From Heliocidaris erythrogramma (lineage: Eukaryota; Echinodermata; Echinoidea; Camarodonta; Echinometridae): a stretch of 64,000 nucleotides of DNA. The position numbers were made by a program, and so were the translations under genes. The stretch covers positions 806,001-870,000 of the forward strand of contig CM046863.1 of the NCBI GenBank assembly GCA_025617745.1, given 5' to 3'. Of this stretch, positions 1 to 64,000 are shown in pieces (the stretch's first letter is position 1; the number at the start of each line of letters is the position of its first letter). The notes below the pieces were generated by a model. That model had not been told where the DNA came from and searched no databases. It worked only from the letters and a program-made list of their open reading frames with translations.

Positions 1-775
1 AAGATGTAGATTGGGTTCCTACCGCGCAATGTATTTTAATTATGAGGATACTAGGGAGCGTAGCAATAAAATGAGAAAATTGAAAATATTCAGTGTGAAA
101 CTACCAATTTCAATGAAGGCAGTATAGAAAAAGTAATTGTCAATTTTGTATAATACCCCCTCAACCCCCTCCCCCCCCCCCCCCCCCCCCCCCCCTGATA
201 CGGGCGCCGATGAGCTCAAGTAAGTTATGCGAGAAGCGTAGCGACCGAGGAATAAGATCTTCCATTTAAAAATTTTCGTTCCTAAATTCATTGTTTTATA
301 GCCATCAATATTTGTAGATAACAATTATTTTACTAAATGCCCAAGGGGCGTAGAGCTATGGCATTACCAGATAACAGGAATTTATATTTGTTTTTAACTT
401 AATAGAATCTGGAATTAAGATATTTTTAAAGCAACTCGTTTGATGGGTCTCTTTCGCATATTTAGGAGCCAATTCTGTAAACTACATTTTTTGAACAGCG
501 CCATCATAATGTATAGAGGAAATCTTACTTCATCATTTAAAAAATCACTCGTGGGCTTTCTGAAGCCTACACCAAACCTACGGAAGTGACTGGCGTGAAT
601 AATCTGAAGAGATTTAGGAGCGCCATCACACCAGGAACCAACCAACCAACCAACCAAATTCGAAACTTATTTTGATAACTGTTATATCTCACTTCCTCAT
701 GAGATTTTTAGAGACAAGGAGGACACTTTTCATTCCTCCCTTCTCCATGTTAAACCAACAAAAATTCGCCTCAAC
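1..775. other. 5' flank of the Ig-receptor gene; no gene recognised
   Basis: Upstream sequence before the first identified coding exon. It contains an uninterrupted run of 25 C at 171-195 and a short (CAAC)n-like stretch near 640-656. I see no convincing TATA box or initiator, so the transcription start and any 5' untranslated exon remain unknown. The open frames here are short and have no recognisable domains. Confidence 0.5.
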
Positions 776-854
776 ATGTTTCAGAAGAAAGTAGGGTGTA
801 TAATCTTACTGTTGTGTTGGACATTCGTTGCTGTAGAAAAGTCCTGCTGCATTT
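776..854 (+). CDS. Receptor exon 1: signal peptide
   Basis: Starts at an ATG and encodes a Lys-containing n-region (MFQKK), a hydrophobic core (IILLLCWTFVAV) and a plausible cleavage region before KSCCI, i.e. a classic secretory signal. It ends at donor GTAAGT (855-860), phase 1. The coding length of 79 nt leaves one base to pair with exon 2. The ATG is the only one preceding the hydrophobic stretch in this frame. Confidence 0.82.
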
Positions 855-3800
855 GTAAGTATTTAGTTTTCTTTCATTTATCGTTATTACTACCAACATT
901 TGATAATTGCCCTGTGTTATCATTACAGGAAAAATAAGTAAAAATAAAAATAATAACATTTTCATCTTGAACACTTCAAGAAATATTTCTAAATATTTAT
1001 AATGTTACTTGAATCTTTGAAGTTGGGTTAAAGCCACATCCCATGGATATGAAAACATAGATGAAGTGATTTTAAACACGGTTAATTGAAAAGCTTTCTT
1101 TTCATGCGTATTACATCAACTAAACTAAGTTTTGAGAAAAAGAAGGATTTTCAATTTTCAAGTGAAAATTTTCCTTATTATACTAGTGTCTGGAGAGACC
1201 ATAAGGTCACCTTTTAAAATAAGCCTTAATTATTTAAGGCTTTATTTTTTCCGATTAAATCTATGGATATAGCTTGATTTTGGAACTGAAATCTTAAAGT
1301 TATATACTTTATATAATTTTTAAGATCAGGGGAGAGTTTCATCAAGCGTTTTGTCACTGATTTTTATCGACAACTGTTATAAGCTATTGAAATCCTTGCA
1401 TCTGATTGGCTGAGAGCAAATTTGTCAGTACAAATCACTGACAAAACGCTGGAGGAAACGCTCCCCTGAATTCAAGTGCGTGTTCGTCTATGGATAGTGC
1501 TTATTCCAGAATAAGGCCACCGTTTTATGTAGAATGTTCTGTAATTAAATGGAATTGATGTAGCATGTTTTCGGAACTGAACTCTTTATTATTTTGGTCA
1601 TATTTCATAACTTTACCATAAACATCTTAACTTTCTTGACGAATCGGTGTACACAAAATATATTGTTATTTTTAAAAATAAAACTAACGAATGTATCATG
1701 TTTGGATGTTCCCTTTCAGTTGTTTCTGAGAATAGGACTGTCACCCTGGGAGAGGATGTTGGATTAAACTGCGTCGGACCTTCATCCCTGTATCCTCTGT
1801 CCAGCATACGATGGACAACAGTTGTCAATGCGAAAACAGCATTTTCATGCCGGGGGCGTACTTGTGGAGTAAATTCTACTCTTCACCAGTTGTACTCAGA
1901 AGTTAAATACACTAGCATATTAAAGATACAGAATGTTTCCCTGGATGACGAAGATACGTATGAGTGTGAAATTGCCAACTATCCTGTCACCGTGGAATGC
2001 AGAATTTCATTAACGGTACAAGGTAATACAACCTACCAGTTAATGAATATTGATCTACAGTAATCCTCAAATAACAAATATGAAATATGCAAGTCCTTCT
2101 ATATCTCCTACAAATTGAGAAAAAGCAGACATGGCATTCTGATCTGTAATTATTTATCTTTATTCGGTATGCATGGAATTGTTCCATGCAGAGTATAAAT
2201 CCTCATCATAGCTGGTAGTGTCAGGAATAAATTGAAGAAGACGAAAAACGCATAAATCGGCAGTTTTACATTTCAGTATAAACAATTTTCGCCACCATTA
2301 ATTACTTTAATGTAAATAATTAGAAATAATAAAATGAGTTCCAATTGTAGTTCCTAGCAGTTTTTCTTTTTCTTTTCTGTTATTTTTTTCTGGATAATTG
2401 TCAGAGCCGTAGGAACAATGTTTGGTTCATTCTAACATTTATATCAACGACGGCAAAGTCTGTCATTATACAGAACTAGTAGATCTATGCATTTCTTACG
2501 GTCAAAAACAAGAAGAGTAAACATGGAATTATCATTTTCTTTTTCTTGTTTTTAGTGCCAGTAAAAGAATTGATAATCGTGGATCTTGACGTTGATGGTC
2601 CATATCTCATTGTAAATGAAACTGTCAAGGCCGTAGCAGGGACTGAGAGGAATCTAACCTGTCGAACACGCCAATCAGTCAAACCAAGCGTTAATCTGGA
2701 ATGGATTCAAATTGGGATGAATATCATATCTGAATACGGCGAAGAAATTAAAGATAAACGTGATGCTCGTCTCATCGTGTCATCAAAAACATTATCATTT
2801 ATACCATTGACGACGGATCACGGAAAGAGCATAGCATGTGCTATTCGTCTGGAAAATGGTGCACGTTCGAATGCGACGTCTGTTATTTTTCAAGTAGAAG
2901 GTTTGAATATTTTCCTCAATCTGCTGTAATCTCATAGCAATATGCCTGTTAAGTAATGTATTCATAGCCACGTCGCCCACAAGCGTTCTCAGGCAAATTC
3001 TGATTCACAACGTCTGCTATGCATAGCATTGATGTACAAAGTGAATGGGCGAATCGAGTAACTGTTGGATTTGTAGAGGCCGTTTCATTCTTCGTTTATT
3101 CATATTTTAGTTCACCACGAGTTCAAAGAGACATTCTGAGTAATATCAACTTTTAGATAAACCGCATATTCAGGATAAAAAACTCAAACTGAACCACAAA
3201 GAGAGATTTGTCTGACCGTTCCGCATGTCTACCCTATACCGTGCGCATACACTTTTGAAATATCTGTCAAAATTGCAGTTCAAAATATTTAGACGATTTT
3301 TTTCATGTAGATTGATGCCGAATAGTCTCATTTATCAAGTGTCACCAACAAAACAATTTTTCGTTCATCTTTTGGCGAACACTGAATGTTTTTGTCCAGA
3401 GTGTGAAAAATGGCTTGCGCCAAATTGAAAGAAGAGGGAAATTCCCGGTGGAGCCACTCATTGAGACTTGGGGACCGCATGACCGTTACCAAAATCGCGG
3501 ATATAGGGGTGAATTTCAAGGAACGTCCACGGACAGAATATTCCTCGAAATATAGAAAATAGGGGTGCGCAGTTGTCCTCGAAATTGATAAAATAGGGGT
3601 CAGGAAGGGGGAAGAAAACCCATGAAGAAAAAATCCCGGAGCCGAGTCGCTAGCTGCGGGCCTGCAGGGCCCAGGGAGGGCGCGTTCATCGTTGCGAAAA
3701 AAAATCCCCGCACTGCCGTCAAGTAACGCTAACAGTAACAGTCCCATTCATACGCTTTCATGTTAGTTGATGGGTGTATGGGTATGAGGCGCTCATATAG

Positions 3801-6800
3801 GCCATAGTTATAGTAGCTTATCTGAAGATAACCTTGTACTCCAGACTAGCTTTTATAGGTGAATATGCTTCAATAGCTTTTGTGTATACTATCAGCGGGC
3901 CTTTTTCCAGTCTAGACAATTCATAGTATTACTTAGTATCATACATCATGAGTCATGAGAGGAAATAATTCATTTATTTAAAATTTTCAATTCTGAATCC
4001 CCAAATTTGTGGCACAGTAAGACTATTTGAAGAATCCATGAATCAGGTCATCTAGCAAATTAAAGAAAATCAAATCTTGCTTAGAGCAATTTTGTTGTCT
4101 GTTTGTGACTGCTGCAACAGTGAATGTTGGATACAGTCCCACATAGGCAAGGGCCCACCCATGGGCCATCTCGTGTATGAATGATCTACAATGGAAATAG
4201 GCACGCTGATACACATTAAAAAATGCATTTTCCTTATATTAATTGCGTGTGAACTTGTAATTTGAGGAATCGGGTCTTGGACACCTATATGTTAATGAAA
4301 AAAGGGTATAAATGTCTTGTCCTTGAAATATGGTAAAATAGGGGAAAGTTTCCGAAAGTGTCCTTACAATCTTAAAAATAGGGGTATTTCAAAGTACCAT
4401 TTTGTCCTTGTTTTGACGTAAAAAAGGGGGTTAAATTTCACAAAATGTCCTTAAAATTGACTGCAAAAGGGGGGTATTTGCATTTTTGGTAACGGTCATA
4501 CGCGTCCCCCTCTGTGGGGGAGTGGCTCCACCGGGGGGAATTTAAACCAGCATTCCGAATAAGTACTCCCATTCAAACAAATCGCTCCTTTGCATAAATT
4601 TATGATTATGTTCTGATAGTCTAGGAATTCTGTGTCAACTTTCTATCATTATTTTAATATACATGGCTCAGAATTAATAATGTGTACTTTAAGCACAGTA
4701 TTCACAATACACAAACACATCAAAACCAATCATTCATTCAAGGACTATCAAATTAATTAATCTTCAAATCATTCAACCAATTAATCAATCAATCAAAAAT
4801 TAATAAATAAACCAATCAGTCAATTCATTAATACATCAACCGCAACAGTTATTCAGTCAGTGAGTGATTCAGTTAATATTTATTAAAGTGATACTTTTCT
4901 TCTTGATTGCATGTGGATTTGATGTTTCTGTGATTTGTGAATACTGTGCTTAAACGATCTTGAAGTAACCTCACATCATTAATTCTCAGCCGTGTATAAA
5001 AAAATGAAATCATTAAAGTGATAAAAAAATTGACATAATATCATGACATAATAATTTATGCAAAAGAGCAATTTGTTGGAATGGGAGTTCTTATTCGGAC
5101 TGCTGTTTTAATTTTTCCTCTTCTTTCAATTTGGCGCAGGCCATTTTCCACACTCCTGACAAAAAACAGAGTTCGCCCAAGCGTGAACATTTTTTTTTGT
5201 AAGTGGCACTTGATAGATGAGACTATTGGGCATCTTTCGACATGAAACAAAATCTTCTAAATATTTTTAGACACTACAAAATGGAATAATTGTAACACTG
5301 GTTTGTCTGGACGATGCCAATTGAAAACCGACAGGATTCGGTAATCTGGCATGATACTATTTTATCTATAACCAAAAAAATATATAGAGAGATACAATGA
5401 ATGAATTCCAGAGAAGACATTGGTAATGCATTGCATTCCAACGTTTTTATTTATTTTCACCAAATTTTCGATCCTCACGGATCTTCCTCAGGGTAATGAA
5501 CAGAGTGAAATGTGTAGGTGAAGCTCTGCTCAGAAAAAGTTGACAATGTAATGTCAATAAATGTATAGGTATATATATAGAGAGAGAGAGAGAGCAAAAA
5601 GCGATAAGTCAATTGTATTTTTTTATATGATTGCCATATAACACTAATCAACAAGAACAACAGGTATATGTATAAATGATTATATTGAAAACAATAACAA
5701 GAAATGACTCTCGAGTAGTTTAAAATAATAATAATATTATATCCATTTATATAGCACAGCTACTATACAAATATACTCTACTGCCCTTAATACAAAGTAT
5801 CACATTATTACCCCGGCTTTAGCCGATCTGCCATGTTAGGCGCTAAGGTATTCAAGGAATTTCTTCCTACCGGGTACCCATTTACTTCACCTGGATGGAG
5901 AGTGGCAAATGTAGATGAATGTCTTGCCAAAGGACATTAGCGCCGCGGCGGGATTCGAACCGCGAACCATGTGATCCACAGTCCGGTGGGCTATTTGTGT
6001 ACTTCACTGTTTCCTGTTTTTTTTACATTTGAACTTATTCTTTATCTCCTATTTCGTACCTAAAGCAACTGAGATTATTCAAATATAGTTCAATTTCTTT
6101 TAAAACCTTTTTTATTATAAAAGAGAACATTAGTGTGAGAAAGATAACTTTTATTGCAAATGATTCTCATTAACCTTTTTTTATAGTAATACATGTATAA
6201 ATTTATTCAGGTCTAGTAAAATAGCCCCTTGCGAGTATACCATTGCTCGAGTCGTGAGCAAAGAGTATAATCTCTACTAGTCTGGATGAACAACAAAAGT
6301 CATCGACATACAATATGAATAGTAGTGGGCCTAGTATGGAGCCTTGAGGTACTCCGCAAGTTATGTCTCCTATTGAGGAGTCACAGTTATTAATAACTGA
6401 AATGATTTCATATTTGTAAAGTAATTCCTGAACCTTTCCAGGGCCTTTCCTCCAATCCCATTTTGATTCACTTGATGTGAAAGTATATCACGATCAACTG
6501 TGTCAAAGGCTCCGGTGAAGGCCAGAATAAGCCGATAGTGTTGGAATTATGGTCCAGTGCGTTCGCAACCTTGTCAATAAATGTCAAGAGAGCATGTGCG
6601 GTAATATTGCTATTCTCGAAAACATTACTCATTATGTTATATTTATCAAGAAAACTAATTGTTCTGTTTATCTTTTCCAGGATCTTTTAAAATATTTTTC
6701 AAAAGTATTTTCTTGTTCTATTTTTTTTTTCATGTAGAATGCGTTTCCAGCGTTGAAATTTGTGACTGCAGAGGGAAATTTCTAAAGCCCTATGATGATG

Positions 6801-9800
6801 GGTTACGTACACTTTCCTGCAAAACTGATAAAACAAACCAAGGCCTCATCTCCTCGACTGTCTACGTGAACACATCTCATGGCGATTACAATATGATCTC
6901 ATCTCGGGACAACACAAAAGAGGGTGTGTTGTCATTCAACCTTACAACCAACGTTCCAGTTAACATTACATGCTGCACATCGAATACGTATTTTTGCCAG
7001 ACGGTCTGCTCAGACTTGTTTCAACTCCAACCTCATCATTGTAAGTAGGACAACGTCCAATGCAGAATGATTAGACAGTTTCAAGTTATTTGGATGTAAT
7101 TCAAGAGATACCACCAAGATGACCGACGACGCAGAAGACCGACAGCCCGTGAGACCGACAACCGAAGAAACTTGAACTGTCGGTCTCACCGAACTTCTGA
7201 AAACATTTTTTTAAGAGGCACGTGCCGTCTGTTTTCATTTAGCCTTTTGACAAGGCCCTCGTGACTTGGCTATTTTTCTCGGCAAGTAAGCTAGTAGTGG
7301 CTGCATAACAAGACTAGCCGCCCAGCCCGGTGAATGCGCGATCGAGCGACGTGAGTCCGAGGGCCTTTTGGAACCTGGACTATATTTCTTATACTATCCT
7401 TTGTTCCTAGCGAGGATCTGCTACTTATAGGTAGGAGCCAATCAGCGAACGTATCTTCGCATGACGTCAGCATAAATTTGGTAGGCAAATTCGCCTTCAT
7501 CTGGAGCTAGCTCGCTCGGCACACCCGGCGCTGCGGTCCGTGCAAGCTACGTCAATCGTGGAAAGCAAGCCCCGCAGATACCGTTGTGATTCGTCGATAA
7601 TCCTCGGTAGGCGTGTTTAAGCATACGAATGTCAACTCGTGAATAATTCATATCGGACGATGGAAACCCAGGTTCCAAAAGGCCTCGCGACTAAAGTCGC
7701 TCGATCGCGCGTTCACCAGGGCCGTGTTGATTCTTTTCGTCGCCGGCTAGTCTCAACTCAGGCATAGCATGACGAGGAAAATAGCCAAGTCACGAGGCCT
7801 TGTCAAAAGGCTAGTTTTCATGGGATGTCAGTCTCGCGTGAGTTGGTCAACTTGGAACACCTATTTTCAGTCGTCTTTTCGAGAGGCAGAATTTCTTTTA
7901 AAATTTAATTTATTATTATTTGTTTTTGTTTGTTAGCTGTTGTGAGCCATATTCATTTTTATTTCATTCATTCATTTCGTTTAACATGCCAATTAACATG
8001 CCAATTATTACTTATTTTAAATCTCGAACTTGTAAATGTAGTTTTTGGCTAATTATTTATATGTAACAAATATTATATGCTGACCAGAGAAGGAACGTGC
8101 CCCTACCCTCAGGCATAGTTAAGGTTGCCATACGTTTCTTAGAGCCTGTGTACAGTTTAGATATATATAATATATAATAATATTCCGTTTTTTATATAGC
8201 GCCTAATACATCAAATGCTTGTGTTTCTAAGCGATATACAGATATATTACTACCCCGGTCATCGGATTCTGACATGCCCGCACACAATGTGTGCACTTTT
8301 ATCCGCTCACTGGGGAGTATTCCAGATCATGGCTGTAGTGCCTTACGCGATGCTTCTTCGACCCAACAGCTCTTAGCACAGCAACCCTAGGGACTTTGCC
8401 TGAAATTGCAGCACTCAGGCGGACATGCAAACCACAGTTTTTTTCACGTGTCCTCTGCACATACATGTACACACACCAGGCAGGCTCGGTCAGGCAAATA
8501 AATTATTCTGTCCCCTCTCATTTCTTTGATGTTTCTACTAAACAAAAATGTATTACGGAATACCCCCCCCCCCCCCCCTCCTAATGGTAATACAACAGTC
8601 CAGAAGTAAATCGGTCCAATTTGCTAGATCGAATACACATTCCACTGGTTTCCAATTCTTAGACAGACCAGACCATAATCATAAAACGTAGTGTTCGCTT
8701 TCTGTTGAAACACGTTGTAACTTAAACATTTTTTCTCCTTTGTCTCTCACAGCTTGCTTTTCAATCGAAAAGGAATCAAGTACAGTCGAAAATGTCACCT
8801 TCCTTGAACCTCCGCAGAAATCAAGTAAGGTTATAATTTCGTTTAAATTAAAGGAAGAGGAAAAATAACACCCCCCCCCCCCCCCACAAAGAAACAATTA
8901 AATAAATGAAAAAAGCAAAGCAAAACTTAACTAAATAAGCAATCAAACAAACAAAACCACATACTAATTGCTGTAATTACTATTTGTTATCATCAAGTCG
9001 CTTGCATCCTACAAACGGCCATATTCAATGCGTATAAAATATATATATATAAACTCCTCAACAAAAGTTTGGAAATCTGACTTTGGCCACTAATTTCTCC
9101 CATCTCCCATATTTCCCAATGCATGTTTGATATAATTCAAAAGATCATTTAATTCTCTTTAAAATGGTACCCTGCTTGTTATGATCATGCCATCAGGAAA
9201 AGAGCAGGATTCAAAAGTGTTGGATAAGGTCTGAACTGAAAAGCTGCAAAACGAGCAGAAATGGTCATGAAGGGTCAATAAAGAACACGATTCTTTTGTC
9301 CGGAGTGATGTCTTTTGTTATCAACTGGTCAACCATGAATATCAAATTCAATAGAAGTTTGAATTTCATATTCAAGTTTTTGGTGGTGAAATGTCAGGCA
9401 GTGTTAATGGCTCAGTCTGTTAGGTTGGTTGTTCATTATGCCACGTGTAAGTAATGTTCAAAAAGCCCGCGCCATTGGGCAAATCGAAGCTGGGATGCTT
9501 CAAAAAGATGTAGCAGAGAGACTTGGTGTAAGCCCTGGGACCATCACTAAATGGAAACAGAAATTCCGAGCAACGGGTGATGTCAAGGATCGGCCCAGGA
9601 GTGGACGTCCGAAGATCACGACGGAACAGCAAGACCGTTATATCAGGGTACTTGCTTTACAGAATCGTAGACGATCGTCACAGAGTATTCAACGAAGCGT
9701 TGTTAGGAGGTTCAACACCAGGGTATCTGATCAAACAGTGAGAAACCGCCTCCATGCTGCCAATCTCCGAGCACGAAAGACGGCAAAGAAGCCAGCAATG

Positions 9801-12800
9801 ACTGTTCGACAGAAGCAGGAGCGCCTTCGTTGGTGCCGCGATCATCTCCGCTGGAACAGGCGCGAGTGGCAGATGGTGATGTTCGGCGACGATGGGCGAG
9901 TGAAGGTGTGGCGTAGGCGGGGTGAACGTTTCGACGATAGCTGCATCGACCGCGTTACACCATTCGGTGGAGGAAGCGTGATGGTGTGGGGAGGCATCTC
10001 GACTGCAGGAAAAACAGAACTTGTTGTCATTGACGGAAACCTCACTGCTCAGAGGTATAGAGACGAGATCCTCCAACCAACAGCTTTCCCGTATTTAAGG
10101 AATATGGGGAACGACGCAATCCTGCAAGACGACAACGCGAGACCCCACAGAGCGAGACTGGTCCGCAATTTTCTCGAGAGAGAGGATATCACGGGAATGG
10201 AGTGGCCTGCATGCAGCCCAGACCTAAACCACATCGAGCATCTCTGGGATCAACTCGGCCAGTCTGTACGGAAGAGAGTCACCAATGAAACGACACTGGC
10301 AGGACTGCGTCAGATTCTGATTGAAGAATGGAATGCCGTTCCACAGCAACGAATCACGAAGCTCATCAGCAGCATGAGGAGGCGGTGCCAGGCGGTGGTG
10401 CAAGCACTTGGGTCGTCCACCCGTTACTGAGCCTTGATCATGTTAACTGATGAAATCAAAGATCTCTGTATGTGACAATAAAGATGAAAATCCATTAAAT
10501 CAAGCCCCTGCCTCTTCATTTTTGATGTTTTGTTGTGGTTTATGTAGTGATGGTTCTGTGAGATAACATGGTTTGAGTCGTGTTTTGAAATACCCATACA
10601 TGCATGTTTGTTTGTTTGTTATGTGTTTGTTTGTGCAGAGGTTTGTTTGATTCCATGTTAATGTTGATGTTAAGATGCATGTTACGGGCCGCTCCCTGCC
10701 CGTATCCCAGGTTCCCTGTCTTATATTTACGTAGACAGCACAACAACAGATTACTCTGGAAAACCGGTTGTAAGTTAATAAAACTCCATGTTGAATCTCC
10801 TCTTGGTCTCCCCTCCATAAAAACATACTTCGGAGTGTAATGAAGAAAGTATGTACATAAAATCTCGTACAACACAGAAACTTTGTATAAACGAACACGT
10901 TATAACTTCATTACACAGTATAGAACCTTATACGAAAATATACATTTTTCGTCCCGGTTAGTAAAATTCTATCTATCGATCCCTTTAGAATGAATCGATT
11001 CAAATACAGTCGTTTTCAGCAATAATGTGAACTAAATATAATGCAAAAGGCATAGAAACGACTGTAGAGCATCTAAACACAGCATTGGCTTGCTAGCTGA
11101 TCCTAAAAATAGCACAAGCCTCATTATAAATGCAGAAATTGTGTTCTAGAGTTGAACATGTAATAACAAAGAGTGTGAACACAATTCCATGTCTTTAAAC
11201 TTAATGAATTAGCATGTAAATTTGCTAGGAGACATATAAAAGCAATCAACTTGATATATAACTGCAGTATTGCTCAGAATCCTCCCTTGATGCAAGTAAT
11301 GTAAGAATTATTACAAAAGTAAATACATGTACAACAAAATAAAATCGCATAGAAGTTAAGACATCAAATGGGTTTTCAGTACATGTATCATTATGTACAG
11401 GCATATACCATTACTGATGCTTCTTTGCAATTTTAAGCAAAATATCTTTTCTTACAATGCAACAATCAATAAACAACCTTCAGCAATATTAGACCTGGCT
11501 GAAAAATAGGACAACAATGATCATCACAATATATATGATCTATAAAAGTTTCCACCATTAATGCAGACACATTGATAACAAGATATTTTAGTTGGTTAGT
11601 TTAACACATGAATTCCACAGACCAAAAATATGAGAAAATTCATATCTTTTTTGTGATTCTCAAAACAGACAAAAATCCATTTCATTCCACACTTCCTGTA
11701 GTTAATAACAACATGCAACATAGTTTGCATAAGACATAAATTGAATTTATATAATGTATTTCCTGTTTTAACTTTGACAAACATGCACAAACAAAAGGAG
11801 AAATCATTTGTTTCTCTCTTCCTATCCCTCCGTAACTGTGCCAAAGGAGTTTAACACCAAAATACTGTCATGCATGTTCCTTTTTCAAAACAAAAAACAG
11901 TTATCATTTCATGTACAAAAATACATTGTACAAAATATATCTGGAAGGCAAACATGAGAAAAACATAAAACTTTACACTGAGTCCAATAAGTCTCTGTTT
12001 GCAATAGTTTGTGATTATCAAAGAATCACTCCAAGTTCAAAGTTCTGGTTTTCTTCTTCACGTGCAATTCCAGTTTATTCACAAAAAATGTTCAACTGTC
12101 CAAGCACATGTAGATTATTTCACACTAGGGTAGTTCATTCTCCCATAGGATTGTTTAAATGTTTAGTACAATTCTGTCCAAAGATTACACGCGAGATAAA
12201 GCGTCTGCAATAACATTGTCCTTTCCTGGCACATGTTGAATGTCCAAGCTGTACTCTTGTAGCAGCAAACTCCATCGTCTCAGTCTTTGGTTTTTGTTTT
12301 TCATTTTGTTGACAAATGTCAGGGGGTTATGATCAGTTAGTACCCTGACTGGATGTTGAGATCCACTGACGTACACGTCAAAATGTTCAAGTGCAAGTAT
12401 CAAGGCCAGTGTTTCCTTCTCAACAGTAGAATAGTTCTTCTGACTTGCACAAAATTTCTTTGAGAAGAATGATATGGGACGGTCGACTCCATCTGCATCT
12501 TTTTGAGTCAACACGGCACCAGCATCCACATCACTCGCATCCACCAAGAGGCCGAATGGCTGGTTGAAATCCGGAGCCATCAGTACAGGGTTGACTAGCA
12601 CCATGGAGTCTGGTGCTCCAAGCAACGGACGGCCAAAGGGGATTGGTTGTTGGTTGGAGCCAGCGTCTTCACACAGGGGGTGAGGTGAAGGTCCCATCTT
12701 GTCTAAGAACACCTGGGCCTCTCCTGCCGGATCCTCCTTCCACCTCTGTAGGGGTCCTGCCGCTGCCTCAGCAGAGAATGGCTTGACTCCGCCACATTCA

Positions 12801-15800
12801 GCAATGCCTATATGACCAGGAAATTGTCTCTCTCACTACCTGTGAAATCCTCTTTCACATTATTCACTGCTAACTGTGCAGCAAACAACTATTGAAACAA
12901 CATCGTCTTCCTCTCAACATGCTTCTCACATGTGTTAGGATTAGTCACAAAATTGTCAAGATAGGCTACACATCCTTTCAAACCGGTAACCAACTCATTC
13001 ACCATCCTCGATAACATCGTTGGATCCTCTTTCATACTCAACGATAATGGTTTTGATTTTTCCTCAAACTGGGCAAGATTAACAGAATTTGACTTCAAAT
13101 TGAACCCTGGATCCTGAACATCAACATTCAAATCGACATCCAACTCACAGTCATCACTCTTAGTCTTAGTCTCAGGCTCTATGTGATCTGTCACACTTCT
13201 CTCTCGGCACGTCTCAGTGTTCTCTTGATCATCAACCATGAAAACGACTACATCAGCCGCTCTTACAACAGGGCTTTCACTCACCCAGGACCCGACATTG
13301 AAACTTGGTCTCCTGCAAGATCATTTCCCAAGATAATCGAGACACCCAGACCCTGTACCGGAAGTGACTTCTGCACTCCAAAGATTACTTCTCCTGAGAC
13401 CAGATCAGAACACAAATCAACAACATGAAGGGGTACTTGAACAAATCCACCCACTCCCTCCAACAACACATTAGAGTCTGTAGAAGAAGATTCACCAAAA
13501 GGCAGTACACTATCTAGGATCAAAGACTGAGCTGCACCAGTATCTCTAAGAATCTTGACCTTTCTGGCATATTCACATCCCACCAAAGACACATATCCAA
13601 CTGATATGTATGGTTCATACTGCGCTTGAACCTTCGCAAAGTCAACTGACTTTATTCTATTGTGCTGAGCACCACGCACACCACTTTTCCTAGATTGCAT
13701 GACATGATTCACCAATCCCATCGGTTGTGCATTTTCTTTTTCCTTTTTCGCTTTTAGAACAGGACAACTAGACTTGAAATGCCCTACTTTCTTGCAGTAA
13801 TAGCAACTCTTGTCACTGTTCACAGTCTCTCCATCAGACCCACTCTTGTCATCCTCACTCTCTGTCAGATCTTGTTTCCTACCGTTTTTCTGACCTTGAC
13901 CATGGCTTTTACGGAAACTACCGCGAGTATTCTGTGCACCAGACCTAGAATTTCTATGGCTATGATTAGGAATATACTCATCGGCGAGACTTGCTGCTTT
14001 ACCCAAATCTGACACCCTTTAGTTCCTCCAGGTGTGAACGCACCTCCTGAGGCAATGACCTCTTAAATTCCTCCAGGAGTATCAACTCACGCAGCTCCTT
14101 GAATTCCGTAACTTCAAGCGACTGACACCATCGGTCAAACTGAATTTCTTTTGTTTTCGCAAATTCCCTATGCGACTGTGATTCAACTTTTAGTGAATTT
14201 CTAAACTTTTGACGATACGCTTCCGGAACGAGCGCGTAGGCATGCAAAATAGCATTTTCACCGTGTCATAATGACACACTTCTTCATTAGACAAAGCCGA
14301 ATATGCATCACGAGCTTTACCTTTCAGTTGCGACTGCAACAAGTGTGACCATTTCTCACGCGGCCAATCCAAACTCTGAGCAACTTTCTCAAAATGGAGA
14401 AAATACCTCTCCACATCTGTTTCCTCAAACACTGGAACCATCCGAACATGCTTTGAAACGTCAAAACGAGGCTGACCCTGCCTAACCTGCTCTCTCTCAT
14501 CAGCACTTGCTCGCTCCCTTTGCAACACCACTTGTTCTCGCTGCAACTGAACTCTTGCTATCTCAAGCTCAAGTTCTCGTATGCGTACTTGGTCTGAAAC
14601 CGACCTACCAGTAGACCGAGAATCTACCGGGGACTGAGAACGTGGAGGAGTCTGTTCCGCCTCCTCAGAAGGCAACACCTCTTCCTCTATCAGAAATTCA
14701 AGAACTGAATTCAATATGCTGGATTTCAGCATATACTGTTTTACACCAGGAACTTCATAGTGAGCTGCTAAAGCCAACAAATCACTCTTCCTCAATGAGC
14801 GCAATTGCTCTGCAGATGGACCTCTTACAAATTCTCCTACCGAAAATTCATCAGCCATCATGCACAACCTAGTCATTCAACAAAACCAAAAAAAAACTAG
14901 ACACTTGGCCGCTATACACACAACCAAATCCCTTCCAAACCGAAGGAACCTAGTTTCTAAAATATGAAAGAAACTAACCTGACTGCTATACACACAGCCA
15001 GACCTCAGTCAAACTGAAAAACCTAGTCTACACAATATACCGTGAAACTAGCATAGAACCTGGCCCTTGGCTGTTATACACACAACCAACCAGAAACAAC
15101 CTAGATTTTTCAATTCCCGAGAAAGCTATCATCCATGGCTGTCATAAACCCCAGCCACAAAATTCCACTAAACCAAGTGAAAAAATATCCTGGACGTCAC
15201 TACCTCATTCACGGCCCGTGCGAGAATTCTACCACACCGGGAGATAAGCCGCACCACCATGCACAACGTGCTATACACACACGCCGCATCAAGTCAAAAG
15301 TACCAACGGAAAAAATAACCCACGTTGAGCTCATATACCGTCTCAACGTTTATCACCATTCGGTACAAACAATCATGAACCAAGACGGGAAATCTCAACA
15401 ACATACTTACAAAAACCGGCCAAAAACACACCATTGTCTACAGGAAAACAACCAGTAGACTGCCGACACAAGCCCCCATTTTGTTACGGGCCGCTCCCTG
15501 CCCGTATCCCAGGTTCCCTGTCTTATATTTAAGTAGACAGCACAACAACAGATTACTCTGGAAAACCGGTTGTAAGTTAATAAAACTCCATGTTGAATCT
15601 CCTCTTGGTCTCGATCGTCACAATCGATCTCGACCTATTGAACTCGCCCTCATCACAATGCATGAAAACAAAAGAAACAACTAAGAAAATCACTCATCTC
15701 CACGGTAAAAAAGAACAGTGACTTTCAATATTGTGTCATTTTGCAACTTTTGAATTTTGACCTTGCCCCACATTTCAAGGCACTGCACCTCCATGTGAAC

Positions 15801-15921
15801 GATAATCATATTATGTAGGGTATCATTTTAAAGAGAATTAAATGATCTTTTTAGTGGTATCAATCAAACATCAATATTCACTAAGACTAAGGAGAAATGA
15901 TCGATCAAACTTTTTTTGAAG

Positions 15922-15959
<38 letters not shown>

Positions 15960-18900
15960 CAACTTGGATAGCTTCTGATTAAAAGGTTATAACCAGTGTG
16001 ACTGACTTTTTTTGTGTGTGAAGAGTAACTTGTTTTCTGTCCAATGGTACCTTATTCATCACCTTTCTGCCACGGGTGACTGAGCACCAGGGTTTTTAAA
16101 AAGAGTGTAGTCAAAATCTCCTTGTACCAAGTTTGGGCTGATGCAACGATGTGGGTCATGACATATGAATGTGTTTCTTTAATGTAAAATTTTTTAAAAG
16201 TTGAATTCTCGTTCGTGCTTCCATGCTTCATTGTTTAAAGTGAGAAAGCGCATCTAAGCTTTCACACGACCTTGTTGACCCTTTTTACTCTGCCATTTTT
16301 ACCTCTGATATTTGTACCTCTAGTCCTTTTATCTCTGGCATGGCTCCGGCTGTTATTTTTACCTCGGACCTTTTTCACTCCTGGCTTTTTACCGCTGGCA
16401 TTTTTAGCTCTGACAACATTCCATGGAGCCATGGCTTTCGAAAGTATACTGCATCATTTGCTGGCAAAGACATTTCATTACTAAATGCATAAGTCACATG
16501 TTGTCATGTCGGACTTTGGTTCCGTGCACGTGCGCAGAAAACACTAATAGTGTTTTCTGCGACTTGCGATGAAAATACTACATGCACCGTACCGTTAGTG
16601 TCACTAACAAATGAATTTGGTCTGTCTGTTAGGAATTCCTTGTAGCCATACTATATTCAAATTATGAGGTTCAAATAACAATTATATAAAGAAATATTGC
16701 AAGTAGAAGCGACTTGTGAATATATTTGCCGACGCACTCGCATAGAAGATGGCTCGCAACAGACCCAAACCCGACCGGGGTCCCGAGCACGAGGTTTATG
16801 TTCAATAACCATCAAATCAAAGAAAGTCATCGTTTTAAAGGGCAATCCAACCTTGGTAATAAGTCGATTTAGTGTGAAAGCAGAAAAATAAGAAAAAACA
16901 GTATGGAGAAAGTTTGAAAGAAATCGGACAAGGAATAAGAAAGTTATGGGTGTTTGAAAAATGAGATCACTACATCTATGCGAATCTCAAATTGGCAATT
17001 TGGTGAGTCGATTGTGACATACTTGTGGACAACTCTCCCGTTTGTCGTACACAAATTTATCATTAATTTGCGGTTTCCTCCGAAGCGCCTTTACCATCGG
17101 GGCATTACTCAAAATAAACCCCTCCAAAAAAGTTCTGCAATTCAAGTTTAAGCATTTATATCTCTCTAGTAACTGTATGATCATCATCAAGTTTGATATC
17201 ATTGTAAAGCTTGTTTATTCACCTTCACAATGATACCACATTTGTATTTGTATTATGTAATCACGGAATGTGCAGTGCACCTAAATATAGGGCAAAGTCA
17301 AAAGTGAAAAGTTGCAGAATGCATTGTTATTGTTCACACTGAGTTCTTAACTGGAATGAAAGGTTTTGTTTCTTTGTTTTTGTTCCTTTTGGTTTGTTTA
17401 ATTTTGTATTAGGTGTGCATGTTTCTGCTGTAATCCCTTGTTTGGTGGACAAGTATTGTTTTCAGTGATTTTGAAGTGGAATTATTCTTTTGTTTTAAGA
17501 TGGAATGTGTTTTAATCAGCAACTGATTGTGATAACATTAATATTGTGTTTTGGTTTCATGCAGAATATTGCAAGTTTCCACCTTAGCAGTACACAACTG
17601 CGGTGGGGAAAAAAATCTCCCCTCAGCAAATTATCTCATTTTCAGCCTTGTTACAGAAACATAAGCAACACAAACTCTCCTCTTCTCTTGGATTGCTTTT
17701 CACTTCAACAAACACATTCCCCTTTCTTGATGTGAACTCATGTTCTTTAACTCTCTCTCCCCTCTCTAACGAAACAAAAACAAACACAAATACACAAATT
17801 TGCAAATGACAAAATGTTTGGCACTTTTTATTGAGTAACATGCACATTAAATGTGGAATAGCAAAGGATCAGAAGTTCAGTAGCGAGTAGAAGATCCGAA
17901 TACAGCTACGACAGCCTGGCATCTCCTCATCATGCTTGTCACCAGCCTGGTGATGCGTTGCTGTGGGATGAGGTTCCACTCTTCGATAAGGATCTGTCGC
18001 AACTCAGCCAGTGTAGTGTGATCTGTCACTCTGGCGCTGGTCCCACAGGTGCTCGATTGGGTTCAAGTCAGGGCTGTTCGCAGGCCAATCCATCCTCGTC
18101 ACTGCCTCCTCCTGCAGGTATTCGGTGATGATCCTTGCTCTGTGTGGGCGGGCGTTGTCATCTTGGAAGATGGCGTTTGGTCCAAGATTGCGCATGTATG
18201 GGATGTTGTCTCGGTATCTCTCTGCTGTCAGGTTTCCATCAACGATGATAAGCTACTCTTTAAAAGTAAGCACTGCCAAGCATAAAGCTTGTGCAAGGCA
18301 CATTTCATCTACCAAACAGGAAATAAACTTGTTGAATCATTCATGACCCATTCAACATCATTCACACACACCCGACATTGCAACAAAAGCAATAGACAAT
18401 AGCCAAGATAGTCATTCAATTTGCAACTTTTCACTTTTGACTTTGCCCTCTATTCAGGGGTGCTGTGCATTCAAGGATGATATAACCATTATAAATGGGG
18501 CATGGATTTGAAGTGGGATAAATGAACTTTCCAATGATCTAAAAATCAAGAATGGTTAAAAAGCCGCCAAAAAGATATCAAGGCTCAAAGTTGAATTGCA
18601 GAACTTTTTTTGAGGGGTTTATATTGCAGATAGCATATTGTTATAGGTCCTCATGAAAGAAAGAGAGCCTACTGAGTAATACATTTTGAAAGAAAAAATG
18701 ACATTTTAGTCATTTTGTGTGTTGGAGCAAATGGGGGAGTTGTCCACAACTTCATCACAGGGACATTACCTATTCGGTCAATTTGAAATCCCCATAAGTA
18801 TAGTGATTACAACTTTCAAAAAATCATAACTTTCTTATTGCTTGTCCGATTTTATTCAAACTTTCACCAATCTGATTTTTCCTCTTTCTTTCAGAGCAAC

Positions 18901-21900
18901 TTGCTATTAATGTTCGATTTCCCTTTAAGGTTAATTTCACAACTATACACAAATCTGTTTTAAAACAGATTTAAAACAAAGAACATTTCCACACTGAAAC
19001 TAAAACTTGGTTCAAGACCAATCAATATCATTATGAAAGTTGTAATTGTACTTTTTTAAAGCTGTCAATCACATTTTAAGTGGCCATGTGACCAAAGTTC
19101 TAAGATTACAAGAGGCAACTAATACAAGAGGCGAATATCTATGGATATTCTTTTTTTCTGTGAATTATGTCAAAACGATGATAATATGCTTAGGCCACAA
19201 TCTGAAGGTAATGATTTCTTTCTTTACCTTCTTTACTGATGAAACTGTGGGAAAATATTGAATTTTACGTTTGGAAAGGAATAATAATAATAATTTAAAA
19301 AAGGAAATTAAAATGAACGCGCATAATCGCAATCGATGCATTCGGTAAATAAATGTAATTCTAAATGTGTGGAAGATGCGTATAAATGTATCGTATTATG
19401 GGAAAGCATAATATTAAAGCTTTTCGTAGCGTCATGGATTAAATTCGAAACTTTCGTGAGAAGGTTTTTTTAAAGAATTGTAGAATCTTTTAGAAGAAAT
19501 TAATATTTGATTGTCTAAAAGCAATAAAAGTCTAAGATATTTGTCGAATAGTAAAGATTGTACATGTTCATGTGTAGGCATAACCAAGCGATTGATCAAA
19601 GATTACAAAGTGAATACAGTTGTGTATATTTTGGAATTCTGGAAAATTATCAGCATTGATGGATTCTATGAAACTGTAATATTTGTATTTGTAAGAAAAA
19701 ATGAATAAAATTAGTAGGAATAATTGAGATAATTGAGGTGTGATCTGTGTGGAACATTCTTTACCAACAATGATGTATTCTTCTAACTGACCTGAATTAT
19801 TCATAGTTTTTATGTCTGATGTAAACGCACTTCACCTCTTCTTGAAGTCATAAGCAGGATATTAGAACAATGTTATCTATTATAGTGAATGTGAGTCCAT
19901 AAAATTTGCATAAAAATCATAGTGGTTTATATACAGTTAAATAGCCTATTCAATTAGATTCTGTGTCTTGTTTTCTTGTTTTCTTCACGAACGGAAATGA
20001 CACAACTAGAATGTTCTAGTTTATGTTAAGACTTCTATATAAGCTGGAAATTTTGCCAGATCAAATCAGAATTGGGGCATGTCTCTCTGGCTACACTTCA
20101 GTGTCAGAGGTGATAGTCTGGGGTTACAAGGAAGAAAATGTATTCTCGCCTATCACCGTAACCTTATTGGTATCAACCTTTGGATATCATCCTCGACCTT
20201 GTCTTGGACTTCATCTTGGACATCGTCTTAGACATCATTTTCAACATCGCCTTTGACGACATCTTCGATAACACATTGGACATTGCTTATAACATCGTGT
20301 TCGACAGCGTCGTCGACAACGACCACTCCTTGACTTTATCTTGGAATCCTTAGTTTGGATCCTCATTAAACCTCACTACTTCGGAAATCTTATTTCACCG
20401 TCGGGTAGAGAGATTATTTTGATTTACTTTTTTGAATTAATTGCGGATTAGAAGCTAACTTACTGTTCATTTGAAGAACCATTCTGGACTCATAACTTGT
20501 ATTCATGTTCTCTGGATTAGGATTTTCCCAGCTGGGATATTGTAAATCTTTGGTAATTTAAATATTATTTTCAGGTGCCGGATATTACATATAATATGTA
20601 ATAGGTGCCAGATATTACATATAGTAGTATCTGGCACCTGAAAATGATGGTTCTGATTGTATGTCATACTGAGATGTTTGTAAATATTAAGCAGAAAGCT
20701 AAACATCATCTAATGTAAAATCTTTAGCTCGGTTCAGGTCTTACGTTGAATTTTGGATCGTAGATTTTTTTAGGACTGAAGTGAACTCTTTGCAGAAAAT
20801 GTTATTGTCGTACTAGTTTAACAGGGTAATGTTACGTTATCAGTATAATTGTAAAAAAAAAGAAATGTATAATATATTATATAAAACTGCTTAAATTCTT
20901 TTTTTTTTTACTTTTATTTCCTGTACAATTAGGCAAATATGGGCGATTCCAAGCGATACGGAATGAAATTCACAAGAAAGTTTGAAAGAAGAATATTATA
21001 AACATCAAAATTAATATCTACAAATTTATAGTGCAATACATAATGGAATATGAGGTATTTTCTTAACTGTTGAGTTTCATGTCAAGAATTTTTACAGTTT
21101 ACACTTGGAAAAAGTCTTTCCAAAGAAATATTTAAAAAAAGTTTTAAGAACAATTTTTATACATGTGGTTAGCGTAGGTTCTCTTCTTTTAATTGAGACC
21201 AAAAAAAAACTGGTCATATTTTACGCTCGAGTGAGCAAAAGCCACTTTTGTGAAAGGGTGCAAAATTCAGACTTGACAAGAATTTGCATTGGTTCTGGCT
21301 GGTATCAGCAAAGTTGAGAATCGTGGAGAGGCTTAGAAATTTCCCTACAGGTACGAAAATGCAATGAAAACATTTCGAAATGTTGTTTGGGGAGACTTTT
21401 TCTAGCTGACAACTTTTAAAGGTTCTTGCCTTTATTGATACTTTATTGATCAAGTCTGAATTTTGCACCCTTTCACTAAAAGTGGTATTTGCTCATTCAA
21501 GCAAAACATGTCATCGTATTCGTTTGGTGTCATGTCATAGGAGAGACCCTAATTTATTTGATAGCATGACAATTTCCTGAAAATATTTTGAAATATTCAT
21601 TTGCGGAAAAACCTTTTTTTTTCTCCATTTGTTAACTTATGTTGGAGGGCAGTGTTTATCCCAGTCAATTCACCCTATATAATAAAATAAAACCATTAAA
21701 CTTTTGATGCTTGCATAAGATTATGCCATCAAGGTACAGCTTGAACAAATAGAAAGTAGAGCGTAGTGGTTTTGAAAAGATTGTGAAGCAGTCAAAACAA
21801 CACATCATTAGATGCTGGAATATAAACTGGAAACTTGTAATGCCTTTGGTCAGGAGCGGATCCAGGATTTAGTATACGGGGGGGGGGGGGGGGGGGCACA

Positions 21901-24900
21901 AAAATGCAGGTAGACCCGTATTTGTTTTGTCTTTGCCAGCTTCTCGAAAAGTCGCTCAGTGGGTAGGGGATATGGGGGTCCACTTTCCCTCCATAATTCT
22001 CTTACAAGCAAAAGAAAAAAAACATAAGGGGGAGGGGGCGGGCACAATCGAAAAAAGGGCGGATCCTGAATGGTCAAAATGCATAATTTTCTTCCAAAGG
22101 GGGGGGGGGGGGTGATTATTATTTTATTATTGGAATTGTCATAGAAGAAAAATATTACTTTTTTATAATAAATTATATTTGTTGAATATGTTACGAAAAT
22201 AATAATGAACACCTTTTTTAACTTTTCGTTTGCTATGAGCGCAAATTAGCACAATCACACCACACATTCTAATCCGGACAATAATATGAACCAATTAACA
22301 AACAAATATGCTCAGTGCATTACAATATTTTGGCCCAACCACATAATATTTATTACCCAATAAGCTGGACAAAAAGAGGGTTGGGCAATCCTATTGGGTA
22401 AAATTGGTTGGGCAAATAATTACCCAACTGAGAATATAACCAACAGTTGGGCAATTGTAGAGTTGGGTAAAATCTGATGGGTCACCAACTGATGGGGAAT
22501 TTAATTTGCCCAACAACATAGTAAATGGATTGCCCAACATCAGTTGTGCAAATTTTAACCAATAGTTGTGTGGACAGTATGTTGCCCATTGTTGGTTAAA
22601 AGTTGGGCATTTTTGGCCCAATTCTTTTAAGAGTGTAGAAAACCCGAGAAAAGTTGTATTATTTATGTTTTCAGGCTTTCTGGATAAACGACAAAAAATT
22701 CCATTGCGCATATGCTAATTAGTTCCTTATGATAATTATGCTATTTCCTACAACTGCATTACTTTAAAATGAAAACTGGTGTCATAAATGAATTCCTCGT
22801 CACAGAAAACCCTAGAAGAGTTGTAAAGATGTTTAGTACTACAGAATCGGAAAATGGCGTTGAAGAGAGACATACTTAAGCTTTTCGTCTTGCACTCATA
22901 GAATTGTACCGCAAGAATGAACAGAAAGCCGAAATCGAACAATTTACCGCAATCTAAAGGAACAAGGCGCGCGAAATATTAGACAGATTTTGATTGGCTG
23001 CCTGAACATAACGGGGATTAGGCTTATTCCCAGCCGGTTTTGTAATAACGGGCGCTAAAATAATACGAGCGTCCTCACAAACTCTTTCTGTCGGCACAGA
23101 ACAGGGTGAGTGAGCTGAATGTACGTGGCTTCGAGCATGCGCAGATGTGTTCCTTTAGTTTCAGGTATATTGTTCGATTTCGGCTTTCTGTTCATTCTTG
23201 CGGTATACTCCGATGAGTGCAAGACGAAAAGCTTCAGTATGTCTCTCTTCAACGCCATTTTAGAAGAGTTGTATTATTTGTGTTTTCAGGCTTTCTGGAT
23301 AAACAATGACAAAGAAGTCTACATATTGCACACATGCTAATTATGCTATTTACGACAATGCATTACTTAAAAATGAAAACTGGTATCATAAATGAATTCC
23401 TCGTCATAGAAACCCCTCGAAAAAAATCATTATTTATGTTTCCAGGCTTTCTGGGTTAAAATTAGCAACATATTGTAAATTGCATATGCTAATTAGGCTA
23501 ATTAAAAAAAAAAATCCTCAAAATTGCCATGGTGGGTCCGCTTCTCATTAGGACCGCTATTCATAAAAGAAAATTATTCATAAGGACCGCTATTCATTAT
23601 AAGACAAAAGGGTCGCTATTCATAATACCAAATCAGGGTCGTTAATCATAAGGGTCCCTATTCATAATACGAAAAGAGGGTCGCTATTCATAAAGCTCGC
23701 TATTCATAAAAGTCAATATTCATAAGGGTCGCTATTCATAATCGGAGAAGGGGGTCAGAAGGGGACCAGAGGACACGGGTGCATCCTGGTTTCGAACCAA
23801 AGCGTGCGAATTTGGTGATGAGCACGCTCTGTGTGCTCCCCAGGGGGTGGGTGCAGTAAGGGGGAGTTTCCCCCCTCCCGCGCGAATCGCAAAAGCTCTG
23901 ACGTTTTATAGCAAATTTGAGATAAAGATAATGGCTCGTAGCACCTACTGTAGAAGGTGCGACTTCCACAGTGCTTGTCAATTATTTGGACGCAATACGG
24001 CACTGTATGTAATAGTGGTGGGTGCGGGGGAGGGGGGGGGGGTTGTCCCTCTTCCTGCGCAAAGTGCGTAAGCTCTGACGTTTTGAAGCAAATTTGAGAG
24101 AAAGATAAAATCTCGTAGCAAACAATTCTTTTTAGGCAGAAAGTTATAGGTATAGTTCCACGCCCAGACTGGTTTACAAGTGTTCCCCTTCCCGTGCGGA
24201 GCGCGAAAGCTGTGACATTTTTATAGCAAATTTGAGAGAAAGAAAATGTCTCGTAACACCTACTTTAGGCGGAAAGTTAGTTTGACGTCGAGGCTGCTTT
24301 TCAATTATCTGGACGCAATACTGCACTGTATGTACATTGGCGTAGACAGGGGGTACGGGGGGCCATGCCCCCCCTATTCAGTCATTAAAAAAAATAAAAA
24401 AGAGAAAGCGAAAAAGCGAGGGAGAGAAAAAGTCCAAAAAAGGCGATACAAGCCGTTATCTTTTTTCTAAAAATTTGCTAAAACTCGGGAAGGGGGGAAA
24501 TAACTCTCCTCTAACTGCACCCACCCCTGTTACATACAGTGCAATATTGCGTCCAAGTAATTGAAAAGCAGTCCGGGCGTCGAACTATATCTTTCCGCCT
24601 TTTGAATTGTTTTCTACAAGCTGTTATCATCTCTCAAACTTGCTCAAACGTCAGAGCTTTCGTGCTTCGCGCGGAAAAGGGGGAAAGTCCCCCCCCCCCC
24701 CCCCCCTCTCCTTGGACTCATCGCTGTTACAGTGCAGTATAACGTCCAAATAACTGAAAAGCAGCCAGGGCGTCGAACTAAATTTCCGCCTACCAAAGTA
24801 TTACAAGTCGTTATTTTTCTCTCAAATTTGCTGTTAAACGGAAGAGCCTTTGCGCTTCGCTGCACCCACCCCTGTTTCATGGAGTGCAATATTGCGTCCA

Positions 24901-27900
24901 CGTAATTAACTGGGCGTCGAACTCTAACTTTCCGTCCTAAACATTATTTGCTACAAGCTGTTATCTTTCTCTCAAATTTGCTAAAAAGTTAGAGCTTTCG
25001 CGCTTCGGGCAGGAATGGAGACACTCCCCCTCCCTAGACCCATCTCTGTTACAATGCAGTATTACGTCCAAATGACTGAAAAACAGTCCGGACGTTGAAA
25101 TAACTTTCTGCCTAAAAAAGGCGGAAGTGGGGGGGGGGGGTACCTGCGCCCACCTCTGTTACATACAGTGCAATATTGCGTCCAAGTAATTGAAAAGCAG
25201 TCGGGGCGTCGAACTTTAACTTTTCGCCTAAAAATTGTTTGCTACAAGCTGTTATTTTTTTTCTCAAATTTGCTAACCCTAACCCACCCACCCCCTGGCA
25301 ATACCGCACTGTATGTGTCAGGGGTGGGTGCAGGGAGGGTAATAATAATAATAATAATATTGGATATTTATATAGCGCTCATATCCACCATGTATGGTGG
25401 TCAAGGCGCTCCAATATTACCCCGGCTCTAGCTAGGGTAGCTAATTTCGTGCGCTTTTTTAGGCATTTTTCTCTCACTTCCTCCGCTTTTTTCGCTCTCA
25501 CCTTTTTATTAATGGCCTGGGTGGGGGGGGGGGGGGGTGGCCCCCCTTTTCCCGACTGGCAAAGCCGCGTGTGTATTTGTTTCATCGCCCCTCCCCGTTG
25601 TTTGCTAATTTTATTCTTTTATATTTGAGTTTCATTGAACAATGAAAATCATATTCCAATATTGTATAAATAATCCTAACCCTAACCTCTTCTTCAATTA
25701 TGAATAGCGAACCTGTTCTACGATTATGACAAGCGACCCTCCTCCCCGATTATGGATAATGACCCTCTTCTTCGCTTATGAATAGCGACCCCCTTCTTAA
25801 ATTAAGAATAGCGACTCTCTTTTCCGATTATGAATAGTGACCCTCTTCTCCGATTATGAATAGCGACCCACTTCTCCGATTATGAATAGCGACCCTCTTC
25901 TTCAATTATGAATAACGACCCTCTTATGGGATTATGAATAACGATCCTCTTCTCCCATTATGAATAGCGACCCTTTTCTTTGATTATGAATAGCGATCCT
26001 CCTCGTTTATGAATAGCGACCCTCTTCTTCGATTACACGTTATGAATAGCGGTCCTTATGAGCCACTGGTCCTTATGACTAGCGGATAAAAACCTTGTAT
26101 TTAACAACTTTTCCAGGTCTGAATAACTTCCACTGGACTACATTATGCAACTCAAGGAAGTAAAATGCAATATAACAACACAGGATTAGTATAAAATTAG
26201 CCACATATCAAACAAAATATGTAACTCAACAGGAACAACGTTAAGTTAGTGAAACTGAGCGTAACAATATTAAAAGTGAGATTAACGATAAGGGAACCTA
26301 TGATCAATAAAAACAGATATTGAGCAAAATGAATATTTACTTGAGCCAAAAAATAACAATAAAGACAATTTTTATGAGCGTGTGATGAATTACGCTGTAG
26401 TGTAATAACACTCACTGACCTTATTCATATTAAACAACCTCTTTTGCTTGATATGTTGCAACTTTAATTCTAGTTTTGTTGCCTTCTGTTGCCTTTAATT
26501 TTGTTGAGCTGCACAATTGTTTATTTTTATTTCATTTTGGTTTTGGCTTAGCAAATAAACCATGCAAAAAGGCTATAACCGAAAGATTGTCAATTAACAG
26601 GTGACCTGCGTTATATGTTCCATAATAGGGAGTTTTCGATCAGCAACGTACGCGGGATTCTAGGACAGAGATTAAGAATTGCACATGACAAAGGATGCCC
26701 GTCTTAAAGTCTTTGTGGAAAATTGAAGAACCGGAACAGTAGTTTCGTCCTAGATTCAGAGCGAACGATGCATTTGCAATTTATCGTGCGCTCTTGATCT
26801 AGCACCATATTGCCGTTCCGGTTCTTTCATTTTAGAAAAAGAATGCCTAAGCGTCCTTTTTCATGTGCAAGTGGTTAATCTCCATCCTCAAATTCTGCGT
26901 ACGTTGCTGAAAGAAAACTCCCTATCACTCTCACACACACCTTTCATTATATGCCTTGATGCCATTTTTTCAAAGCGTTGTCATTGATCTTAGATGCCTT
27001 GCATTAGCCTTTTCATTGGCCTTGATCATCTCCAGAAAACTCAAAGCATCTCCAAGGCATGCAGAAGGAGAAAGTTCTTAAGTCTGTTCAGATAAAGACT
27101 TGAACTTCTTCACTTCATCAAAAAATATATTCCTAATTACCTGTAGCAGTAATTTATATATACCAAGTGTAAATTTGTTCAAATTCTTATCTCTCTGAAG
27201 TGAAGTGAAACATAAAAAAAGTAATTTTTACATAGTTTAGACTCTGAACAAAACCAAAAATAGATATATGCATATATTGGTATTATTATTATATAAAATA
27301 ACTGTTACAAACATCTGAGGCATAATGTACACCCAAATGGCAAATTAAAAAATATTTCAATATTTTATTTAACAATTATTTGGATCGAAAGTTAATTGCT
27401 ACACATTTTAAGTATTCACGCATCCTATAAAACATCCACTATTACAGGAAACAGGTTCACTTTTTTATGGTACTTCATAAGGCCAATTTGTTTTATGCCT
27501 CTTTGTGTATGTGTGGACCTCCTTTGTTATTTGGTCCATTTTCTTATCTTTTTATGCCTAGCATTGGTCTTGAGGGTCTGAGCCTTGATTACAACACTGA
27601 TATATATACACACACATACATACACGCACCCTCACAGATAGTTACATACACACATACAGTGTATACATACATGGCCATGTTTCTTTACATATATTTATCA
27701 TGTATTAGGCGTCTCTGTGAAACAAAAATATTAATAAAATTTTACTCGTAAATCTGTTTTAAACTTAAAATTCACGTTTTGTTCGTTATTGTAGACTAAT
27801 GATAATTGAATTTTCCTGTTAGCTACTTTCACTTCACCTTGCCTGACTTCTACAGGGAATTTCACTCCTCGCTGGATAATAATTATGATAACACCATGGG

Positions 27901-30847
27901 GTATTATTGTCGTATTGGTAGCCATTATTTTATGGAAGACGATTTGGAATAAGAAGAGAGGTAAGTTTTGGAGATTTTACCATACTATTCATTGCATTAA
28001 TCATACCCTATCTTGCATTGTATAAGATTATTCACTTCATTTAACTCTTCAAAATGTTACCAAAATGTGATCAATGCTTACTTTTCAAATGTCTGCACTT
28101 CATTAACCATACATTATTTCCAAAAATATTGTGTACAAAACTTATTATCATTTCTTATAATCGCAAACATTATTCTTTCAGACAACTCTGTGCATAAGAA
28201 TTATTGAAAATTACATTTGAGTTTCGTTTTTTTCGTCCATTAGTTTTGGGGTTCTCTCATTTCTTATTGTTTAATGTTGGAATAACGCATTATCCTTTTT
28301 TAATCTGCCATTTTCTCTGAAATTTCTATGGTAGCATACAATTATAATCATTTATTCAGAATGCTTGATTTATGCTCAAAATTTTGTTACACATTGACCA
28401 CCATATACCTTTCGAGCAATTGGTGATTGAAAATGACAAGTCTATCTGTCACATATACGTGACATCGGCACTGAAAGAGTTAAGTTGCTTTGTCGCAGCA
28501 ATTTTATAATATTCTTTATATCATATGAAGTAAAACTTGATGTAAAAAGGAAGCATTAAATAATTTGCGAGTGAAACGAATAACGTTCCTAGAAAGTAAG
28601 TGCTTGTATACTTAAGTATACAACAAGTGACGTCACAGCCTATTAACGCTCATGAACAGTTTTGGTAAAAATAATGGAACTGGAAAGAAAGTTGTTAAAA
28701 CATATTTTCTAATGTAAGAGATCATTTGGTATTCTACCCATGATTTCCGACAAATTTTAGTGTAAATATATGCGTAGGGAGTGCTTAGTCAGCTGTTGTT
28801 TCCATATACATGTGCATATTATGTTTAAATAAAATAATTTTTTAAAGTTCTAGTTCAAGCCTAATTGCAAAAGAATAACTACACATTTTAATGATAAGTT
28901 TTACTTTTCATTTTGACCCCAGTACATTGTAAATATATGGTCATCATATGTGGTTCCCTTTCTTAGAACTTGGTTTTTATTATCTTCTATGTTCGTTATG
29001 AAGTATTCACTTCACTCTTATCCAACCAGAACAGGCCATTCTTATCACCTTCCACGTACTCGAACATCTTCTGCACACAATATAATTTTATTTACAGGAC
29101 CAAAACTGTGGAATGGCTCCTTAGTATTGTACTGTATTCATCGTCTCCCCTATTATTTTTTGGTTAATGTTTTATTAACATCATCTCTCATATGCATGTT
29201 ATAATCTCAAATTTTGTTTTTAATTCTTAAGGGAATCTATAATATTACAAGCCTAGCGTTGTACTAGATTGCCTCATATTTCACAGCAAACTAGTTTGTC
29301 TTATGACAACTTTAAACATATTGTTATATATCTTTGTATGTTTGCATGCACTGTTTTCTTTTCTTTTTTGGAAAGTATTGAAGACAGTTTTCTATTTGAT
29401 TGTAATAATGCAACGGTCATTGTTTATGTTACATTTATGCAATTCGAAATATGAAATAAAACTGAAACTGGAAACTGAATAATAACATAGGTGTAACGAA
29501 AACAAAAAAGACCTATTACTTCTATCAATTCTAATCCGGCTTGGGGCAATAAAATACAGGTTAACATTGTTGCTCTATGAAACGTCAAAAGATTAATGCC
29601 ATAATTGTATAATTATTTTGAAAAGCATATTTTTTATGAAAAACCAAGAACTATTTTAACAAGGCTTATATTTTGATAACCTTTAGCCTCTTGGTTTTGT
29701 TTTTTTATGTGGAAACACCGTATAACATGAAATGTATGTAGGGCTGTGGCTTCTTTTATTTTACTATGTTTGTTTACACTTCGTCAGCAACTGCATCTTC
29801 CACTCAAGCTTTATCCAACACCTCTTTGAGACCAGCAATGAACACACTTCAGTCTCCATCCAGTTGCATAACTTTACCTGGAAGACTTCACTGTACACCC
29901 ACTACATACAGACCAATTGCCCTAAGTAAAGGAGTTCAGGTTGACATAAGTTCAAAGGTACGTGTGAGTAGGAGTTTTTTTTGCATTTTAGGCATACTGT
30001 CATTTCATCCAAGGTTGGGTTGTCAACTTATATATAATGTATATGCATATATATATATATATATATATCCAAAACGGTTTCATTCTAAAAGGAGCTAAAT
30101 CCACATTTAACATTTTTGATTAATTAAGGTTTTTTGATTTACCACTTTTCCTTATCCACTGACACTTTATTATGATATATATGATAGGGATATTGTCTTA
30201 GAATAATTCAATCATGTTTTTAAAAATCTAGCAATTAATTACATTTTGAAAAAAAAATGTATAATTTGAAGTTCCATGGATTTAGCTGCTTTTGGAATAA
30301 AACTTTAGTCAAATATCTATTTCTGCACATTTAAAGACGTTTAACAATTAGAATTCAACAGGAAACACATTAATATTGATAGCAGAGTACAATCTACATA
30401 TTTTCTGATGTTTATTTGTTGAGAATTAAAAAAGAAAAGATTTTAAGGAATTTCTTATCTTTATGAAAGACGGGGATTGTTTGATGTTTAATTCCAAACG
30501 AGCTATATTCCAAAATACTCATAAACATATCAAAACTTGGTCAATTATGTCAACATTTTGCACTGACGATGTAGACTAGAAACCGCAACATGGGGTTAAA
30601 ATCTTATTACACAGCTTTAGGGAATGTGGTTAAATTAACAAATCCTAAATGACCTTAGTGGATTTAGCTCTTTTTGGAATGAAACCGTTTTGGATTTAGC
30701 TCTGTAACAACATTTTTTCAACTTTCATAAAAAATATTTTTAAATGCGATATGGTGCATTTGATTCCCATGTCTGAGATGCACATATTTATCTTTAAAAA
30801 TCTCGGTCAAAAATGGATTTAGCTCCATTTGGAATTAAGCTCTTCAT

Positions 30848-30885
<38 letters not shown>

Positions 30886-33800
30886 ATACATATCAAAAAG
30901 AGAAGTAAATAAAACTCCGTGAGATCGAGATTTCAGATAACGAATTTTCGCCCATAGGGCTTTGTCAAGTTATGACAAGACTTTTATTTTGTATGAAAAC
31001 AAAATATCTGAAGAAACGTCAAAATAAAGTGCGCATCCAAGTAATGCGCCTAAGCCTAAAAATGGAAACACGTCATAAAGGAAACAAAAGAAGACAAAAG
31101 AAGAGAGGGGGAAAGGGGAGAAAGGGGGTGGAAAGAGAAAAGGGAGGGAAGAGTGGAAGGGAGAAGGGAGAAAGAGACAATAGAAAAGAAGGAAAAACAG
31201 AGGGAGGAAACAAAAAAAGAGAAAATTAAGAGGAAAAACAAGAAAGAGAGAAAAAGAGAGAAAAGAGAGAGAGAGAGAAAAATAAAAAGGCTAGCGGCAA
31301 AAAGTTACGTAAGTGGAAAGGAGTGGAATGTCACATTGAGTCCATGTGGCTGCAAACATCCAAGGCGATGAATCATCCGTTCCTCTCGGCGTCTCCGTTC
31401 TTCATCAGTGCATCCATGACACTGCATCAGGCCACATATCTTCAGGTCGTTCACTGAGTGACCAGGCAAGTTGAAGTGCCGAGCTACAGGGAGACCAGGT
31501 GTGTTAAGCTTGATGGATCTCAGATGCTCCGTTGCCCGGTCCGCCATCCTCCTTTTTGTTTCCCCGATGTAGATCTTGTCGCATGATTGACACATGATGC
31601 CACATATGATGTTGATTGTTGCCATGGGCACCAAAATGGGCCCATTTTACGCCTGCCTCTTCTTGGGTTTCGTCGAAGAAGAAATACTTCAAGGTCCCAG
31701 GCCAATACTTCTGAAGAGGTATATTGATGATTTCGTCGGCATCGCTACATGTTCTATGGAGAATTTAACTGCCTTCATAGAGCATTTCAATAACTTTCAT
31801 CCTTCTCTTCGATTCACCCACAACATCTCAAACCAGAGTGTCCCATTCACATCACCCTCCGATTTGAGGATACGCACATTGCAACCAGCGTGCACTACAA
31901 ACCAATGGACGCACACTTGAACTATACATCATCACACCCACCGAGCTGCAAGAGATCAATCCCCTACTCGCAATTCACGAGACTGCGCCGCCTATGCAGC
32001 AACGATGACGATTACCGTGAGAAATCAAAGGAATGATGACCTTCTTCCAAAAGAGAGGCTATCCAAACGAGGTTAGGTTGTCAACTTATATATAATGTAT
32101 ATGCATATATATATATATATATATATATCCAAAACGGTTTCCTTCTAAAAGGAGCAAAATCCACATTTAGCATTTTTTATTAATTAAGGTTTTTTGATTT
32201 ACCACTTTTCCTTGTCCACTGACACTTTATTATGATATATATGATAGGGCTATTGCTTAGATTAATTCAATCATGTTGATTGAGTTTCGTCGAAGAAGAA
32301 ATACTTAGGAACTACCAAGGTCCCAGGCCAATACTTCTGAAGAGGTATATTGATGATTTCGCTACATGTTCTAAGGAGAATTTAACTGCCTTCATAGAGC
32401 ATTTCAATAACTTTCATCCTTCTCTTCGATTCACCCACAACATCTCAAACCAGAGTGTCCCATTCTTAGACATCACCCTCCGATTTGAGGATACGCACAT
32501 TGCAACCAGCGTGCACTACAAACCAATGGACGCACACTTGAACTATACATCATCACACCCACCGAGCTGCAAGAGATCAATCCCCTACTCGCAATTCACG
32601 AGACTGCGCCGCCTATGCAGCAACGATGACGATTACCGTGAGAAATCAAAGGAATGATGACCTTCTTCCTAAAGAGAGGCTATCCCAACGAGGTCATCAC
32701 TAATGCGGTGAGAAAGGCATCCTCCATGACCCGCCAACTAGCACTACAGCCGAGGGTTCGTTGGAATACCAGTCGCATCCCTCTTGTCCTGACGTACCAT
32801 CCTAACACGGCGAAGCTCGTTTCCCATGTGATGAGCAACACTAAAATTCTGCAGAGGGACCCGTCGACGAGGAGAGTCTTCCAAGATCCTCCCCTAGTTG
32901 CCTACAAAAAGGACAGGAGTTTACGAGAGCTCCTGGTTCACTCACGCATGAAACCAGTACAAGCGGCAGATCAGCTTCCAACCGGCACCACTCCTTGCAA
33001 GAGACGGCGATGCAACACTTGTAGTCACGTGTCAGATTCAACTCACGTAAGAGGGCCTAAGAGCACGTGGCATGTGAAGGGTACATTCACCTGCACCACA
33101 ATCAACATCATATATGCCATCATGTGTCAATCATGCGACAAGATCTACATCGGGGAAACAAAAAGGAGGATGGTGGACCGGGCAACGGAGCATCTGAGAT
33201 CCATCAAGCTTAACACACCTGGTCTCCCTGTAGCTCGGCACTTCAACTTGCCTGGTCACTCAGTGAACGACCTGAAGATATGTGGCCTGATGCAGTGTCA
33301 TGGATGCACTGATGAAGAACGGAGACGCCGAGAGGAACGGATGATTCATCGCCTTGGATGTTTGCAGCCACATGGACTCAATGTGACATTCCACTCCTTT
33401 CCACTTACGTAACTTTTTTCCGGTAGCCTTTTTTTATCTCTCTCTCCCTCTCTTTTTATCTCTTTTTCTCTCTTTCTTGTTTTTTCTCTTAATTTTCTAT
33501 TTTTTTGTTTCCTCTCTCTGTTTTTCCTTCTTTTCTATTGTCTCTTTCTCCCTTCTCCCTTCCTCTCTTCTCTCCCTTTTCTCTTTCCACCCCCTTTCTC
33601 TCCTTCCCCCTCTCTTCTTTTGTCTTCTTTTGTTTCCTTTATGACGTGTTTCCATTTTTGCGCTTAGGCGCATTACTTGGATGCGCACTTTTGACGCTTC
33701 TTCAGATATTTTGTTTTCATACAAAATAAAAGTCTTGTCATAACTTGGAAAAGCCCTATGGGCGAAAATTCTCAAATGTCGATTTCACGGAGTTTTATTT

Positions 33801-35532
33801 ACTTCTCTTTTTGATATTCTTACTTATCTCCGAGCAGAACTTTTTGTTTATATACATACATATATATATATTTTGGAAGAAATGTTCCTTGAACGCAACG
33901 CTGGTGGTCACTCAAAGATGTTTAGTGGAAGGTATATTGAAAGAAATGTCACTATGAGGCGGTTGTAGCCTTTATTGTCCTCCTTTATTTGTCTAGCTAT
34001 TTTCGATCAAAAGATCTTCATCAGGACTGCATAAAAAATACAAAATGATGGCTGATATTTATATCGGAATTCATATTTCAATTTCTCATTATTTCAGTTT
34101 GTCATTATAATTATAATAATATTAATTATCATAATCATTATAATAATTGTTATTATTATTAGTAGTAGTAGTATTATTATTGTTGTTGTTATTGATTTCG
34201 TTGTTATTATCATTACTATTACTAGTAGTATTAGTAGTAGTAGGAGTCGTAGTAGTAGTAGTGTTATGTTGTTTCTTATCATGAACTAGATTTGTATATA
34301 TAGTCATATCCTTTCGCACATTGATTTATTCTTTAAGAGATATGTATATGTATAATAATGATGATGATGTTAATGATAATAACTACGAAATCAATAACAA
34401 CAATAATAATAATAATAATAACAATCATTATAATGATTATGATAATTAATATTATTATAATTATAATGACAAGTACTTACTTGTAAGAAATGGAAATGTA
34501 TATTCCGATGTAAATGTCACCATTATTTTGTGTTTTTTATTCAGTCCTGATGAAGATCTTTTGATCGAAAGCCATAGACAAATAAAGGAGGACAATAAAA
34601 GCAACGACCGCCTCATAGTAACATTTATATTAATATATATATGCATATTTACAGTGTGTCCCAGGAATAAATGAAATCGAGATTTAACGATGTTTAATCA
34701 TATCTTAATCAAAATTACGATTTATAAGTGACACATATTTGTAAAGCTTGGAGCCACTTCTTTCATTTGAAGCCACTCGTATGATACATACTTCACGCAT
34801 GGGTGAATAAAGATAATATGAAGCAGGGCTACCAAAAAGTCCTTATATATCTGAATTTCAAAGAGATAATCACATTTCTATAAACTTCATTTTCTTCCCT
34901 TTCTTATGACACTTCAATCGGGAAAAATGAGCCAGGAATGACAAAGCTCTGTTGGTGTAATTGATGGTTGCATTTCCATGATTTATTAAACGGATTCGTT
35001 GGCACTGGCTGCCTGTCCTCGCAATAAACAATCAAGACAAAAGACTTTATGCATAACTGATCGTCAAGAAAATGGAGTGGTGAGTACACAAGGATAAAAG
35101 CTGATTGATAGTGAGGTGCATTTTCATTAACCTACTTGACCTTGCAGTTAACAACAGAGGAACTAGTATTTCTGGTAACAGAATGGGAACGATCTGGGAG
35201 CCTTTAATAAGTCATGGAAATGCAACCATCAATTTTACACCAACAGAGCTTTGTCATCCCTGGCTCATTTTTCCCGATTGAAGTGTCATATGAAAGGGCA
35301 GAAAACTTTCTAGAAATATGATTATCTCTTTGAAATTCAGATAGGATTGGCCAAACGAATTTTGGTAACCCTGCTTCATATTGTCTTTATTCACTCATGC
35401 GTGAAGTATGTATCATAATGAGTGGCATCACATGAAAGAAGAGGTTCCAAGCTTCACAAATGTGTGTCACTTATTAATCATAATTGTGATTAAGATATGA
35501 TTAAGCATTGATAACTTTTTTTCTGGGACGCA

Positions 35533-35570
<38 letters not shown>

Positions 35571-35652
35571 TCATTCCTGATGTAGCCCTATGGGTGAAAA
35601 TTTGAATTCTTTCATCTCTTAACTGTTGTCTTATTCATCATTGACTTTTGTG

Positions 35653-35694
<42 letters not shown>

Positions 35695-36274
35695 ATATGT
35701 ATGAATATCTGACATTTCTAAAGATATTTTTATTCTTAGTCGGTCAAAATGGATTTAGCTCCTTTGGGAATCAAGCTCTTCATAATAGTTATCTTAGCCA
35801 TTATGTTTAGTCAGGTCAATAAATACGACATAAAGCCAAGTAATGTTTTTAACCCAGTCATATGGAAAGAAGACACCTTTTTATTATATTGTTTAGTTAT
35901 AGTTGAAACATCAACTATTTTTTTTGCAATTATAGGGGACGCTCTGCAAAGAAGAGTATGCTGAAATCTTTGACGTACATCAACCTTCTCCACGTAATCT
36001 TGAGGAGATTGGGTCACCAAGCTACATGGATATGAAGCCTGTACGTTCAGCTATGCCTCTAGGAAACATCTCCGATGTTCCTGGCATATCCAATTTGGCT
36101 TCTCATTGTGAACGAACTCCTAAACTGAAGGCAGCCTCATTGCCGATAGCGAATATGCCTGTATATGAAAATACTTTACGTAACCCAAACTTACCGCAAA
36201 CAAAGCAGACAGCTATATACAACATTACTAATCGAAGTGAACTCCTTGATAGTGTGGTAACAACATACTTATAG
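776..36274 (+). CDS. Multi-exon gene for a type I Ig-superfamily receptor with tyrosine-motif tail (571 aa, join of 8 exons)
   Basis: Assembled by eye from eight exons: 776-854, 1720-2022, 2556-2900, 6738-7040, 8753-8824, 27856-27960, 29788-29957 and 35936-36274. All junctions have AG acceptors and GT donors; phases are 1 through exon 7 and 0 into exon 8, and the total of 1716 nt is an exact multiple of three ending in TAG. Predicted order: signal peptide (1-~21), V-like Ig domain (28-127), second Ig domain (129-242), Cys-rich Ig-like domain (244-343), stalk (345-367), membrane helix (~374-394), cytoplasmic tail (395-571). Tail tyrosines are Y467 (YAEI), Y489 (YMDM), Y536 (YENT), Y554 and Y570. 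By family knowledge, symmetric phase-1 exons are typical of Ig domains, YxxM recruits PI3K p85, YxN suits Grb2-type SH2 domains, and a C-terminal T-x-L fits class I PDZ domains. Ligand and cell type are unknown and I do not recognise a named orthologue. Additional exons inside the 19-kb intron 5 cannot be excluded. Confidence 0.8.
1327..1468. repeat. Hairpin MITE in intron 1
   Basis: The ends are inverted copies of about 40 bp, from CAGGGGAG...GCGTTTTGTCA on the left to the reverse complement on the right (ending CTCCCCTG). Between them is a short unique loop containing CTGATTGGCTGA. The 142-bp length and near-perfect arms fit a miniature inverted-repeat transposable element. Confidence 0.75.
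1720..2022 (+). CDS. Receptor exon 2: V-like immunoglobulin domain
   Basis: Bounded by acceptor CCCTTTCAG and donor GTAATA, phase 1-1, encoding residues 28-127. Ig hallmarks are Cys44 (GLNC), Trp58 (IRW) and the DEDTYEC motif ending at Cys109, with 64 residues between the two core cysteines as in a V-type fold. Extra cysteines at 70, 75 and 120 could form additional disulfides. N-glycosylation sequons occur at N31, N78 and N98. A whole Ig domain in one symmetric exon is the usual arrangement. Confidence 0.88.
2023..2555. other. Receptor intron 2; nothing recognised
   Basis: AT-rich intronic sequence with donor GTAATA and a T-rich acceptor tract. I see no inverted repeat, transposon coding sequence or RNA gene. 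Confidence 0.6.
2556..2900 (+). CDS. Receptor exon 3: second immunoglobulin domain
   Basis: Bounded by a T-rich tract ending TTTTTAG and by donor GTTTGA, phase 1-1, residues 129-242. It shows the strand-B motif NLTC (Cys163), Trp177 in LEW, a hydrophobic SLSF-like strand (KTLSFIPL) and Cys222 in SIACAI. The usual DxGxYxC is degenerate (DHGKSIAC). Spacing of 58 residues between the core cysteines suits an I/C2- or V-like fold. Sequons are at N148, N160 and N233. The donor is weaker than the others (G|GTTTGA). Confidence 0.85.
3260..5290. repeat. Large fold-back element in intron 3, with a nested transposon
   Basis: Sequence at 3260-3440 continuing at 4543-4620 is present in reverse complement at about 5040-5290, and inner portions near 4665-4710 and 4930-5000 (GCACAGTATTCACAA and inverse) are also inverted. 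The left arm is interrupted by the 1.1-kb TIR element at 3438-4542 while the right arm is continuous. The arms are about 80% alike by eye, so this is an old fold-back element. Confidence 0.72.
3438..4542. mobile_element. Non-autonomous TIR DNA transposon nested in the fold-back arm
   Basis: Terminal inverted repeats of about 55 bp: the left end reads AAATTCCCGGTGGAGCCACT and the right end is its inverse with a few indels; both contain TGACCGTTACCAAAA. The interior has no transposase and is rich in AATAGGGGT-like motifs. The superfamily is undetermined because the target duplication is ambiguous (AT-rich junction). Confidence 0.72.
5466..5492 (-). ncRNA. Degenerate hammerhead-ribozyme-like core
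   Basis: On the minus strand the order is CTGAGGA, an imperfect stem-loop AGATCC/GTGA/GGATC, then GAAA. This matches the hammerhead catalytic order CTGATGA-stem II-GAAA except for one substitution in the first box. Hammerhead motifs are known from Penelope-like elements. Stems I and III are not clear, so activity is doubtful. Confidence 0.35.
5575..5594. repeat. (TA)n/(GA)n microsatellite
   Basis: A short TATATA tract running into GAGAGAGAGAGAGAG. Confidence 0.8.
5725..5990 (-). mobile_element. tRNA-derived SINE (minus orientation)
   Basis: Contains GGGATTCGAACCGCGAACC, the inverse of a tRNA T-loop/B-box, and a body with TTATATAGCACAGC, ATTACCCCGGCTTTAGCCG and CCGGGTACCCATTTACTTCACC. The same TATATAGCGC...TTACCCCGGCT body recurs at 25.35-25.44 kb. 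An (AAT)n-like tail sits at the left end, as expected for a minus-oriented SINE 3' end. Confidence 0.7.
6230..6535 (-). pseudogene. CR1/Jockey-like LINE reverse-transcriptase remnant
   Basis: Minus-strand translation in shifting frames gives RT landmarks: AFDTVDRDIL near the right end, then a GIGGKALERF-like segment, and GVPQGSILGPLLFILYVDD-like sequence near 6300-6360. Stops and frameshifts interrupt it. These motifs are diagnostic of the RT of non-LTR retrotransposons of the CR1/L2/Jockey type. It is a dead fragment inside intron 3. Confidence 0.72.
6738..7040 (+). CDS. Receptor exon 4: Cys-rich Ig-like third domain
   Basis: A T-rich tract and CATGTAG acceptor precede it and a strong GTAAGT donor follows; phase 1-1, residues 244-343. 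Length and symmetry match a third Ig domain, with Cys270 (TLSC) and Cys321/322 (NITCC) in the expected places, but the core Trp is absent and there are further cysteines at 244, 251, 253, 329 and 333. Sequons N287, N301, N310 and N318 support an extracellular location. It may be a divergent C2-like domain rather than a canonical one. Confidence 0.8.
7148..7190. repeat. Small hairpin in intron 4
   Basis: GTGAGACCGACA and its exact inverse TGTCGGTCTCAC are separated by about 17 bp. Confidence 0.55.
7239..7813. mobile_element. Fold-back/hAT-like non-autonomous element with 8-bp target duplication
   Basis: Arms of about 130 bp are inverted: TAGCCTTTTGACAAGG at the left and its inverse at the right, continuing through GCGATCGAGCGAC to AGGCCTTTTGGAACCTGG. 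GTTTTCAT occurs immediately outside both ends (7231-7238 and 7814-7821), an 8-bp target duplication typical of hAT-type insertion. No transposase lies inside. A related end pair occurs at 54708-54916. Confidence 0.78.
8165..8420. mobile_element. SINE-like repeat
   Basis: Body with TTTTTTATATAGCGCCTAA, GCGATATACAGATATATTACTACCCCGG and CCGCTCACTGGGGAG. The TATATAGCGC and TTAC(T)ACCCCGG modules parallel those in the SINEs at 5.7 and 25.4 kb. I do not see a clear tRNA head. Confidence 0.5.
8562..8578. repeat. Poly-C tract
   Basis: About 17 consecutive C; a similar tract occurs at 8869-8885, just after exon 5. Such tracts recur through the window on both strands. Confidence 0.9.
8753..8824 (+). 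CDS. Receptor exon 5: short extracellular stalk
   Basis: A 72-nt symmetric phase-1 exon between acceptor CTCTCACAG and donor GTAAGG. It encodes 23 full residues rich in Ser, Glu, Lys and Pro, with one sequon (NVT), consistent with a membrane-proximal linker. It has no independent domain signature; support comes from splice sites, phase and position. Confidence 0.68.
9438..10430 (+). CDS. Tc1-type transposase (DD34E), with a deletion at the first catalytic segment
   Basis: A 330-codon frame from the ATG at 9438. The N-terminal half has the paired-like helix-turn-helix (DVAERLGVSPGTITKWKQKF, then SGRPKITTEQQD). Catalytic-domain landmarks are GGGSVMVWGGIS, LQDDNARPHRA and SPDLNHIEHLWDQLG, with 34 residues between the second Asp and the Glu. 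The first catalytic motif, normally FSDES followed by several residues before DGR, reads FGDDGR, so about ten residues are missing in frame. The frame is otherwise intact with no premature stop, suggesting recent decay or trans-mobilised copies. The enzyme would cut and paste at TA sites, but this copy is probably inactive. Confidence 0.9.
   Translation: MPRVSNVQKARAIGQIEAGMLQKDVAERLGVSPGTITKWKQKFRATGDVKDRPRSGRPKITTEQQDRYIRVLALQNRRRSSQSIQRSVVRRFNTRVSDQTVRNRLHAANLRARKTAKKPAMTVRQKQERLRWCRDHLRWNRREWQMVMFGDDGRVKVWRRRGERFDDSCIDRVTPFGGGSVMVWGGISTAGKTELVVIDGNLTAQRYRDEILQPTAFPYLRNMGNDAILQDDNARPHRARLVRNFLEREDITGMEWPACSPDLNHIEHLWDQLGQSVRKRVTNETTLAGLRQILIEEWNAVPQQRITKLISSMRRRCQAVVQALGSSTRY
10680..10810 (-). 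repeat. 3' LTR of the gypsy-like element
   Basis: Starts TGTTACGGGCCGCTCCCTGC on the plus strand and differs from the other LTR at one base by eye (TTTACGTAG versus TTTAAGTAG). A purine-rich stretch (GGAGGGGAGA on the minus strand) abuts it and could be the polypurine tract. Confidence 0.85.
12185..12712 (-). pseudogene. Gypsy pol fragment: RNase H domain
   Basis: The minus frame carries gypsy RNase H landmarks: LLVDASDVDAGAVLTQ, PISFFSKKF, NYSTVEKETLALILALEHF, VRVLTDHNPLTF and IADALSRV. The preceding sequence does not resemble the RT palm or thumb and lacks YxDD, so RT was deleted upstream. Nothing downstream resembles the HHCC or catalytic core of integrase. Confidence 0.85.
12889..13284 (-). 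pseudogene. Gypsy-like pol linker fragment (unassigned)
   Basis: Acidic, low-complexity frame overlapping the end of the protease frame by a few bases. It probably represents the region between protease and RT. No catalytic motif is visible. Confidence 0.45.
13281..14015 (-). pseudogene. Gypsy-like zinc knuckle and aspartic protease
   Basis: The minus frame contains one CCHC knuckle (CYYCKKVGHFKSSC) and then the retropepsin active-site motif DTGAAQSLI with a downstream IILGND-like segment. This is the nucleocapsid-protease junction of a gypsy polyprotein. It is separated from the upstream gag frames by frameshifts. Confidence 0.83.
13999..14876 (-). pseudogene. Gypsy-like gag (two frames, frameshifted)
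   Basis: Frame 14876-14190 has an N-terminal helix-rich region, a Gln/Arg/Glu-rich coiled-coil stretch (ELELEIARVQLQREQVVLQ) and the capsid-like region VERYFLHFEKVAQSLDWP. The capsid continues in another frame at 14247-13999 (AYRQKFRN, FDRWCQSL, LLEEFKRSLPQEVRSHL), resembling the SCAN-like capsid C-terminal domain of gypsy/Ty3 gag. At least one frameshift separates the halves. Confidence 0.75.
15465..15481 (-). promoter_or_regulatory. Candidate primer-binding site
   Basis: On the minus strand, directly after the 5' LTR, the sequence reads TGGGGGCTTGTGTCGG. The first part resembles the tRNA-Pro type primer-binding site found in several LTR elements; the second half diverges. Confidence 0.45.
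15482..15612 (-). repeat. 5' LTR of the gypsy-like element
   Basis: 131 bp, essentially identical to the copy at 10680-10810, implying a recent insertion. Tc1 sequence resumes immediately to the right. Confidence 0.85.
16278..16425. repeat. Imperfect tandem repeat, roughly 15-18 bp unit
   Basis: Variants of GCATTTTTACCTCTG recur about eight times with substitutions and small indels. No transposon ends are visible. Confidence 0.6.
16533..16561. repeat. 29-bp near-perfect palindrome
   Basis: CGCAGAAAACACTA followed by its inverse TAGTGTTTTCTGCG around one central base. An isolated dyad with no flanking element seen. Confidence 0.7.
17117..18619 (-). mobile_element. Tc1/mariner remnant with TIRs inserted in the MITE
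   Basis: The left end AACCCCTCCAAAAAAGTTC and the right end GAACTTTTTTTGAGGGGTT are inverted; further in, GGGCAAAGTCAAAAGTGAAA (17292) is inverted at about 18422. TA flanks both sides (17115-17116 and 18620-18621). Its interior keeps only the 3' part of a transposase gene. Confidence 0.85.
17882..18240 (-). pseudogene. Tc1 transposase C-terminal fragment
   Basis: Minus-strand frames give FQDDNARPHRARI, NSPDLNPIEHLWDQ and, after a frameshift, LAELRQILIEEWN and CQAVVAVFGSSTRY. These are the second Asp, the Glu and the C terminus of a Tc1 transposase closely related to that at 9.4-10.4 kb. The N-terminal DNA-binding domain and first Asp are absent. Confidence 0.85.
18934..20160. other. Intron 5 interval; nothing recognised
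   Basis: AT-rich sequence without transposon ends, long frames with domains, or clear inverted repeats. Confidence 0.5.
20175..20340. repeat. Degenerate 12-bp tandem repeat
   Basis: About a dozen variants of GACATCGTCTTG. One plus frame stays open across it, giving a four-residue LDIV-like periodicity, but it has no start codon or splice context, so I treat it as a minisatellite. Confidence 0.6.
20570..20646. repeat. Compound hairpin
   Basis: TTTTCAGGTGCCGGATATTACATATA and a second GGTGCCAGATATTACATATA are followed by the inverse TATCTGGCACCTGAAAA, so two direct half-repeats share one inverted partner. Confidence 0.7.
21225..21502. mobile_element. MITE with about 55-bp TIRs
   Basis: The left arm contains GTGAAAGGGTGCAAAATTC followed by AGACTTGA; the right arm is its inverse, ending GCTCATTCAAGC. 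The loop has no coding sequence. Confidence 0.72.
21840..22115. repeat. Poly-G-containing repeat
   Basis: GGAGCGGATCCAGGATTT is followed by a run of about 17 G (21880-21896), a second GGGGGAGGGGGCGGG block and another G run near 22099-22111. The GGATCC(A/T)G modules flank the G tracts. No coding content is credible. Confidence 0.55.
22330..22637. mobile_element. TTGGGTAA-rich MITE, 5'-truncated copy
   Basis: Matches 47990-48272 almost base for base (CCCAACCACATAATATTTAT, GGTTGGGCAATCCTATTGGG) and ends with TTTTAAGAGTGTA, the TIR of the fuller copy at 47.4-48.3 kb. Confidence 0.82.
22640..23510. repeat. Inverted and direct repeat cluster
   Basis: Segments at about 22830-22960 and 23140-23270 are inverse copies (AATGGCGTTGAAGAGAGACAT and inverse). 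A module TTATTTATGTTTTCAGGCTTTCTGG is repeated directly at about 22658, 23273 and 23430. No coding sequence is seen. Confidence 0.68.
23537..26086. mobile_element. TU-like fold-back transposon with minisatellite arms
   Basis: Outer arms: left (23537-23760) and right (25684-26086) carry inverse-oriented tandem repeats of about 26-28 bp centred on ATTATGAATAGCGACCCTC. Inner arms: units of about 150-200 bp (AAAGCTCTGACGTTTTATAGCAAATTTGAGA...GGACGCAATACGGCACTGTATGTA) occur about three times in one orientation at 23.79-24.34 kb and four or five times in the other at 24.49-25.33 kb. Both ends share TCCGCT and AGGACCGCTATTCAT. No transposase is present. The right half also contains a SINE fragment. 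Confidence 0.8.
25338..25435. mobile_element. SINE fragment
   Basis: (AAT)n tail followed by GGATATTTATATAGCGCTCA and ATTACCCCGGCTCTAGC, the same body as the SINE at 5.7 kb. Confidence 0.6.
26625..26925. mobile_element. MITE (301 bp)
   Basis: Ends ATAGGGAGTTTTC...CAGCAACGTACGC and inverse ...GCGTACGTTGCTG...GAAAACTCCCTAT; inner parts (GAACCGGAAC and GTTCCGGTTC) are also inverted. No coding sequence. Confidence 0.8.
27856..27960 (+). CDS. Receptor exon 6: transmembrane segment
   Basis: A 105-nt exon with acceptor CTTCTACAG and strong donor GTAAGT, phase 1-1, residues 369-402. A hydrophobic run of about 21 residues (Trp374 to Trp394, containing IIVVLVAIIL) is followed by a basic stop-transfer cluster (K..NKKR). 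This gives type I topology for the preceding Ig domains. It lies 19 kb downstream of exon 5; the gap is repeat-filled. Confidence 0.83.
28950..29480 (+). pseudogene. CR1-like LINE 3' end
   Basis: A frame near 28990-29130 gives TRTGHSYHLPRTRTS and GPKLWNGSL, the conserved ORF2 C-terminal pattern of CR1/Rex-type LINEs (TR...P..RT...GP.LWN.L). About 320 bp later it ends in ATGAAATAAAACTGAAACTGGAAACTG, a typical short-repeat LINE tail. It lies in intron 6. Confidence 0.72.
29788..29957 (+). CDS. Receptor exon 7: juxtamembrane cytoplasmic segment
   Basis: Acceptor TTCGTCAG and donor GTACGT; enters in phase 1 and leaves in phase 0, residues 404-459. The segment is Ser/Thr/Pro-rich with one tyrosine and no known domain. 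The frame stays open across it and the phase change matches exon 8 exactly, which supports its inclusion, but skipping or alternative borders cannot be excluded. Confidence 0.66.
30010..30845. repeat. AT-rich inverted repeat with GGATTTAGCTCC modules
   Basis: The left module CCAAAACGGTTTCATTCTAA is inverted near 30660-30695, with further TGGATTTAGCT copies at about 30700, 30813 and 35751. About 220 bp of the left part is duplicated at 32065-32278. (TA)n tracts flank it. Confidence 0.65.
30893..31634 (-). mobile_element. Penelope-like element 3' part, minus orientation
   Basis: The minus frame (31634-31305) encodes the GIY-YIG region: INIICGIMCQSCDKIYIGET, then RHFNLPGHS, followed by a purine-rich 3' untranslated stretch and the terminal sequence with GCCCTATGGGCGAAAA. 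It is an inverted counterpart of 33100-33830. Confidence 0.82.
31622..32060 (+). mobile_element. Penelope-like RT fragment, plus orientation
   Basis: Begins where the minus copy ends and encodes FVEEEI, LLKRYIDDFVGI and LRFTHNISNQSVPF, i.e. the RT active-site region (YIDD) of a Penelope-like element. It has a small deletion relative to the copy at 32.3 kb that breaks the frame after QSVPF. Confidence 0.78.
32281..33830 (+). mobile_element. Penelope-like element, RT C-terminal part to 3' end
   Basis: Frame 32280-32657 has the RT segment LLKRYIDDF and VPFLDITLRFEDTHIA. After a frameshift near 32650, frame 32654-33412 runs through RVRWNTSRIPLVLTYHP and CKRRRCNTC to the GIY-YIG endonuclease (INIIYAIMCQSCDKIYIGET...ERRRREERMIHRLG). 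The pyrimidine-rich 3' region ends near 33830. Penelope-like elements combine RT with a C-terminal GIY-YIG domain. The 5' half is missing and the reading frame is broken. Confidence 0.85.
32654..33412 (+). pseudogene. Penelope-like GIY-YIG endonuclease region
   Basis: A 252-codon open frame. The CKRRRCNTC cysteine pair precedes the GIY-YIG core, read here as INIIYAI and KIYIGET, with downstream RATEHLRSIK and a catalytic-type Glu in EERRRREERM. The family uses this nuclease for target cleavage. It lacks the RT needed for autonomy. Confidence 0.82.
34001..34025 (-). ncRNA. Hammerhead-ribozyme-like core, minus strand
   Basis: The minus strand reads CTGATGA, stem-loop AGATC/TTTT/GATC, GAAA, the exact order of the conserved hammerhead catalytic boxes. 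Stems I and III would involve flanking bases and are not obvious. Confidence 0.5.
34547..34570 (+). ncRNA. Hammerhead-ribozyme-like core, plus strand
   Basis: CTGATGA, stem II AGATC-TTTT-GATC, GAAA, identical to the inverse copy at 34001-34025. Consistent with a type I hammerhead from a Penelope-like or SINE-like retroelement end. Confidence 0.5.
34652..35543. mobile_element. Fold-back DNA transposon with about 400-bp TIRs
   Basis: Starts ACAGTGTGTCCCAGGAA and ends with the near-inverse TTTTTTTCTGGGACGCACTGT. Inner arms match over several hundred bases (GACAAAGCTCTGTTGGTGTA and inverse, TTCACGCATG and inverse). The central region has no transposase. Confidence 0.8.
35577..35599 (+). ncRNA. 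Degenerate hammerhead-like motif
   Basis: CTGATGT, stem AGCCC-TAT-GGGT, GAAA; similar to the Penelope-like ends at 30.95 and 33.75 kb (AAGCCCTATGGGCGAAAA) but with one catalytic-box change. (TA)n tracts lie on both sides. Confidence 0.35.
35936..36274 (+). CDS. Receptor exon 8: tyrosine-motif cytoplasmic tail and stop
   Basis: Follows acceptor TTTTTTTTGCAATTATAG in phase 0 and runs 113 codons to TAG (36272-36274). Motifs: EEYAEIF at Y467 (YAEI, close to the Src-SH2 YEEI type; not a strict ITIM because position -2 is Glu), SYMDM at Y489 (YxxM, PI3K p85 type), PVYENTL at Y536 (YxN, Grb2 type), AIYNI at Y554, and C-terminal TTYL (class I PDZ pattern). Several SP/TP sites are also present. It lacks a kinase or TIR domain, so signalling would depend on recruited SH2 or PDZ partners. 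Confidence 0.82.
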   Translation, partial: GTLCKEEYAEIFDVHQPSPRNLEEIGSPSYMDMKPVRSAMPLGNISDVPGISNLASHCERTPKLKAASLPIANMPVYENTLRNPNLPQTKQTAIYNITNRSELLDSVVTTYL

Positions 36275-36350
36275 AGTCGTCATCTCTCACTTCAGGCCTG
36301 TGAACCATTTTTTTTTCAAGTGAGCTGACCCCCCCCCCCCCACACACACT

Positions 36351-36356
36351 AATAAA
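36351..36356 (+). terminator. Poly(A) signal AATAAA after receptor exon 8
   Basis: A canonical hexamer lies 77 bp after the stop codon, just beyond a poly-C/CA stretch. Other A-rich hexamers follow in the AT-rich sequence, so the exact cleavage site is uncertain. Confidence 0.6.
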
Positions 36357-36949
36357 GAAATGAAATGAATAAATTATAATAACAAAAATAATGATATTGA
36401 TAACATGAAATAAATCAAAATAAGATATAAGATATATAATATAAACTGAAAATAAATTAAAAAGTTAATAAATCTCCTTCCACTATTACTGGGGCAATAG
36501 GAATTCTGGGGAAAAAGGAATAAGTCGTGGTAAACCTGCATTACTCATACTAAAAAGTTAAATTATTCCGTTTTATAATATCAAATACATTATGATGCTG
36601 TCATGCATGAATTATTAAGAACGGTTTTCAATGTGTATTGTCAAAGGTAGTATTTTCTATCCAAGAAACAAGCGAGAAACGTTCTGTAATAAAATGCAAA
36701 TATTAAGAATACTAATGATAATTATGATACCAATAACAGTAATAACAAATATAAAAATAACAATAGATAAATAAATAAACAGATGGCGAAGACCAATTAA
36801 AATTAAAATGTCTTTTCAATACTAAGAAAAAACACAAAACAACAAAAAAGGGAACCCCCCCCCCCACCCCCCCAAAAAACCCCCCCAAAACAACCATATA
36901 TATATATATATATATGTACAGTATTATTTTCCACCACTCCAGGTCTAAC

Positions 36950-37330
36950 TGTTCTCCTCCCATTCGGTTTTCGGCTTCCCTCTTGGTCTTGTACCTTCTA
37001 CACGTCCTGTCAAGGTGTTTGAGCCCTGCCATGTCCAGTATTTCTTCGTTAGTTTTTATTTATTTAGAATGATATTCTCATCATTCTCTTCAAATGATTT
37101 TCTTTTCTTTTCCGTAATCTGGGATACTGTCCATGTTTTGCTCCATACAGCACAGCGGACTAGACATAGCAATTAAATGAGTCTCAATCTGCGTGAAAAT
37201 GCCATCCTTCTTACTGTAATTTTTCATTGCCAGGAACGTATTCCGTGCAATGTCGACTCTTCTTTTTCTTTTTTTTTCAATAGTTTTCCCTCCACAGGGA
37301 TTTTTATTGATATTCATTCGTAACAAATTA
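36950..37330 (-). pseudogene. LINE (RTE/CR1-like) ORF2 C-terminal fragments
   Basis: Minus-strand frames give IARNTFLAMKNY (37.24 kb), a damaged LLYGxExW-type segment, and then GTRPRGKPKTEWEEN (36.98 kb), matching the RT thumb and C-terminal pattern common in LINEs. Frames are broken. Confidence 0.58.
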
Positions 37331-37339
37331 ACAAACATA

Positions 37340-38440
37340 TTCAAGGTAAATCATATTTATAATGTAAATGCATAATACAATAATAATTCAAAATAATTCA
37401 AAATACAAATGTTTCTGAACTGTCGGGTTCACAGAAGACGCCCCTGGGAAAATAAAAGGCAGCCCAGAATGATGATGACTTTATTAATTAATATTATTTT
37501 TTTTTTTGCCTTGTCAGATATTTTTTGGAGTAAAAAGGGACCCCCAAAATGCTATTGACTTTTTTCTTTCTTAGCTTGTCATATATTTTTGGAGTAACAA
37601 GGGACCCGAAAATAGTGGTAACCTTCTTTTTTTGAGTGTGTGTGTGTGGGGGGGGGGGGGGGCTTGTCAGAACATGTTAATATTTGTCCCCCTCCATAAC
37701 ATAATGATCCCCCACTGCCCCTGAATCTTAACTTTGTGCAGAGATCCCTTGAACAAGGATGGGGACATTACACATCCTTCATTTACTCCTCTTTTGATTT
37801 CCGTATTGCCTGCCATTCTATTGTTGACTTTTATGGCAGCTGTTAGCTCGCAGTACAGTTTGGAGATAAGACGTTCTTGCCATCAACATTGATCTTTTGT
37901 AAGCTCTCAATCGGTTTACCAAGATGAATTTGTCAAATCATTTAGGGTAATCAATATGAAAGCATACATATACATCTTTATTTTATGTGATCATTCTCAT
38001 GCACAAAATGGCTTCCCTTGAACCACTTTGAGGTCTGAATCTCACTGTTTAGTTTTAGAAGGGCAATGTTTTTAAATTATGAATCAAAATACTCATTAGG
38101 AACGGTATTAGCATATCTAGCAAACGACATTGCTTGGTAAATTGTTCAGAGAAAAAAAAACACGTGACCGGAACCATCCATTGAATAAAGCCTCTCTTGG
38201 CTAGGAGCATGGACTATAGGGTATAGTGAAATCCACCCTCTCGATCACTGTCAGTACATACATTTCAGCGATTTGACCGGAAAAAATACTCCCAGAAACA
38301 TCGTTTTGTTTTCTTTCTATCTTTCCCCATATAATTCAGGATTTGAATATTACGTAACTGAGCATTTATGACAAATTGGGGATTTGAATTCTTACGTTAA
38401 AAAGAATCAATCATTTTTTTTACAATTTCTCCCTTTTCTC
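37340..38440. other. Interval between LINE fragment and terminal-exon pair; nothing recognised
   Basis: Contains T-rich tracts, two GGAGTAA(A/C)AAGGGACCC modules near 37533 and 37590, and a TG-then-G run at 37636-37662. No coding signal. Confidence 0.5.
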
Positions 38441-38454
38441 GAGTTATATCCCAG

Positions 38455-38585
38455 TGTCTTCTGACTCATGTTTACGTGACGGGTCACATACTGTGGTTAT
38501 TATTTTGATTTCTGTATTGATAATTCATGTTATTTTGTTGGTTTTGTGTATATTTAGTGATGGTCAAAGACTCATGTTTACGTGA
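38455..38585 (+). CDS. Candidate terminal exon A: transmembrane helix with short tail
   Basis: A good acceptor (long pyrimidine tract ending ATATCCCAG) opens a phase-1 frame beginning TG. It encodes SSDSCLRDGSH and then a strongly hydrophobic stretch (TVVIILISVLIIHVILLVLCIF), SDGQRLMFT and a stop at 38583. The phase equals that of receptor exons 2-6, so splicing from exon 5 would give a membrane isoform without tyrosine motifs. It may instead belong to a decayed paralogue; its use is unproven. Confidence 0.45.
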
Positions 38586-38712
38586 CGGGTCACATATTGT
38601 GGTTATAATTTTGATTTCTGTATTGATAATCCATGTTATTTTGCTGGTTTTGTGCATATTTAGTGATGGTCAAAGAGAAATTTTGAAAAGTACCGATAAA
38701 GATTTCCTGTAA
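38558..38712 (+). CDS. Candidate terminal exon B: tandem copy of exon A
   Basis: The direct duplicate of the preceding ~103 bp creates a second acceptor (GTGTATATTTAG) also followed by a phase-1 TG. The frame encodes MVKDSCLRDGSH, a helix IVVIILISVLIIHVILLVLC, and a tail FSDGQREILKSTDKDFL ending at TAA (38710). The two helices differ by few substitutions, mostly silent or conservative. An AATAAA follows at 39034. Expression is inferred, not shown. Confidence 0.45.
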
Positions 38713-38815
38713 TGAGTTGAAATATGAAATCAAGGAATCCAATACAATGGGGGGAAAAGAAACACTTGGTAAGCAAAAGAAAACAAATAATTAAAATAAG
38801 AATCATAATAATAAT

Positions 38816-38853
38816 AAGAAGAAGAAGAAGAAGAAGAAAAAGAAGAAGAAGAA
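38816..38853. repeat. (AAG)n microsatellite
   Basis: GAAGAAGAAG repeated with one AAA interruption, lying 3' of candidate terminal exon B. Confidence 0.85.
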
Positions 38854-39033
38854 TATAATAGTAATATATTGCACAGTTGGTACTTAATGTGCATAATAAG
38901 GCAAACAGACAATAATGGATGTATATCATCTTTATCGAAGAATAATCTGCGTGTATTGATGAAACTTCAAATTCAAGCAAATGATGTTATATTATTTGAT
39001 GTTTTTAATGTAATTTGTGTATAACGTAGATGC

Positions 39034-39039
39034 AATAAA
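39034..39039 (+). terminator. Possible poly(A) signal AATAAA for the terminal-exon pair
   Basis: A canonical hexamer about 320 bp after the TAA of exon B. Significant only if those exons are used. Confidence 0.35.
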
Positions 39040-39279
39040 CTTACACCGTAGTGTGCAAAGTATCTGTGTAAATGGAAAATTCCAGCATGGGCGTCACTTC
39101 ACCAAGTTTACTTTTAATATCGAGTATTGATATTGTGCTTTTTAAAAAGGTTGACCATGGTCAATGGGAGTGTTAGAGCAAATGACGCACAGGTGTATCT
39201 TTCTCCTTAAGCTCCTCCATATTTCACTTTATTTTCAGCCCAGTCTTTGCAATTAATAATGCATGCAAATGTATAGATG

Positions 39280-39400
39280 TGAGGTACTCATTATTTTATT
39301 TTCTCTGACAATAGATTTCATGTTCGTTTTTGCCACTTATATTGTGAAAACACTGTAAATGTGAAATATGAAAAAATAGGCTGAAACTGAAACTCTCAAA
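39280..39400 (+). repeat. CR1-like LINE 3' tail fragment
   Basis: CACTGTAAATGTGAAATATGAAAAAATAGGCTGAAACTGAAACTC resembles the tail of the LINE copy ending at 29.48 kb (ATGAAATAAAACTGAAACTG). Confidence 0.5.
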
Positions 39401-39924
39401 CTGTTTACATAAACCCGACGATATTCATTTCTTACTTTTGAAAAAACATTACATATTTTACAATGAAATAACTTGTATAAAACACTCACGAGATATTATC
39501 AAAGTTGGACCGTAAAAAATCCCTTTTGAGCCTTAATTTTTTTTTAATGAGTACTCTTTCAAGAGCGAAGACACTATCCTGGAGAGGGCCGTGCTGTGCG
39601 GAGTGTTTGTGGTGATGTGAATTCCTGTGCAGCTAAATACAGGTGCAGGTGCTTGGTGTAGGTGTCCTTCTCATTACAACATCTCGAGGGTAGGGGGCGG
39701 CGTCATATGTCTGATGATAGGCATGGCTGCTGCACCCCAAAACTTCATCACTATACAAAAGCATTTTAAGGGCAAAACTTTGTCAAAAGTCACTTTGGTG
39801 GGTTTTTGTCCAATCTGAAAAGAAATCGAAGAAGTCTACGTATAAAAGCAAAGCTTTGTGACTTGAACATTTGGCCTCCACCTGATTATTGGGCTTTGTC
39901 ATTGTCAACAGTATTAAAAATGCG

Positions 39925-40105
39925 CCTTTGTTTGAGGTGGTCATTCATGAAGGCAGGATGGTTTCTCATTGTCTTTGTAAGATGTAGTGCGTCTTGAATC
40001 TGTATGAATCTCAAACACAGTTATAATCTCATTATCAGTCGTTTTTTAAGAAAAAGAGCAGTGCACTTCATGAATGAGCACCTCAACTTCACTTTTTCGC
40101 TTTAT
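39925..40105. repeat. Inverted repeat, MITE-like
   Basis: GAGGTGGTCATTCATGAAG at the left and CTTCATGAATGAGCACCTC at the right form arms of about 20 bp with one mismatch around a 110-bp loop. Confidence 0.55.
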
Positions 40106-40365
40106 ACAGGTGTGGGTCTACTGAACATTCTTTGTTTACATAATCAGTAAACATGGAGGCATCATTGTAAAGGGGATAAACAGACTGTTTTATGATACTA
40201 AATTAAATTATGATAATATAATAAAGAGAGACAACAACGCCGAAATGGGAATTGAAACAAGATTTTTTGGTTACTATATGCATAACGTCCCTGAAAAAAA
40301 TTACATGACTGATAAACAGGACGATATTTCAAATAATTCTGAACAGTCATTATTTTTTTTTTCAA

Positions 40366-40896
40366 AGGGCAATTCAACCTGGATAACCGTGAAAGGAAAG
40401 AAATAATAAAACAAAACCGGGAAGGTGAAAGTTTGAAAGAAATCGGACAAGAAGTAAGAAAGTTTTGGATGCTGGAAATGAGATCACCACATCTATACGA
40501 ATCACAAATTGGCTATTTGGTGAGTCCATTGTGACATACTTGCGGACAACTCTCCCGTTTATCGTACACACAAATATCATTAATTTGCGCTTTTCTCCTA
40601 AGTACTCAAAATATATTGGAGATAGCATATTTTCATAGGTCCTAATAAAAGAAAAAATACCCTCCTGAGTAATACATTTTGAACAAACTTACAATTTAGT
40701 CATTTTTTGTGTTGGAGCAATGACATTTCCTATTCGACCAATTTGAAATTCCCATATGTATAGTGATTACAGCTTTCAAAAATTCATAACTTTCTTATTG
40801 CTTGTCTGCTTTCGTTCAAACTTTCACCAATCTGCTTCTTTGATTTTTTTCCTCTTTCTTACTTGCTATTAAGATTGGATTTCACTTCAAGGGTTG
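40366..40896. mobile_element. Uninterrupted fold-back MITE (empty-site copy)
   Basis: Same family as 16833-18933: GAAAGAAATCGGACAAG, GACATACTTGCGGACAACTC and TTTCTTATTGCTTGTC occur in the same order. At the point where the other copy carries the Tc1 remnant, this one reads ACTCAAAATATATTGGAGATA without interruption. Confidence 0.85.
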
Positions 40897-40899
40897 TTC

Positions 40900-42830
40900 T
40901 TTTTTTAACAGTTAATCATATTTAAACATAATGCAATATTTTACTACTACAAATGTAAGTACCAGTGCTACATTGTTATAGGCTTTGGAATTTCTCTTAA
41001 AATGTCACATATAATGAGGTTTAGAAATAAGAGTAATAACATTATACATAACATCAAGGGTATACTTAAGGCCCTTGTAATATACACTAAAGGAGCTTAC
41101 AAGCAAACATATTTTAGAAGAATGTGTGTAGTTAGGTAAAGTTTTAAGTTTTATTTTGAAGTCAGCTACATTCCCAAAATCTGTGACTGGACATGTGGAG
41201 TCTGTTCCATAGCCGGGGAGCTCCAAAAGATTGTTTTGTTTCGGGTAAAAGACAAACTGGGTAGAGGCATTAGATTAACGAAGATAGAAGTTACGTGAAG
41301 GTTGATAACAGAAGAAAATGTACTACAGTGGTGATGAGAATTTCAAGGCTCGATTGATAAGGAGGACTTCGTAAGCGAGATATACCTGCCGACAGGAAGG
41401 CAATGAAAATTATTTTTTGGACTGGTGTAATATGCCAGGATCTCACATCAGACGGGTAGCTTATCTGACCGGCAGCTCCAGTTTGAAAACCTGTGTAGTT
41501 TTGTTCCTATCCTATTATAATATATTGGATGAGAGAAACTTTATGTGTATTAAACTATACAAATTCATTGTTCCTTCTTACTGCCTTCCCTTTTGTTGGA
41601 AGGTTAATCTATTCCCTTTCTTTGAGGGACAGGGAGTTTCAAACAATGGAAAGCTGCATACATACCTAGATACAAGTCATTTTTATTTAAGTAACAGAAA
41701 ATCCAAGATGTTATGAAAAACTATCTTTGCATTGTTAGTTTGGAATATACAAAGTTATTACATTGCTTTATGTTTGATAATTTTATCGACATGTTTCAGT
41801 ATGTTTATTTCGTAACGGAAATTATATCAAATCAAATCAAACTACCCAGGGCACTGGCTAAAGTTTTGATTTACCATAATAGCTACAATTGGAATTAAGA
41901 CAGTTACCTCTCACTTAATAAATGGCTTCTTACCATAATCTGAAATATCCATTGTACAGAGCCTATATCAACCTCTGATGTTCAGTTACATTGGCTTAAT
42001 ATAATCAATAAATATTTTAACCATCGGAGACCAGCCTTATTGTAGATTTTAACCAGTGCTCTGCCTGCGTCAAGTCTCTTCGATCTGAAATAATTATCAA
42101 GGTAAACTTATTCATTCAACTTTATTCGATGTGTACATTACATAATAATAATAATAATAATAATAATACATGTGACTTACAGACTTGTGACAAATGTGAC
42201 TTAATTCACTGTTGTAAAATAACAATAACAGTAACAGTTGTCGAATGTTGTCAAAATCATGGAAAAGAAAAAATGTTGAAATTTGAAACTAAATCTGAAT
42301 GCGTTTTCCAAAGCCCAATATTCAGGTGTGCTGCACATTTCTTCATGGCATAGTCATTTCAAAGGGGGGCATCATGAGTGTAAAAATTAATGGTGCATGA
42401 ACAGGCCCTTCACGGATACCAAATTCACTTTCAGTACATACATTAAAGACGAGAAATATCAAAGCTCAAAACTGGAACTGCAGAACATTTTAAAATAGCT
42501 TACATAGAGATCATTAGGTATCCTCTAAATAAGTGTGGATTCTTTTTCTCAAGAAAATACTCCTATATCTAAATAATATAATGCATAGATGGTAACTAAT
42601 TCTTCAATAAGAAATAATTATTTTCGTTAGACGTTCAAAGAAAATTGTCTCATGTATATTAGATTAGTATAATAAGTTCATTAACAAAGAAGTGAGATAA
42701 TTTTTGCTCAATATCGATGCACACTTTGAAAACCAATAGAGCAATGCCCCGAGATTCAAAACGTTTCTCAGTTAGTATTCATTTCAATTGACTAAACAAT
42801 CAACTTGGTGAGACTCGGTGAAGTCTCTTA
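40900..42830. other. Repeat-poor interval; nothing recognised
   Basis: AT-rich sequence with an (AAT)n microsatellite at 42142-42168. Frames up to about 100 codons are present but have no recognisable domain or splice-site support. Confidence 0.5.
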
Positions 42831-42834
42831 GATT

Positions 42835-44179
42835 TTGTTTGAAATTATTCTGACAGCTCGCTTTTTTTTTACTTTCTCCTGCGTTTACTCGTCTGTTCCT
42901 GATATCGATTTGAAATACAGAGGAACCGAAATTGCAGCTCATATGATTAGAAATAATATCTTGGTAAAAGGAATTTGTTTTGGAAATGTAGAAATGAAGC
43001 AAGTGTTGTATGCAGATGACATAACACTCTTCATCAAAGATATGAATTCAATTAAGGAAATAGAATATATTTTTGAAAGCTTTTATAAAATATCAGGACA
43101 AGACATATATTCTGCTTTTGGGTCCGCAGGTGTCTAAGCATACTTTTCCATTTGGGAAGCTAGTAGATGTTGTAAAAATATTAGGCATTTATTTTTCAGT
43201 TCATGCAGATATCAAGGAGAAAATGAATTTTAAGGAAATATTGAGCAAAATTAAAAAAACTATTGACGTGGTGGAAGCAGCGTGATTTAACTTTAATGGG
43301 AAAAATTCAATTAATGAAAAGAATTTGGATATTCTAAATTGATATATGCAACATCACTTATGTCAGTTCCAGAGTGGGTATATAAGGAAATTGAAGAAAT
43401 ATGCTTTGATTTTTTGTGGACAGGTAAAGATAAAATTTTAAAAAATACAGTGATGTTAGATTATCAGCAGGGTGCGCTCAAAATGATGAATTTTAGGTTC
43501 TTTGTAAAAGCACAAAGAATAATGTTGATAAAAAGCCTCATAACAGGAACTCAAGCCATCAAATGGAAACTTTATTTTAAATACTTAATGAGACCGAGGG
43601 AGGAAATTTGATATTTTATTGCAATTACTGGAGGGATACAGTGGAAATCACGTTACCTACTTTTTATCAGAGTCTATTGAAAGCATGAATAGATATGAAA
43701 GACTATGTTAAGATAGAAGAGAGTTATAGAGGAAATGAAATTTTATACAATAATAAGTGTATTCAATTAGAAGGTCAAACTGTAAACTGAGAGAATTCCA
43801 ATTCAAATTGTTACATAAAATTATTTATACAAACCATCATTTACATAGATTTAAATTTCGTGAAAATGGATTGTGCTCGTATTGCAAACATTTTGAAGAA
43901 ACTTATCAACATGTGTTCTTTGAATGTAATAAGATAAAGGAAGTTTGGGGGAAATGTGCTGACAAGCTTAATCTACCAATTTTGAAGAAGTTATCCTGGA
44001 AAGAAATTCATATTGGAATAATTGACAACACTATAGAAACAAGGCAATTACTGAACCATATCTTGATTTTAAATAAATTTATGATTTTTCGCAGTAGGGA
44101 GAAAGGAAATCCACCTAACGCAAAAGAAATTATAGATAAATTAATTGAAAATAGAAATGAAGAGAAAAAACTTGTGTAG
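42835..44179 (+). pseudogene. L1-like LINE ORF2, 5'-truncated and frameshifted
   Basis: Consecutive plus frames give the RT core (GNVEMKQVLYADDITLFIKD), a thumb/connection segment (VPEWVYKEIEEICFDFLWTG, then GALKMMNF) and a C-terminal zinc-binding region (LREFQFKLLHKIIYTN, CSYCKHFEETYQHVFFEC). This order matches L1-clade ORF2. Stops near 43135, 43285 and 43612 break it. The endonuclease and N-terminal RT motifs are missing, as after 5' truncation. Confidence 0.83.
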
Positions 44180-45840
44180 CGCTAGTGAAGCTTAAGTTAG
44201 AGTGTGAACACCTCGAGAGGCACTTGAACTTGAATAAATCGCCAGTTTGAAGGGTGTATGAGTCCTTAGGGATAGTAGACCGACAAACTAATGGAATTTA
44301 GATAGCTTTCAGGGTTTAGGGACCGAGAGGAAGAAAAAGAGTAGAGAGATAGGTCTACTGCCCTGAACGAATAATCTATTTTTGCTCACATTTAGCTACG
44401 TATTTGTTTGTATTTTGAATAAAAGCAGGTGTCAGTATCATGACAGCTAATTGACACATATAGAATCTAAGCTGTCAGTTGTATCTCGAGAACAGTGGTA
44501 AGAGTTAATCCAGTGTACCCACGCTGAATGGTATAATGACCGCCCCGTTAGTTGACCAATTGGAAAGTCGAAATAACTTTTGGAGTGTTGTTGTTGATAA
44601 TATATTTTTATGATTTTGTTTGGAAAGTTTTGACCAATGGAAAAAGTTTTTGCCCTGTCTGTCAAAAGGAAGAGATTGAGAGCTGGTCGGAAAGCAATAC
44701 GTATTATGGGATGTAAAGTAAAGACAAATAATAAGAGATCTGCTGGGCTCGAGATGCGAAGTAGGCAGCTTAGGTGTTTGCTAATTTGATATAAAAACTC
44801 CTCAATCATTCTTCCCACTTGCACTTGCATCCCTGGACCCCGAGCATCTGCCACCCCTTTCTCCTCCCCCACCCTTTATTTAATCTCTATAATTTTTGGA
44901 CACGGGAAGATCCCTCTACAATAAAGTGGTATCCCTGGAAAGTGGACAGTTTTCAGAGGAATCTCTTTTCTTCGAGCTGTGTTGGAGGGAAAAGTCAACA
45001 AAATAACTGAAATGCTGAATTTTAGCTTGTTCGACATTCATTTTTGAGACATGAATTAATCGAGTCTATTGTAACCATGATGCCTCAATGAGACTGAGTT
45101 AATGCCAGTACGCAGCTGACAGTCAGAGAAACTGTGAAGTTCTAATTGCACTCAGGACTGATCTGAAGTGGAAAGTGACATGATTGCCAATTGAAAGGAG
45201 AACAGTTGACAAGTTGAAGCAAGGATCGGGCGACAGACGGCACACAGAGCAAAGCAACCTTGAGTAATAGCACCAGCTTGCGAGAGGATCAGAAGTCTGT
45301 AGTAGGCGCCTCAACTTCCTAGTGACGACACGTTGAGGGACAGGAGCAGAGCAAGAAAGAGCTAAGTCAAATAGAATCCCACTAAAAAGGCCTTCTTTTA
45401 AGAACTTTTAAGAACTCTAATTTCATAGAAACAATTTAAAAGCAAGAACAATTACGAGCTCGAACGAACTGAAATAATCATTTTGTCCCTTCCCCTCCTC
45501 TCCTTTACCACCAACTCGTAGTGTAAGGTGGAGTAAGAATTAGGTTCATGATATTAATGACGTGAAAAGTGTATTTGTTATTAACGAGACAATTAACTGT
45601 GTTGACGGAAGCGCGAAATGTAAACAAGGTTTTCCATAAATAAACACAAGCGATCAATTAGAAATGTAAATTGAACTGTCCAAACTTGTAATAATTAACG
45701 TGGTCCAATTTATGTAACAACTAACATCCCCCATCTTGCCACCTCGGTAGCGGTGATGCGGAGCCTGTACGCCGAACCGAGCTGACCGACCTTAGCGTTA
45801 GTCTTGCCATTTAAAGAAATGGGAAGCCTTGGAAGGCTGT
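44180..45840. other. Interval after the L1-like LINE; nothing recognised
   Basis: May include the LINE 3' untranslated region at its left edge. A 141-codon minus frame (44872-44447) has no domain I recognise and no splice context. Confidence 0.45.
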
Positions 45841-45860
45841 CAATGATTTTCTTTTTTGGT

Positions 45861-46380
45861 TCCCCCCCCCCCCCCCTCACATATTCTTTTTGTTTTGTTT
45901 ATGTATATGTTCTCTGACTTCATGGAGGGCCGAGGTGTTTGCGTCGTATTCGCTCGTCTTCTGGGCTGCTGGTTGCCCGTGCGTGAAGTTCGCCGTGGAA
46001 ACATCCAAGCGGCGGGCTGGAGTGGAGCAAATTCTTTTACGCATGATTCTTACCGCGTCGCGCTTCGGTGCTCCATCGGTCTTTAGTTTGTCTCAATGAT
46101 AAATGAGAGACAGGGTGGCATAGCTTCCGGACCCTCTGCCTTACCCCCTTCTTTTCATTTCTCTTTTCCCCCTTGTTTATGTATCTGTGCTGTTGGTGTG
46201 GCTGTTCCCCTTTCCTTATTTGTTTTATCTGTTCGTTTGTTGTTTTTTTGTGTTGTGGTGGGATGGAGGACGGGTGATAGTGTCTCTAACCTCTTTTTTC
46301 TTCTTTCTTTCCTCTTCCTATCATGTTTTTCTTTTATCTTTCCTCTTTTAATTTAATTCTTTCTATCTGAAGGAAATTGT
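45861..46380. other. Pyrimidine-rich interval with poly-C tract
   Basis: A 16-C run (about 45862-45877) is followed by T/C-rich sequence with three overlapping open frames of 69-86 codons of low complexity. No family recognised; it could be an untranslated transposon tail. Confidence 0.4.
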
Positions 46381-46720
46381 TATAAAGAATGTTTTAAAGA
46401 ATGTTAAGGTCATTTCATACGAAATATAAAACTTTATTTACGATTTGTTTATTGAAAATACATTTCACTTGTCTTTTTTCCTTTTTGTATGTAATGGAAT
46501 GAAATGTGTAACTTAAATATATGAATCTTATTCTTTTTGATAGGTGTATTTCTGTTTGCAAATATATATTTTTACATGAAAGGTTTTGTATTGTTTTGAA
46601 ATGTGAAACATTAATGGTAAGTAATACTTTGCCGGTTTCATAACACTTGCATTTCTTCGCAATACACGACGTGTTATTTTATCAACTGGTTTGGACCAAT
46701 GTAATTCTTCATCACCCAAT

Positions 46721-48600
46721 ACACACTAAGAAATTAGGGTTCACTTTAGGGTGCAAATTTTGGCGGAGCACCCGTATATCTACTCGGGTGGAATTTTGCA
46801 CCTCTATGGGTGCGCTTTGCGGAAACCGGGGTTCAAAATTGTGTAAGGTTGAATTCTGCACCCTTCGAGCAGAAGTATTAGTCTTACATGAATACCCACA
46901 CTAGCATTGTTGACACTTATGTCACAATATATCATGAAGTATAAGACTTATTATTCAAAAGCATAGAAATGAAATTAATTAGAAAAAGAAATAATAAATC
47001 CATTTCGATCAGCTTGTGTCGTAAATTTGCTTAAATTGAACATCTCCGTAGTGACGTGTTTCAAAAGAGTAATCGCGCAAAGACTAACAGTAACCGGCTT
47101 GCAAGTTGACAGCAACCAACGTATCGCTACTCGTAGGGATTAAGGCAGGAAAATTTGCATAATTCGCATTTTTAAATTATATGGGGATTTTATCACGGCT
47201 CATTTTGATAGTTTCTTTGTAAAAAAGTTATTGAAATAAGAATACGTGTTTACATTTGATAATTCAGTCGGGATTATATCATTTTAAGGGAAAGTGCTAG
47301 TTTTACTAACAGTTACACTGATTTGTTATAGGAATAGATAGTAGACTATACACTGCAACTTAAAAGTTGAATAAGTAATCCTAAATGTGAGACTGTACAC
47401 TCTTAAAATGTTGGTTAAATTTAGTTGGGTAACTGCTGGTTGGTTAAAAATATGCCCAATTTGGGGCTATTATTAACCAACTGGACACTCGAGTGGTGTA
47501 ACAAATATTGGTCAATAATTTTTACCTAAATATTGGGCATATATTTACCATTAGTGTTTGGTAAGTATGGGTTGGGTACTTGTTGCCCTGTAGTTGTGTA
47601 ATTTTGTCACATTCCCTTTGCCAGTTGGGTAAATTTTGTTGGGTAACTGATGGTTGGTTAGAAATTCGCATTTTTCCCCCAATATTGGGGAAAACACTGA
47701 TATGAATATTCATGATTTTTAGTAGCGTATGGTTTGGGGTGGCCCGATTTTACTAACTGTCACCAAATGCATAAAAAAATATAAGGGGTATATAAAAGCT
47801 TGCACTAGACTGTACCAACTAGATAGGATAGGACTAGGATAGAATAGGACAAGGATAGAATAGGTTAAGTTATGATAGGATAACTTACTCCTAAATAGGT
47901 TAGGATTGATAAGTTAAAACCCAGAAAGACATAACAAGCAGGTTTATTTTTTTTCTAGGTTGGAGGAAAAAGGAAACAACTGGGCAACTGAATTTGCCCA
48001 ACCACATAATATTTATTACCCAACAGCTGGACAAAGAGGGTTGGGCAATCCTATTGGGTAAAATTGGTTGGGCAAATAATTACCCAACTGAGAATATAAC
48101 CAACCGTTGGGCAATTGTAGAATTGGGTAAAATCTGATCGGTCACCAACCACATAGCAAACTGATTACCCAACATCAGTTGGGCAGATTTTAACCAATAG
48201 TTGTGTGGACACCATGTTGCCCAGTGTTGGTTAAAAATTGGGCATTTTTTGCCCATCTATTTTAAGAGTGTAGAAGCCCCCGGGCGTGGCCTGATAGATT
48301 TCAGCGAGGTCCCCTCATGGCGTGTATTGTACTGTCTGTGTTCTATGTGCGTGAAATATGAAATAACGGCAACTTTAAATGGTCTGCCGCCAAGCTGTGA
48401 AGAGGCGAGAATGGTGATCGATTGTCATCGACGTTGCACCCATTAGGGTGCAGATATGAACCCAGAGGGTGCAAAAATGCACCCTATATTGGGGTGCAAT
48501 TTTGAACCCCATACCGGGGTGCAAATTTTGAACCCCTTGGGGTGCTGCTATTGTACCAACCCCTAGGGGTTCAAATTTGAACCCCTATTTCTTAGTGTGT
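46721..48600. mobile_element. Candidate TIR element with ACACACTAAGAAAT ends
   Basis: The left end ACACACTAAGAAATTAGGGTTC and the inverse at the right, GAACCCCTATTTCTTAGTGTGT. Both terminal zones are rich in GGGTGCAAAATT(T)-type repeats. The interior holds another MITE (47396-48272). The two ends may be one interrupted element or two fragments. Confidence 0.62.
47396..48272. mobile_element. TTGGGTAA-rich MITE (fuller copy)
   Basis: Ends TACACTCTTAAAA and TTTTAAGAGTGTA are exact inverses; subterminal TTGGTTAAA and TTTAACCAA are also inverted, and GGTTGGGCAA/TTGCCCAACC variants fill the arms. The right third matches 22330-22637 closely. No coding sequence. Confidence 0.82.
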
Positions 48601-48860
48601 ACACCAAGACTCAATGAAGTAACAAGGCATAAGATCGCAAATAATTATGTTACTTTACATAACAAACGTTGTATGCGTACCATGATTCCATGTGACATTA
48701 TCATATTCACCTATAAATTCAGAACTTTCTTCGTGCAATTACATTTCATCGTCCTCTTGCGGCCTCGGTGAAGTATAGCATCCCTCCGGATTCGGTGTCT
48801 TATAAATCCGGAACATTCAATATTTGTTTTATATATTCAATTTAGATACTTAAATAATGT

Positions 48861-48913
48861 CCCCCCCCCCCCCAAAAAAAAAAAAAAAAAAAAAAAAAAA
48901 TAGAGAATGAAAG

Positions 48914-48944
<31 letters not shown>

Positions 48945-49050
48945 CAAACAAACAAACAAACAAACAAAAAACAACCAAAACAACAACCACAACTACAACA
49001 ACAAATACAACATCAAACAAACACAAACAAACACCAAACACATCAAAAAT
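48861..49050. repeat. Poly-C then poly-A tract and (CAAA)n-rich sequence
   Basis: About 13 C are followed by about 27 A, then ACAAACAAACAAACAAAC and related low-complexity sequence. Confidence 0.85.
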
Positions 49051-49104
49051 GAATAAATTAATAGATCTTGAATTCAAAATTACATGAATAAATATAAAGT
49101 TTAG

Positions 49105-50670
49105 TTACCCACGCCGATAAAATCGGCAGGGTTATGTAAAGGGCTCCGTATGTTTGTTTGTTTGTGTACAAGCTAACTAGAGAACGGGTGAACGGATTTG
49201 CACCAAATTTTGAGGGAATGTTCGGATAGTGACAGGAAAGAATCGATTAGATTTTGGTGATGATCAGTTGACCCCTGCAAATTCTGTGTGACCTTGAAGT
49301 TTTGACCCAAACTTCAGTTCGGATAGTGACGGGAAAGAATCGATTAGATTTTGGTGATGATCGGTTATAGGAACTTCATTTCGGATATATTCTTTTGTTT
49401 TTAAAGATCACATTGCAAGAAAATCACAAATATGGCAATTAATGTATCACTAGAAACTGGGAAGCTTACAGATGGCAATCGTATAAGTTTTATGTCAACT
49501 GCGTATCTGATGATTATAAAAACAACATAAATAAAAGCTCTTCTAAGCATCTGGAATATCCGAGGATTCGCCAGAAATATAGCGATGTTTTGATGTCGTC
49601 ACACAAGGGATCGATCCTGCTTAAGCAGACGACGTCCTATAATGAATGAACGTAATTGCAATGCAATTATTTATCAAATTATAAAGAGTTTGGTATATTT
49701 AACATGACCTTATTTCACACCATTCTAAAAGGGAAAGTGAAACTGATTCTGATAACTAAAACCGTTTGATTGTAAATACACAGGAGAAGGGTCAATGATC
49801 AATGAAATAAACCCCATTTTCAAATTGAAAAGCCCTCCGAATAATATCACAGATTGTATTCGTTCCCTCTTGAAACGCCGAACATGCCCCGGTGCAAGCA
49901 GCTGAAAATACAATGGCGTCTTATTTCGTTTACAAGTGACTGATTCCTTTATTTTTTTAACGCTGCATTTTTCATCAAAATAATACCATACACGAAGTTA
50001 AGAGTGAGGCAACAGACTAACATTAAGACTGACGCTAGTCAAGTAAGAGAAATAAGTGAAGAGGAGATGACAAAACAGGCACTGAAAAATTTGTAAGATG
50101 TTATGGGACATCGTCTGCTTAGACAGGACTGGTCTTTCGTGTGTCGTCACACATCTCAGCAGCATTCAAGGAGCTCTTCAGCTGCTATATCGGGGGCTGT
50201 ATTTTACCGTTTTATAATTGATAATAATCATTAATTCAAATGTTTCCAAGCGTTGAATTTGGATAACCTTGTATAATTTATGCCATCTATGCAATAATAA
50301 GTATTAAGCCAATATCTATTTTGATGGAATTTTCTTGCAATGTGATCTTTAAGAATATTTTATTACTTCCTTTTTAAAAATAACATTTTTCACAATAATC
50401 AAGGTAAAATACACAAACAAATATATTCACATGCAGTATCATTGTGCCAAATTACATAATAATAACAATAAGTAACCATAATATTTTACATGCATGTATT
50501 AAATAGTAGATTATGCCAAATCTGGAAGTCTATGTTGCGATAAAAAAAGGAGAAAAATATATAAAATATAAAATATAGTGACAGGAAAGAATCGATTAGG
50601 GAAAGAATGCAACTACTCGATCTTTAGCGCCGCTAAGGCGTAGGTCTGCCGCCTTTGACGGCCTTTCTAG
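49105..50670. mobile_element. Possible Helitron-like non-autonomous element with internal fold-back
   Basis: The left end has a small hairpin (GCCGATAAAATCGGC) and the right end another (GCCG...CGGC) followed by CTAGTT, which fits the Helitron 3' rule (hairpin then CTRRT). GATAGTGACAGGAAAGAATCGATTAG occurs near the left and right parts. Inside, 49405-50357 is a separate inverted repeat (AGATCACATTGCAAGAAAAT and inverse). The classification is tentative. Confidence 0.4.
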
Positions 50671-51292
50671 TTATAAGATGTGATCATTTTAAAATCGCAC
50701 TTTTTACATTATCACAATATTGCAACGGCCCCCTCTAATCTTGAAGTCTAAACGTATCCAGAAAGCAGATGTAATGAAGTAATGAACAGGTCTGACGCCA
50801 CCTGCTGATGAAATATGATATAATTCTAAGGGCTGGCCAAGTATAACAAACAGCATCAATAAGCCTGATCATAACAATATGTGTCTGTTAGCCGTACAAT
50901 GATGGGATGAACACAGCCATGTGAATATAATGATAAACACATTTAACAAAAGAGGGAGGCTTCCCATTTGTCTTTTCCTAAAGATGAAGAACAACAATAC
51001 AAATTTCAGCATCAAATGAATATACTTGGATGAAATAGTGTTCCTGCATAGAATAAAAGTGAAAACACTCCCGTAAGTATAGACTACTTACTATAAAAGT
51101 TGCTAAGCAACAAAATGGACTTTGAACCGATGATTATAAAGTAATATTGAGGTGCAGCTGTTGGTTTTGAAAGCAATCATGTGTACTTGTGTGTAATTGG
51201 TGTCGGGTCATATAGTTCAGATCCTCAACAAAAAGAAAATAATGGTTTACTATTTTTAGTATGGGGATTTCAAAGCCGGTGTAGCTATGATT

Positions 51293-51327
<35 letters not shown>

Positions 51328-53490
51328 GGGAAGGGGGGGGGGGGGGAGGGGGTGCTCACTTCGTGGGATGGGCCATTTTGAAATGTTAATGTGAGAGAAT
51401 CACTGAGCCGGTTAAGTGAGCACCGCCGAGACTGACTTGCATCTATAATTACCACCTCCCATGCGATAATGAGCGAAAACATCTGTCAAGATATTGTTTA
51501 ACCAAAGAATGCCCTGGGGAATGTCTTAGATAAATTAATATGTATGTAAATGCATGAATCAAGCTCTTTCATTAGGGCTAAATTATGCCACTTGAATACG
51601 ATCAAAAGTAATCTTAATTCTGGAAATAAAAACTTTTCCAAACTTTATGAATAATTGTGAAATATTTGTGTTTCGATTCTAACCAGCATATGCTATATCT
51701 TTATTTTTGCAGTTTCTTTGAATTGAAATGACTTGATTTTTTTTTTTTTTAGCAGAGGTATAGGATAAACATCCATGTAGGAAAACAAGGTCATCTTCAT
51801 CTCAGCTGAGAATGGCTCCAAGGCCGGTGGATAGCGGGGGAGGGGAAGGGGGAGGGAGGGGGGGGGGATTATTTGTTTTTTACCCCGAGGGATATATGTG
51901 TCCACAAAGCCCCTATTTGGGTGGATCCACCTGGCGGAGCCCCCGGCAGCTCCCGAGATTTTGCCATTTTGAACCTTCAACAAATTGCTGTTTTATACAC
52001 CAAATATAGCATTGTAATCAGAGATGATTTAATCAACTTGACAGAAAATTCCGTCGATCTCCGAATGAAAAAAAATCGACTGGTCATTGATATTCCTGTA
52101 AACCTTTTCTTTTTATTACTGATTTTGGGGCAGTATGCACAAAATCGTACGATCAAGATATCAGAAATAATTTTAGTTGGGCAAACTGGTAAATAATTGC
52201 TTTAACTTAATTGAAAGAGTACGGTGTAACTCTCAAACTAATTGTTGGTTAACCATCGACTGATTCGGGGTCAGGAGTTTATAAACTTTTTTTTTTCTCA
52301 ACAATATTCTATTTAAATCATCTTGGATAGGACAGGGCCCGCGGAGCATTTTTTAATGTGAGGCCCGAATATCAACCATCCTGTTTTCTACATTTTTTGC
52401 AAGCAAATCGAACGAGCATAAAATTAAAATATAGGCCTAGACACTTAATCATGGTTGATATGTTATTTCGTGATCAAAATACACGATATCTAAATTGTAT
52501 TCGTTAACCTCGCTGTCAGATAGGATAGTCGGGCACCTGTGTCTGCTGCCCGAAACCATCCCGGCCGTTTTTAAATCTTACGAACGATTTTGATAAAAAG
52601 TCAGTTTGTTGTCTCTGAAATATCGTATGATTTTGCCATCAAAATAAACTAGATATATTCATAACAGTTATTAAATTTAGGCACCTTCCTGCCCGTTGAT
52701 CAGGAAAGCCGGACATCCCGCTGCCCCGAAAGAGTGTATTCATGACTCTCGCTGCTGAAATATGAAGTTTTTCACTGTTCGAACGATCTTGTTTTCAAAT
52801 TTTATAAGCGACTGAATAAACAGACTTGGGTGGCTCATCTTCACCTCTGATCATATTTCTACTTCATAATTTGTTGGTGTCAATGTGGGCAGAGATGATA
52901 TGGGATGATGATAATCCTATTATGTCACGATTCTATTTCAGTCAATTTGATTTTAATTTGAATATGGATTTGAATTTGAATGTGGGACGCTATACTGGGG
53001 GGGGTAGCTGCTACGTCCACCGGGGGATGTGGTTCCAGGGTGCTGATGGGAATGTCACTGGTTCTTGGATGATGACTATAAGCTCTTCGCATTCTTTTCT
53101 TTATAGGCGTCCTGGATTAGCAGTACTTTCTGCACAGGTGCATATGGGGCGTCGTACATCATTATATATAAACCATTATTGAACGGCCTTTGCCAAACAT
53201 TCAACATGTAACTGGGATTAATTTTAAAACTTTTGCAGCATGACTATCACATCGATTTCGGATGAATTTCTTGGTCTGGGTCATCATAAGTTGTATGCTA
53301 CTTAAGTGGAATATTTGATTTGATTAAGTTTTCCCTTTCAAAACTAGCATAATATATAAACACCTATCGGGTACATTAGGAGGACAGTTTTTGTTCTTTT
53401 TCTTTGTCCAACTGTCGACCTAATGTAGGGGTCTCTATTATGACGAAATAAACTGTATTGTCAACTGTCGACCTAATGTACCCGTTAGTC
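50671..53490. other. Interval with low-complexity tracts; no gene recognised
   Basis: Contains (GA)n at 51296-51326 followed by a G-rich tract to about 51352, and another G-rich block at 51836-51867. A 118-codon plus frame at 52826-53182 has no known domain. Near 53367 and 53472 CGGGTACATTAGG-type sequences are inverted, suggesting a small degraded MITE. Confidence 0.45.
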
Positions 53491-53497
53491 AAATATG

Positions 53498-53498
<1 letters not shown>

Positions 53499-53540
<42 letters not shown>
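53499..53540. repeat. (TA)n microsatellite
   Basis: About 21 TA units. Confidence 0.9.
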
Positions 53541-53541
<1 letters not shown>

Positions 53542-54707
53542 GATTCAATAATTGAACATAAAAGTATAATCAAACTATCAATACAACTGAGACAAGTATT
53601 GACAAGAGTACAGAAAATAATATAAACAAACGGATCATCACTGGGGCATGTGGACCTCATCATGGAATATTCTCGCCACACCATCGACACAGGAACATGA
53701 GCCATTTGGGAATGGGAAGCTTCCCTGCCATTACCATTACCTACACTCTTGATACATTTTCACACATTAGACGAATCTAATTTCAAAGAGATGGGCTTAC
53801 CATTTAAAATTCCGTGCACTGAATTTCGAGGTTTGAACATTCAAATTAACACAGTAGACCCGAGGAGCCTATATGGGCATTCAGTTTCATTTTAGGGAAT
53901 TCGGTTTATTGATTTGTTCATTTAGTTTCATGGTTTCCGTATTTATGCATGTGTTGTGTGTACGTGTTTGTGTTTTTTGTCTCTATGATGTCGGTGTGGG
54001 TGTATTTGCGTGTGTGTATAAGATACACACTTGGATAGGATCGATGTGCCATAAGTATATCCTCTTCAATTGTTTATGGGATTAGTGTAGCCTCATATAC
54101 AAAGTCATCAGATTTTAAAACTTCTCACTTTTCTTATGTTTATAATGACAATATGATTGTTAATTTGTTCGCTTGTTTTTTCACTTAATTTCTCTTACTT
54201 TATACATTCTGGAATGTCTGTTTAAACCTTTGCATGATATTTTTGCATGTTTTCTCAATTATGTGAAATTTAATGCGCTTATTTTAAACGGCTTGCCCTT
54301 TCATGAATTTGAATGACAGAAGAAGAGCCGAGGCCATCGGCATCTGATTGTGAGTGTCAATTTCTTAAATTTAATGCTGATAATTTAATGTGATTGACGT
54401 TTGAAAATTTTGTTGCAAGGATAATGCATTCGAACGAGGGAAAATTAAATTATTATTTAATAAATAAATTATTTAATTGCATGCTCCCTATGTAAACTTA
54501 GGTGACTTATTTAAATATTTGTTTCACGGATAACAACATCGAAAGAGAGAAAATTAAAGAAAATTACCATTCGTTAAATCGTATGCTGCTTATTTAAATC
54601 GACATTACTCATAGGAATCGCTTGTTGCATGAATAACGAATTTGAACGAACGAAAATGAATTCGAATGACAATTTGCTGGGCGATCACCATTATCGTGAA
54701 TTAAACC

Positions 54708-54916
54708 CTAGCCTTTTGTCAAGGCCTCGCGACTAAGGTATATATATCACAGCGAATTACAACGAGGCTAGCTGGTGAGTGCCGTGACGGACTGCAACAG
54801 TCTATCTCGCGGTTCATCTCGACCAACACTACTTCCCTAGTGCAATCTAGTCTCGTCTAAATTCGCTACAGCGTGGGATATCAAACCTCAGTCAGGAGGC
54901 CTTTTCAAAAGGCTAG
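54708..54916. mobile_element. Short relative of the 7.2-kb fold-back element
   Basis: CTAGCCTTTTGTCAAGGCCT at the left and AGGCCTTTTCAAAAGGCTAG at the right share the terminal motif of 7239-7813; the interior is different and shorter. Confidence 0.65.
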
Positions 54917-54998
54917 CAAAAACCCCTGGTCAGTCGTAAAAGAGTGTATGCACTGTACATGTAAGACTACCATAGGCCATGTACTAAAACGGGGAACC

Positions 54999-57900
54999 GA
55001 CATTTGCTCCGGCGGCAATTGCTCCTGCGACAAATGCTCCTAAAAATACGACAATTGCTCCGCGACAATTGCTCCGCGATAATTGCTCCTGCGACAATTG
55101 CTCCGTCGACATTTGCTCCTGCGATAATTGCTCCGGCGACATTTGCTCCTGCGACAATTGCTCCGACGACATTTGCTCCTGCGACAATTGCTCCGTCGAC
55201 ATTTGCTCCTGCGACAATTGCTCCGTCGACATTTGCTCCGATCGAGCGACAATTGCTCCGCGACAACTGCTCCGTCGATAGAAATGCAAATATGCGACAT
55301 TACCTCCGTCGACATTTGCTCCGATCGAGCGACAACGGCTCCGTCGACAGAAATGCTTATATGCGACAATTGCTCCTGCGACAATTGCTCCGTCAACATT
55401 TGCTCCGATCGAGCGACAAATGCTCCGCGACAACTGACTGCTCCGTCGATAGAAATGCGACAATTGCTCCGCCGACATTTGCTCCAAAATATGATTATTG
55501 TTCAGTCCTTAAAAATGAATATGCGACAGACAATAAACTCGGTAGACATGGTAGATAAAAAGGAATATGCGACATTTGCTCATCGACAATTGCTCCGCCA
55601 ACATTTGCTCCATTTGAGCGACAATTCCTCCGCGACATTAGCTCCGTCGAAGAAAATGCATATGCGACATTATCTCTTAGTGGGCTCTTTTTTTCATGAA
55701 TTCTGTAATCTGATTGGTCAATTTGTCTGAGAGATAATTCCGTATTCTTGATCAATAAATTATATGTGTACACTTTAAGGGATAAAACCGTTGCACCCTG
55801 CTTGTTCTCACGGAATACGGGAAATATCTACGTTCTGGTTCCATATTCCATTCGGCCTCCGGCCTCATGGTTTCATGGCTCCGGCCTCTGGTTCCATATT
55901 CCATTCGGCCTCCGGCCTCATGGAATATGGAACCAGAACGTAGATATTTCCCGTATTCCGTGAACAAGCAGGGTGTAACTAATAATATCATTGCCTCGAG
56001 ATATCTCGAATATCTCGAAATACATGTATGTCGAGACAATTACTACCGTACCTCTAACTGCTTATTCCACGAGAGTACGATGACACTGGCGTAAATCCGT
56101 TTCGAGGAGTGGGATGGGGAATGAACAAAATATTTTGCCGAAATTTCTTGCTCACATTAATTTGACTATACACACCCCTCACCCACACACCTCAAGACAC
56201 ATACTTTTATTTATTTTGCGAGCGAGCCAAAAATTACCATATCTTGCCTTAAAAGAAGTCTCGTTTTTTTGTCAAAATACACTCTGGACTTATAAGATAT
56301 TTAAATGGTATATTTGGTTACCTCACTGCCAAATATTACATACTTCGCTGTTGCAAATGTTTGCTGTCCAAAACCACACTGTTTCTAAACATTGCGAGCA
56401 AGGAAAACGCACTCTCTTGGGGATAAAGTATCATTTCGTCATCAAAATACACCACAGGCCTATAACCTTTCTAAAATATATTCGTCCGCCTCCCGTTGCA
56501 TGCCCAATTTGTTTGCCTTCCCAATAAGTTTCACTCTAGCTTTTCAGTGAGCGCAGCGAAAAATATTATGATATGCGGGCATCCGCTGCTGGAATAAAAA
56601 TGATTGCTAATCGAAAACGTCTTGTTTCTAGATTTTATAAGCGGGCAAATATTGATTTTTTTTAAAAAAATACTAAGAACAGGTTTAAGTGTATTGTTAC
56701 AATCCCTTCTCGTGATTTTAGTAACGTACATTTATCGGCATCTTCCGTTCACACAGAGAGTATGATCAGGGTGTGATGATATGAATAGGCTAATGGTCAC
56801 AGGCGGTCATGTCCTGAAAATTCATCTATTTTAGGTCAACTTGCCGCTCGAATCCTTGCAGACATAACTATCACTTTATGAGTTAAAGAATTAAGCATAA
56901 ATATTGGATAAAAGACAAGATGCAAACCTATTCCCTTTCTTTATAATATAAATATAACCGGCATAGGTTAAGATAGTGAAATCAAGCGAGCGAAGCGAGC
57001 AACGCTTTAAATTAAATTAAATTCAATTCTTTTCAATTCAGCTTTATTCAGATTCATATATAAAAGAGTATCATTAACATTAACATGCAAGAAATTATGA
57101 TATAGTTTAGTGTGTTTAGACGGGCATAGTCATTAAAATTGCATGTAATTATTAAAACATAAAAAAGACTGACAATAAAAATAGGAACCTGGTTGCTGTA
57201 TAAAAACCCTTGTGGGTTTGTCTTGACAGCCACGTTCAGGTTTTCCCTTCATTGTCATTCCTCTTTTTCCTTTCTCTTTTCCATTATTATTTCTTCTTTA
57301 AAAATTGAGTGGTATATTTTTTACACGCCATTCACTCTTCTTCCACCTCTACAAGCACAAAAAAGTGAAGATGGTGAGTGTACAATATATTTTGATCTAG
57401 TCCTTTAACCTTTAGTGTGCACATTTTCTCTTTGCATTTAGATGTTTTTAAAGAATCCATGTTCGGGGGGGGGGGGTGAGGTGTTTTGCCCGAAAATGAC
57501 ATTTTCTGGTCCAATTATCACACTTTTTACCCAAATATCACATTCTATGGCCATAAATATCATTAATTTTCAAGTCTCCCACAGCCTCCTGGGTCGTAGC
57601 AGTTGTCGCGGAGCAATTGTCGCTCGATCGGAGCAAATGCCGACGGAGCAATTGTCACATATATTCATTTTATCGACGGAGCAATTGTCGCTCGATCGGA
57701 GCAAATGTCGCGGAGCAATTGTCGCAGGGGCAATTGTCGCATATTTGCATTTCTATCGACGGAGCAGTTGTCGCGGAGCAATTGTCGCTCGATCGGAGCA
57801 AATGTCGACGGAGCAATTGTCGCAGGAGCAAATGTCGACGGAGCAATTGTCGCAGGAGCAAATGTCGACGGAGCAATTGTCGCAGGAGCAAATGTCGTCG

Positions 57901-58035
57901 GAGCAATTATCGCAGGAGCAAATGTCGACGGAGCAATTGTCGCAGGAGCAATTATCGCGGAGCAATTGTCGCGGAGCAATTGTCGTATTTTTAGGAGCAT
58001 TTGTCGCAGGAGCAATTGCCGCCGGAGCAAATGTC
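54999..58035. mobile_element. TU-like fold-back transposon with 15-bp tandem-repeat arms
   Basis: The left arm (54999-55660) and right arm (57597-58035) are inverse arrays of 15-bp units, variants of GACAATTGCTCCTGC and GACATTTGCTCCGTC. The terminal 100 or more bp of the two arms are identical by eye. The 1.9-kb centre has no transposase; it carries a 190-bp palindrome (55790-55979) and unclassified sequence. Multiple frames are open through the arms only because 15 is a multiple of three and the units lack stops. Confidence 0.85.
55790..55979. repeat. 190-bp palindrome
   Basis: The left arm from GTTGCACCCTGCTTGTTCTC through GGAATACGGGAAATATCTACG is inverted at the right, ending GAACAAGCAGGGTGTAAC. 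The centre contains repeated TTCGGCCTCCGGCCTCATGG. It looks like a separate hairpin element in the core of the 3-kb fold-back. Confidence 0.8.
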
Positions 58036-59840
58036 ATACATTCACTAAAACTGCTCCTGATTGACAAGGATTCAGCTACGAACGTAGCTGAATTAGGCTT
58101 TTCTCAAGACACAATGATTATATGACCTGCCTAATTCCTCCATTTTCTCTCCTTGGTCCACCTACATGTATTTCCTGTTTTCAAGTGCTGAAATTAAACA
58201 ACGCGTGATTTGTTGTTTCTTTCCTTCACTTGATCATCTCAGAATGTCAACTATTTTAGTACTTGTAACCGCCATGGGCTTGTTCCTACATCAGAGCTAT
58301 ACATATACAGGGAGTCCCGATACTGGAGGTCGCTTCTGATTGGTCAGTCACTTCATGGAGATTCAAAAAGTTACCTCTCATAAAGAATGTACGTGAAAGG
58401 GAACTATTGGGAGCTCCTTGATCCGTCATGTTTGAAACAAAGACCGCGTACGCGCAGGCTTATTATGCGCGTGTCACAACTCTCTCTCTCAACGTGCTCT
58501 GTCTTACCCTAAATGGTGCCACCTACGGATGAAATCAGAAATAGCTACTCATATAGTGTATACCTTTCCTGAAAATGTTAAATATTTTGCTTCCACTTTG
58601 AAGAGTTTGGTCTACTTTTGGCAGGCTGACCATATTTCCCGCAAGTCTTTGTTTTCCTACTGACTGGATAATGAAGTAAAAACGATCCCTGGGATATTGC
58701 TCAATAATGGTAGTTCATGTTACAGGTTGGATGTTGCTCAGAGCAATAAGTGACCATTCTAAACATGATTCTTAGATACAACTTAGAGAAGGTAACTTCA
58801 CTACTCCATACTGTTGTTGTATTAACAACTCTGTTGTATTAAGTAGTGGATTTACCTTCTCAACTAATAATCGTGATTATCGTTAGAATGATTACTGATG
58901 TTGTATAGGACCAATTGTGAAAACAAACGTACAGGGGAAAAAAGGGTACCCCACCTCGCGAAAAAACAAATAAAACAAGAGGCTACTTTTGGCGATTCTT
59001 GTTTATCTTCTTTTTTATACACATTCTATCTTTCTAGAATCAAATAGAAAACGGGCTATAATACGTTTTTGCTTCATAAATTTGGCCGTATCATATGAAC
59101 TGCAAAATTTTTAATTGAGAGTCTATTAAAATATTATTTTTTGTCTTAACACCTGTTTCTAAGGGGAATATGGATAACTCGGATGAGCCCCATAAGGTCG
59201 AACATTAGTAATTCATCAGATTGCAATGCGTGCTTGCAAGGCGGATGATAGGATATTTATTATGAACGCATTCATACGAATGGAATAACTGTTCTTTGCA
59301 AGTTCTAACAGCGTAATTGATTTTCGATAGTCATAGGCTTCTTTATTTTACCACAGGTTAAACTTAGATGGCCTTTTTGTACTTTTAAAGGGATTATATT
59401 ATCTCAGACTATTTCCACTGCTTCAGTCTGCGAGTTGGCGAGAGATGTGTTTAGCCATGATGCAGCCTTCATAAATTTTGAAACTTTACCATACTTATCT
59501 AGTAATGAAAGAATATTTTTGAGGATTCTATACCGTCCAAAACACATGTTGTATTGCCTGCATATTGAGTTATATTTACCTCAGCATTGTTTAAAGATAT
59601 GCATTGTATAATGGAGTTATCTCGAACCAAGTTAAGAGGTAGTTAAACATGAGTTTGTGAAACACTGACCATGAACTAAAATACATTCACTAAAATACCA
59701 GTATATCGACGATGCTTTTCGCAGTAAATGCATTAAGTGTAAGGCTACTTATTGCCAATGCCTTTACATAGGAAATATTGCAGACGTGTGTTGCTGCAAT
59801 TGGCAAATATTGGTACATATACTGGTAAACTAGTCACTAT
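58036..59840. other. Interval with one hairpin; no gene recognised
   Basis: GAGAAGGTAACTTCACTACT near 58790 and its inverse near 58845 (AGTAGTGGATTTACCTTCTC) form a stem of about 20 bp. Otherwise no coding, repeat or RNA signature. Confidence 0.5.
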
Positions 59841-59849
59841 GAAGTTCTA

Positions 59850-60070
59850 AAACTCGAATTTATTTGGTTCCAACTGATACTGCCAGTTGGAACTTTATAT
59901 CTTTGCCAATTACTTTTAGCTGATATTTTGAACTGGTTTCAACTGGAAATTTAAAGTGGTATTTCCAACTGGTAATTCGACTGGTTACAGTTGATTTCAG
60001 TATTCCAACCATTTGACTTATTACTGGAATCAACTGGTAGCGGTTAAGCGGTGTCAACTAGTATTCAACT
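59850..60070. repeat. CCAACTGG-rich degenerate repeat
   Basis: Multiple CAACTGG/CCAGTTGG motifs on both strands; probably a degraded MITE. Confidence 0.45.
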
Positions 60071-60090
60071 GTTTGTGTTTTGCTTTTTAC

Positions 60091-60299
60091 CTGCCTATAT
60101 CCAGCTCACTCTGACACAAGATTTTGGAGAGAGGTGAACGACACTTGTTAGCAGCCTCCAGTTTAGGGGCTTTTGCTTGTAGGCGAGCAGCAGGGCATGG
60201 TATATCTCCAGGGATCGCCAACGCGCAGCGTTGAAGCTCCAGGTACAAATATCCAAAGTCGACCTCGCCCATTTTATGGCTAATCGCATCGTTAAATTT
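60091..60299 (-). CDS. Candidate internal exon of an unidentified gene
   Basis: On the minus strand a pyrimidine-rich acceptor (TTTCTATCTTACCTGCAG) precedes a 209-nt open segment ending at donor CAG|GTAAAAAG. In phase 0 it encodes KFNDAISHKMGEVDFGYLY and continues LELQRCALAIPGDIPCPAAR; a second frame is open too. I do not recognise the family. The GC content is higher than the surroundings. Part of it (29 bp) is inverted just outside. It could be an exon, a retro-element scrap or chance. Confidence 0.35.
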
Positions 60300-60442
60300 C
60301 TGCAGGTAAGATAGAAATTTGTACTTACACTTCAAGAGAATTACTGTAACTATCTAGCAGGAAATGGAATTTCCTCGCCGAGCCGATCTTTTCCCCGTAC
60401 TGTACCGTACTTAGCCATAAAATGGGCGAGGTCGACTTTGGA
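60252..60442. repeat. 29-bp exact inverted repeat
   Basis: GCCATAAAATGGGCGAGGTC followed by GACTTTGGA occurs at 60414-60442 on the plus strand and at 60252-60280 on the minus strand, 133 bp apart. Confidence 0.8.
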
Positions 60443-60449
60443 GTTAGGC

Positions 60450-61145
60450 ATGGTATAGCCAACCCAGTGCCAAGACTGTAAGTGACCGTGTTTTATTTAT
60501 GCTATATTTTATCATGACTTTTCAGTGCAGATAGCATGTGTATGACATTATTTAGTTACAAAAAGAACATATTGTTACGCTCTAACTCACAGAGTTAGGC
60601 ATTTCTGCCCTCCTATATACTGTGGCATACAAATGATTTACTCACAGCCTGACAAGCAGCTGGTCAGTCTTAAAGGTTGACTAAATTAGAGAGAAAATGG
60701 GTGCTCTTTCCATGTAGTTTTGCCTTCTAATCACGAATCTGCCAATTGATTGTCCAAATTATTTCTCGTTTTGGCGAAAAAGGGGGAAAGTGAAGGTTTT
60801 GGGACCGTTCCTTAAAACTCGTGAGCTGATTGGCTAACCCCCAAATGACGTATGAAAAGTAAGAGGCACAAGATCTGCAGGCTGCAGCATATAATATTGT
60901 ACACAGAATGCGGTATTTGACCCCTCTGTTCAACGGACAATTTATGAAAAAAGGAAATTAATCAATATAATCTTAGGAGTGAATGATCATTAGCAATATA
61001 TTTTCTACAAGATCAGAAAACGCTTTTGCCCAAATATACAGCTCTTGTTTTGTTTTTTAGCTTTTCTTTTGAACAATGTTCTCATCCACCTGAGCTTGAC
61101 GAAAATTTTGCATTGGTCATAAACGCGTGCACAGCCGTTTTATGC
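60450..61145. other. Nothing recognised
   Basis: Unique-looking AT-rich sequence without domain-bearing frames or repeats. Confidence 0.5.
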
Positions 61146-61146
61146 G

Positions 61147-61336
61147 TCTGTATGCAAGGCTGTACGCAGCGGGGGGGGGGGGGGGGGGGGGGGGGGGGTG
61201 TTGGCCCCAGAAATGTCAAAATCCTACTTTTTTAAAATCGGGTTTTAGACTTCAAGTTATGGGTTCCTTTGAAAGCGATCATCTTGCCCCCCCCCCCCCC
61301 CCCCCCCCAGGAAAAAAATTCTGCGTACGGCCATGT
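61147..61336. repeat. Element bounded by poly-G and poly-C arms
   Basis: GGCTGTACGCAGC plus about 28 G at the left and about 22 C followed by TTCTGCGTACGGCC at the right are inverse, separated by about 90 bp. The ends therefore form a hairpin with G/C homopolymer stems. Confidence 0.7.
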
Positions 61337-61706
61337 CTGTATGTACTAGCCTATGTCCTACACATCTTTAGTACGGCAGTGACTATGTTCCCCTCGTACA
61401 TAGCGACTGGTGAACGCTTTTGTTTTGTTTATTTCACTTACGGCTTCTTTTTTTTTTTACTTCGCTTTACATAGTACGTTAGTACTGACTTAGATTTTGG
61501 CTGAATTCGAGTAACTTATATAGAGAGAGGAAAAGTGCCCGCGATTCCGAGTTGGAGGACTTTTCTGAGCCATGCAGATACGAACTCTGATTTATCAGAT
61601 GATTTATCAGACCCCGAAGGCAAAGAAGCTCGAGTGGCAAGGGGAAATTCGACCATATTATATGTTTGAACCCCTCGCAGAATACGGTGAAGGGCCGTGG
61701 GTGAAG

Positions 61707-61749
61707 TAACTCCAAGGAGCTCCAACGCGTTGGAGCTCCCTGGAGTTAC
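61707..61749. mobile_element. Mini-palindromic insertion 1 (43 bp)
   Basis: TAACTCC...GGAGTTAC, almost a perfect palindrome around ACGCGT. GGGTGAAG lies on each side (61699-61706 and 61750-61757), as in an 8-bp target duplication. Confidence 0.72.
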
Positions 61750-61757
61750 GGGTGAAG

Positions 61758-61830
61758 TAGACCGAAAATGCTGTCTCTCGTTTGTTAGGTCGTCTTAGCT
61801 AACGAACGAGAGACAGAATTTTCGGTCTAC
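61758..61830. mobile_element. Mini-palindromic insertion 2 (73 bp)
   Basis: TAGACCGAAAAT...ATTTTCGGTCTAC with arms of about 32 bp and a 9-bp loop. GGGTGAAG again borders both sides (61750-61757 and 61831-61838). Confidence 0.75.
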
Positions 61831-61839
61831 GGGTGAAGC

Positions 61840-63075
61840 TGCTGCAGCTCCTGTCGTTGAAAAACAAATTGAAAGACTTGACTCCAAGTCTGATCTTTGG
61901 AATAGCTGAATCTTTTAGCTAGCTTATCCTTCTCTTCATGCCAAATTGGGAATACAGGCCAGGATTCTTAAAATCATCTTCGGCAAAGTGATTGCTGCAG
62001 ATTGTACTCCACTCACTTGGCCGGCCCTTGCCACTCTGCCCGCGTAAGCTTTACATTTGCGACCCACAATTTCCGTAGATTTTCATCTTGATATAGGCTT
62101 AGGCCTACACCATCTTTAGGGGTATTGCTACAGCCCGCAACTGTACACCGATTAGGCATTATTGATGAAACTGTGTCCCAAAATCAAAGTTATTGTGAGG
62201 AATTAAACACACGAAAATACGCAATGCAAATGGTCGATGCGGTGAATATCATGCTCGGCACCTGGCTGAGCCTGCCGGGGGCCTCCGGGCGCGCACGGAA
62301 TAGGTTAGTGGAATATTTTCCCTTACTTTTCATACGTCAAAGATCACGTGATCACGACGTCGCTTCGATGGGTTTTTTTAGGGGCGGGGCTTATGACTGT
62401 GTAAACCAGCAACAGTGTACTCTTCAAATGATTATAAAATATGACTGAATGCATAAAAAATGGTGCAATGGATATTTTTAGGCTCCTGATGTCACCTTCG
62501 TACGAAAAATGGGCAGTTATTTTTTTTAATTTAGTGACCCTTTAAGTACAGAGTGGGTCATTATAGTGACATAATGAACTTGGGAATAAACTATGGGATT
62601 TTGGCAAGTTTTTCCTCCATATTCACGCTTTGTTGGGTCGTGCTAAGTTTTCTCAAGGTCTATCAAGGTATCCTTGACGGGGCGTAGGTGGACGGGCCTG
62701 CTGAGTCCCGGAGGTTCAAAGGCGTGGTACGGTTCGGCCCGAGGTCTGCCACGGACGCCAGTACCTTCCCTCTCGTTCTGTCAAGTTTTGATGGGGTTCC
62801 TTACGTTTACCACGTTCTGTTAAAGGTCTAACACGTTTTATACGTTGTGCCAAGGCTTTCTACGGATGAAATCTGAATGCCGGTGAGCTAAAGCGCAGTT
62901 TTGTGCAGGATATGGAGCCTTCGTACGTCGATGCTTCCTCGGTGGCATAGCTTGGCCTTTTTTCCTCCTTGCATATACAAACAAAAAACAATTAAAATTG
63001 TATGAAACCCGGTTTACTTTATGAAGTTATCACTATATCTGTTTAAGATTCAAAACAGGTGCTTAAACCCCAAGG
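61840..63075. other. Interval with a GC-richer patch; no gene recognised
   Basis: A GC-richer, CpG-containing patch at 62260-62400 includes TCACGTGATCACG and a GC box (GGGGCGGGGC). It could be a promoter, but no downstream first exon is evident. The 107-codon plus frame at 62125-62448 has no known domain. Confidence 0.4.
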
Positions 63076-63085
63076 TTCTAGGACT

Positions 63086-63713
63086 CCTACCCCCTGGACA
63101 ACCACCCCCTGGACAGCTACCCTAAGACAACTACCCCAAGGGCAACCACCCCCGGATAACTACCCCCAGAAAACTCCCCCTAGGACAACTACCCCCTGGA
63201 CAACTACCCCCCGGACAACCACCCCCTAGGACAACTACCCCCAGCGTATTTTTTTCTGTCAGGATTTGCGCCACTGACAAGAGAGGGCAGTATTTGAGCG
63301 TCAAGAAGCCCCGTTTTGGAGACTTTGAGACTACAACTTTAAGACTTGTATTTTCTCTCAGTTTCACCTTACTTTATTTCAGCAAAAGAAAATTTTGTCA
63401 ATGATACTTTCCTAAATTCTAACACCCCTTAGCCTGCCGAGGCTCGAACTCGTGATTCCTTCATGACGAGCACAACGTGAATCCGAATGCGCCACACAAG
63501 GAATTGCGAGACTCGTTAGCTTATTTTATTATATCCCTACAATTTGTTTTTCATGAATATTCATGCCGACTAGTCTTGACGGAATAAACCGTATTGTCAC
63601 CCCTCTTGACTCTTAAATACTGCCCTCTCTCGTCGGGTGGCTCAAGTCCTGACAGAAAAAAATATAGCCCCCCGGACAACTACCCCAGGACAACCACCCT
63701 CTAGGAAAAGTAC
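63086..63713. mobile_element. Third minisatellite-armed fold-back element
   Basis: The left outer arm (63086-63242) is a tandem array of about 16-bp units, CTGGACAACTACCCCC; a shorter array lies at 63667-63713. Just inside, 63247-63305 and 63605-63664 are inverted (TTTTTTTCTGTCAGGA, GAGAGGGCAGTATTT and inverses). However, both outer arrays read in the same strand sense, so only the inner arms are truly inverted. Confidence 0.62.
63432..63501 (-). tRNA. tRNA-like sequence (tRNA pseudogene or SINE head)
   Basis: The minus strand contains TGGCGCATTCGG (A-box-like) and GAGTTCGAGCCTC (B-box-like) about 45 bp apart, flanked by roughly complementary CCTTGTG/CGGCAGG-type ends that do not pair well. 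It is probably a tRNA-derived retroposed fragment in the loop of the fold-back, not a functional tRNA. Confidence 0.45.
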
Positions 63714-63715
63714 CC

Positions 63716-64000
63716 CAAATTGGACTTAACATCACATTGAACAAGATTCTGCTCGTTCGCTACGCTCGCTCGCCAAAATATGGCCTTTAGCAAAATTTCT
63801 GCCCGGACCTGCAACAATAAAGCCCAGATAATATACCAAATTTTATTAAAAGAGAAGTGTTTGTTTTCGCTCATGCTTGCTCGCTTAATTGTGACCCGCC
63901 ACCTCAAAACCTACAGTAAGCCGCACGGACCACAACGTAGCAAACAGCCCAAAATAGTAAATTTGCTTGGATCAGTCGATTTTCTGTTTTTGATAGAAAT
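63716..64000. other. Right edge; nothing recognised
   Basis: Contains CGTTCGCTACGCTCGCTCG near 63754, a short self-similar CGCT-rich stretch, otherwise unremarkable. Confidence 0.45.

Follow-up and report, generated by a model that had tools for sequence, protein, structure and literature searches.

On the plus strand of the window (the whole 64,000-nucleotide stretch of Heliocidaris erythrogramma DNA that was analysed), eight exons bounded by GT-AG splice sites were rebuilt between positions 776 and 36274; when joined, they gave 1716 nt, or 571 codons and a stop. The seven introns lie in phases 1, 1, 1, 1, 1, 1 and 0, and all eight exons are free of stops and frameshifts. The sequence-only reading of this DNA had described eight exons with agreeing phases, an exact coding length and a 571-residue product, and the rebuilt model, which ends at the same two positions, recovered each of these features. 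Because end points, exon number and length are shared, the inner exons are presumably also the same, that reading having listed only the ends. Computation alone supports the gene structure, the first two Ig domains, the helix that spans the membrane and the presence of the tail motifs. The window probably contains a genuine animal gene, whose product would be a single-pass surface protein with Ig domains and a signalling tail, broadly of a known adhesion-receptor type.

Exon 1 (776-854, residues 1-26) starts at the earliest ATG in the open frame 608-937, encodes a signal-peptide-like segment and ends in phase 1 at a GTAAGT donor. The next five exons are all of phase 1-1: exon 2 (1720-2022, residues 27-127) encodes a V-set/I-set Ig domain and exon 3 (2556-2900, residues 128-242) a CD80-like C2-set_2 Ig domain, both recognised by Pfam; exon 4 (6738-7040, residues 243-343) encodes a cysteine-rich third domain; exon 5 (8753-8824, residues 344-367) encodes a short membrane-proximal stalk with an NVT N-glycosylation sequon and one cysteine; and exon 6 (27856-27960, donor GTAAGT) encodes a transmembrane helix at about residues 374-394, followed by KTIWNKKR. 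Exon 7 (29788-29957, residues 403-459, phase 1-0, donor GTACGT) supplies a Ser/Thr-rich juxtamembrane cytoplasmic segment, and exon 8 (35936-36274) is the terminal coding exon, comprising residues 460-571 of the cytoplasmic tail and the stop. An AATAAA polyadenylation-type signal lies 77 nt past the stop codon (36351-36356, plus strand), which in AT-rich DNA is weak evidence. Low donor scores were obtained for exon 3 (GTTTGA, -0.67) and exon 1 (0.16).

Exons 1-4 were taken from a reading of the sequence. Between 7041 and 35935, 14 candidates exceeded both splice-score cut-offs, and exon 6 was the sole hydrophobic one among them. Exon 7, the least certain exon of the model, was picked on its splice sites and phase from an in-phase enumeration that yielded 92 candidates at loose criteria. 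For the stalk, we searched for a 72-nt exon that would raise 547 residues to the 571 of the earlier reading; 22 open phase 1-1 candidates of this length were found in five gaps, 18 of them between exons 4 and 6, and 8753-8824 was chosen because it combined the best acceptor, which scores highest in the gene, with a good donor and brought the total to 571. Leaving out the stalk gives a seven-exon model of 547 residues that keeps the frame just as well. Extra phase 0-0 exons between exons 7 and 8 were rejected: candidates with the exact length of 72 nt had weaker splice sites or fell inside a repeat element, and one of 75 nt (35740-35814) would create a second hydrophobic stretch.

Cytoplasmic tail and its tyrosine motifs

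About 177 residues follow the helix, and six tyrosines are distributed among them: Y443 in TTYRPI (29901-29918, exon 7), Y467 in KEEYAEIF (YAEI at 35957-35968), Y489 in PSYMDMKP (YMDM at 36023-36034), Y536 in PVYENTL (YENT at 36164-36175), Y554 in AIYNIT and Y570 in the C-terminal TTYL (36260-36271), all on the plus strand. YAEI, YMDM, YENT and the terminal TTYL, the four motifs previously picked out, are all present and all encoded in exon 8. YMDM has the YxxM form of a PI3K p85 SH2-type motif and YENT the YxN form of a Grb2 SH2-type motif; TTYL, with threonine at -2 and leucine at 0, is of the class I PDZ-binding type and fits [ST]-x-[VIL]. The description of the tail as PI3K-, Grb2- and PDZ-type thus holds for the presence of the motifs, but each one is common by chance: when the last 175 residues were shuffled 20,000 times, at least one YxxM arose at a frequency of 0.16, at least one YxN at 0.35, a class I PDZ end at 0.04 and all three together at 0.0025, the motif set having been chosen after it was seen. 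Pfam returned no match to the tail in either exon-wise or whole-model scans, and solved structures gave none beyond one at E 0.11.

TTYRPI also fits both the ITSM form TxYxx[VI], a fit absent from the earlier reading, and YxxPhi, and no tail tyrosine (0/6) fits the ITIM form [SIVL]xYxx[ILV]. YRPI, YAEI and YMDM each conform to the YxxPhi endocytosis signal, raising the possibility that the tail tyrosines serve mainly in endocytosis and that their fit to PI3K and Grb2 motifs is coincidental. YENT falls outside YxxPhi, however, and methionine at +3, as in YMDM, is the classic p85 form; we regard this explanation, which is compatible with the other readings of the gene, as somewhat unlikely.

Extracellular domains and their relatives

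Hydropathy gave two peaks, as expected of the signal peptide and single membrane helix previously proposed: the 19-residue Kyte-Doolittle mean reached a maximum of 2.02 in the N-terminal signal-like segment (window from residue 9) and 2.96 in the helix (window from 375), and no 19-residue window outside these two exceeded 1.6. In Pfam, exon 2 alone matched V-set (8.5e-07, 29.6 bits, cut-off 26), I-set (1.3e-06, 28.8 bits, cut-off 23.7) and, slightly under its cut-off of 30, Ig_3 (1.7e-06, 28.9 bits), and exon 3 alone matched the CD80-like C2-set_2 (1.4e-07, 31.9 bits, cut-off 21). A full-length scan placed Ig_3, I-set and C2-set_2 above their cut-offs and V-set below (22.5 versus 26). With Ig profiles above curated cut-offs, the predicted product is a member of the Ig superfamily. 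Eleven N-glycosylation sequons lie on the outer side, between residues 31 and 369, and the exon 2 domain contains two additional cysteines (C70 and C75) and an odd C120.

Of the three Ig-like domains originally proposed, those of exons 2 and 3 are supported by Pfam, whereas exon 4 matched no Ig profile. Its product is cysteine-rich and lacks tryptophan, as had been observed, with eight cysteines (244, 251, 253, 270, 321, 322, 329 and 333), a ninth (345) following in the stalk. No Ig family was found in Pfam at E <=1 for exon 4, or at E <=10 for exon 4 plus stalk, most weak matches being removed by the HMMER filters. Solved structures likewise yielded no significant relative of exon 4, the six matches ranging from E 0.79 to 2 and including one nanobody at 1.1. 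Single-sequence AlphaFold2 gave exon 4 a pLDDT of 37.9, a failure that carries no information because the certain Ig domain of exon 3 was modelled equally badly (37.0). Exon 4 would be compatible with an Ig domain by its exon phase, its length and the 51-residue C270-C321 spacing alone; with its many cysteines and the lack of any Ig profile match, it is at most a putative Ig domain.

Searched against solved structures, exons 1-4 matched 47 sequences at E <=1, among them SYG-2 (2.6e-04, residues 31-232), Kirrel1 (6.6e-04, residues 94-229), LRIG1 (8.9e-04), CADM3 (0.015), nectin-1 (0.023, residues 27-240), neurotrimin and Dscam. Domains 1 and 2 alone matched 13 at E <=0.01, led by LRIG1 (7.3e-05), SYG-2 (1.3e-04) and Kirrel1 (3e-04), with neurotrimin (<0.01) and CADM3 (0.0073) also included. 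The alignments to SYG-2 and nectin-1 run through both domains, and that to Kirrel1 starts within domain 1 and covers most of domain 2; these three are junction or recognition molecules in which a V-type domain is followed by a C2-type domain. Any family assignment is loose, because domain 1 alone matches generic Ig proteins (46 matches at E <=0.1, including LRIG1, contactins, titin and nanobodies) and domain 2 alone matches only weakly (JAM 0.22, Kirrel1 0.64). The first two domains seem to lie near the SYG/Kirrel, nectin/CADM and IgLON proteins, with none of these families preferred over the others. The gene had been put forward as a surface signalling receptor, possibly immune or adhesive; a single-pass Ig surface protein with a long tyrosine-bearing tail agrees with the model, and domains 1 and 2 seem to lean, loosely, to adhesion and recognition molecules (SYG-2, Kirrel1, neurotrimin, CADM3 and nectin-1) and not specifically to immune ones.

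The main rival is nonetheless a CD96-type immune receptor. Under this explanation an immune-type signalling receptor (CD96/CD226/CD28-like) would sense a ligand on cells or microbes and signal through YxxM to PI3K, with TTYRPI as a switch and adhesion as a secondary role. The matches to domain 1 do include CD226 (0.0081), CRTAM (0.024) and CD96/tactile (0.063), but none is better than those to LRIG1, contactin or titin. TTYRPI has the ITSM form given above, whereas the ITIM form is found at none of the six tyrosines; the TTYL end perhaps resembles the C-terminus of CRTAM. The tail of human CD96, as described in PMC9866520, carries a YxxM beside an ITIM, and of these the tail encoded here shares the YxxM. 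A second exon copy, which would suggest a clustered immune family, was also absent from the window: when exons 2, 3, 4, 6 and 8 were compared by phmmer with 2166 stop-free frames of at least 20 aa, only self-matches were obtained at E <=1. We consider an immune receptor unlikely, and the adhesive interpretation is taken up again below.

Exon statistics and intron contents

At loose splice criteria the exons do not exceed chance. Phase 1-1 candidates numbered 5 on this strand and 11 on the reverse strand; the 36.3-64 kb part of the window gave 6 and 7 on its two strands, with one hydrophobic exon on each, and 40 simulations gave a mean of 6.3 candidates and a hydrophobic exon in none. A joint strength was then computed from acceptor, donor, phase and content, and was compared with 60 first-order Markov simulations and three real-sequence controls (the reverse strand, and a same-size piece, of at most 27.7 kb, of 36.3-64 kb on both strands). 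The stalk, transmembrane and terminal exons were each unique within their own stretch and were equalled in 0 of 60 simulations and in none of the three controls, figures that overstate the case somewhat because the exons under test supplied the thresholds and the splice weights were general background values. Candidates as strong as exon 7 did arise, in 2 of 60 simulations and, with two hits, in a single control out of the three.

Codon statistics, obtained for exons 2-4 and 6-8 by comparison with overlapping windows that are free of stops and avoid both the listed exons and the transposon frames, were mixed. Windows scoring as well numbered 0 of 241 for exon 3, 25 of 567 for exon 2 and 143 of 567 for exon 4; for exon 8 there were 0 of 273, but 14 of 273 when training was on the gene exons alone. 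For exon 7 and the transmembrane exon, 1503 of 5505 and 8479 of 16068 windows, respectively, scored as well.

The longer introns contain mobile elements. A Tc1/mariner-type transposase frame of 339 codons lies open on the plus strand at 9411-10427, in the intron between exons 5 and 6 (HTH_Tnp_Tc3_2 1.7e-16, DDE_3 3.3e-13), and minus-strand retroelement pieces occupy 12188-14876 (RT_RNaseH 5.3e-35, zinc knuckle 1.7e-04); we take these gag/RNase H pieces to be Gypsy-like, and the frame upstream of them had no Pfam match at E <=0.01. An inverted duplication of an element, with arm pieces of up to 359 nt that are 92-97% complementary, was found at 30942-33771; it contains a weak GIY-YIG-type frame (0.0041, under its cut-off) and is presumably Penelope-like. 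A 26-bp minisatellite is present at 25660-26049, where a 156-nt reference was matched ten times at 26-nt spacing. In the intron between exons 4 and 5, 7227-7390 is, by eye, repeated imperfectly and in inverted orientation near 7660-7820, possibly representing a hairpin-type mobile element.

Downstream of the gene, a LINE-like relic (42832-44179, plus strand) includes a frame at 43757-44176 with a zinc-binding reverse-transcriptase domain (zf-RVT, 5.5e-09); its upstream frames, 42832-43134 and 43318-43608, had no Pfam match. Tandem-repeat tracts at 54965-55730 and 57442-58125 are open in several frames on both strands, and by eye the same repeated peptides occur on opposite strands in the two tracts. 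Pfam detected no neighbouring genes on either strand of 36301-64000 at E <=0.01. When stops were replaced by X, scans of 7041-27036 (plus strand) and 36301-64000 (both strands) detected only the Tc1-type transposase and one reverse-transcriptase zinc-binding domain; elsewhere, Pfam was applied to 1-7040 as exons 2-4, to the minus strand of 7041-36300 as three chosen frames and to the plus strand of 27037-36300 as chosen frames. Rfam gave 0 matches at gathering thresholds, and no IMG/VR relatives were obtained, one stretch fitting a pattern, unconfirmed.

It is quite unlikely that the locus is a remnant or comprises two transcription units, with exons 1-4 coding for an Ig protein that is secreted or ends in some other way and exons 6-8, some 20 kb downstream beyond the transposons, forming part of another gene. 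In favour of this, transposon relics lie in both gaps (8825-27855 and 29958-35935), exon 7 does not clearly exceed chance, and donor scores are low for exons 1 and 3. Against it, every exon is free of stops and frameshifts, the stalk, transmembrane and terminal exons agree in phase and stand out against the controls, and the Tc1-type transposase was the sole plus-strand Pfam domain in 7041-17039 (E <=0.05) and 17038-27036 (E <=0.01).

A proposed contact receptor

In our best reading, the locus is a real, intact animal gene whose product is a type I membrane glycoprotein with the V plus C2 arrangement (nectin, Neph-SYG or CADM-like), proposed to act as a contact receptor, and we assign this reading a probability of roughly 0.6. 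At cell contacts the product would resemble nectins or Neph proteins, its tail predicted to be phosphorylated on tyrosine and anchored through a PDZ domain. Assuming that the gene is transcribed, the V-set domain at the outer end, sitting on top of the C2-set domain, would bind a partner on an adjacent cell, either itself or another Ig receptor; the cysteine-rich third domain, putatively an Ig domain, and the stalk would space the receptor from the membrane and may join chains through disulphides. We infer that clustering would then lead Src-type kinases to phosphorylate the tail tyrosines, that YMDM and YENT would recruit p85 and Grb2-type adaptors, and that the TTYL end would anchor the receptor on a PDZ scaffold at contact sites.

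Each family to which the product was compared differs from it in some respect. Nectins, according to one account (PMC7286890), consist of a signal sequence, V, C and C domains, a transmembrane segment and a tail, and most carry a C-terminal PDZ motif, which PVR lacks. Like nectins and CADMs as outlined there, the predicted protein has a signal sequence, a V-type Ig domain first, two more extracellular domains, one transmembrane segment and a PDZ-type end (PMC7286890); unlike them, it has a third domain without an Ig profile, ends in TTYL and bears YxxM and YxN in its tail. The V-set, C2-set_2 and single transmembrane segment appear to follow the nectin layout, which would be complete if exon 4 is an Ig domain, and TTYL has the sequence of the C-terminal PDZ-binding motif of the family (shuffle frequency 0.04). 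A nectin or nectin-like protein is not the nearest relative, however; among solved structures, SYG-2, Kirrel1, LRIG1 and the IgLONs outscore nectin-1 and CADM3.

SYG-2 and Kirrel1 are among the best matches of domains 1 and 2, a likeness to the Neph/Kirrel/SYG proteins. A standard Neph, Kirrel or nephrin protein has five or more Ig domains. The present gene, unlike these, has three domain-sized extracellular exons; no further Pfam Ig domain was found on the plus strand of 7041-27036, although a divergent domain can escape Pfam, as exon 4 may illustrate. Domain counts vary by method: one survey (PMC8294545) gave invertebrate KIRREL1 orthologues more than three and up to five Ig domains, with exceptions, although its method detected just three in arthropods and in human KIRREL1. 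PMC12203975 reports that nephrin, itself an Ig adhesion receptor, has p85-binding phosphotyrosines and a non-canonical C-terminal PDZ motif, and the tail encoded here similarly joins a p85-type tyrosine motif to a PDZ-type end, in this gene as motifs only. Echinoderm KirrelL is likewise an Ig-domain transmembrane protein, but its gene was intronless in all echinoderms examined, according to PMC8903837, in contrast to the eight exons and seven introns found here. Because the gene fits neither KirrelL nor a standard five-Ig Neph/Kirrel gene, and a nectin is not its nearest relative among solved structures, we leave it as an unassigned V-C2 Ig receptor.

More speculatively, the gene could represent an unnamed, lineage-specific family of invertebrate receptors that combines nectin-like V-C2 domains with a new cysteine-rich third domain, a multi-tyrosine tail (ITSM-like, Src-SH2-like, PI3K and Grb2) and a PDZ end; we think this improbable, but if true, such a family would be a non-vertebrate counterpart of the nectin and CD96-type contact receptors. 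Among the matches listed from open-access PubMed Central titles and abstract openings there was no invertebrate V-C2 receptor with such a tail, although this does not show that none has been described. Outside vertebrates, layouts like that of nectins do occur with a different tail: PMC7286890, which dates the nectin family back to early chordates (sea squirt), mentions a lancelet protein of the order IgV/IgC/IgC/TM/SH3.

Read as a contact receptor, this gene alone alters little. If expressed as modelled, it would be another short Ig adhesion-type receptor with phosphotyrosine-motif and PDZ-type elements in its tail, assigned here to no named family, and a tree that includes it with the nectins, Neph/Kirrel and CADM proteins would help to date the joining of contact adhesion to PI3K-type signalling.
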